From contig JAQGDQ010000088.1 in the NCBI GenBank assembly GCA_030141605.1, forward strand, positions 496,001 through 560,000: a stretch of DNA of 64,000 bases, written 5' to 3'. The notes under the pieces are model-generated. The model saw only the letters and a program-made list of their open reading frames with translations. It was not told where the DNA came from and did no database searches. The position numbers and the translations under genes are program-made. How positions within the stretch are numbered: the first letter of the stretch is position 1; each line of letters opens with the position of its first letter. Shown here piece after piece: positions 1 through 64,000 of this stretch. The stretch is from Tubiluchus corallicola (Eukaryota > Priapulida > Priapulimorpha > Priapulimorphida > Tubiluchidae).

Positions 1-649
1 ACCGAGTGCTAAGTGTATTGTTTTCATAAATAAACCATATGCACTTTAGTAACATACAAAATCTACTTAGTAGGTCTCTTTGGTTTATAAATCCAGCCAT
101 TTAAATCAATTTAGCTTCGCACAAAGGTGGATTTATTGAACAAACTATGATGTATTTAATAATGCAATTCAACATTTATCAGTACAATTTTAAGGAAAAA
201 AACAATGAAAAAGCCATAAAATAAAATACAGCTACTTTATCTGAAACAAACGTTTAAGAAAAATTGTAACAGGAAAAATGCATAGATCAAAACAGCATAT
301 TCTTCAGATGTTAGGACTAAGAGGTACACACTAAACGCATCGTATATTCTCTGAAAATGTCGATGCATTTACCAATGCATTGTAGGCCTATCTTGTTAGT
401 AAAATGATTTTCGAGTCCAACGCCTGAATGCTAAATAGTAGATTTTTAAAAAAGATAGCTTAGCACTACTTAGATAACTTACTTAATATCTGTACTAAGT
501 ACAACGATAGATGCTCTAATGTTAAATTTTTTATACTAAGGAGTCAGTGTATGTGTGCATCTGTGCTTTCAAAGACTAGCATTTATAAATTATCACGCTG
601 AAAGTGCTAACCATAAAAATAGAATACTATGAAATAGAAGTAGACAATA
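1..649. other. non-coding flank, nothing recognised
   Basis: AT-rich sequence with no open reading frame or repeat that I recognise. It should be part of the first intron of the minus-strand gene whose probable first exon lies at 754-925. Confidence 0.4.
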
Positions 650-753
650 TCATACCGAATGTACAAGACGCATAATACCGTCACATGTCTTCATATATTT
701 CTTGTCGAAATGAACAACAATTGCTTCTTTTGCAAGAAACGGACTTCCATTAC

Positions 754-925
754 CCTCATGAATGTTTGGATTGACAACTGTGAAACGAGCAACATTAGCA
801 GGCAGCTTTCCCGAGTCTTTTTCTTTATCATCCCCATCTTCCTCTTTTGCTGTTAACGCTTCTCTTTCATGAGGAACAGGCGGTATATCTCCTTCATTCT
901 GCTCGTTGATGCGTTTTTCACTCAT
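754..925 (-). CDS. probable first coding exon, unidentified gene
   Basis: An ATG at 925 opens a 57-codon hydrophilic, acidic stretch rich in Glu, Asp and Lys that ends in ARFTVVNPNIHE. The open frame runs on to 650, but a plausible splice donor (GG|GTAATG) lies at 754/753. I prefer it because the sequence beyond looks like intron; this would leave a phase 1 junction. There is no signal peptide or domain. The short FTVV core followed by an acidic spacer faintly recalls the cytosolic N-terminus of K-Cl cotransporters (SLC12 family), but this is too weak to name the gene. The remaining exons would lie to the left, outside the window. It could also be a chance open frame. Confidence 0.35.
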
Positions 926-2820
926 TTTTATAAGATGTTACGTATTAAATACAGGATATTAATGATAAAAACTCATTAATTTTGCGGATGAAAATAAAAT
1001 AATACTAAAACACTTCGAAAGTAGTAAAATACTAAAAGTTGCAATCACCACAGCTGAGCAAACTTTAATCGAATTTTATTCTGGGCTGACGGATCCTCTG
1101 GCTTTGTCAATGCGTGGCACCATCTAGTAACAGAAATCTAAAATTTATTTTTTGTAGGTTTTCCGGTTACAATCTATACATCTATGACATCAATGCAAGA
1201 AAGTTTTGGCAACAACTCCAGTTCCTAGGGAAAAAGAAATCAGCACTTTGGCAGCAGACTCTTACCAAATTATTTTAAGCTCTCATTATGTTATTTTTTA
1301 TAATCTTTTATTTAAAAAGCTGGTACAGATACCTACTGTGGAATTTTGTATTGTCTTGTGTTGCACGCATGCGCAGGAGAGATTAAAATGGTTCAGTTCA
1401 GTAAAAGCCGTGTTTTAGTTTTTATCCGCTCTCTTGGGATTCAAACACGTCTTCACTATTCACACCTACTACTTTTAGGTCATTTTTTTTCATTGCTAAA
1501 TTATACAATTTTATGTAACTGTGATTTTAGTATCAGTATGCCATATCTTAACATTGTGTATGAAAAAATCTTTACACACAATCTGTTATGATTTTTTCGG
1601 TTTATGTAGTATTTAACGTGTATTGCTTTGCCAATGTACACTGTATGTATTTGTGCAAATAAAACTGCATTTAATTGAATTGAAACTACGTTCAAATTAT
1701 TATTTGCGACGACTATGATAGTGGGGGAGAGAATGATAATCTGCAGAAAATCAAATCAGTACACTGCAGTAGTAGGACTGAGCACCGAACGTTTGAGTTC
1801 AGACGAATAGTTTTATACTATTCGAATAAAATCATAGGTTCGAATAATTCAGCACTCCAACCACATAATATACGTTCTTTATCATTAAAATATTTGAAAC
1901 ATCATACAATCAGCACAGTTTACCTGCGATTTCTGTGCACAACTTTATAAGCAAATTATTGGTGCTTTTGCTCCAGGGCAAAATTAAGCAATATGCATGA
2001 TTTTTGTAAGACTGCATTTTATTGATGATTGCAAATTTATTCGAAAATCTTCAAAACTGTATTCAAATTTGATTCAGTGGCTGCGAAAATGCTGAAGTTC
2101 GGTTTGATTCAGATTCGAAAGTTACAAGTTTGGTTTGATTCGTATTTGTTTTTTGGCAGAGAATGCTCTTTACTAGCCCCTTTCGTGAATTGCGCGCAAT
2201 TCCGCAATAGGTTTCAAACAATTTGTATTCATTAAGCTCATTGTTCTATAGTATAAATTAAATGGACTACCATAACAAAATAAAGTACATTGTCCAATAT
2301 ATAGAAGAAGAATCTACATTTCTGATTAGCTGAAATGTAAACTGTAATCATTTTGCAGTACAACTATTAAATAATTAACAGTGATATAGACTTTTAATGC
2401 ACAATCCTTCCGAAAATGATGTACAAATGCTTCAAACCATTTTTGATTAAACAATTGTACACCACTAAAATGAGGTTCTTATGGCATGGTCTATATGCTG
2501 CCGTTAAGCCCCTGCTATTATGAATTTCATACCACAGGCCCCAAGCATAATAATTGGTAGAGTGAAATGCTATTAGTTAAGAGAGTTTGCAGCAGTATAA
2601 CAGTAAAATAGGCAGCGCATTGGTCAAAACGTTTGTTTGGATGTTTAGGTACAGTAGTGTATAGGGGTTTATATTTTTACTCTTTAGTGTACTGTAGCTA
2701 CAAAATGTTCACTAATATTGGTTAGTGTGAATTTAGTATTTGCTGGTCTACTATATTAACCAAAAAGGCAAAACTTTTTCATAATACATGCATAGTATAC
2801 GTACATGATTTGTTACCACA
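926..2820. other. non-coding, possible decayed LINE 3' tail near 1690
   Basis: No gene is seen. At about 1655-1690 the sequence reads like the end of a non-LTR retrotransposon: an AATAAA-type signal followed by the short repeat-like tail TTAATTGAATTGAA. The upstream sequence is too degenerate to translate. Confidence 0.3.
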
Positions 2821-2824
2821 ATTT

Positions 2825-3683
2825 CGGCCTTGGGCCTTCGTGTGCGCAGGGCTGTTCTGTGTTGTCTTTGGCTTCATCTATATTATATTGAACTGAGATC
2901 AAGTGTAAAGTGTGCACTCTGCTGTGCTATTATATACTGCTATATAATACTGTATGCTATACTGCACCTGTACAGTTGTGTGATATATACCACTTGTAAC
3001 CCTTTATGTCAGTTTACTTATAGATTTGACTATCCTCTACTTTCGTGGATGCTCTACAGTAAATGTGTAAATTCTGGCCATTCGTGAGACACGTGTAAAT
3101 GTGTATCATTAATTTTGCAGTTTAGAAGTAGTATGACACGCATGCATTGTGCAGTGAAACTTAACCTTAGTTAAGCAATTTCTTAGTAGACCACCCTAGC
3201 TACAACAATGATGATTACATCGAAACAACAATTTTGTTTACCCCCGGCCATCATGAATCATTAATAATATAATTATGCTTTATATTATACTGTTTCATAA
3301 GGTGTTAGAATCAATGTAATTTTGTGCTCACTTGAAGATATGTATATGTTATGTTCTTCAGTGCATTTTTATGTTTGTTTAATTTGCTTTAATGTATGTG
3401 ATTCTTCACGTTTTTGACGACATGTGTATTGCGTATATGTACAATTATTTTTTTCAGTGCAATTTAATATTCTTCTTAATGTATTTAATGCATGCTTACT
3501 TAACGATCGTGTATGTTTGTGTATGTCCTGTCACTGTCAACATCGCATTAGTAATTAGCGTGCTCGTGCTGGTACATTTTATCGTGTGATTTGCCAGCTA
3601 ACATTGTAAATCATTAGTTAGGTACACTGAATGATTTTAATGCATTGTATAATGTTTATAATCATTTTTTATGGCAAATAAAG

Positions 3684-3715
<32 letters not shown>
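2825..3715 (+). mobile_element. LINE 3' end with (TA)n tail
   Basis: A T-rich, stop-filled region ends in ATGGCAAATAAAGATATTAT followed by (TA)n at about 3683-3720. The same ending is found on the opposite strand at 5243, where it follows a readable reverse-transcriptase ORF. I therefore read this as the 3' untranslated part of a second copy of that LINE family, with the TA microsatellite as its tail. The 5' limit is uncertain and no coding region is readable here. Confidence 0.5.
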
Positions 3716-3721
<6 letters not shown>

Positions 3722-3722
3722 C

Positions 3723-3814
3723 GGCTAGACTCCAAAGATTATAATTATATATATATATATATATATATAATATAATTATATATATAATATATATATAATC
3801 TTTGGAGTCTGGCC
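3723..3814. repeat. inverted repeat (hairpin) with AT-rich loop
   Basis: Left arm 3723-3743 (GGCTAGACTCCAAAGATTATA) pairs with right arm 3794-3814, 20 of 21 positions matching. The sequence between them is almost only A and T and extends the palindrome. It sits directly after the (TA)n tail of the LINE. It could be a very short foldback MITE or a microsatellite that became palindromic. Confidence 0.8.
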
Positions 3815-4924
3815 TATGTTTTCTAGTCGGTTGTAGTATTTCTTATCAGTTTTATATGGATACTGCACAGATCCTCAATTATTTACTTGGCTGTACAGGG
3901 AATAAAACAAAACTGGATGACAACATCTGAAATAAATCAGATGTTGCTCTGTTTTTGGTGTTCTACACTTTGCTACATGTTTGTTTTTCCACTATTGGCG
4001 TTTCTAGATACCATCTCTTCTAGCACTAAGGGCCTTTTGTCATCAAACTGCAGCAAAGTAAGAATCTTCGAGTTAAAGCGTCACCGTTAACCACGAGGAC
4101 TTTTGTGTAGTATAATAATGCATCCTTATCCTGCCTTTAGACAGTATAATGTCAGTTTTCACCCACTGTAATCCCGGGCCTCTCTCAACTCTGTGGGCTG
4201 CAAGGATCGAGTTCTTCGAATTGTAAGCGACTGCAATAGAATACCAGGTCTTATTTTAATAACAGAAGTATATTTGCCTAACTTCTTTGTTGCTATAATC
4301 CTATTGAATGTATTGTTAAGGTAAGGTAATCCCCCCCAATACATTCACTGTACTGGGTTTTAGCGACATTCAGCCATTTGGCCATCGGGTCAACGAATAA
4401 TTTTGTTGCCAACCATTTCAAAGAACAGCTAGTCATTTTATGTACTGCTGCCTAACTAGGATATTTCTCCTGTTGTTTGCTTATATGTGCTAGTATCTTC
4501 ACTTGTGTTTTAAAACTTCAGATGAGATTTATCAACATTTTAAAGTGGGAATGAATGAATTTAGTTCATCGGTGTGCCGTTCAGTTGTACCTGCCAGCCT
4601 TCTGCTGGCTAATAGGCGAAAATTAGTGAGCAATCTCCATAAAACCAGCTCATGCTTCCATGTTCACGGAAATGTAATCACCATGGAAATTATCTTCAAA
4701 TGGAAATTGTACTTACACACACAAACAACAGAGAGAAATTCCATCCGAATAACCGATTTATTTATCTGTTACTATATGCAAGATCTTTCAGACCATATTT
4801 CTCTTGGACAATTGCTGTTTTGCTGATGTGTTTTTGCTTTATTCGCTCCATTGCAGGCAACTCTTCTATTTAATCAACCGTCACCAGTTATATTATTTTA
4901 TATTTTAATGGAACTTTGAAAGCA
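3815..4924. other. non-coding, nothing recognised
   Basis: There are open frames of about 60-107 codons here, for example 4503-4826 on the plus strand. None shows a domain, a codon pattern or splice sites that support a gene. Confidence 0.35.
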
Positions 4925-4944
4925 CCTAGATCAGGTTAGTAATT

Positions 4945-5070
4945 TGACAATTTTTGACGTATCCAAAGTTTTCAATAAGGTGTGAGACAGATGCTACAAA
5001 CTTCAATCATGTGGCATAGGTAGCAGCCTCAGTATTGTTTATATGTCGCGAGATTCGAGCACATCTTGAT
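4945..5070 (+). pseudogene. reverse-transcriptase fragment (degenerate)
   Basis: Reading the plus strand from about 4948 gives IFDVSKVFNKV, a stop, then CYKLQSCGIGSSL. This matches the non-LTR reverse-transcriptase block in which the first catalytic Asp is followed by SKAFD and then a KL..GI stretch. It is broken by stops and is too short to classify. It points towards the LINE tail at 5243, but on the opposite strand, so it is a separate insertion. Confidence 0.4.
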
Positions 5071-5242
5071 CAGAGGTCGCTGAAAGCATTATGATCTCGC
5101 TTATGAAAGAAGTCCTTCCATCCACCAAACCGACGATGATGTTTTTTTTCAGTGGTCGGTAAAACTGTACTTATCTCGTGGGAACGCTAAGCAAGACCAA
5201 GCGGTACAAAAGGAAAGGAAAATGCAATTTCAGTTCGGGAGT

Positions 5243-6200
5243 TATATATATATATATAATAATCTTTATTTGCCATTAAAAACATTGATAATCACTGATA
5301 AAAACTTTATAGAGATAATCAATCAGTGTTAGTTAATAAAAACTTACACTGCTGAAGGCAAATGCGTCAGTGCAATCTAAACTACTGTGCAGTAATGACG
5401 AATAAAATCAAACATATTTACAACTATACACAAAAAAATATAAAAAAAAACTATGATTTAATTAATATGGCCGTGGGTATATGAATTCGGAATTAGTGTG
5501 TATGTTGTCGTACTGGTGTGATGGTATTTCATATCTGGTTAATATTAGTGATTTTAATTTTGTTTTCAATGCTGATAGGGACTTGATTTGTTTAACCTGT
5601 AATGGTAGAGAATTCCAAAGTAAAATTGCTTGTTTGATTACAGAGTTCGTTCCATAGTGGGTATTTGTCCTAATTTGTTTTAGATTGAATGTTCTGGAAT
5701 TAACGATAGGATTTGGAAAAAAGGTAAATCTGTTATTCTGGAATGGTTTGCTGATGTTGTTAATGTATTTAAATATAAAAAGCAGAGTAAAATATTCTTT
5801 GTGTGCTTCAATGATTGGGAATTTTAAAGTTTTTCTCAGGTTAGTTGTTGAAGCTTTGAATTTTTGTCTACCTGCCTTGTGTTTGTATGAGTACCCAGCT
5901 ATCAATCTCAATGCATAGTTTTGAAGGAGATTTAATTTTAAGTAATTTTCTCTTTTGGTTTTTTGAAGTAGCGTACATCCATATAAGAAGTGTGGTAGAA
6001 CTAAAGTTTTATATATTAGTGTTTTAGTTTCCTTTGTTAGTTGCCCTTTAACTTGTCGGAGATATGATGTGCTAGATGCCATTTTTGTGTATATGTTATT
6101 AAAGTGATCATCCCATGAAAGATTATTGTCTACTTGTATGCCCAGGAATTTAACATTGTTAGTTTGTTTGATTACAGCATTATCTATTGTCAAAGTGGAT
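5243..6200 (-). mobile_element. 5'-truncated LINE (CR1/L2/Jockey-like)
   Basis: A minus-strand copy. The 3' end carries ATGGCAAATAAAGATTATTA and a (TA)n tail at 5243-5260. The open frame is 5462-6193, followed by a ~220-bp 3' UTR. The 5' end is cut off near 6200, typical of incomplete target-primed reverse transcription. Confidence 0.8.
5462..6193 (-). CDS. LINE reverse-transcriptase C-terminal part
   Basis: About 243 codons without a stop, entered from the truncated 5' side; the first codon is TTG, so this is not a true start. Residues 14-27 (VKFLGIQVDNNLSW) are the reverse-transcriptase thumb block of CR1/L2/Jockey-type LINEs. The segment TLVLPHFLYGCTL and the C-terminal block with LLWNSLPLQVKQIKSLSALK are also typical of this group. 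The catalytic Asp-containing palm motifs are missing because of the 5' truncation, so it cannot be active by itself. The lack of internal stops suggests a fairly recent insertion. Confidence 0.8.
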   Translation of the reverse strand: MTIDNAVIKQTNNVKFLGIQVDNNLSWDDHFNNIYTKMASSTSYLRQVKGQLTKETKTLIYKTLVLPHFLYGCTLLQKTKRENYLKLNLLQNYALRLIAGYSYKHKAGRQKFKASTTNLRKTLKFPIIEAHKEYFTLLFIFKYINNISKPFQNNRFTFFPNPIVNSRTFNLKQIRTNTHYGTNSVIKQAILLWNSLPLQVKQIKSLSALKTKLKSLILTRYEIPSHQYDNIHTNSEFIYPRPY

Positions 6201-8628
6201 TGTCAAAGTCAAAGTTACCAGACATTTACATGTCATATTATGATACAAGAATTATGATACACGTGTCAGATAGCATTGGCAGTTATTTTCATATGAAAAA
6301 TATTGAGGATGGTAATAGCATTATAATTAAAAAAAACTAACTATGACGAAAACTATAACCTAAGGAACAGACCACATAACAAACACATAAAAATGAATAA
6401 ATGAAGGCAAACATATAGATACTTATATAATCACAACAAACACCAGGCACTATTTTTGCACAACTTTTAAACCTGTTAAACCAAACGGTATTAAGAATTA
6501 ACAACTATACTAACCTAACTACCCAGGCAGCACACAATATTATCATTACCATAATATTATATTATATGATATACTATAATCTTATTATATATTATAGTGA
6601 TGATTTTATCAGGTTCTTGACAAAAAAGTATATTCGGAAATTATTGTCACCATGTTGGTACAAAATAGGTCATTTTTTTTCTAATATGGATATGGAAACA
6701 CACGGTTTACAGATATTGGTAAAAAACACAGGTACAACGTTGTGGCAAGTCTACTTTTGACGCGATCCTTCACATTGTTTTTCATGTAATATTATTTTTT
6801 TTCGATTTTCAATATTACGAGAGTTACACTGTATTCTGAATTTTCACAAAATGGATTCATAGCAAAGGTAAATTGTGTTCTAAATAATATATACAAGAAG
6901 TTGGGCAGTTACTTTACAAGTCCACGCGAGCAAAATGTACGCGTATACATGTCGCCAAGCGAGTGACACAAATGTCACACATTTCCTGAAATGGAACTAA
7001 CTAATGGTTGTTCGTCCTGCCGAACTGGATTAAGTGTTGGTATAATAGACTTACCTCATTATGTAGCCCTTCTGGCGCTTTAAAACACATACCTGTCAGC
7101 ATTTCAAACTACTCATAAGAATTCAATATTCCGGGGTCTTGCTCCGAGTCTTAATTTAGTTTGTTAACTGTAGCACATAATTTATGGCTTTCGATTTTTA
7201 TGTGTGTCAAATCAGATGAGGTTCGAGCTAACAAACTTCTCCTTTCGGATAATTTTATCATTTAGACTTCTATATCTGTCATTTTTCCTATAGTCATTTT
7301 CTCTTTTGCAGGTATTAGTTTGTTTATTTTTCTTATTAATTTTGCTAACACTTTGTTACTTCATTCACCTTGGCCAGAGCTATGCCTTTATTGTCCTATT
7401 ATAAATGCCAAATTTCAAATTTATTTTTACTTGTATTGTATCTGAATAAACAACTCCTCGTCTTCTTTTGGGCTGTTTAAAGTAAGAAAACTTCACAATC
7501 CATGTCTATGAACATTATCAAGCTTTAATATCGGTTATTATAGCCCCACTTATGGGGGAAAATGGCATAACTTAGGATTATGTATGAGTAATTATCTCAG
7601 TCGTCTCGCTTTTCAGCAAAAACTCTAGCTAGTGGAAGTCCAATATTAGTTTTGTTGTCATCCACAATTCAATTGGGTTATATAATTTTTGACCGGTACA
7701 GTAAGTAATCATTGCTTTTGTTCCTTTTTTTACTTCTTCATTAACAATGGCTGCAAGACCATGTGTATGTTGTGAATAAAACATTAAAATTTTGATCAAA
7801 AGTTAAAGAAAGCATAACAAATTATAACAACTGATATTAAGTATCTATTCTGAGTTTCGTTAAAAAACAACATAATAAACATTTTACAATTAATATCAAA
7901 ATCTCTCGGAGTTTAAAAACTTCATTAGTTTACTGACACTAGTAAGATTAAAGATACTAATATACCTATATATATGTTTGCTTGTGAACAGTATAATATA
8001 TATATATATATACAGCTTGTGAAAACTCCTGTTAATGTAATTAACGCACATCACTTTTAGTTACAATAATAAAATTGTTACTGCCGTGCACCAAAATAAA
8101 TCAAAGTATAAGAGATATAATTTTTTCCACAGAGTATCGCAAGTACATTGCTTCAAAAGGAATCAGAGTTTTTAAGGACTTGGCCAACAAAAAAATTAAA
8201 TTGTTACAAATGCAAATACATATGTAGTACAGTTATACACCTACAATTGTCAACTTTATATGGTATTTTCTGGGGCTTGTTACTTTTTGTGATAGTAGTT
8301 TATAGTTGCTTTTCTGAAAACAAAAGTCTTATAATTTTTGTAATGTAAAAAATTTTCCTGTGCAGATGGTTTATTTTTTTATTCTAGTGTCTTTATGAAA
8401 ACAGTAAAATAGTGTTTAGAAGACAGAAATAAAATAATATGCATGATTTACTTACAGTCCTGAGATTCCTGATCCACAAATATTAAACAGATAACAATAG
8501 GCATTGAACATTCAATTGCAATGTAAATGGAAAAGTTTACAACTGATTTAACACAAAAAATAGACTAGATTGTTAACACTATCATATCAACAACTGTTTG
8601 TTACATTTAACATTACAACTAGCATAAT
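6201..8628. other. intergenic, 3' flank of Neto
   Basis: No coding region is supported. It contains AT-rich low-complexity sequence, including short (TA)n near 7,998-8,012. The right end is the 3' UTR of the Neto gene. Confidence 0.4.
8370..8375 (-). promoter_or_regulatory. candidate polyadenylation signal of Neto
   Basis: AATAAA on the minus strand, about 255 bp after the Neto stop codon. It is the nearest clear hexamer I noticed downstream of the stop. In AT-rich DNA such a hexamer is common, so this is only a candidate. Confidence 0.35.
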
Positions 8629-10077
8629 TTAAGTGTTATCATAATCAACAGGAGGCGGCTGTGGTGGGGAAACTTGCTGGTGGAGTGAAGGGGACTTTTC
8701 ATTTTTTGTTTCTGGGCCTGGAGTAGGTGGAGTCACCTCTAACACTGGAAGACTGCTTTGCGGTTGAAGACGTTGTTTTTTATCAGAGACAGATTGCATG
8801 TGTTCATCCATTATGGCATCAAGAGAAGCACCAATATTTAAAACCCCTCTTTTGCAGTATCGAGTAGGCTTCCCATTGCTAGGTCTATCTCCAGGATCCT
8901 GAAAGATTTTCTTTAACTCCTCGTTTATTTGTTTTGTTTCAGGTGGCATAGTGGCAGTAACAGAAGATTGTGCAGAGGAGGAAGCTGAGTCTCTACTATC
9001 ACTACTATCAGATCGTGCCCCAACTTTTAATATAGGTTTCTTTTTTAGTCTGTCCTTGGGTAACATTCCGATATCACTAAAGTCTGAATCACTTTGCACA
9101 GTCTCTGCACGAATGAGAGTCCGTCGACTTAGGTGCTTTGGCACTTTCTTGTCAGCAGACTTTTTGCCATTGCTTACTGAATCACTCATTGTGGAAGTTG
9201 GGATAATAGTTTGAGGTACTGGTTTAGTCCCTGTTTCACTTTCTGTGTCACTATAAACAAGTGCACATTTAGTTTGTGGAATGATTTGTGGCTGCTTGCC
9301 ATGTCTTTCAGATAGCACAGGGTCAGATTCAGAAAACTCTGAGTCACTGGCGCCATAACCATGTGGCTTGGAACTGCCACAGCCGCTTTTGTGTGACGAA
9401 AACTTTTTCTTTCCACCTGGTATTACAATAATTTTTGGTTCAAGTATTGGCGTACTAGCCTTCTCTTTTTCTACTGCATATTTTTCTGATGACACTGACC
9501 GAGTCCTTTTCACCACTTCAGCAGCATTTTTGTTATCTGTTCGGGGTAGTACTGTGGTTGGTTTGGGGGCAACAGCAGGTTTTGCAGCTGCCTTTAAATT
9601 CACACCACCAACAATATCTATTGTACGAAGCTGCTCCAAAGATGTCGTCCTTGGATATGGAAGGGGTGGTTCGTCATCATCACGGATTTCGTTTCCACTT
9701 CGTTGGGCAGCAGGCATTCCTGTTAGCACCTTTTCTGACCATTTTAGAGAAGAAGAACGTGGTAAAGGTTGAGGTCTCTCGGTAAATGAATTACAGTCTG
9801 CTACCTCACGTGGCTTTTTCCCCTTTTGCTGGGGTAATGATTTCGGACGATCCCTTTTTCCAGGATAATTATTGGATGCACCATCACGCATTTGAACACG
9901 ACTTGTGCTGTTCATTTCATGCCACGCACAATTCGGTGGCACACCACTATCAAACAATTCAGTCATCCCGACACTTGCTCCGTGAGGCAGAAGTGGCGAG
10001 GCACCACCAGGATACTGCCCTTCCATATCGGTTGACTGTTGTGCAGTTCTGTGGGCTGATTCCAAATTACAGTGGTC
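8629..10077 (-). CDS. Neto: Neto exon 9: cytoplasmic tail
   Basis: The acceptor TTATAG|GAC lies at 10078/10077 and the stop TAA at 8629-8631. This single exon encodes residues 381-862. It has no recognisable folded domain and looks disordered: Pro-rich segments (PKPTTVLPRT; the C-terminal PQPPPVDYDNT), several basic-x-x-Ser motifs (PRSSSLKW, PRTTSLEQL, KRTRSVSSEKY) suited to basophilic kinases, and three acidic Ser clusters (SDSEFSESD, YSDTESETG, QSDSDFSD) suited to casein kinase 2. The C-terminus DYDNT is not a classical PDZ ligand. It probably scaffolds intracellular partners, but this is inferred. Plus-strand open frames here are shadows. Confidence 0.9.
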   Translation of the reverse strand, partial: DHCNLESAHRTAQQSTDMEGQYPGGASPLLPHGASVGMTELFDSGVPPNCAWHEMNSTSRVQMRDGASNNYPGKRDRPKSLPQQKGKKPREVADCNSFTERPQPLPRSSSLKWSEKVLTGMPAAQRSGNEIRDDDEPPLPYPRTTSLEQLRTIDIVGGVNLKAAAKPAVAPKPTTVLPRTDNKNAAEVVKRTRSVSSEKYAVEKEKASTPILEPKIIVIPGGKKKFSSHKSGCGSSKPHGYGASDSEFSESDPVLSERHGKQPQIIPQTKCALVYSDTESETGTKPVPQTIIPTSTMSDSVSNGKKSADKKVPKHLSRRTLIRAETVQSDSDFSDIGMLPKDRLKKKPILKVGARSDSSDSRDSASSSAQSSVTATMPPETKQINEELKKIFQDPGDRPSNGKPTRYCKRGVLNIGASLDAIMDEHMQSVSDKKQRLQPQSSLPVLEVTPPTPGPETKNEKSPSLHQQVSPPQPPPVDYDNT

Positions 10078-13000
10078 CTATAACCAAAATATAATGTTAA
10101 AAACCAATTTGCAATATCGGACACGGCTGTCACAAGGTAAAAGGAATTTGTAATTGTTTAAACAAGTTATGTTAGCTAAACCAACATTTGCAGCTAGAAG
10201 AAGAAGAAGATAGAGCGCTAAGAGATTAAAAATCTAATTTTTTTCAGTGGCCTTTTTTCTATGAGAACATTCAAAATAGCAAAGAAATTTGTTGGTGACA
10301 TACAATCTTCACACGTACAAAGAGTGGAATGTCCGTCACTCATCCATATCTATTGTGTTAATCGTTCTTGCCACTATATCTGGAAGTTTTATCACATGGA
10401 ATTAAAAATTTTACTATAGAAAATTTTGAATGGTTATGTGGCCAAAACTATTATTGGAAAGCAGTAATTATGGGTGTTCGCTACGCAGTTTGTTAAAGAA
10501 GAGGATCTATGCACAAATTACGCAGTAGACCTATCATTATCTATAGTATAGTTTAGGGAGCCGTACCTAATGATGGTAGTAATAATAACGAACTCCTGTT
10601 TTCGAGCTGCCATTAGCAAGTGAATAGAAATTAGTATCGGTCAGTTGAAGGAATTGCTGATGGGAAGAGTTGTGATGCCGTGTCCGAGGTGATTCAAGGT
10701 ATGTCTGTAAATCCGGCACAGAATCTTGATCACTTACACTCGGCTGTAATAATTTTATGCCTTTTTAATTCCTATTGTTATTGCTTACATAAGTAAAGCC
10801 ACACAAATTTAAAATATGTTATTCTGCTGAGACTGTGTGATTTGTTCTCTAGCCCAATGACAATTGCAGTATTATGTGCTAAATTAATGACACAGACACA
10901 ATAATTTATATTTTACAACCAACTGTGAAAGTGTACATATTATCTCTCTCTATATATAATATGTGGTGCCATCCATTGACTAAAAAGAAAAGGTATCATA
11001 AGTTGCAGCTATAATTTACGGCAATGAGCCAGAAGCTATAGAGCTACATACTACCTTTAAGACAGAAATACGTCAATGCTACAGCACCATACTACTTTCA
11101 ACAAAAATTACCCAACTCTGACTGTATATGCAGTGGAAGACACCTTGTGAAAGTCAAAATAATTTACCACATCAAATATACGAACAAGCAAAACGATGTA
11201 GCACATCAAAGGTTAGGGTTTTATCAAAGGTTAAACTTATGAAAAAGCACAGACCCAATGATGTAGTATAGGATGGAAAGTATGAATCAGTATCCATGCA
11301 GCTTCGTGAGGCAGTGGCACTTATCACTGATACGTTTTTAGCAACATCAGACTTCAACAAAAAGTTCTTTTTTGACAGTAGAGTTTGCTGAATTTCACAT
11401 TGGTGGACTAAAATGAGGCTGCAGATTTAGAACCTCATTACTTAGAGGCAAGATGCTAAGGATAAAAAGGATAAAACAATGAAGAAACGCTGGACTTGAT
11501 TAAAAAATGGATCAGTGACTTTCACGACTATTCTTGGCACAATTCACGTCGCATTGTAACATGATATGACATGATGTGACATGATATGATATGATATGAC
11601 ATGATATATGATACTGGTGTATATGCCACGGCTAGCTAAGCAGTATCATGTTAGAGCGCCTCTTTCTTGTCTATGGATGGTGCCACAAGTCACGTTCTAC
11701 GCAGTATACAAATGTTTTTGTATTCCTATTCTCTAAAAAGTATTAATGACTCAGAGTCAACAAAATCGAATCGAGTAATAGACTACTCACTAGCCACACT
11801 AAGTTCAGAAATAACTTTTTTGTAATCTTATTACTTGTGGCTTTTGAGATGTCACTTTAGAATACATTAGGCCTTCAAATAATTATTACTGTTGCACTTA
11901 TCGAAGCCTATTATTAACCGTGTACAGTCAGTTGAGCACAGAAAATAATGTACATATATACGAATATGGCAGTTACGTGTTATGATTGTATTACCTGAAG
12001 GTGTCTTCGCTGTGCCCGTTTGCGGCAACAACAACAACAGCACACGACGATAATAATGATGATGACAAAAGCGACACCTCCAGCAACACCAGCAATCAAG
12101 TATACAACTTTCGGGTCTGTAAGAATGCCAGGATGCGAATCCATTGTTGTGCTTTCTGTAGGGGCTGAAATAGAAAGTAAAGGTACAGTTTGTGGCATCG
12201 GTATGTGACTTTTACACAGGCTAATCGACTAAAAACGAAAAAAAAGAATGAAAAAACACTGCGATACATACATACACACGCACGCGTGCGCACAACACAC
12301 ATACACACATACACGCACAACGTACCGGTCACAAAATCCAAACCAGAATTTGTCATTACTCTTATACCGCGAATCGCGTGAAATAATGCGCAAATTCAGA
12401 CTCGAGAAATCCGCTGAAAGTAGTAGAACCGTCAGTAAAGAAAATGTTACACACGCATTGGCGCAAAAGTAACATCCGACTTCGTAATAATAAGAAAATT
12501 AACTATATGTATTGCGCTTTTGTTTTTTTCTGCTACAATAAACTGTAAACACATCTGGTGCAACTAGTCAGAAAAACTGTACTCAAAGAAATTTTAGCGG
12601 GATTTTTCTTGTTTGCGCCATGTAATTTATATTTAAAAATACGTCGCGGCAGACGACAACAGGCAGCACTACATTGGCGCAACAAACAAAAACCGTAGTG
12701 TCGCAATAATAACTATGCCAGCTGTAGAGCACAATTTTCCAGCACCCATAGCCTGCTGGTATATGAACAAAATTTAGACTGACACAACAAACAGTTTGCC
12801 TAAATTTTGTTTAAGACGGCTCAGCGCGAATGCAAAATTCTCTGATGCGAAGTTAGCGTATTCTACAGATTATACTTCTCTTTTACGTCACACGCAGTGT
12901 GTATTTTAAATCGTAAGTACTTTATCAATATGGTCAAAATACTGAGATAGTGAGAAAAAAGTCGTTGAGTTGATGCACAAACAATACGTGGGTATTCAAA

Positions 13001-16000
13001 ACGTGCTTACTGTGTAGCCTGAGTTTCTAGTAATCAACGGAAAACTGGCTAGGTTATACAGTTGACTTTGGCGAACAAACAGATACTATAAACCTTATTG
13101 CACTAGACATGTAAAAATCAGAATAGAAGGTTGCTATTTCTGCACCTCACCTCACCCATGAAGCAGAAAATTACGATGAATGCTATAAGCAGCCTTGTTT
13201 CAGGCCTTATACACCTGTCCTAACCCTAAGTTTTTTCTGTGGCTGATCTCCTTCCTCTGAACATTGAGTTGCGACGAAACACGAAATCAGACACACAAAC
13301 AAATTGCTTATTATCAATGTCAATTTAATCAGTTCAAGAAATCCTGCAAATTAAAAAGAATGGTAAAAGAATGTTAAAAATTTCTGAGCACCTGCTGACT
13401 ACTAAGATCGAATTTACGTCACTGTTGATTAATCGTGCCATTTTCTCGTGGAATCCATTCCAGCTTTGAGTGGCAACAGTTCAGTTCACTGAGCAGACAA
13501 CGTCTTTCAGCAATACTAGTAGGAAAACGCCTTTTCCGTTTTCAAGCTTTATAAGAAGTCGCAAACGAGGTCAAAAATTTCTCACGATCGAATAGCTTTT
13601 AACCTTGAGAGAGAGATTCACCAACAGGAGCAGGTTAAAGAAGATTTATTATCAGCTGATAATCAAATGAAGCAATTATGAGGAAGCCAGGGACGACAGC
13701 AAATTTCCTGAGCTTCTAACACGTGTGAAGTGCAAAAATAGTATCTCTTCTTTCGTCCGTCGCTGATAGACTTCTTCCCTTAATTCAGTTCTATATAGGC
13801 TAAGGAAGAATAATTCAAAAATCCTGTTCCGAGTCATACAGACACCGGGCAATTTCAAGTTAGTTCCTAATGAGAAAAGCGAGCTTTGTGTGGAAATCAT
13901 AGCAGCCAATTTCTAGAGCAAAAAGCTACAATACCCTGTTTCTTTGGTCAGAGAAAAGTGTCCATTATTATCACTTTCACGATTCAGAAGAATGTGATTA
14001 CACACAGGTGTTGAGCTCTAAAACTGATTGCGCAATTCACAAAGCTTGCGTAATTTCAAACCAAGATGATCACTAAAATCACTAAACATGCACATAGTAG
14101 TATAAGTACCTCCATTAAAATCAGAACCTTTTAGTTAACATGATTATTTGTTATTTACTGGTTAAATTTGATTATTAAACAACATTTTAACTGAAGTGAT
14201 TTACCTTCAATTAGGCCTGATCGAGTGATGTTCTTTCTTATTGTCAAAGTGCCAATAATATTTAATATTTAATCACAGAGGTGTTGTGTGATTTGTGCTA
14301 TTAGCCCGATGTAGTCTGCATAAAACAATCATAATCATTTTACAAGGTTTCTGATTGCATTCACCTTCAACGTGCTATATTTAACGATCTTTTGGAAGAA
14401 AATCAATGACATTCAAACATAATTCAAGAACGTACGCTGCAAAAGAAAAAAGCTCACGGACACTGTAACTTTTCCATTCTACAGTATCTTTGCGGAAAGC
14501 GAGACTCGTGAATGAATTTCGATTCCCAGATTCCCCGACTGTTAGTTCGGAAGTGCAGAGCAAAAAATACTTAGTTTAGTAGGAACATCGCGCAAGCGAT
14601 AAGGCATCTCGCCCAAACTATAGAAGCGATAAAATTGTAACAAATAGTGACTATATAAAGCCGAAACTGCAATGAACCGAAATTCTTTGCATAAGTTACT
14701 GAAACACCTACAGGGCCGTCTTTTGCCTTTCGTAGGTCCTGTGCGCAGCAACCCACAGAGGAGGGGGCACCGGGGAGTGCACACAAGCGCTTTATACAAC
14801 GCCAGGCAGAAAATTTAACGCGAAGTTTTTACAAATAAGTTGCTCGAAAAATTTTGCTAATGTTCGAATCAGTGCAACGATGGACAGCCCGACATTCGAA
14901 GAAGAAGGAATCGAAGCTACAACGAAAAGGTTAAGAAAACAGTTTTTGATTCTTGCGTCTATGTCTTGCGCAAACGCAGGATGTGGACTTGGGTGCAGGT
15001 CTGTAAGTCCTAGCGGGAGGTGGTCGACCGCTGAGATGAAAAAGATTTGATAAAAAATGTCTTAATAAGCACGATGGGCCAGGAACGTCTTTCATCACTG
15101 GCCATTCCTAGCATTGAAAGAGACTTAGTACGTGACATGTCATTTGACAAAGTGATTCAAAAGTTTGCCGAAAAAAGTAAGAAGAGTTGAAGTTAGTTAG
15201 ACTGCAGATGGTGAACTCAATACGAAATAAATTTAGTTACCGCTCTTTCAACTTTTATATCTATTATTATTTTTATAACTTGTAATGACTTTCCCTTGAA
15301 ATTTTTTTTACTGTGTAACCTTTCGCACTCCCCAAAAGACGCACCTGAATACGTAAATACTTTTTCATACAAAACTACTAGGTGTTTTAATTTAATAATT
15401 ATAATGAATTTCTCAATGTCCGTCTATTGGGTATTTTGTATTTTTTTGTAAATTTGCTATTATCAAATTTTTTTGTAATCATGTATGTCTTTAATTTAGT
15501 TCTTAATGTTTGTTCATTGTGCATTATATTGTGTGAATTTTATCATTTTTCCAATTCATTTGTAAATAGTTTTAATTTAGTTTTAAGTGTATGCCACTAT
15601 TGCTTTTCTAAACTAGTTATAAACAAATTTTAATGTAAAGGTAAATATATTTTTAATTTCATGTTTATATTGTATTTAATATTTGTAGCAGCAAAAGAAT
15701 ATTAATAATAAGAAAAAATAATAAGAAAAATGTCATTTAGAGAAGCTGTTTCCATAATGGGGCAAGTGTTATAACTTACAGCAGCACTCACTACCCTCTC
15801 GTTCTTTAAAACGTCTGGGGGGGGGGCTGCAACTTCAACCACTTCCATGAGCAAAAACTGCATGGAGTCGAAACTCATTTACCCCATTGTTCTTCGTAGC
15901 CACTAACATAGTAAACTAAACTATCCCTTTTTAAACTGAATGAAACTGTGATAATAAACGCAAAGTATGTTTCATTTCAATAATCATTATAATTATGTAC

Positions 16001-19000
16001 AAGTTTGTTAAATGATCAGCTTATAATACGTGCCTGCATTCAAATTCATGGATAAATCAATTATCTGTATTTAGTTTGGTGGTAAGTCGATTAACTTTAA
16101 GCTAATTGCGAGTTGCAAGACTGAAGCCGCCCTACTTTTTTAAACAAAGTTAGCTCGGTATCATCGTACGGTATACAGCAGGAATAAATTTGCATGTGAT
16201 TACAGGGTTGAAACATCTCGGTTTTAGGAATATGAATTGTCAAAATATTTAAGCTGATTTCAACACGGTACATATTAGGACCATGATATCCGATTATAAA
16301 AAATCTTTTTATAAGCACATTTTTTATTAATCGGATGGCAAAAAATCTGGTTATAATCACACTTTTTGATAATCGGAGGGCAAAAAACTGATTATAACCA
16401 GTTTTTTATAATCGAACAGAAAACGAAAAAAATCTGGTTATAGCCAGGTTTTTTATAATTGGATATAACGACCCTAATACGCTTTCGTATGAATCAGCAA
16501 AAAACTTAAAAGTCTTCACCATGGCTGTGATAATATTCACAGGGTTGCTCCCGCAGTGACGGCTAACATATGGAAACCTCAACTAAGCATAAGAAAAGAA
16601 ATAGATGATGTCTGTTCAGCTACATGTCTTTATAATGGCAAGTATAGAGAATAAGTACCGTAAAATGCAAATAAACCCCCAGGTTGTTTTGATTGGCTTG
16701 TCCACGAACACCACGACTAAAACACATTGAAAAATAAAAAAACTCGACGAGATAGCGTAGCAGCAGTAACGAAATCTTCAATCCAATGAAAAAAAAAATT
16801 CTACAAGTACGCACTTGTGTTAGAGTAAAAGAAAAACGAAGCGGAGTGATCTTAACTCTACTGTAATTGCAGTTTCAAATTTCGAACGAGGAGTCCACAA
16901 AATTGTCAGAAAAAACCAGTAAACTGTTATGTGCGTGTTATGACAGCTTGTTGTTTCAGCTGTTTGGCAAGACGAAAAATTTAATCAATGTTCAAGAGTT
17001 CGTCGAGAGATTCTGTCGTTTTTTTGCCACATGGAATTATTTTCATTGGTGGTGCGCAGTGTCAAGATTTCATCAATCATTCCAATTGGTTTTAAATAGA
17101 GAATAAAAATACTGAAACGGCATAGATCCATTTAAATTAGGAGATTAACTGTCAATAAAGTCTCGAGACTCTTCCTCAAGAAACTTGCAGTCTTACAGTT
17201 TTAGTAAAGGAAATAAAGAGGGTCCTGTGTTATAATGTATAAGTTACTGCAAGAAACTTTCATTAACCAGATCCAATCTTATCACCGGGGTTATGAAGGT
17301 TGTTGGCAATAAAAAAATTCATTTCTACGAACTTCTTCTACAACTTTGTGGCACCTAAACGTATGTCTTGCAACTTTCCAAAGATCCACATTAGGGGACA
17401 TAACTGGAACTCCGGTCCCTCTCTTGTTTTCCTTTTCTTTCAGATCCACTCAACTAAGCGTGAAAGTCTAGCTGAGTCTAGTTCATCTCATTCCAACTTT
17501 ACTCATATATCAACTCACTTATCATACATCTCTTTACTAGATACTCAGTTTGCTTGATTGGTCAATGTGCATGAAAACAGCAATGCCAACGCCGCTTTTA
17601 CCTTTTTGATCTTTAACTTATCAACACACGCTTTTACAAAACTTCTTTGTCACAGTGTCACAGTTGTCTTTGTCATGTTAATTATTTAATTAGTTACCAT
17701 TGCCTGTTGACTAATTAGGAAGTATACAGGCAGATACAAGTGTGTTGAAACAAGGTACACAAGTATATCAAGGCAAAAGCAAATGTATAGATGTGCCCAG
17801 ACCGGTAAGGACAAATCCAGATGTGGTGAAACAGGTCTGTAAAAGACAGACTTGCCTTATAGCTTTATAACAGAGGTACCAGACAAACAATAAGCAGTTT
17901 TCAATAAAAAGTAATGTAAAATTAGTGTTAAATACCTCACATTAGTTAATTATTATCATTTTGACTATTCTAAAAATGTTACACAGTTGCACACTAACCA
18001 AGTGTTGGACATTCCCTCTCATCCCAGTCCATGAAACAATTGACAAAACCATTGCAGACTAGCGTTTTATTGATGCAGATACCACCGCCACAATCGAATT
18101 CCATTTTTAGATTGCACATGCCTATAAAAAATAGGGTATAGACTAGAGAGACGAAGTAGCAGAACAACAGCAGCCGAGGAAAGGATAATAGCGATAACAG
18201 TAGTAACTGTAACTGCTGCAAAAACAATAGTACATAATTTGTTGTCTACAACGTCGTTTTTATTTAAGCAGTAAAAGGTGTTTTAATACTTTTTCAAAAG
18301 CTTGCAAACGACAAAACATGACCAGGAAAGTGGTAACAATTTTTTAAGAAATATACATCACTCAAGACAAGTTTTCTCGTATTCATCATGACCTGCAAAA
18401 GTCATATACGTTTCACTGGGAAACTGGGCTGTAAGCCTAATCATTTTTTCTAAAACCAATGATGAGGCCAGCAGAAAAGCAACATAGGTGTTGTAAGATT
18501 GCTTTGTGTATGTTTCTTTGGATACGAATGCGGAATAATTTCTCTAAGGGTTTGAGAGTACCATCCACTGAACTCAAAAATACAGAATAAAATTTTAGTT
18601 TTGGACGCTGTAATATTTATAAGATTAAAAATAGTTTTAAGAAAATAATGTGTACATAACAGTCTATAACATTAATGCCCTACCTAAGCAAAATTAATTT
18701 AAAAACGTCACATTTCTTCTGCTTTCCAGTCTGCACAATTGTAAGCCTAATATTAACGATTTCATTCTAGGTTTTGAAATTGTAAAAGTTGTCTTCAAAA
18801 AATCCAATCTATTGAACTTACGAAAACTAGTTTGTTATTTACATGACTTAGCCCGCGTATTAGTGTCTAATACACGATCTACTGTAACCTGACGAAATTG
18901 TGATATGGGCTGTTTACACCAGGGTCTATTTTCAGCTTAGCCTGGGATTGTCACTGGAGATCCTTAAATAACCAAACATCATCTGCATGTTACTGCAATG

Positions 19001-22000
19001 TGTATAGTGCAGGGTTTCCAGGCTTTTCACAACATTACGTGTCTAACCAAACTGCAAGCCCGAACTGAATATTTGGGTCGAACGGTTGGATTAACTCTGA
19101 ATTAGAATAATAAAACGGAAGCAATGTAGGTTGCTTTGGTATGCATGTAGGCCTAATAAGTTAGTCCAACACGCTATATTGAATATATTATAAAACTATA
19201 AATGCTTGCAGATCATTAGAAATGCAATATCTCCTACGTAGAACTAGACATTCCATAGAATTGTGATCATTTAATTTATTTTGTATGTTAACTAGAGGCT
19301 ACGTTATATTCGAATGTTTTTAATCCACTAAGCAGAGTTGAAGTGGGCCACGTTACTTAGAGACGGTGTGTGTTAACGATACCTGCTACACAGGAGTAGA
19401 TATTACATTGTTAAGTGCTATTGACTTCAGTGATCCTGAAATACTACAACAAGTTGTAACATTTTAGTGATATTTCCTTGTGAGATTGTGAATTAGATAC
19501 GACTCCGTATGCCACATATGAGGATGTGAATTACATAAGCTCCTAACTTCAGACAACAAAATAAGCTTGCCCTACGCGACTGAAAATTCTGCCCATTTAT
19601 TCGTATTTTGGACGAAAAAATGTTCAGTGACACAAGTTGGTCTCCTTTGTGACCTGGGGTATAATGTATTTGATGCATTACAATGATACTAGTATTACAT
19701 TTTGAATTCTCCGAGGTTATGACTTACGCATAAAAATGCCTTGTTGCAAATTGTTATGGTTCAATAGTATTATAGTACCAAAGTTATTCAATGTGACAAA
19801 AAACTAGCTATTCAGTATTCACTATACTACACATGTAACTTTTAGAACATACCTATAAACAAATTTACTTACATATTTATTTTGTATAGCGATCATCTTG
19901 ATGTATTATACGTGTCGACAAAAAAATAATGATGGTAATTGCAATCGAATAATAAAATTAGTACCGACGAAATTATATTACACTAAGCTTACCCAAAATT
20001 TTAGTCCGGCTATTAGTAACGATGAAAATAACATTGTAATAATTAGGTGCACTGTAGCAAAAGTGACTGTAATATCTTGAAATATCTTGAAGGCGACTGT
20101 GCAGTAGAGATAGATAAACTGTTGTGTATTCAATTTAGTTAATTACAACAAGAACAGCAACAGTAAGAAGAAACGATATATGGCACTAGCAGCCCAGCAG
20201 CGTAAAAAATTATATAATTAAACTTACCACTTCTGTACATGGTGAAACTTCCTTGAAACGAACTCCCTGGTTTGGAGTATAATCGTACAAACAGTCTATT
20301 ATACACGGATTTTATGTGGTGATTACTGAGTTTGCTGCAATGCCGCTTTTTTCGCAGAACATGTGTATTGCCGTCGTATGTCTCAAGGAAATTCTTGTGA
20401 CAATTTCCGTCGCTGAGCAATCTTACATAATCCAGCTTTAGATAAATCTGCATCAAAAAAGGCAAATGCTTTTGATAAAAATGTTAACTTTTTTGTAACG
20501 ATCATTTTTTGTTGCGTCTTATAGGTCGTACCTCTGTGTAAAATAATCGTTAATTTACCTAATAAACCCTAGCTAAGAAACCACAGATACTGTTAGGTGT
20601 GTGCTGAATGGATGTCTTATTGTAATCAAATTTTTAAAGGGGTTTATCGCTTAAAATAGGGGTCAATGGCCAAATAGTAAAAAACTTCTTATGCACTTGT
20701 TTTTCGAATTCAAACTTATATTAGAAAGAAAAGTGATAAGGTCCTTTTGACGCGCATCAAAATACGTTGGAGTGTATACCAATGTATAACAAGAATTCTA
20801 ACTTCTAAATAGCGTGTCCTGACTAGAATTGTCCAAAACTGCATCTATATAAAAATTAATGCAAACAGCTAGTATTCAGTACATTTATCGAATGTAGGGG
20901 AAAATGGCGCGGGTAAAAAATAGCACGGTAAGAATGGCACAGGTAAAATGGGATAGGATTAGTGGACACAAATGGAAAAGCAGAAGAAAATGACACATGT
21001 TATTTTGATACAAATAATTTCTGTAATAGAACTAGAATGACATTAATCGATGATTGAGCATAATCCTCAATTATTTCCATGAACTAGGCCCTACGCGCGT
21101 AAATTTAAAATTTTTTGACATTAATTTTTTTCCACACTCAACAGCAGTAATATCTCTTTTGTCTATTCAGTGGCATAGCCTACAACTTACGGGCGCCATG
21201 AAAAATGTGAGGCAAATGATCCCAGATAGCATTCATTATTGAGCAGATGAAGCTGCAACTACTTGAAATTATTCCCAATTCACCAGAGACCAATAGACAA
21301 GGAAAGATTTTACAGCGTGGCCGCCGTGGCGGTTTAATATGTTTCATGCTCTTGTGATATAGCTCATTCATTGCTAAGAACATGTTTTATCCTTATCTAG
21401 GACGATTTAGAAAAAAATCTAATTTCAACAAAAGTAATAACATCATAATAATACAAAGCTTTGGTGCCTTCAACGTACTTGTGATCTTTCTTAGGTTTTC
21501 AATTCACTATAGCCAGAATTTAAAAATGTCAGCAATGTGTTTTTTAACAGCATTATTATAAAGGATATTTCTTGCATGATGTAATAATTTGGGGATTCCT
21601 TATATATGAAATCGTCTAGAAACAAGTTCGATTCCAAGTAATGGACAGACTCATCGACCTCGAGATTGTGTTCATCAAAAATCTAGCTCTGCCAATACAT
21701 GCGAAATTTGTTCTAGTATATTTATTTGCATGCTTAGGTTTGCCTTTAGGTTTTTAAGTTCTTTTTAGAAAATGCTATCAATACGGCCATTCATGATGAC
21801 AACTCGAAATCCGACTTCGTTAGTCGATGTTCCTATAAAGTTTCAGTAAGTTCCTATAAAGTTTCATGACGATCCGTTGGGAATTAGACATTTCTGAAAT
21901 GATATTATTACCACCATCTTGAATTTAAAATGGCTGATCAAAAAACCAACTCCGTCAATCGACGTGGAATTCATTCTAGTATATTCGTGGGAAATTTCTT

Positions 22001-25000
22001 GACATTTGTTGCAAATTCATTGAGGCTTAGGCTTTTTTTATAGGTCATCCCAACCAAAAAAACAGCAATCTAAAGAGTAGGGATTTGGCCCGAAGCAACT
22101 GTTACAGTTTTAGGATCAGATGTGACAGTGAGAAACCGTGTATAGAAGTGAATATGGATTTTTCAGGATAAAAGGTCAATGTTATGGCTACATTTATGGC
22201 TTTGAAACATGAAAAAAAAATTGATAACTGCTAGTCCTTTCCATCAGTCACTGATTATAGTTGCATGATTGGTCTACCTCTTTTTGCATCCCAGAACGGG
22301 ATGTCGAGTACTTGCTTGCATTGTTGTCCTTGTTCTTGTGGATAGTTTGTTTTGCAGTTACAGATGATAGGTCACTGTTTGTTGGTTCAACACTGAGTGC
22401 TGCATTCTGGAATGCTAGACCTACTTCAGCTTGTTGGTAAAGATTTTTTAGTAAGAAAGTAATAGCAATTGTAGTTGATTCTTGAAATTCTTCAAGCTTA
22501 AAAAGCAAGCTTTAATCAAAGAGGTAACCAGCTCAAGAGTTTTTCTACAGCAAAAGGTTTGTAAAACAACACAAAAGGCAATACAGTTTAGCTGTGATTC
22601 ATTTGCCCGTGCATAAATAGAAAATAACTACTACTGTTTGGGCGTTTTTTACTGTTTTTACCAAATCTTAGTTACATTATATCCAACGGGAACTTGTATA
22701 TCCCATCCGCAGTCTAATGGCACGTTGTATTTTTTTGAAAATTCCACGAAATATGAGTGCACTGTAGAGTTATTAATGTAACCCTCTTCCTTGCCCTCAA
22801 TCACAGTCACACAGTCTATAATAGAAAAAACAGGGTGTTTTAGAGAAAGGATTGGAGTGAATAGACTAATAAATGAATAAATTCTTCTAGATGAATGAAT
22901 TTATCTGGATGAATGATATCATCTAGGCTAATAAGTAAAGAAGATGTCTAGGATGAACTGATGTTCGGACTTCATTTAGAATTATTATGTAAAAATTTTT
23001 AATGAGGATCTGAGTGGAGCGCTGTAATCTCGTAAAAAATAAGCAATTTAGTCACAGTACTTTTCTGCCATTGATGGTAAACAAACAATAAATAGATACG
23101 AAATGATAAAAGCAACAAGAGATAATGGAAAAACATAGGCACACAAGAAGTAACAAAAAAAGAGAAAGTGCCGAGTGATAAAATAACAGAATGAATGAAG
23201 AAACAAAAAAGTAGTGCAGTTAAGTAAGTCAGTAATTAAAACTGCTAAAAAATTACGAACGATCGAATAGGTTAATTAAAGAAATTGAATGAAAACACTG
23301 GCAGTTGGATGTCCTATGGACGAACAAATGAAAGACAACAACAAACTGATATCTAAAGATTAGTGATTATAATGAGTGATACTGACGATTTGCTGGATCA
23401 TTGATTTCATTATTTTCCATCTGCATTTTTTTATGAAATTCCGGAACGTGACATATAAACTAATGGTGCCTTTCAGCTCTTTTGGGTTAAGTGATGTAAT
23501 ACTATAAATGATAATTGTGGTCTGCGTTACGCGAGTGGCGGAACGGAAATATGTTGCCGGGGTTGATGCGTTGATGGAGCAATGCATTAGCCAAAGTAAA
23601 GTTAGACGCAGTGTAATAGCCAACATTCGAAGAAATAAACAGTAAACTAAATGATCCACCTTCAAATATATGTACAAGCCTAGGAACCAATAAGCAACCA
23701 ACCACAACAAAAGAAACAAAAGAAAGAAAGAATGAAGTTGAGAAAAAAAAAAAATTGCAAGAAAAACAAAAGAAAAAACAAAGAAGCAAAAGTAAGAACA
23801 AGTAGGCGGTCATACTAAACCAAAAATAGAGTAAGCAAACGAAAAAAGGACCGATGAAATAGTCAATCTAACAAGTAGACAGATGAGATGGACACTGGAC
23901 AAACGAATAGATAGAAGACATCTGACATACAAGCGTTCAGCTAAAAACGTTTAATGTGAAAAATAAACAAATTTCATGTGTAAACAGCAAACGCGATTTT
24001 TTTATTATATCCGCTATAGCGTTATACACATTGTTATTCTGCTCATTGTGCTAATTATAATGATTATACATGTAATTTGTTTTTGTGCTGATGATTTTCC
24101 GTGTCATAGCGTTTAAGGAAAACGCTAAAGACCCGTTTTTATTTCAAGACTGCAAAGCACTATGAATTCGGTCTAGGTACTAAGCACTTAGAGACATGAG
24201 CCTTTTCAAAGTCATTAATCGTCCACATTTCACCAGAATTTTTAAATCCGTCTCATCCCGTATGGATCTGAAAACTAATTCCGCTCCTGTTATCGATTGC
24301 AATGAAATCAATGCGGCAGGGGCAGCGGGAGGAAAGGTTTCGATTTAGACGTCGGATAAACGTATTATAGACGTATTTATTGTGTAACCAATACACAACT
24401 TTTTACACCAGATTTCAAAGGTGCCTAAAATCTAAAGCATGTAACTCGATACACCTGCATTAACTTAGCCTTTATATTGTATATATTTATGTCTGTCTAT
24501 ATTATTGATAGATAAACCTACTTACCATCCATTGGACGCATACTTTCTTTATCTGGAACAAACAAATGGCAGTTAATTAAGTGTGCTGAAAGGTTCGCTA
24601 GAAGACTAAGCTATCGTTGACCAGCCGCGCGCGCTAAAAAGCTGACAAGGAAATGGGCGCAAAAACCATTTTTAGTGACATGCACAGTTTACATGTTCAG
24701 CATACACACTTTAGTTTTTAACATTGATTTTCATACTATACTGTGCAGTAATGATTTCATCAAAATCTTACATTCATTAGCGTAGGATAAATTTTAGTAT
24801 GTTAACTGTGGTATATGAGCATCAGATAAACTTGCCAGGCTGCGACTAACCATTATAACGCATCTGCATTTTAGGATTGTAAAATTATGAATTTACAACC
24901 CAGTGTTTTTACTCCAAACAAGCTAATTTGGATAAAAACAAAAAATTACACTTTTGAGAAATGACAGTAATTTTACGATTAAGTCTCTAATATCATCAGT

Positions 25001-27291
25001 ACGTCGTAAAGACTACTAGGGTTCTCTAAGGCACATGTCTAACTGCAAACTAACGTGGACGTTACTGGCCTCGCCATCATAAACTGTTACAAAACTAAAA
25101 TTTACATTTGAAGGCAACAAAAATTTTCTCCACGAAGCTGAAAGTTCACATACAAAAAACTACTAGCGCGGATATTTTCTCATCTCTTAAAATGTTATTA
25201 GCCTTTTGTGATTTGGTGCTGACGGCGATTGAACTCAGGGGGTTGCGTGTTCGGCGGGATCGGGGATCGGCGGGTTCGGGGTTGGGGTTTGGGATTGATA
25301 TATGAGTTCGAAGTCGGGACTTCGAGATTTGCTATGAAATCGTCAGGATGGGATTCGTGGAGGGACCAAAAGTTCAGGATTGTTGTTCCCAAACCCATAT
25401 ATATATATATATATATATATTGTAATTATGTATGTTATATATATAACATCTTTTGTAATAAAACATAAACAAAATGTACAGTAATAAAATCACAATACAT
25501 ACAAATAATTGTGTATGTTCAGTCTTTGGAATGATGTTTTACAATAGTGTGAGATTGTTAGTAAATCATACATGTACTTGGATAAAAACATTGATGAAGC
25601 GACGTTTACCGACAATATAATTACCCGTAAATCCAGATAAAAATGACAGCGAAATTAATTCATTCTCTCTCCCACTTCCACACCCAATTTTAGCTCGAAT
25701 TTAAGCGTAATACAAATCTCTGCTCTAACCTATTCATATTTCGATAATTGCGATATGATTCACCCAGCCCGAGAGAGTGAGTGACTAAGAACCGTTAGTT
25801 GCTTGAGCGAATTTCAGATAGGAAAAATAAAGTAGCAGTGAGACAAAAATAACATAAAATATTTCCGTTAGACAGTCTCATTTTTTTACAAATGTAGTTT
25901 TCACATACTATTCCAAATTACACCCACCTTGGGTCAAGACTCATCGCGGATGTGAGTTCCCAGAATAAACTAGACGCATTCACAAATAACTGAATGCACT
26001 TTCTCTGTGTGTGCCGTGAACAAGGTTATTCGTAAAATGTTTAAAAAACAACGGAACTTTGACAATCACTGGATGCAGCCATAGTTAACAATATCTAAAT
26101 AAAAATGTTTTACCGCAAAATTTAAGCTGTAAATAACTAGGTAAATTTTCTGATGAACCGCCAAAAGTCCAAAACTAAAGTAAATATGTTGTTTTTTGTC
26201 AAATATTATATACTTTAATTTGGGGTTGGGATCGGTGTCAAGAGGTTCGGGAATGGGGTCGAGACAAGGCCGAATGTTCAGAACGGGGTTCGGGATTTGA
26301 GAAAAGTGCAGTATCGACGTTAGGGGATAGAGATCATGATCTTCAAAGGTTCAAATGCTTTAAATACTCAGTCCACACTGCGAAGAGCCGGACACTGGCA
26401 CTCTGGCGGAGATTTTCTGTAAATCGACGGCATAACCGAAGAGAGGACATTTGACTGTGTACACTGCAGGGAGACCAAGACTGGACAAGAGCGGTCTGAA
26501 GTTAGTGCGAACAGTAACTTACATAGACAATTGAGATCTTGTTCGGACGAGATTTGGCATTGAAAAATCAGGCATTACAAAAAATATAATGATGTAGTTA
26601 AGAAATACAATGCAAGCACTACTTTGATAAGTCCTTATCGATGCTGCAAGCAAAAATAGCACAGTCATACTGTTGTAGCAGTGTGCCATATCTTAATAGA
26701 CATACCTCTTCATATGAAAGCAGGTATAAAATTTCTTACTTACAAGGACTAGGCAGAAAAGTATAAACAGCGTGAAAGCCCTGATATTCAATCGTCTCAT
26801 CAGAATGAAAAATAAGCCACATATAACGGCCAGTAGAGTTGAGCCTTGGAGGAGGTGAGTCACCACAGAAATGACCCAGCAGAGGTGCGTAGCCCATCCT
26901 GCCGTCTCTGACCTGCGAAATACAGTTATATTATTTGTTAAAGGTATGCATATATTTACTACACAATGAAAACGGTAACGACCAAATTACCATTAGTCAC
27001 TAATATCATGTTCTCGCTGTCTGAACCATACAATATGACAACTATATGCATTAACAGATTACGTGAACAGCTGCCACCATTTTCTTCACAAAGTAAGTGT
27101 AAACATAGTTTTACGATACCCATTAAGTTGTCAGTAACAGAATACCTAACTGAAAACGAAGGAATGTTTGCAACGTAACAGTGTAAAACCATACATTATT
27201 TTATTATAACGTCATGCAAACATTTTGACAAGTCTGTCTCTTCCCGCTTCTCTTTCTCTTTCTCCGTCTCTCTCTCTCTATCTTTTTCTGT

Positions 27292-27387
<96 letters not shown>

Positions 27388-30300
27388 CTTTCTCTTTTTT
27401 TCTCTCTCCGAGCTTTTTTGTCTTTCTCCATCTCACTCCATCAGTCTTTCTGCGTTATTTCAAACAGCAATAAAACAATTCTAATTTTTATTTCATTTTT
27501 ATTATTTACATTTAGATTACCATGTACATGTGTGTGTATCCGGCTTACCTCTAAAAAGTCGTAAGGGCACTGAAGTTGCTTAAGACTGGACGATTCAGCT
27601 TCAACGTGAAACTGATTCCTAAAGTCTAACTGAACTACCATGCTTGCAGGAGCTGCAAATAAACAACGTATTTATTTTATTTAATTTTACTTCGAGCTCG
27701 TCAAACACTATTTTGTAATTACATATAATAAGGAAAACAAAAATACACCATTTTTGATCGCAAGGCCCACCAGTTTACAATCCTTGAACTTGCTTCTAAA
27801 CAGGTGTCACCGAATAATGAGCATTATACAGTAACTATTCTAGCAATGTTTGTACGTTGATGTCGCTATAACTAAAATTTTAATTGAACTAATATAAGCT
27901 AGTGCATCTCTAACTAAAATCTTAATTTCTAAATTTAAAAGATAAGAAAGCCAAAAAGAGGGTTAAAAATTGTATTTAGTCGCGCTGAGTAACAATACTT
28001 TTTACAAAACGGGACTTTTGCTCGTTTTGAGCGAAATCTCATTACGTTACGAAAAGCGGTTATCAAGAAAATTTTCTATGTTGAGGTTTTGTGAAGAGCG
28101 CTTTCAAAGTAAAATACCGCAAATTTAATGCAGAGGCGGCACTCTATACATTATCAACAAGTTGTTTTATTGCCTTCAGTTACAAGCTAATAATAGTATG
28201 CCGCGATGTGAAAAACCGTGAAAACGCTGATGCTCACTTTTATACCATCACCCAAATTGACTAATTTCACAAACCATTAACCATTTCCAGAAATTCACAT
28301 CAGAGTAACACTAGTTAATAATTTCGAAATAGTCCACAGTTCATACTCACTAGATTATAATAAAGAGATCCTATTTAGTGCATGGAAAAAGAATTACTTT
28401 GTAGAACGTGATTGCATTAATTGGGGACACACTCGATAATTGCGAGATTATCTTCAAGTATTTGATTATTGGAAACGTTTAATTAACTTGTGCTTATAAC
28501 GCGGCTGCTAACAATGGATTCTTAGCTAAGCATGAATAGATTTAGATATTCGCAAGCGATTCTTGTGTAAATTTATTAGTCGTAACTGTCAAATAACTTC
28601 GCATCAATGGAAAGCATTTGCTGCGCTTCAGAAAGATGCAATTTCGCCAAACATCATATCGTTTCCCTACTGAGACTTATAATGGTGGATGATGGCGAAA
28701 TGGTGAATCTTTGCTCAGTTTGTAATGTACGGAGACCATTTGGTTCTTGCTAATGAACTGGCAGATAAGTACGCACTTTCTGAAGAGCAAATAATGTTAT
28801 TATTCCGCAGGGAATAATCTCCCAGTTCTTAAAATAAAATTATTTCTTATGGAAGCATTCTGACATTGGTAATTTGTTCGTCTTGGCAGCTCATAATCAC
28901 TTACAAAAGTGGAGGGTCATATTCGTTTACAATCCGCCTGGACACAGCAGTAATCTTTATCGGTGCGTTTTAATTGAGCATAAGAGAAAGCGAGGAATAA
29001 CGAGAACTTTCAGTTTGCAATAATGAATAAGTTTAATGAAATTTTGTCAAGCAATAGCATGTATACTGCAAGATGGAAGTTGCTAATCGATTTCGTTACA
29101 AAGTCAGAATAAAACGAAAAAAGTTGAAAATAAAACTATAAATAGTGGTGGCTGTATAAACTTATAATTAATCCAATTTTGATGATAAATTCCAAAAATT
29201 GAAAATGCGAAAAGTTGGAATACACTCTGAATTTCAACCAGGGACCTACCGCTTTCAAGGCAGACTCCTCAAGCCATCAGGGCACTGTATTATCAAGGCA
29301 GTCTCAACTTCATCTTTTAGGCCTATAACAGACCAACCATAGGTGGCCCGAAACTAAAATTTCAGGCTCAAAATTGGTCAAAAACAAAAATTAATCTGAT
29401 TGATTAGAATCACTCTAGTGTGACTGATCTAACACTGACAATGCATTTGGTTGGCCAGTTATAACTTATAAGGGATGAACATTGAACTGCCTTAATGACT
29501 GGCGAAATAACCTGGGAATGATTGTCCGCCTTGTATGCAGAAGGCCCTTGTCTCAAATCCAGGCTGTAATCCAACTTTTGATGTTTCCTGTCTTTGAAGG
29601 TTTGTATTAGTTGTACGTTTGTATCATCAATCACAATAATCCTGGCATTAATTGTTCACTCACTTCGGACAGTGAGTTCAGTAAACCTAGATTCACCCAC
29701 CAGGCAGACCGAAGCCGTTTTACATCAGAACGTGTGCTACTTCGCCAGGCAAATAAAAAACTTCCATGAATAATTAACTTTGAATGCGCCGTGAAAATAT
29801 GACAATAATTCCGCCCAGTATATAGTTTGTAGAGCGAATTGGTTGGTTTTGCGCCTACAACTCTACGTTTCTACATTTGTAGTCTAGATTTAGAATACAT
29901 AGCAATCTGCTGGTAGCATAAAATTTAATCTATGCCACTCACAAATGAATGGATCTATAGCTTAGTAATTATTACGGATCAGAAATCTGTTTGCTTTATA
30001 CCTTGTTCAATCAACCTTGTCATTGCTAGGTAAAACTATTAAGACAGATTCTCAGTCCCTCACAAGAAGTGATTGTTTCACTACTTTTCTCAGGAGGTTC
30101 TTTTCCTAAAACTCACCGTCTTCATTAATGCGATCGTTTTCAAATTTTACAAGATCAATGCTATGTAAGGTAGATCTATTATGTGTCACTTACATAAAGT
30201 ACCTATTAATAAAATATGAAAAATATACTGGCGCCCTGGAGAATAGCTTGGTAAATATAAATGGAAGTCATTATTCATGGCTACCTTGTCAGCATTTTTT

Positions 30301-33300
30301 TGACAACTATATTATTATACTATTTGACATCAGCGCGTATTTAATTGTACAGTTTATGTTTAATGTAAGCTGCGTAATATCCAGTTATTTATTGAGTCTG
30401 CAAGAAAAATGATAGTTAGCATTATATAAAAAAGTAATTTGAACGGATGTAATGTGTAATGCACATCGTACAGCATACACCGTACAGCATATGTTGTGGA
30501 AAAAGAAAAAGAAAGGAAATTAACAGGGTTAACATGATATTGACCTCCCAGTATCTTGAACTTACATACAAAACTTTTTCGTTGGCGAACGCTAACTTGC
30601 AAGAAATTAAATTCTGAAGAAACAAATTCAGTTACAGCAGAATAAACACTCGCAAGTGTCAGAAACTGCAGCTCTACTTTTACGACTCTTCCAGATTCTT
30701 ATACAACACGCTCGAGCTTCTATGTTATTTTGAGGCATAATCCTGCGATTTTCATAATATTACTTTAGCAGCTTATTATATAGACTGAAAGCATATCTGA
30801 AAACTAGAACTGAAGTGCTGTCCACTTCAAGCCTAATCTGGAATGTTACATTTTGCGAGGACTCAAGATCCCAATACCATGGCACTTACTCATAGAAATC
30901 TTGCAAAATCAAGAATAGAAAAGTCTGAAGAGGATTCGGCCATGTTAACTGATAGTAACTGAGGCGCTGAAAATGTAAAGAAACGGTATTTCATTAATTA
31001 TTAGCTGCGTCTGGTATCTAGTGTTTCCTGTGATTGCAAGTCTTTCGCACCAAAGTAACTGCAGCAAACCTCAAGAAATTCAACTTGAAAGATGAACTTA
31101 ACGCACACGAAAACAGTCTTCATATATAAAACTTAAAAAATTCGTTAAATATTTAAATATCACTTACATGCTTGCGTAAGCAATTAATATTGGTAATGTA
31201 GGGTTTGCGTCAGCCGTAACGCTGTATAAAACTTGAACATTTAAACTCCCGCCACGACTGTAATTTAATGGTAAATCGTTTGAAATAAGTTTAGATAACA
31301 CTGGCTAAACTTTGAAGAAATAATCAAACAATTCGTAGCCCACTGTTCGCTATCTACGCAAAAGCTTAAATCACTTTATATTGTCAATAAGATAAATAGA
31401 TTGTGCATGGGTAAATCAGTGGTGCACATGGTGGGGTACACTGGGAATCATAGCATAGCGACGCAATGTTTTGGTGCGAATATTTTAAATTATTAAGAAT
31501 TTTCTTTTCTAATTACATAAGTCTTTCAAACAGATAAGAGTAATGCTATGTAAAACAATTTTGTACAGAAAGTTCTTTTGGATATACTTTAAAATTCCAT
31601 TTTCTCTCCTTTTAAACTGGTCATTAAGAATGTGAAGTAAAATGGAAGTGTAGGCGTTACATACTGGTACTAGTACCAACCAAAAATTTTCACCTTTTGC
31701 CGTAAACCAACTTCGTCATGCAAGCGGTTTTTGAGGGATCATGTCCTTATTCTTATTCATGTTCTTGTTTACATACTGAATATTTCTAGCACGAAAGTAA
31801 ATTGGCCAAGCTCTTAACTTTCATTAAAAACAAAATTGAATATTACAAATAGAGAAAATTTTTATTTAATGTTATTTAATAATCCAAAAATTTTTTTTAT
31901 AAAAAATGAATGTCTGGCGTTCTTTTTACCTACTACAGAAAATAAAAATCAATTGATACTAGACCGCGCTATCAGTATTATAGGCGAAAGCTATCTGTCA
32001 TGGACTGATAACAGTTTAATGTGTATGTCAATTCAGAAAATATAAAGAGGATAAAAAACCCAAAGAGCTATAACTGAAACTACGGATTCACTGTAGTAAA
32101 CCTGTCAATAGTTTCCTGCAAGGTTTTGTAATAGTATAACAGTTGTACTAAAATTTAATGGTCGCATCTGCTATAGTTTTTCAGCTTAACTTGATTAATA
32201 TTTAAAACTCATTACTCCAACAAAAACAAATGTAGTTAAGCATTATAAACTTATTAAACTGAAAAACGTGAGCAAGTAAAGAAAAGAGTGACAAAATGAA
32301 ATTAAAACAATTAATATGACAGCAAAATCACGTAAATGGGTATCTAGTATACGTTTTCTCACCAGAGAAGTAAGAAGAGGTTGAACTAGAATCGTGTAGG
32401 TATATTATAATGAAGGCCTACATCACAAATTCGTAGTTTATAGTCATACTGCGATTTTTTTTGAAAAAGGAAAGAAAGAAACCATAAGAGAAAAAAGCAA
32501 AGAAGGAAAAAGTGAAAGAATAAATGAGCGAGTGAATGAAAAAATGAATGATTTAACTAATGAAAAAATAATCAATCAGGTCCACTGTGTTCAGTGATTT
32601 TCCAATAAAATACTGTCTACACGTTTCGTACCCTATTGGGCTTCTAACCATTTTATTTAACAGGATCGCATATTAAGGAGACCCGAAGAGCCACGTTGAG
32701 AGAAATAATTAAATCGTGGGCTCTATCGTGACACCTATCATTTTTTCACGAATTTTTTATTTACAGTTTTTCTATACATTTTGACTTACAATAATCAATG
32801 TTTTGATTTGACTTTGCAGAGAACGAATTAACTTATTTTGCAGACCTATTACATTTGTCAAATTTAAATTTGTTTTCTCATCGGATTTAGTTATCCTTGT
32901 TCAGTTTCAGAGTTTATTGTTGAAAAAATTAGGCTTTATGATTATCATTTACTTGTTCTTTTTTCTTTAGCTTTTCGTAGTATTACAGTGACAGACATTT
33001 TACACGCCAGCTCGGGAAGAAAAGGAATCATGATCATACGGTTCATAAATTTAAGGCTAGGCTTCCGTAAGTCTTGTCAACAAACGTGTTTAAAAGACCT
33101 CGTTCAAATCTAATAGAAAACAATTTTTTACTAACTTAATCGTTCTTATAATTGCAGCATCTCTCCCACAGCCACGAATTAATATATCACGCACACGGAA
33201 TAAAATAATTCGTGGCCACGAATTATTAATTTTTCTCAATGTCGCCTTAAACTCCATAAATATTAGATACGTGGTTGAACATTGAATAATTTTCTTCCGA

Positions 33301-36300
33301 TAACTTCTATTTATTGCCTATAGTAAAGCTTAATAATTAATTTCATTTTACGTGTGGCCAAAACATGGGACATTTATAGTGAGTGACCTTACAGCATCAA
33401 TAACAGCAATGCGGGAATAAAAAAGCCTATGTTTGTAATATAGTATATAATACACAGCATATTGATACCTTCTTTCAAAAAATAGTGAAAAAAATTATTT
33501 TTCACATCGGTTTTTGAGATTATATTATCAAAAATAGTAGGCCTATTTGATTTACTTCACTTATATTAATTTAAAGTACTTGGGTAAGCTAATAAGTATA
33601 GGAAAGAACATATGTACTTAATTGAAGGAATTTTGGGGATAGAGCTCTGCCAAGATGACGAAAATGTTTTATGCTATCAGGCTGGCTGGCGATACGTGCA
33701 AGCGTTCTGTTATGTAGCTAGTAAATAGCATTTATATATCTGATTTCAAATGTCAGTGAAGATGGTTAAACTTAAAAAATGTGTTTTAGCCTGCTGAAGT
33801 GCAATTTCGACGTCAACACGTTAGACCTTTAACTTGTTACGCATTGTGCAAAAAAATTTCAAAAACGCTAAAAGATCATGTTGAAATTACCTTCGATTAT
33901 TCGTACACAATCTGTGTTGTTGGGATAATTATGAGGATAATTGGGCGTGTAAAAAGCCTTCATTTCTGGGTTTCCTATTGTGAAGTTGTAACACTTAGAA
34001 GGTGTAAAACTTCTTGATGAGCGTCGCGTATCATCAGCTACAAGCTTCAAATGTTCTACCTTTTCACCTGAAAATATAAAACAGTCTTCAATGATATTAT
34101 GCCATTTGCTTTGTTATTCTACCGTTGACAACGCGCGGACAGCAAATTGCATGCGTCAGTTTCTCAGGCAAGACGTCTACAAACAAGCGTGTTTATTTTC
34201 CGTTCCAAAGCGAACTTTGTATAATTACATATAAAATTGCTCAAAACCCTTCTTTTAAGCCAGGTCACGCGTTGTTTTTCCAAAACCTTGGCCACTTGTC
34301 ACAAAATACGATATGATATCTTCACAAGCAAACCAGCCCAACTTTAGTTCACGATTGATGTCGAGCAAAGTAGATTTTCAGTGAAGGAAATTGTAAGAAA
34401 CGTTATCTTTAATTTTTTCTTAAACATGCAATCAAAAAGGAAAGACTACGTTAAAAGGATTGTTCTTGCTATTAAAATGCAGTAAAGTGGAGACAGGCGA
34501 GTCAGTCACAGAAATGTAGCTGTCCTGGTTGTTGTGATATACACCTTGTTTTACTATAATATTGTCCTACACATTTTATTTCTGGTGAACGACATACTGT
34601 GGATTTTGTTTCAAAGAACACCAAAAAATCTTTTCACTGAGTCACAGAACATCTAAAACAACGTTCAATTCCATTTAATTTTTGCTGTATTCCGAGATCC
34701 TAAAGCATATGTGTAGATTCAAAATTTATCTACATGGATTTATTTCAAACTGCATTAAGTAAAACAAATTCGCTTACAACACATTAACTCAATTTACTGC
34801 CTCTCTTTTTTCAATTTCTTCTATTACAGAGTTCTGTGCTAACATCAGGCAGAGCGCATGAGCTAATAATGCTTCAGTTGTACTATTGTGATTGTACTTT
34901 TGCACGTGATTGTTATCGTTTTTCAGTTCAGCAATATAGTAATTATGGTAATCAGCATTTTTGACGCTTTTAACCTTTCTGCAAAAAGACCATCACAAAT
35001 TATAACTTGTAGCTCCTAGCAGACTCATTATAAAATCTGTCAAAAACACCGATATTCCAAAGCGAACTTTGTATAATTACATATAAAATTGCTCAAAACC
35101 CTTCTTTTAAGCCAGGTCACGCGTTGTTTTTCCAAAACCTTGGCCACTTGTCACAAAATACGATATGATATCTTCACAAGCAAACCAGCCCAACTTTAGT
35201 TCACGATTGATGTCGAGCAAAGTAGATTTTCAGTGAAGGAAATTGTAAGAAACGTTATCTTTAATTTTTTCTTAAACGTCAACTTTAAATCAAGATATTA
35301 CACCGCATTGCCCTGAAGCTAAGTTTTTTAGGCAAGTAATAAATCTAAGGAAATAAATAAGTGCCAAATAATAAATCTTTCGTCTATACATACAAATATA
35401 AAATATACGTTTACGAGTTATTAAATCCGCGTGCATTAAAAAAAGTATGTGCATATTTGTCAACTTACTACTTTATTGAACGAACATCTCATTGAGTTAA
35501 TGACATTACATAGGCGTAAGGGAGGAAGTTTCACAAAGGAAGTAGAAGGAATTTGCCCTGAAAACTTTCTAATTTGCCCGAGCCTACATGCCTTCGAAAT
35601 AAGTGTATCATACTTATATAGGATATAAACTGACAAGATAAAAAACAAAACATTTATAGGGCCAGATTTAGATGAAGGGAATCACTCATCTTGTCAGATC
35701 CATGCGCAACTCCCACCGTGCATCGCCTAACCCAAATTCTCATGGCAAGAGAACGATGGAAATGCTTTTTAAACAAAGTCTAGGATAATTACCAGGTTTT
35801 AATGGAGAACCGCAATTTACAATTTTTTCTAATCGGAATTTCTATTCCAAATGATTTCTATTCCGTCTGATACAACAGCATTGTTAAATGTTGCAGTGAA
35901 CGCAAACGTTTACATAATGTTAGAATAAAGATTATGAAAAAACTTTTTGCAAAACTGATTTTTTCGGATATTTTCATTTTTCAAGCAGAAATTAGCAGAA
36001 TTATTTACAGAAATGAAATGTAGGTTTACTTTTCCATTCTTTAAAGCCTGATAGCTTACTTTTTCATACTTGTGCATTTCAAGTATTTTTTTAAATATTC
36101 AATATTAAATTTGAAAATTTTACAATTATTTACCCTGAAAATAAATAGCTTTTGCCAGTGGCGTCGTGCCATAGGGGCCCGGGGGGTGCCGGGCCCCCAA
36201 TTTTTTTAGAAAATGTCAAAAATTTGAAGGGCGTCAGCGGTTCGTAATGAGACCGGTAAGCAAATTTATTTCCGACTTTTTGACACGCGGCCAGCGCTCC

Positions 36301-38910
36301 ATAAATGCGAACAGTATGAGCATGAGTATGTGTTTACCTGAAAGTCAGGATGTAGTTAATTTGTTTGCCTGTAATCTATCTATTCAGGAGGCAGGCAGGA
36401 ACAGTTAACAAAGCAGCTCGTTGAGTAGCATTAGCGTCTTTGCACAAAAGACTGTTAGTTAACAAAACGGCTCAGTTAGCACTCGAGCTTCGTTCAGCAG
36501 TGTGTTATAATAGAGAATAAGTGAAATAATAGAGCAAAAACAATGCAAACATTGAAGTCATGTTGAGCTTGCCTAGTACCAGAGAGTCAGTTTGTCCAGC
36601 TAGCCTAGTACCAGAGAGTCGGTTTGGGAGATACCAATTGATGAGCCACGGCTCAGCCACCTCCTGATTGGACATTAACGACTCTTTGCTACTCCTTAGT
36701 GACTCTTTCCCACGAGTTTGCTGCATAAAAGGGCGTGATTTTGAGCACATTTCATCATTTTTCTGCTGCTAGGAAAATCTTTGCTAGTTTTCGCTGCGAT
36801 TTTAGCTATATTTCTTAAACGATGTCGAGGCAGTCCAATCTGACTTCATTTTTCAAGTCCAACCGTGTTCCCGACCCAGGTTCTACGGCGTCTGTATCTA
36901 CTGTAACGTCGATTCCAACAGAACGAATCCAAAAGGATGAGTACATCCGTCGAGGGCCATTGCGGGACGTAGTGGATGCATACCCAAAGACCAAAATGGG
37001 AGGAAAATCGAGATCATTTCAGGGTCAGTTGTTCAACGATAGGTCATGGTTGGAATACGTAAAGGATATTGATGCTCTGCGTCGTTGGTTCTGCGTCGGA
37101 TTCCTGACAGCTGATAAATACTTAATTAAATTTTAATTTAATTTTTAATTTTAATTAAGTTTCCGTTGCTATAGCTTTAAGTTAAATGCCATGTTAAATA
37201 AATCGTTTTTCTTGCACGCAAAATACTGTTTATTTTTTTTTCAAAATTAAATTTTCAAAATTTAAAATTAAAATTTAAACAGTTAAAATCCGCCATTATA
37301 GTCGGGCCCCCCCAATTTTTTTGGGTGCACGACGCCCCTGGCTTTTGCCTTAAAAATGTAAAATTTATTTGCTCTGGGAGGGTAACCGCCTCCCCGCTCA
37401 TGACTCCCGTCTCGTACGCCTATGATTGACAAACATGTCCATGCAATCAAAAAGGAAAGACTACGTTAAAAGGATTGTTCTTGCTATTAAAATGCAGTAA
37501 AGTGGAGACAGGCGATATACACCTTGTTTTACTATAATATTGTCCTACACATTTTATTTCTGGTGAACGACATACTGTGGATTTTGTTTCAAAGAACACC
37601 AAAAAATCTTTTCACTGAGTCACAGAACATCTAAAACAACGTTCAATTCCATTTAAATTTTTGCTGTATTCCGAGATCCTAAAGCATATGTGTAGATTCA
37701 AAATTTATCTACATGGATTTATTTCAAACTGCATTAAGTAAAACAAATTCGCTTACAACACATTAACTCAATTTACTGCCTCTCTTTTTTCAATTTCTTC
37801 TATTACAGAGTTCTGTGCTAACATCAGGCAGAGCGCATGAGCTAATAATGCTTCAGTTGTACTATTGTGATTGTACTTTTGCACGTGATTGTTATCGTTT
37901 TTCAGTTCAGCAATATAGTAATTATGGTAATCAGCATTTTTGACGCTTTTAACCTTTCTGCAAAAAGACCATCACAAATTATAACTTGTAGCTCCTAGCA
38001 GACTCATTATAAAATCTGCCAAAAACACCGATTTTCTAGATCTAACTTTTGTTATATAATAACTTCCAGGAAAGTAAAAGTCACTTTTTCCAGTGACAGG
38101 AAACAATGAATATTTAAAAAGTGCAATATGATTTGAATAAAATTTCATTAATAACGTATTAGGCCTTCAAGTGTACTCTATCAATGCTAATACGAGCTAC
38201 CAGACATGTAAACGTTTACGTAAATTGGAAAGTAAAGTTAATCATCTTCTCTTCCTGCTACCGACAGAGCAGTTAACACAGATGCAGCGATGAGCATCTA
38301 GCCTGCAGCGTATTGTATAGGGTGATCCGAATAAAAGATTGAGCATTTCAATACAGAATTGGTTGCTCTAAGGAATATAGAAGTCTTGAAAGGAAGATTA
38401 AATACTTGAAAAAAGATAAATAAGAAAAGCCGACAATTTAATTATTAAATTAACTGCCCTGCAATTGAAAACGCTAGTCATCGATTTAAAATAATTACAA
38501 CGTATTATCATATCTTGGAGCCCTAACTAGTTTTCAGTTCATAATATCTTGTAATAGCACACGTCATGTATACTATATAATACCATAATAATCAACTTAG
38601 ATAGCAATTTCCTCACAGTGGTATTAATAATGTAAACTAGGTGTCAGTAAGTGATAACTATAAGCAAGTGGAATATTTTTCACTTGACATGTTTAAGTTT
38701 ATACGATGGTACATGAATTGGATGCTGCACGTTGCAAAATAGATGAACATTTGAACTACACAAGAAAATCTAGTACAGAAAGCATAGTCATAACTTGAAT
38801 AATACGTCATTAGAAGCTTTATCTGACGCCGTAAGCTGTATACAAATAAAAAACAAACTTTAGGAAGACTTACCAGAGCATGTCCAGATTATCCATAATG
38901 AAAAAGCCAT
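8629..38910 (-). CDS. Neto: Neto-type CUB/LDLa transmembrane protein (whole gene)
   Basis: Nine coding exons join to an 862-residue protein: 38874-38910, 33891-34067, 27549-27652, 26744-26912, 22676-22815, 20228-20447, 17999-18121, 11995-12164 and 8629-10077. Phases agree at all eight junctions. Order: short hydrophobic leader (1-13), CUB1 (about 38-157, Cys 38, 66, 100, 122), CUB2 (about 164-281, Cys 164, 198, 225, 246), LDLa (285-320, six Cys), transmembrane helix (343-364), Cys6 (365-370), basic stop-transfer, long tail. This order, and the LDLa core CINKTLVCNG, match the family neuropilin and tolloid-like, known as auxiliary subunits of kainate-type (vertebrates) and neuromuscular (fly) glutamate receptors. 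The tail is much longer than in vertebrate NETO1/2 (whole proteins about 530 residues). N-glycosylation motifs occur at 40, 62, 131, 178 and 300. The upstream start remains the least certain part. Confidence 0.93.
10078..11994 (-). other. Neto intron 8
   Basis: A 1.9-kb intron, phase 0. Apart from the pentanucleotide repeat near 11,560 I see nothing of note. Confidence 0.75.
11560..11612 (+). repeat. pentanucleotide tandem repeat (ATGAY)n
   Basis: About ten imperfect copies of ATGAT/ATGAC in a row, within Neto intron 8. Confidence 0.75.
11995..12164 (-). CDS. Neto: Neto exon 8: transmembrane segment
   Basis: Acceptor TTTCAG|CCCC at 12165/12164 and donor CTTCAG|GTAATA at 11995/11994. It encodes residues 325-380: a short Ser/Thr-rich stalk, a 22-residue hydrophobic helix starting at VVYLIAGVAGG and ending in a run of Ile/Val, then six consecutive cysteines, then RKRAQRR. 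The basic cluster directly after the cysteines sets the C-terminus in the cytosol (type I topology). The upstream junction is phase 1 (G|CC gives Ala), the downstream junction phase 0. Confidence 0.93.
12165..17998 (-). other. Neto intron 7
   Basis: A 5.8-kb intron. It contains the hairpin MITE at 16273-16479 and a lone hAT-like terminus near 14711. No other exon is supported; small open frames near 13.7-14.8 kb and 16.6-17.6 kb look random. Confidence 0.7.
16273..16479. mobile_element. hairpin-rich MITE, TA-flanked (pogo/Tigger-like ends)
   Basis: The ends read TATTAGGACCATGATATCC on the left and, on the opposite strand from the right, TATTAGGGTCGTTATATCC. The imperfect terminal inverted repeats continue into ATTATAAAAAA. 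Inside are three to four units with palindromic cores such as CTGATTATAACCAG followed by TTTTTTATAATCG. A TA dinucleotide flanks each end, as expected for Tc1/mariner-superfamily insertion. There is no coding capacity. The class assignment rests on TIR style only. Confidence 0.6.
17999..18121 (-). CDS. Neto: Neto exon 7: LDLa domain
   Basis: Acceptor TATAG|GCATG at 18122/18121; donor CTTG|GTTAGT at 17999/17998. Forty whole codons, phase 1 on both sides, hold one complete LDL-receptor class A module with Cys 285, 293, 298, 305, 311 and 320 and the C-terminal acidic motif DWDEREC that normally helps bind calcium. The stretch CINKTLVCNG is almost the same as in vertebrate NETO proteins (from memory), and includes an N-glycosylation site. 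A symmetric phase 1-1 exon is usual for shuffled extracellular modules. Confidence 0.95.
18122..20227 (-). other. Neto intron 6
   Basis: A 2.1-kb intron with no repeat or exon that I recognise. Confidence 0.7.
20228..20447 (-). CDS. Neto: Neto exon 6: CUB2 second half
   Basis: Acceptor GATGCAG|ATTTATC at 20448/20447; donor AAGTG|GTAAGT at 20228/20227. Encodes residues 210-282: IYLKLDYVRLL, then Cys 225 and Cys 246 (the second disulfide pair of a CUB domain), YDGN, and the closing strand FQGSFTMYRS. It starts in phase 0 and ends in phase 1. The open frame extends further upstream into intron sequence, but the CUB pattern fixes the acceptor. Confidence 0.93.
20448..22675 (-). other. Neto intron 5
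   Basis: A 2.2-kb intron, phase 0. Positions 21,780-22,050 contain repeat-like phrases (TTCCTATAAAGTTTCA twice, a 'CATCTTGAATTTAAAATGGC' segment) that suggest an old interspersed repeat. The 86-codon open frame at 22248-22508 has no supporting features. Confidence 0.6.
22676..22815 (-). CDS. Neto: Neto exon 5: CUB2 first half
   Basis: This short exon has no ORF long enough to stand out. Acceptor CTATTATAG|ACTGTG at 22816/22815; residues 164-209 run from CVTVIEGKEEGYINNST to DCGWDIQVPVGYN. This is the CUB opening: first Cys, the N-glycosylated strand, and the C-W-x-I-x-x-P-x-G block. I chose the donor AAT|GTAACT at 22676/22675 because it keeps phase 0 and gives VGYN-IYLKLDY. The alternative GTAAAA donor a few bases downstream would create a stop codon at the junction. 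Confidence 0.9.
22816..26743 (-). other. Neto intron 4
   Basis: A 3.9-kb intron, phase 1. It contains one copy of the GC-ended repeat at 25230-26340, a (TA)n tract at 25398-25420 and a strongly purine-rich plus strand at about 23,090-23,290 and 23,700-23,900. Confidence 0.7.
25230..26340 (+). repeat. interspersed repeat with GC-rich ends, copy 1
   Basis: Both ends are G-rich with repeated phrases such as GGGATCGGGG, GGTTCGGG and GGGATTTGAG, while the middle is AT-rich. A related copy lies inverted at 56035-57118. Shared blocks include ATTTTAGCTC, ATGATTCACCCA, and an AAAACT-AAAGTAAA stretch followed by the G-rich end. It has no readable protein. The class is unknown. Confidence 0.55.
26744..26912 (-). 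CDS. Neto: Neto exon 4: CUB1 second half
   Basis: Acceptor TTTCGCAG|GTCAG at 26913/26912; donor CCTT|GTAAGT at 26744/26743. Encodes residues 107-162: VRDGRMGYAPLLGHFCGD with the fourth CUB cysteine at 122, the STGRYMWLIFHSD strand and GFHAVYTFLPSP. This block is the closest to vertebrate NETO of the whole protein (from memory: V-R-D-G, LLG/IIG, FCG, S-S/T-G-R-F/Y). Phase 0 at entry, phase 1 at exit; the split codon T|AC gives Tyr 163. Confidence 0.94.
26913..27548 (-). other. Neto intron 3, with long dinucleotide repeat
   Basis: The shortest Neto intron (636 bp), phase 0. About a quarter of it is the pyrimidine-CA-pyrimidine tract at 27238-27440. Confidence 0.8.
27295..27385 (+). repeat. (CA)n microsatellite flanked by CT-rich tracts
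   Basis: About 45 uninterrupted CA units, with CT/TTTC-rich sequence on both sides (27238-27294 and 27386-27440). On the Neto sense strand this is (TG)n within purine-rich flanks, starting about 160 bp downstream of exon 3. Confidence 0.97.
27549..27652 (-). CDS. Neto: Neto exon 3: CUB1 middle
   Basis: Acceptor TTTGCAG|CTCC at 27653/27652; donor TTAGAG|GTAAGC at 27549/27548. Encodes residues 73-106: PASMVVQLDFRNQFHVE, a Ser/Leu-rich loop, Cys 100 and PYDFLE. Joined to exon 2 it gives the CUB core C-V-R-I-I-E-A-P (split codon G|CT = Ala 72), and to exon 4 it gives YDFLE-VRDG. Both joints reproduce the expected CUB consensus. Confidence 0.93.
29150..29305 (-). mobile_element. tRNA-derived SINE, copy 1
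   Basis: Read on the minus strand, the head looks like a decayed tRNA: A-box-like GATGGCTTGAGGAG (29266-29280), then B-box-like GGTTGAAATTC (29229-29239). The body continues with GTGTATTCCAACTTTT, which is shared with the plus-strand copy at 29,550. There is no intact tRNA fold, so I do not call it a tRNA gene. Confidence 0.5.
29490..29640 (+). mobile_element. tRNA-derived SINE, copy 2
   Basis: On the plus strand the segment TCCGCCTTGTATGCAGAAGG, then B-box-like GTCTCAAATCC (29550-29560), then GGCTGTAATCCAACTTTTG aligns with copy 1. The A-box region (about 29507-29520) is poorer. The two copies point away from each other. Confidence 0.5.
33891..34067 (-). CDS. Neto: Neto exon 2: CUB1 start
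   Basis: Acceptor ATTTTCAG|GTGAAAAG at 34068/34067; donor CGAAG|GTAATT at 33891/33890. Encodes residues 14-71: a polar linker with a basic pair (about 14-37), then Cys 38, FTIGNPEMKAF, the CUB hallmark YTPNYPHNYPNN and Cys 66. An N-glycosylation site is at 40. It is entered and left in phase 1. In Neto proteins this first CUB is the one most needed for receptor binding in the literature; here that is only inferred. Confidence 0.93.
36156..37340 (+). mobile_element. hAT transposon, internally deleted, 8-bp TSD
   Basis: The ends are CAGTGGCGTCGTGCC and, from the right on the opposite strand, CAGGGGCGTCGTGCA (13 of 15 match). Both are flanked by the identical 8-bp direct repeat GCTTTTGC (36148-36155 and 37341-37348). 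An 8-bp target duplication with CAG-starting inverted repeats is diagnostic of the hAT superfamily. At 1,185 bp it is far too short for a full transposase and encodes only an N-terminal piece. A 33-bp direct repeat lies near 36571-36625 (GCCTAGTACCAGAGAGTC twice). Confidence 0.93.
36822..37136 (+). pseudogene. hAT transposase N-terminal remnant (TTF-type finger)
   Basis: A 104-codon open frame. The first ~45 residues are Ser/Thr-rich and disordered. Residues ~46-95 (PLRDVVDAYPKT, then KSRSFQGQLFNDRSWLEYV and RWFCVGF) resemble the TTF-type zinc finger that opens many hAT/ZMYM-like transposases. The catalytic DDE core and the dimerisation domain are missing, and the frame ends right where the element becomes AT-rich. 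It is not expected to be functional as a transposase; whether it is translated is unknown. Confidence 0.65.
38874..38910 (-). CDS. Neto: Neto exon 1: signal peptide start
   Basis: ATG at 38910 in a good context (AAGCCATGG) encodes MAFSLWIIWTCS plus one base before the donor CTCTG|GTAAGT at 38874/38873. The phase-1 end fits exon 2 exactly (G|GT = Gly 13). The peptide is hydrophobic as a secretion signal should be, but short. A good acceptor (CTATTTCAG|CTC) lies at 38922/38921, so this exon also carries the end of the 5' UTR or, less likely, more coding sequence from an upstream exon. Confidence 0.75.
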
Positions 38911-39701
38911 GGCTTGTAGAGCTGAAATAGAAAAAATGGGAATGTTACAAAACATTCACAAATAGATAGTACTGATTACAATGGCAGATGCTCGAAGGAG
39001 AGGATATCTACAAAGAATGTTGAAATTATTGAAAACTTATTAAACGTGGAACTAAAAGAGTAATTAGTCAAGATTATAATGATGTGGGGAGTATTTGGCA
39101 AGGGTTACTATTCTTTGTTCTGATGCGTAGTCACCATTCGCTTGCAAAGAACATTCGATGGTATGCGATTTCTCATTTTTGAGCGATTTAGCAAAATTTT
39201 TATACGTAGCTCTGATTGCACCTATACAGAAGCAACCCGAGTTTGGAAGTGTAACTCATTGCACTTTAATACAGTATAGTGGGTGTAATTGTCCCTAGAA
39301 GTAATTTTTTAAATTGTAAAAAGGTAATGTAGACACCCTGTATAAGCAATATAAGCCTAATTATTATGAAAGAATGGTTGCTGTCTTTTCGGCGCAGATT
39401 AATGAGTTTTGTTGAGAGCCAGAATTTAAGTGGGATTAACATTTCAAAGATAAGAGATTTCCATCTTCGCTAAGCTTTCAACGAGAGTGTGGTTTTCATT
39501 CGCGGATTCACAGTCTTCTAACAGAATATGCAATATTTTAAACGAGCGAACATTTCGTCAAATACAAATGATACACATTTAGCAATCCTAAACAAGAATA
39601 ATAGAATAACGAGTACAAAACCCTTATTTAACCGCAATATTCTCCAAATAGAAACTGGGAGATCGAAACAATAGGGAGAAGGGAAGACACACCGTGACGC
39701 A

Positions 39702-39852
39702 CACATGCGCACGCACGCATGCACCTACGCACACACGCACGCGCACACACACGCACACGCAGCACACGCACACACACACACACACAGAGGGAGAGAGAGA
39801 GAGACAGACAGAAGGAGGAAAGTAGAGAGAGACAGACAGAGAGACAGAAAGA

Positions 39853-39902
<50 letters not shown>
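39702..39902 (+). repeat. compound (CA)n-(GA)n microsatellite
   Basis: CA/CG-rich interrupted repeats run to about 39787, then GAGACAGACA-type and finally pure (GA)n to 39902. The arginine/glutamate- or serine/leucine-rich open frames across it are artefacts of the repeat. Confidence 0.95.
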
Positions 39903-39903
<1 letters not shown>

Positions 39904-42900
39904 GTAGTGTAGATTTTGGGGTGATTAAACGAGAACCGCCTGACGTTCTTCTCACAATATAATTTTCTGTTTTCAGCCCGTTAACAAGGAAGCCCGTGAT
40001 AGTTTTGCCGAAACGCAAATTCGCTCCAGATGGCTTCAGTTTGTAGGGCAATTCCTGATTATTTTCGAGGGAAAAGCTGCCAAGTTTACCATAAATTGTG
40101 CACTGCCCAACACTTTGTCAGGAAAATCGGTTTGTTGTCATAGCAAAATCAAGAGAGGACCCTTTGGTAAACCCGGTTTCGTAGCAATATATGTTAAAAT
40201 AAAACATCATTACATAGATCAGTGTTTACCCTATCATGGTTTTGTCTATTTACTATAGTTTAAATTATTGTACAGCGTTGCACAAGTTGCTTTTCTAAAG
40301 TAATTTTATTAATCAGATGCTATGCAGGTCTTAGTAAAAAGACCAAATAAATTTGGAGTGTACCTTGTCACAACAAGCCACATATCAGAACGTTTCACTT
40401 CAGTATATTTCAAGATACAATTAAATAACAAGATACATACAAAATTAAAACAGAGTTGAAGTTGCTTGCTATACTTCGGATATTTAGATTAATTGTGGAT
40501 TAACTTACTGTCAAATTTACGGCCTTATTTACGTAAATATTTTTCTGTACGGTACTCAGTTACTAAGTGTAGTTGTAAAAGGAATAAATTGAAAAATCCT
40601 TTTGCTGTTTTCGTCATTTTCATTTTCAGCATTGACCGCATTTACGCACTTTATTACCTAGTTACAGTGCAAAATCATTTTTCGAGTAATGGCGGACATA
40701 ATCATTTTCAGGCTTCTCACATATTCTGGTAATCTTAGAAATATCACCATTGTTTTCTTTCACCTTAAAAATGTATGTGTACCAGCAGAGTTCAGCTTTC
40801 TTTAGACATTTTTTTGCTGAGCTATATAGCAAAAGACATTATTTTCTGGGTAACTGTCGAGAGTTTCTTGCAGCTTTTGATGTGATTTTCCACCAACTTG
40901 TCTGTGCTAGATTTTTAATTTATTATTAGCACATTTTTCTGTACTAGATACAGGTGAAAACAATTTTATATGCGAATAAAACCACCTCTAAAAGTCAGTA
41001 GGTTTTTCTCTTCATTCCTCTGGCACACAAAATTAATGTATTCTTTTAAAACATTTTAAAGTATACTATTAAGGCGCCTGTTTTTAACTGGGCCGGCCTT
41101 ACTGGAAATAATTTGGTGGGCCTCAGGCTTCTGGCTAGTCTGTAGAATCGTATAAAATCATTATAGGCTTGACGTTTCTATGACAGAATGGAAAGCAATT
41201 GCAAAGTTCGGTGCGTGCGACTTAATGACCAAACAGCCACATTTTGAAACAAAATTGCACAATGTAAGCCCGGCAGTATGATTTGGTAGATCACCACTGT
41301 GTGTTAAGGGATCACTTAGTTTAATGACTGCGAAACGATTTACTAAAAATCATTTTGGAAAGGTCCCATTTTATGACTTGTGCTTTCTCACAGTTCACTT
41401 ATATTGAAGATTTAAAAAAAACAGTAAAAAATAGAAACGCCTACAGGTGTTCTGCTCTGCTAGTTAAATTTAGTAGAAATTATCTTTTAAAATGTTTATG
41501 TAATAGCTGCAGAAGCTTAAAAATGATGACAGTAATGGCTGGGGTAATTGATATAGCAAAAAAATTTGTAGCTAACGCTATTGTTGTGGGTATATATGGA
41601 TGGACCAAGGCCTAAAAGTAGATTACTCTCCCCCCCCTCTCTCTCTATATATATATATATGTATACGTTGTCACTCGGGGACTCGGGGCCTCAGAGAAAT
41701 TTTCCGACTGGCTTAAAAAGGTCCTGGACTTTTTTAGAGATTTTTTTTGCAGTGACAGCCTGTCGTAAGCGAACTTCAATACAATCCTACAAGAAATGTT
41801 GTGCCTTCAGCTGACAGGAAAGAAGTACTTCTTTAAAATAAAACGCTCGTGACTTTATGATATATTTGTCAAGCAGTTATCAAACACACCGTTTTGTCTA
41901 CAAACTTATCATAACTGATCAGGGAATTAGAATCCCACGGCTGTTTTTGTAGGAAAGCAGAGGAAATCAATACCGCGTAACCTGTCTTTTAATATTTTAT
42001 AAGAAGAAGAACAGTTAAACAGCAGGTGCGCACATACAGAAAACACGGATGTACATCACAGTACATGTAAGGTTTTCCTCAGGCAGCGTCCCCATGAGTT
42101 CCCTGGAGGTATTTTTTGCAGTTCTGTTCCGCATACTATAAGCCGAGATCCATCAGTTTACAAATGTCTACTACATTCATATGGCTGCGGTTGGAGCAGA
42201 GCTTAGTTGAATATCAAGGATAACTCTGAACTGGCAGAGTCACTGTGAAAGCATGGGTAACCATATTTGGATACACTCCTTAATAAGAGATCTAGCTGGA
42301 GAAACTTCCAGGAAAAATTTTCCCGGTAATCAACCATCCACTTACTTCCTAGCCAAAAAAAAACAATATTACCTTTCAGCTATTCCTCACTTTGTACTAA
42401 TAATTAGCTTGGCACAATGATATTCTATATTTTGTGGACTAGTAGGCTTAGCTTTTATTCTAGACAACGCACAGCTTGTTTGAAGCCACACTAACGCCAA
42501 GCATTTCCTGCTAATAAGCTGTTTTTATCATACCTAATTTAAACGATGCAAGTTTGACGACAATTTAAGACCAAATTTAATTAACACTCGCTGAAACTCG
42601 CTGTGTGTAAAATTACTGCGTGCGTCAACGCAAGGAAATAGAATTTTATCAGGGAAAATTTTTACAGCAGACACTACGTGGAATCTTCGAGTAACACTGA
42701 TTACTGCTCTTCAAAAAGCACGATGTTTGCTGAGTTCCACACTATGCAGTTGGTCAAGGACTGAAAAATTAGCTATATAGACTAAAATTTTTATTCTTAT
42801 AATAAACCTTATTTTTCATGCACAGCGATGTTAATATCGAATAATGTAAGGCAGCTTATACTGCTACTTTTCAGTCTGCCTTTATGCAACTTGACTGCTC

Positions 42901-44371
42901 TATTGTAAATTAAACAAATTTATATTATCTCTATAAGAATTTTACTTTTAGCAAACCTCTCTCCACAAAGTTTAATTTAACAAAATTATTTCGTTAAATT
43001 TTACTGTTATTTGTGTATTTGGCTTATTATTTTTCTCATAAAAAATTCCGTTAGCTTCTTCTTGTAACAAAATTTCGGGCAGTCTTCACGATTTCTTGAA
43101 TAAGAATATTCTAAATAGAAAGATAGATTGTTATTATGTGGTTAGAATAATTCACTTTTAGTAAAGTTACATCGGCTGCATCCACAAAATTTAATGTTCG
43201 TGCTCTGTCACGTCAACAGATTTTCGTTTATTGTGTGTAAGTCTAATATGTTTCCACGCGGAGTAAAATTTTCAATATGAGTGTTGGATGAATTAGAAAA
43301 ACTGTGTATTATACAGAATTATATAGTTTATAATATAGAATACGGCTTAAGTCTTTAGTGTGCCATCACTTACCCAAATAAATTTCAAGATTCCCAATCA
43401 CAACGTCATTCAATGACTGATCACTGATGTTCATTTAATTAGCGCTCATTCACTGATTGACTATTATGTAGGAATAATTGGCGCAATTTCATTACAGTTG
43501 TATCAATACCCAAATCCACTAAGATGAATCATGGGCAACTTCCGGCCGTTTATATACTAATGACTGGCGAATTTGTCAACAATAAAGGGAAGATTTGGAC
43601 GAATGGGTGCAAATTATAGATAAAACGTAATTTGACTGCGCGTACATGTTCATTACACTAGAAGAAAATGGTGCTATGGTAAGAGCTGAAAATTTTTTGA
43701 CACATTAAATTATTTTCGCCCTCTTCTTGAAAGTTTCTTCCAGATCGTCGGCCATAGAGCTAGATCGGGTGATTCAGGCTGAATTGTAAATATAGGCTAA
43801 CTCACAGGAGACGTGTATTTCCGGTTTGCGCGCGTTGAAGTCTGGCAAAAGCAGGGATAGCCATACAGGATTTATTTTAGTTGTTTTTAGAGATTTCTAG
43901 TTGTAAACCGAGTACCAGCATTATTGGGCAAATTTTTTAAATAATAAAAACAAAACTTAGAAACTTTTCTTTCTGACGTGCCAGTGGTTATGTCGCAGTG
44001 AATATTACGGCTATAAAATAAGCGTAGCTATAAGGGCAGAGTAACCGTCAGGTCCTGTATTACAAAACATTCCAAATTTATCCGCGCTTATTATCCATAG
44101 TACACAATCACAGAGAAGTGAGCGCTTCATCAAAGTTCTAAACTAGAAAACTCTGCTAGGCCAAGGCGATAAGGCGTCGCAGTTCGTATTGCACTATATC
44201 TTGAAATCCCCGTTTAGGCTGTTGTGTGCCCCCCCCCCCGTGAATGTCATGCCTTTCTGATAGTCTAGATACGCGTGCATGACATCTTTACATGATATCG
44301 ATAAAATTCAACTAGGATTCTTGAGTGGTACGCTTCCATATGACCTTTTATTTGATACTTTACCTATATCA

Positions 44372-44413
44372 GTACCCGGATCTATTACTCCTGTACCCGG
44401 ATCTATTATGCAC
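44372..44413 (+). repeat. two-copy 21-bp direct repeat
   Basis: GTACCCGGATCTATTA occurs at 44372 and 44393, giving a 21-bp period, in otherwise unique sequence. Confidence 0.8.
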
Positions 44414-45887
44414 CTTAGAAATTCTTTTAAACAGCGATAGCTAAACACGAACATTTCAATCTTCAAGCCTACAGCATGAATGATCAAAACGCTTTATTTC
44501 TATCAATAAGCTGACACTCCTATGCACGACTAAATGCTTTGCTTGACCTTTGGGGAAAACCTGATAGTCTATATAGGTAACATAGATCGTGGCAGGCAAG
44601 AACGGCAATTTAAGCGTCATTCAGTCGCAATTGGGGACATCCGATAGTTTAAAAGTGATTTAACTTTGCAGTAACGAAAAACATGGACGTCCCACTTAGT
44701 ATTCGAATGGTTATAAATGTAATTATGCCACGCTTTTTCTAACTGTACGTTTAGTTCGTTTTAAACCTGCTAGATTCCTAGAATTCACGATTATTTAAAA
44801 AGACATAAAAACGCCAAGACATTTGGAAATTATGCACAGTGATTAACATACACAGTACACTCTATAGACCTCATTAGGGACAACATTAACATACTCGCAA
44901 AAGCTTTTGATATTACAATGCACCGCGGCCGATGCGAAAATATTTAACATTTGGTCACCTAAAGCAATAGTTGTAATTCGGATGAAAAGCAGAAAAAATT
45001 GTGAAAAGTTCCTAACTTGTTAAAAGGGGTATATTATATATGTACACTTGTACTATATCGTTATACGCTATGATAATTTATGTTACCTTTTATCTGTTTA
45101 TTACTTTTGTCCTTGGAAATCTAATAAGTCAAAAACCAGAACCAGTAAAAGTGATGTTATTCTGCGCTTGAATAGAAACAGCTTTTTAAGTTGTGCTTTT
45201 GTTTTTTGACCTGTGATGACCCAGTCCTTACAAATTCGGCATTACCTTCTCTAAGGCTTCACAAAGGCTCATTCAAATTCCTCCCGCTTTTAAATGCGAA
45301 ACGTATAAATCTCTTTTTTCTTAATTAAAAGATAAAGTAATTACCTTAAACCAATATATGGTAAATGTCAATCTTATCTGATTTTATTTGTACTGATTTA
45401 ACCGCTCCCTGACCAAGATGACCAGACCTAACATGATCCATGATGGTCCGTCCAATACAAATTGCTGAATCAAATCAAGTACAAACAATTTCAAGTCAAA
45501 ACCGATCAAGTCATAGTGAACTGTATCTAGGTTCTGCGGTTAATCAGGAGCAGCAATTAGACAGTATTAGGGTATAATATTGGTAAATCACAACACTAAC
45601 TCAAGCCCAAGTTACTTGAATCTTTCAGAAAAAATATACAAAATCTCTCTAGATGCAAAATATGAAGAAGCAACTCACTTCTAGCTACTAGTTTAGTCGC
45701 CTCGATTAAATGTTCTACGCAAAAATTTATCTCTGTAAGTAAACCTGTTCCTTAACAAAACCTGTTTTATGTTCACGTCCGAAAAATCTGTAAACAAAAC
45801 AGCAGAAAACATTTGACATTTGCACTATAACTTGTTTATCATGAATGTAAGTCAAACAGATCCAAAACACTTTCATTTCTTAGTGGT

Positions 45888-46280
45888 TATCTAATTTCAC
45901 ACAACAGCCTTGAAATTTCAAATTTTATGCTACTCCACTGTTAAGTTTAGAGTATCACTATTAGAACTACCAAATTTAAGATTATGGTACACATACACAT
46001 AATTTTAGCATGTTATAGTATTTTTTCAAAGGCCTTGCTGGTTGCATTATGGATGTGTATTTTTATTGGGAACAAAACTCTAATTTAGTGTCTATCTAAT
46101 TTCACACAACAGCCTTGAATTTTCAAAGTTTATGCTACTCCACTGTTAAGTTTAGAGTATCACTATTAGAACTACCAAATTTAAGATTATGGTACACATA
46201 CACATAATTTTAGTATTTTATAGTATTTTTTCAAAGGCCTTGCTGGTTGCATTATGGATGTGTATTTTTATTGGGAACAT
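45888..46280 (+). repeat. 205-bp tandem duplication (two copies)
   Basis: The block that starts TATCTAATTTCACACAACAG is repeated with a period of 205 bp (45888-46092, then 46093-46280). Only a few differences separate the copies (for example a one-base change in TTGAAATTTC versus TTGAATTTTC). No protein or known repeat is recognised. Confidence 0.92.
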
Positions 46281-47319
46281 TTTAAATGATATATTAGTTT
46301 TAATGTTTATTTAACGCTGCGTTTGATATTTGTTTTTCCCTATTGTATATTTGTTGTGTTTTCCCGTATTTTTAACGGTGTAATTCATGTATAATGTTCG
46401 TGTTATTGTAAAACAAACTAAGTGCTCCAAGCTTAGCTGAGCCGAGCGAAGCCAATCCAGCTACTCAAATTAGTTCAACCAAATTTTAACCATGTCTTAC
46501 TATCTAACTCTGCGTAGTCTAATAAGATCAGATAGCTTCAGTTCATTTCATTCAATGCATGTGATTTAATATTGGCTTAATTACGATGAATTTGAGCAAT
46601 TAAAGTTAAAGGTAAGAAAAATGGTCACTCTATGTATATAAGAAACTTTGTAGTTCAAAGAACTAGAGATGTGCAGGAAACGATGCGACAAATGAATCCT
46701 GTCAATGGAAGAACATGGTAGAAGGCATTTATTTTGAAAACCAATAGGAATTTTTTAATCTTCGGGCACTAGGCCTTCGGATGCCTGGCAAGACTGCGTC
46801 TTAGATGACCCCAGCTTGAATTTCGTCCAGTCGCATCCATCATGTATTTCGAGTTAGATCAAACGTTCGAAAATGTTTATCACTCATGGATTTTGACTTA
46901 AAAAAGTTCCTTGCTAAGGTATTGCATTTGCGATTTGCTGAATTCAACATTAATAAATGCACTGATCTTCTTTTAAAAATGCACGATGCAGATGTGACAT
47001 CATTCGATTACATTCAGATCCGACAGCCGTTGAAACACCTCTAATTAATCTACTTTAGAAGTTTTAGAATCATCCTATGGGTTGCTATACTTAGCAAAGC
47101 CCTTCTTTTTCACTATAGGTATATGTATAGCTCAATTAAGACTCGTTTCGTAGGTTAAGAATGGCGAATTAAGGAACTTCTAATGCAGTGAACTTCTTAT
47201 TGGTAAAAAATTAAAGATATTAATATTATATATATATATATAATGATACTCAATCTTTTTTTCATTTTGAACTGACACAGATTAAAGCATAGACTGCAAT
47301 AGCAGTACCTGTACAAATT

Positions 47320-47389
<70 letters not shown>

Positions 47390-47626
47390 CTATATTACAC
47401 GAGTAATCAGAAAAACGCCTGTTGTGGTTGGGTGTCGAGCGTGATATCAAGATATAAGGCCAGACCTGCTTCTGCTAAAAAGTTCCTCGTGCTCCAAGAA
47501 TGAAGATCAAGTTCAAGTACTGGAGCGAAAGTGGGTGTTAAACTTAATGCACCTACAGCAATGATTATATATGGTGTTTGGAAAGTCCGTGTGCAATTTT
47601 AACTCTTCTGACTATATTTGATAATC
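46281..47626. other. non-coding, nothing recognised except (AAT)n
   Basis: There is no supported gene. The (AAT)n tract at 47321-47386 is the only clear structure. Confidence 0.4.
47321..47386 (+). repeat. (AAT)n microsatellite
   Basis: About 22 uninterrupted AAT units. The poly-isoleucine open frame on the minus strand is an artefact of it. Confidence 0.97.
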
Positions 47627-50123
47627 CAGGGCTGGATTAAGGTGTTCTGGTGCCCTAAGCACAGCCAGCACCGCAACCATACGTATTATGATACTAATTA
47701 TGTAACATATAAAACAATTTTCATTGCTCTGTATAAGATTTATACAATATTATACTGTATTGAAAATGGTAGACCAGGAAATGGACTGTTGTGTAACATA
47801 CGTAGCAGCACCGGCAGTAAGTACCGTCAGAAAATCAAAGAAGTTCTGCGAAATCAAGACGTAATGGCGGAAACAATAACGCAGCAAGATGGCAGACCGA
47901 CTTGGCATGAAGTGAGGCGCTTACGCAAAACAAATAAACTGCGTCAAACAGCATTATTGGGTATACTGATGCTAAAGAAATACCCAATGCCTTCGGAAAA
48001 AATTTTCAACAACTATATAACAGTGTCGGCACTACAGTAAGTGAACTGCAATATCTGCAAGAGAGACTACGTAGAGATGCGATGCTGGATCAATCATTCA
48101 ACGTCTGTGTAACTGAGGTCCAAGAAGCAATATCAAAGTAAAACAGATGGATCCACAGGACTAGACAACGATCACGTTATAAATTGCTCAAAGAAACTAG
48201 TCATCTGTCTTACATTACTAGTTAATGCAATGTTTAAACATAGTTATTGTTCGTTATTGTTATGTACTAGTACAATCAATCCAATAACTAAAGATTCTCA
48301 TAGCAATTTAGATTCAAAAAGTAACTATAAAGGGTAGCCTTAACCTGTTGCATTATAAAGATAACTGATTGGATTGTTTTAAATAAGTGTCAGAATAATC
48401 TTGCCAGTTGTGATCTTCAGTTTGCTTATAAAAAGAAAAGCTCCGCGGACCTTTGCACGCTGGTGTTAAAAGATACTGTCAGAGCTGACATTGATAAAGA
48501 TACGCCCGTTTATGCATGTTTAATTCCAAAAGCATTCGATAGAGTTAACGTTCTGCCTTGTTTGAATAGCTTGAAAATTCAAACAAAGTATCAAGAAGTA
48601 AGGTTTTAGCTTTTTACTCTTCAAAGAATTAGAATTCAATGGAATTCAAGCATTTCACCAGATTTTATCGCAACGAATGGTGTAAGACAGGGAAGTGTTT
48701 TGTCTGGGATTTTATTTACCTTGTACATTGATGAACTGTTAATCAGACTCCGAAGTGCAGTAGTGCGGTGCCATCTTTTAAACACATTTGTAGGAGCATT
48801 AGGCTACGCAGACGATGCTGTACTACTTGCACCGAGTGTAATAAGTTTAGAAAAACATGTAAAATCTTTGTGCTGAATTTCTGAATAAGAATGACATGAT
48901 GTTTAACATAAAAATCCAAATGTATTATGTTTAGACGTTCCAGTGAATGTAGATTACCTCGGATATCTATTAACGGTGTAATTTTAAACTGACATAACGG
49001 AAGTATCTCATTTAGGCCACCAACTTAGATATAATCTATCTCAGTTTCCCGAAGTAGTAAGGTGCATGCATGATTTCATTAAAGCTGTAAATTCATTATT
49101 GTGTTTTTTCAAATCTGTGAGTAACAAACGTGTATTGCTTAAATTGTTTATTGCTTATTGCTGCGCATCCTATGACAGTTTAATTTTTGAGTTAACTGAC
49201 AGAAGTGTAATATTTATGATTGTTAAAATATATCGAAAAGCACTGCGTCGTATACAACTCGCATTCTACAATGACGATAACGATTGTTGAAACTTCCTCC
49301 TATGAATTTTTAATATGAATTATGAAGAGAACGCTTAAACTGTTAGCATGTGTAAATCGGTCAAGAAGTACTGTCTTAAAAATACCGTCACTTTTAAACA
49401 TGAATTCTACTTGTACAACCCTAGGAATGAATAGGATATTTATCGCACAAAATTTTTGTAATTTTAATAACACTACTTCGAATAATCGTGATATAATTGC
49501 TTGTGAACTGTACTGGCTTACTGAAGGGGAAAACCACCTACCTGGCTTTTCGTATGAAGAAATTCGTCAGATTTTGTATCATATTATAACTAACTAATGT
49601 AAATATTTTTGTAAATTATTACTAAGAAATATTGACAAATATTGCGCTGTTATAATATGTAATATGTGCGAATAAAATCTTATAATTGTACCACTTAAAT
49701 TCTTTACTGACTTCAAAATAAAATTTTAATTAAATAAATCAGCGAACGAAAAAAGAAGGTATCTCAACAGCCGAAAACCCAGAATGGTATTAAACAGGAC
49801 ATTAAAATGACCACACTGCATGAGCCGTTGATCGTGAAACTTCCTGCTCCAGAACGGTTGTAGATGTTGTGGTTGCTAACTTGATATAATAGGTGAAAAC
49901 ATGATGATAAAAGGTGAAGACCCCACTATCGCAATAATATGAAAAACAACCTGGACAAAGTGCCTCGTTTTCTTGTAGCTCTCTTCCTCACATTTTAAAC
50001 TGTATTTTACGGCGTTTAATATATTTTATTAAAATTTTGTCTGTTTTAAATTTTTTTGCCAGCTTGGTGCCTCCTGATCTTTGGCGCCCAAAAGCACGTG
50101 CTTAGTTTGTTAATCCGGACCTG
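47627..50123. mobile_element. possible composite flanked by hAT-like inverted ends
   Basis: The left end CAGGGCTGGATTAA and the right end, read from the opposite strand as CAGGTCCGGATTAA, match at most positions and look like hAT termini. However, the 8-bp flanks (TGATAATC and ATGTAGTT) do not match, so no target duplication supports one element. Most of the interior is a decayed LINE. Either an old hAT carries a later LINE insertion, or the two ends are unrelated. Confidence 0.4.
47830..49690 (+). pseudogene. decayed non-LTR retrotransposon (reverse transcriptase)
   Basis: Fragments in shifting plus-strand frames follow the order of a reverse transcriptase. They are: a linker ending FQQLYNSVGTT; TDGSTGLDNDHVIN near 48,150; CDLQFAYKKKSSADLCTLV and then KAFDRVN near 48,420-48,560; NGVRQGSVLSGILFTLYIDE near 48,670; and the catalytic YADDAVLLAPS near 48,810. 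The C-terminal part from 49,066 contains NSLLCFFKSVSNK and FIAYCCASYDSLIFEL. Frameshifts and stops (for example after KHVKSLC) break it. A 91-codon terminal frame and an AATAAA near 49,672 mark the 3' end. No endonuclease domain is readable. I cannot assign the clade. Confidence 0.8.
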
Positions 50124-53100
50124 ATGTAGTTGAATTTTGAACGGTTTCACGCGAAGTTTTTGTTCGAAGAAGTTGCGCCTGATTGATTTTGAAAGTCTCA
50201 GTTTTAAACCGGTCCGTTTTAATGATTTCCTTATACTTCATCAAACGACTGCCCCGTCTTCCACGCCGTGGCTTCTTGATCATTGATAAAGGTTTGTTCT
50301 AAATGCGCTACACGTTCTTCACCTATACTGGCTCATCCTTGTCGTGGCTTCTTGAACACATACAGATGTGGAATTTCTTGTCTTCATACACTTCTTCATT
50401 GTCATGGGTTTAAAACTTTTTTTGAACACTTGCGACAAATTATAGCTCAATCAACTACAAAATAGCTTATTTTCTCTTCAAGTGAAACCAGAAAACAGTA
50501 GTTTTGGTGTTTTAAAAAAGAGTAATTATGATTAATTTTTGGAATGATGAACCAACTAGATGCATTAAGTTCATAAAGCATTTTACAGAATAATTCTGTT
50601 TTTGCATAGCACCAAGTTATAAATTTTTAAAATTGCACAACGACTATGTAAACACCCTTGTTTATGCAACTGTACAATAATACAGACCTAATCTAGCTAA
50701 TTAAGTGAGATGTATACTTGCCTAGATGGAGATACAGCTTGACACACATTGAAAGATTATGCCGTAGTTCCACATATGAAATGAGCAGTTTTATAAGCAG
50801 CAATCAGCACACGTAACCTCTGCCTTCAACCTTATCCCGTGTCGAGTACTGTCCCAGTGAGAAATATCTAACACAATAAGCGCTATTGGTTGCATACTAC
50901 TAGAAAAAGTTGCACGCGGCTTTTACAAATGAGTCCATCCCACACTTCATTACGCAGAATCGAATAGTGAAGCCACTGGCACAAGTTGCTTTCTACAATT
51001 GTTATCCTAGTCTCACGTTGCAGCACTTAACCACAGGAGAAGATAAGCAAGTCATGATGGAGTCAACGGAAAAACATGCGGCCAAAAGACTCCTCCAACA
51101 ACCGAGGGCTTCTCCTAGCTGTATGTTATGAAACCCCCCCCGAGTGATGGAACTATTAACTAGAGCGGAGAATATCGTGCATGCGAAGAGCGCAATGTGT
51201 TGAACACGTGCAGTCAGTCAGCAATGTGCTGTACTGAATTCCTAGAGGAGGAGGCTGCATGCGCGCAAGAGAAGCCTTTAACTATTGTATCGTGTGTCTG
51301 CAATGCGCAATCAGCAAAATCAAATTAGCAATACCAAACTTATTGGTTTGCTGCTGACTACGCAAATGAGTAGCGTACATATTGTGTAGGACTTACGTTA
51401 ATAAGTACGCTAGAAGACTAAAGTAATACGCATCACATGATGAGAAGGCGGCTTTCCAGCGCGTCTTTCAGCTAAAATAAAAATTGTGGAGACACTGCAC
51501 TTAAGATTAAGAACAGCTTTTAGTTAAGAGCAGCACCTCTTTTTGCCCCAAAGGATATGGATGAGGTTCCTTGACTATTTGTTCTGAATAGAAAACTGGT
51601 ACGTATAATGAAAATAAGCAGTCTTGCTTGAATTTTGGATCGGCACACGATCTGTCACTCACTCGCACAACATGCATAAATTGAACTTTCTTATATATGC
51701 ATGGCCATACAATTAGATCTAATAGTTTTATTACACACTTTAATTTAGAAACAAATAGGAGCACATACTAACCAGAACTGGTTGAAGCAAATTATTACAG
51801 GCCCTATTAGTGTAGTCGCCAGCCCTTAAAGGATGAAAAGAAGGCCAAGTGTGTAAGCCCTTCTACCAAGACAACGCCTCTGCACAGCCAAGACTTCTGC
51901 AGCTCCTCATCCTGGGTAGAGGGTAATGGGACCTAAACTACAGCAGATCTCGATGCTGTACGGAGCTCAAAGATGCTGGACATATGCTTTAGCAGCCTCC
52001 AGTAATGCCCTGGCCACGATTAAATAGCATGTCCACCCAATTGTGCACCAGCTACGCCTCTTACACGACCTTTCCGTATGTAAGCTGCGGGTCATCGCAT
52101 ACTTTCCGTTGTCTTACTTCTAGGTTCTGTGATTGTAGCCGGTGATTTTGTACTGTGTTTTTCACTCGTGTTTCTATTTGTTATGTTTCTGTGATTTTCA
52201 ATGTGATTACAATTCCTTTTTAGTGTAAATCTTTGCGTGTTAATAATCTAAAAAGCTCCCGCCAGTATATGTATTAGTAATTTAGGTAGACTTCCATTCT
52301 TTCAACTGAAAATAAACTAGACAGTTTGAACGTTACGTTTTCCCTCGTTTCTTAATTACGCGATTATTTTCATTAACCGTCACCATTGTCACTAAAAATT
52401 AATTTTGCGTTATATAACATATCCACTAATCAATGGGTCAAATAGAAGTATATTCAGGGGAACAGGCCCACGAGGAATCTCTATCACACCGGCTGTGATG
52501 ACGTTAAGCAGTCGTCAACAGACAGAAATCTAGCAGGCCTTTCCAATCCTTTAAACATCTCACAACTTGGCGAAGCCAGTGCGGATGAAAGTCGCCATTA
52601 TAAACTTTCGCAACATTATAAAGATTCTCAGCGTTATGTCTTTATAGCTCGCAGCGAACGGCAAGGTTCAAAGCCACCGTCAACTACCGCTACCACCATA
52701 CTTGAGTCTCAGGACTCTCAACTGTTTCCAGGGAGCGAACGTTAAAACCAAACATATAAGCATAAATACCCAAAACCAAACGAAATTCAGTTCACAGTAA
52801 TATCGAAATCTATCTTCATTCCAATAAGACGAATCATTAGGTACAAAAGACACTGTGAAAATTCATATCTTTCAATTAGTTAATGAAATAGTAGTAGGCC
52901 TAATGTAATAGTAAGGTCACCAACTAAATACCTAAAAGCAAATGTGACTTTTAATAGCATCTTAGTGACGGTATGTAACTACGTTTACTATAAAAACAGC
53001 ATTAAAGTATAATAGTTTATCCATTTAATGACTCGTCTGTGGTTTTGTCGGCGCGGCACAATGAACGATTTCGTCATGAATCAATGAAAGACGATAAAAT

Positions 53101-54738
53101 GTTGAGCCCATTACTCAGAAGACAATGCTATAGGTCCTTGGAGAGTTGTAATGGACTTATGGCTGGAAAACATCAACTTTTAATATCAGTTAAACACGTG
53201 ACACTTATAAGGCTTGTAGCACATAAGAACTTCATTTCCCTTTTTGCAGGAATTTTCAACCTCGGCTGCATGAATTAATTTTTGTTTGAAAATAAGACGA
53301 AAGTTTAGTATACATGATCTTCGTTCCGAAAAATGGCACTCGCCGTGATTATGCCCAGACTCATTGCTGAGACGCTCCGCTCTAGTCTGATGTTTTCAAA
53401 AAACCCAAAAAAATACTCACAGCAGATTCAGATTTTGAATTTGTAATACATTCATTGCTAACCCATTATTGAATTATTTGAAGTCAAATTTTAACAACTC
53501 CCTGTACATATTTATCATTAAGTTATTGTTGAATTTTATTTGAAGTCAGACAATTCTTCATGATTCTTCGTACTTTACAACTTATCATTCTTGTCGTTGA
53601 AAGTTTTTTTATTATTAGGTACTTGCCTATTAGCATTAGCTAGCACAATCCCTAGTAGTAGATATAAAAATATAAATCTACGTTAGTTTACATAAAGGAA
53701 TAACAGTTATCACCAGATAATGTATAAATTAGAAATCAACCACAATGTAGCACAGTGTATCATAACTCCTGCTGTTACTTGAAACTTTTGCTGTTTAAAT
53801 AAAAATTGTATAATACAAACTTTTTATCATTAACAAAAATGCAAAAAAAAGCAATAATCTATGATCAAATCTAGCAAGAAAAACATCTGTGTGCTACATG
53901 ACCACAAGATACCATAGAAATCTTTAACATTTTTATAAGTAAAAGATCTTCAAATTTAACACCAGCCCGAGTAAGCCTACATAATGGACAATGACATCTG
54001 GAATCAGTTATTGCACAATTTTAATAATGCAAAGTTAATGAAAGTTATATGGTTGGTATTATAATAATTACTGTAAAGTGGAAATTACATAGGTTCATAC
54101 ATTGTTAATATATATTCACCAATTTTGTGCTTGCACAGGACAATCGTCTATAAGACAGCAATTAAGTTTTTTTATTTCTTCACGTATCCTGAATCTCTAT
54201 TTCATGAGGATCATTTTGATGCCAAGGTCATCGCTCGAAGTTATTTCTAAACATCCACCTTGAAGTTGAGGTGCAGGCTATGCACTAAAAAACATAATCT
54301 TGAGAAAATTGCTGTCAAAGTTAGCCATTATTTTTTGTCGCGTTTGTACAAAACACTTGGCAACCACACAAATGTAGGTTGCAATGGACTTTGCAAGAAC
54401 AGATTGATGTTATATTTAAATCCAGTAGATGGCTCTTACTGACGAACATCTGGGCTCGGCAATAGAAAAACCCCAAGGCAAAATGACAGCTTCCAGGAGC
54501 TACTATCGGAGTTTGAAAATAGGAGTTTTTTTACAATTGCAGTACTAGTTTCTAGACAGAAAAGTGGGTAAGTAGGTATAAAATTAGATTTTAGTAAGTC
54601 CAATAAATTTAGCATTGGTTTTTATAAAATGCGGAAAATTGACATTTCACCAAATCTTTGGATCATTCTACTCTGAAGCATCATAACGTAGTTTTAACTT
54701 CGCCGACTTATGGACGGTTTTGGTTTGCAAGCACACAA
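50124..54738. other. intergenic, 3' flank of cathepsin Z
   Basis: No gene is supported. A somewhat GC-richer block at about 51,790-52,110 differs from its surroundings but has no frame or fold that I recognise. The right end is the cathepsin Z 3' UTR. Confidence 0.4.
54171..54176 (-). promoter_or_regulatory. candidate polyadenylation signal of cathepsin Z
   Basis: AATAAA on the minus strand, about 560 bp past the stop codon. It is only a candidate because the hexamer is frequent in AT-rich sequence. Confidence 0.25.
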
Positions 54739-62478
<7,740 letters not shown>

Positions 62479-64000
62479 CTGCAGAACAAATAACACTTGT
62501 ATATGAATTAAAATGCTAAAGCTTTGCTTTTTTTTAAAAAAGCAGCTGGGCATACACAACCCATACACACAAGTCATAAAATATCCAGATAACCTGCAAG
62601 TAAATAGACAGTTTGTTTTTAGTGTGATTTAAAGAGTTACAGAGGCTTAAAACCACTCGTAAGTATAACTAACACAGCACAAAAAAGAAATGTACACGTA
62701 ATTAACTGCACGGTTTTTGGAATTCTGGATATTCTTATTACAAAGGATAACACTTAACTTAGATAACTGGCCGCCCTGAACAATAACAACATATTGGAAT
62801 TACCTATCCATACTTCTCTTCAGCAACTAATTAACTATAGAACATTTCTGATGGGGGCAAATTTGTTATTCATTCTGCTTGCAATATTGTAAATTTTGCA
62901 ATTTGCATAAACCTATAGCTTCAAAAAACTGTTTCATATTATTGTAGACTAAAACACAATCTGTCACTGCACAGCAGTACTAATATAATTATATTATATT
63001 TATATTGTTCATGTGAGGGACGCCCACTTTGAATGAAAAATGAGATAAATTTTGGCTAACAGGCTAAGTAACTAAAATTAGACAATATTTCACTGACATG
63101 CATGTCAACTACAACTCTTTTATTGTGCATGCGTTGCAATACAGGTATTCCTACAATAACAATGCAATATCAACACCTAGCCGACTGGTTGTTTAAAGGA
63201 AAGTTACTTAGTCTGTTAGGTTTATTTTACAGTTATCACTTAAACGTAGAAAAAATATGATAAAGAAATTTGCAAAAAAACTGGTTATAAAGTATAAAGT
63301 TACTTTATGCTACCACTGCACAAAAATTTACAGCTTGAACATAATGATGTAACTGGTGGTCTTCGTGATTTTTTGTAAATACATTGTGGCTTTGCGTTAC
63401 GTGTGCACTGCTTAAACAAATTCAAACTTCTGAAACTCGTCTAATATTCGTGCAAAAATATCATAAAATTGGCTATCCAATTTTTTGCGAAAACTTATTA
63501 TACTTTTGATGGAAATGACAGTATGCTGGTTTTCTTCAGCCGATGAACGATGTCAATAGTGAAAAATGGACGTTTAAAATGGGACGGCTCAATCGTGAAA
63601 TGACTGCGACTTTAAAGTGATTTTACTAATTATACGAAGCGCTTATCACACTAATAAGCCTAACTTGCCAGAAGGTTTGGCCTTTTCTTTAAGCTTGCTT
63701 TTTTTGTAACTGTAATTACTATTACAAACAGTAAATAAACCAAAAAATTAAACAGGAGATTATTAACACTACTTTTTGCTTTTTGATGAATCTCATAGTC
63801 CAGAAAACAGTAGCACAATAACAACGAAACTCGGCTAGTTAGCTTCAACAAAGCATGAGAATAGGCTAATTAGCTTAACAAGCTAAACTTCAAACCTTAA
63901 AACTAAGCAACCAGGTACCTATTATATGCTCCTAGAATGACATACTTATCTGAAAAGTAAACACACACAAATCTGTAATTTGATTATGTACAGTACCTAA
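62479..64000. other. upstream intron of cathepsin Z, no exon recognised
   Basis: I looked for a minus-strand exon with a signal peptide and the propeptide Cys/Arg-rich block (CYRP-like) and saw none. The 63-codon frame at 63660-63851 is hydrophobic but has no fitting splice site that I can see. The first exon probably lies beyond the window. Confidence 0.5.

Follow-up and report, generated by a model that had tools for sequence, protein, structure and literature searches.

A Neto family gene of at least nine exons in the priapulid Tubiluchus corallicola, with a divergent cytoplasmic tail and a putative processing site before CUB1

Short minus-strand reading frames between positions 8,629 and 38,910 of a 64,000-nucleotide stretch of Tubiluchus corallicola DNA (assembly GCA_030141605.1, contig JAQGDQ010000088.1, positions 496,001 to 560,000; the whole stretch is called the window here) raise the question of whether they form one gene and, if so, whether that gene belongs to the Neto (neuropilin and tolloid-like) family or to another family built from CUB and LDLa domains. 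The window is A+T-rich (about 65%) with simple repeats, and was judged from its gene content to be animal DNA; searches of viral and prokaryote contig collections confirmed no relative, as expected for an animal gene, and neither Rfam (at gathering score) nor ARAGORN (for tRNA) reported a hit in the window. Minus-strand frames at the locus were taken from stop to stop (at least 35 codons), exon borders were then set by reading the sequence, and the following features were placed:

38874..38910, minus strand: exon 1, coding part from ATG 38910; signal peptide MAFSLWIIWTCS-G, phase 1 donor
33891..34067, minus strand: exon 2; linker, containing the candidate furin site RSSR, and start of CUB1; 32.3 bits against NETO2
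27549..27652, minus strand: exon 3; middle of CUB1, placed by the joined alignment only
26744..26912, minus strand: exon 4; second half of CUB1; 68.6 bits and 49% identity against NETO2
22676..22815, minus strand: exon 5; first part of CUB2, placed by the joined alignment only
20228..20447, minus strand: exon 6; second part of CUB2; 29.3 bits against NETO2
17999..18121, minus strand: exon 7; entire LDLa with six cysteines and an NCxxxWDExxC core like that of NETO2; 43.5 bits
11995..12164, minus strand: exon 8; transmembrane helix, then six cysteines and RKRAQRR; phase 0 donor
10567..10743, minus strand: weak candidate alternative exon between exons 8 and 9; phase 0, 58 codons, TAG directly before gtacgg
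8629..10077, minus strand: exon 9; long cytoplasmic tail, 482 aa within the exon; stop codon TAA
8370..8383, minus strand: two AATAAA poly(A) signals (first bases 8383 and 8375), about 245 nt past the stop

When the nine main exons were rebuilt base by base, the coding sequence came to 2589 nt and the product to exactly the 862 residues claimed in the first-pass annotation, whose nine-exon join with consistent phases at eight junctions was likewise recovered: all eight introns (636 to 6238 nt) run from gt to ag, and the junction phases (1, 1, 0, 1, 0, 1, 1, 0) keep every exon in frame. An alternative exon 5 with a later donor (exon end 22662), read by eye, was ruled out because splicing it to exon 6 creates a TGA at the join. 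The same annotation had held that no extracellular domain can be seen within a single open frame, which is true of CUB1 (spread over exons 2 to 4) and CUB2 (exons 5 and 6) and wrong for LDLa, which exon 7 contains in full and in one open frame.

The domains of the product follow the order CUB-CUB-LDLa-TM. In a Pfam search of the joined product plus 10 of the 14 open frames of at least 100 aa in the window, the whole protein matched CUB at E = 4.3e-36 (two stretches within the E limit of 1, the better one at residues 49-156) and LDLa at 24.3 bits, barely over the cutoff of 24.1; the frame of exon 6 by itself gave CUB at E = 0.0032 (18.2 bits, under the cutoff of 21.4). Beyond CUB, CUB_2 and LDLa, the scan of the whole protein returned only sub-threshold matches around the helix and none in the tail. 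The cysteines number four in each CUB domain and six in LDLa. By reading, a single transmembrane helix, VVYLIAGVAGGVAFVIIIIIVV, stands at residues 343-364 after LDLa and is followed by cysteines and basic residues, indicating a type I protein; in the PDB search alignment this helix pairs with that of NETO2.

To assign the family, the ectodomain plus helix was compared with 177,635 distinct PDB sequences. The best match was NETO2 (7f56_E; E = 7.1e-46, 160 bits), with residues 50-365 aligned to 56-368 in a single colinear stretch through CUB1, CUB2, LDLa and the helix; the runners-up were cubilin, with 139.7 bits from four separate stretches combined, and neuropilin-2, with 110.4 bits. Correspondence also held domain by domain: CUB1 scored 105 bits against CUB1 of NETO2 and 22.7 against its CUB2, while CUB2 scored 38.1 bits against CUB2 of NETO2 and 14.2 against the other CUB. 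With CUB2 and LDLa as the query NETO2 was again the top PDB match (E = 3.1e-16 versus 1.1e-6 for the next), and with LDLa as the query it was followed closely by LDLRAD3 (9.4e-6 and 3.5e-5, respectively). Global alignment gave identity to the NETO2 ectodomain and helix at 103 of 295 aligned residues, and all 13 comparable ectodomain cysteines are common to both proteins, a count that omits 3 of 16 columns (the fragment covers neither the first cysteine of CUB1 nor the second one after the helix, and the first one after the helix faces a valine). The colinear match, the domain order and the domain-wise correspondence together argue for Neto rather than another CUB/LDLa family, and, within the PDB, the sequence appears closer to Neto than to those families. 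The earlier identification as Neto, made from domain order and the LDLa core, is therefore supported, and we conclude that the locus is, with little doubt, a protein-coding gene of the Neto family, its role in receptor modulation being taken from its relatives. It is an ordinary new member of a well-known family and architecture.

Three other explanations were weighed. CUB and LDLa domains are common to several kinds of membrane protein, so that the product might instead be a CULD-like endocytic factor, a LEV-10-like acetylcholine-receptor clusterer (LEV-10 has five CUB domains) or an LRP10-like or LDLRAD3-like receptor; LDLRAD3 was second for LDLa by itself, and the comparison covered the PDB, from which these families may be absent. 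However, CULD has one CUB domain (excerpt of PMC4732287), whereas here two CUB domains precede LDLa and the helix, and the match to CUB1, CUB2 and LDLa of NETO2 is position specific, making membership of such a family very unlikely. Codon content supports the gene model neither way: leave-one-out codon log-odds for the nine exons spanned -0.40 to 0.06 bits per codon; with this exon-trained measure, exons and introns (52 intronic frames of at least 58 codons) could not be told apart, and it was set aside as evidence. While exon codon content indistinguishable from that of introns would fit a pseudogene, a decayed copy of a Neto gene is extremely unlikely when all nine exons are open, all eight introns are gt/ag and in phase, the 4+4+6 domain cysteines are kept, and the 1449-nt terminal exon stays open to TAA with AATAAA downstream.

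The third explanation was addressed by searching the raw 64-kb window with a 313-residue NETO2 fragment (tblastn, no exon joining), which listed seven hits at E up to 5. The four best were exons 4, 7, 2 and 6 (68.6, 43.5, 32.3 and 29.3 bits), all on the minus strand and in gene order. When the window was dinucleotide-shuffled 50 times, the best hit scored 22.7 bits at the median and 28.1 bits at most, a ceiling that the fourth hit (exon 6, 29.3 bits) only just exceeds. The remaining three hits (23.1, 20.8 and 20.8 bits) fall outside the exons; that on the plus strand at 54769-54870 (23.1 bits) was rejected as lying inside the shuffle range. Exons 1, 3, 5 and 8 were missed by this search, and therefore rest on the joined alignment, splice sites and phase; exon 9 was missed too, but lies outside the 313-residue fragment. 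A chance assembly, with splice sites picked until frames joined, is barely credible, for although the sites were chosen knowing the frame and cassette-like pairs are common in the introns (39 in 27,693 nt), four exons, unjoined and in order, outscore all 50 shuffled windows and the joined product finds NETO2 with E = 7.1e-46. The gene is more than a chance assembly.

The Neto gene is less firmly bounded at its start. ATG 38910 yields a signal sequence of about 12-13 residues in good start context, and an in-frame ATG at 38955, directly after a stop codon, yields a more hydrophobic leader of 28 residues in poor context (hydropathy scan only for both). An acceptor-like ag between 38955 and 38910 means that a 5' untranslated exon further upstream is also possible. 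Candidate first exons, from an ATG to a phase 1 donor, numbered three at a donor score of at least 8/9 and six at 7/9 or more; other first exons were set aside, as the two most hydrophobic leaders among the six candidates both use the 38874 donor. To call the gene “complete”, as the first-pass annotation did, was thus too strong, given the ambiguous start (ATG 38955 or 38910), the possible upstream 5' untranslated exon and an alternative exon (10743-10567) that it did not mention.

Several repeats and frames elsewhere in the window were recorded. Intron 1 contains near-identical duplications (34203-38049): 34536-35070 and 37514-38049 are 98.7% identical, and 34203-34425 and 35055-35277, as well as 34425-34500 and 37440-37515, are 100% identical. 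Some 2.16 kb (35278-37439) interrupt the second copy and carry a plus-strand frame (36822-37136, 104 aa), which by eye we take to resemble a hAT/ZMYM-type transposon protein and which had no Pfam match at E 0.01. The arrangement suggests either a recent duplication plus an insertion or a misassembly. A minus-strand frame at 5462-6193 (243 aa), which by eye looks like the C terminus of a LINE reverse transcriptase, likewise had no Pfam match at E 0.01. A tandem pair with a unit of about 195 nt (96.9% identical) occupies 45880-46279, and a short repeat array, with copies 83-90% identical, 60474-60686.

Ahead of CUB1 the product holds one RXXR motif (RSSR, residues 28-31), six residues before the first CUB1 cysteine. 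In insect Neto, furin sites of the minimal RXXR type precede CUB1, and Furin1 cleaves off the prodomain of the Drosophila protein, while the region before CUB1 is described as lacking conservation in vertebrate or worm Neto (all from an excerpt of PMC4344203). By analogy with insect Neto, RSSR may be a convertase site, and chance alone can produce a single RXXR where the sequence is basic.

At the opposite end, the tail comprises 492 residues from RKRAQ on and terminates in VDYDNT, which by reading fits neither a class I nor a class II PDZ-binding end. Its last 482 residues had no PDB match up to E 10, the 525-residue NETO2 chain included; Neto tails are reported to diverge between phyla (PMC4408064, in excerpt). 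At the inner end of the helix, where the NETO2 fragment ends, six consecutive cysteine codons form a TGC/TGT run (12025-12042, minus strand), and the first position compared is a valine in NETO2; the run could be a palmitoylation cluster or a repeat expansion.

The candidate exon 10743-10567 has the poorest acceptor of the locus (6 of 15 pyrimidines; the eight main acceptors have 9-13) and a donor of 6/9 (real donors 6 to 8). Over the eight introns (27,693 nt), 39 cassette-like pairs score equally well or better, five of them in the intron between exons 8 and 9 (three nested starts of the candidate itself and two of another exon). Its codon score is 0.05 bits per codon, a value equaled or exceeded by 10 of the 52 intronic frames of at least 58 codons, and its 58 residues had no PDB match up to E 10. 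Given the poorest acceptor and 39 comparable pairs, it is kept as a weak candidate, a lead and not a finding. Its inclusion would swap the tail of ~490 residues for one of ~68. A stop at the last exon junction normally escapes nonsense-mediated decay, and as the stop of this exon abuts that junction, a short-tail transcript should escape it. We regard it as doubtful that this Neto gene has both an N-terminal segment that convertases can cleave and a choice of two tails. In Drosophila, alternative exons that follow the helix give neto its alpha and beta forms, and outside Drosophila that study found the alpha form only in Musca, as far as the excerpt of PMC4408064 goes. If the two-tail reading were true, tail switching like that of Drosophila alpha and beta would be older or would have arisen twice.

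In other animals Neto is a membrane protein that binds glutamate receptors and adjusts them at synapses. Structures of GluK2 with NETO2 place CUB1 on the amino-terminal domain layer of the receptor, CUB2 on the D1 lobe, LDLa on the D2 lobe of the neighbouring dimer and the helix on M1 (excerpts of PMC12580572 and PMC12719658), and Neto or SOL-2 is needed in flies and worms for receptor clustering or gating (excerpt of PMC9083331). As the domain order here is that of NETO2, the same mode of action on glutamate receptors is likely by analogy. The product would be a type I membrane protein in which CUB1 leans on the receptor amino-terminal domain, CUB2 together with LDLa on its ligand-binding domains and the one helix on M1; ionotropic glutamate receptors would be clustered and their gating slowed or reshaped, and the complex would be tethered to scaffolds through the long, divergent tail of Neto in the cytoplasm. 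A bounded Neto gene with a divergent tail and a possible processing site before CUB1 is useful for tracing the evolution of glutamate-receptor partners.

Among known systems, Drosophila CULD is similar by description in combining CUB, LDLa and a transmembrane helix within one protein, but it has one CUB domain and an endocytic role (PMC4732287, excerpt), against two CUB domains here. The C. elegans protein SOL-2 is described as having two CUB domains, one LDLa and one transmembrane helix, as here, and SOL-1 as having four CUB domains (both in the part of PMC9083331 available), yet SOL-2 has 24 residues past the conserved domains (PMC4408064, in part), compared to the 492-residue tail here. Excerpts of PMC7653359 and PMC12226733 contained nothing relevant to the gene. 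Vertebrate NETO2 (PDB 7f56 chain E) shares the CUB1-CUB2-LDLa-TM order, the cysteine pattern and the LDLa NCxxxWDExxC core, and differs in that CUB1 here has six extra residues, the CUB1-CUB2 linker here is 13 residues shorter and the tail here has no similarity to the NETO2 chain; PDZ-binding ends are reported for both NETO1 and NETO2 (excerpt of PMC9083331), whereas the end here is VDYDNT. Drosophila Neto differs by description in its long prodomain, in contrast to the short N-terminal segment here, and is similar by description in having RXXR shortly before CUB1 (PMC4344203, in part) and a long divergent tail encoded after the transmembrane exon (PMC4408064, in part).
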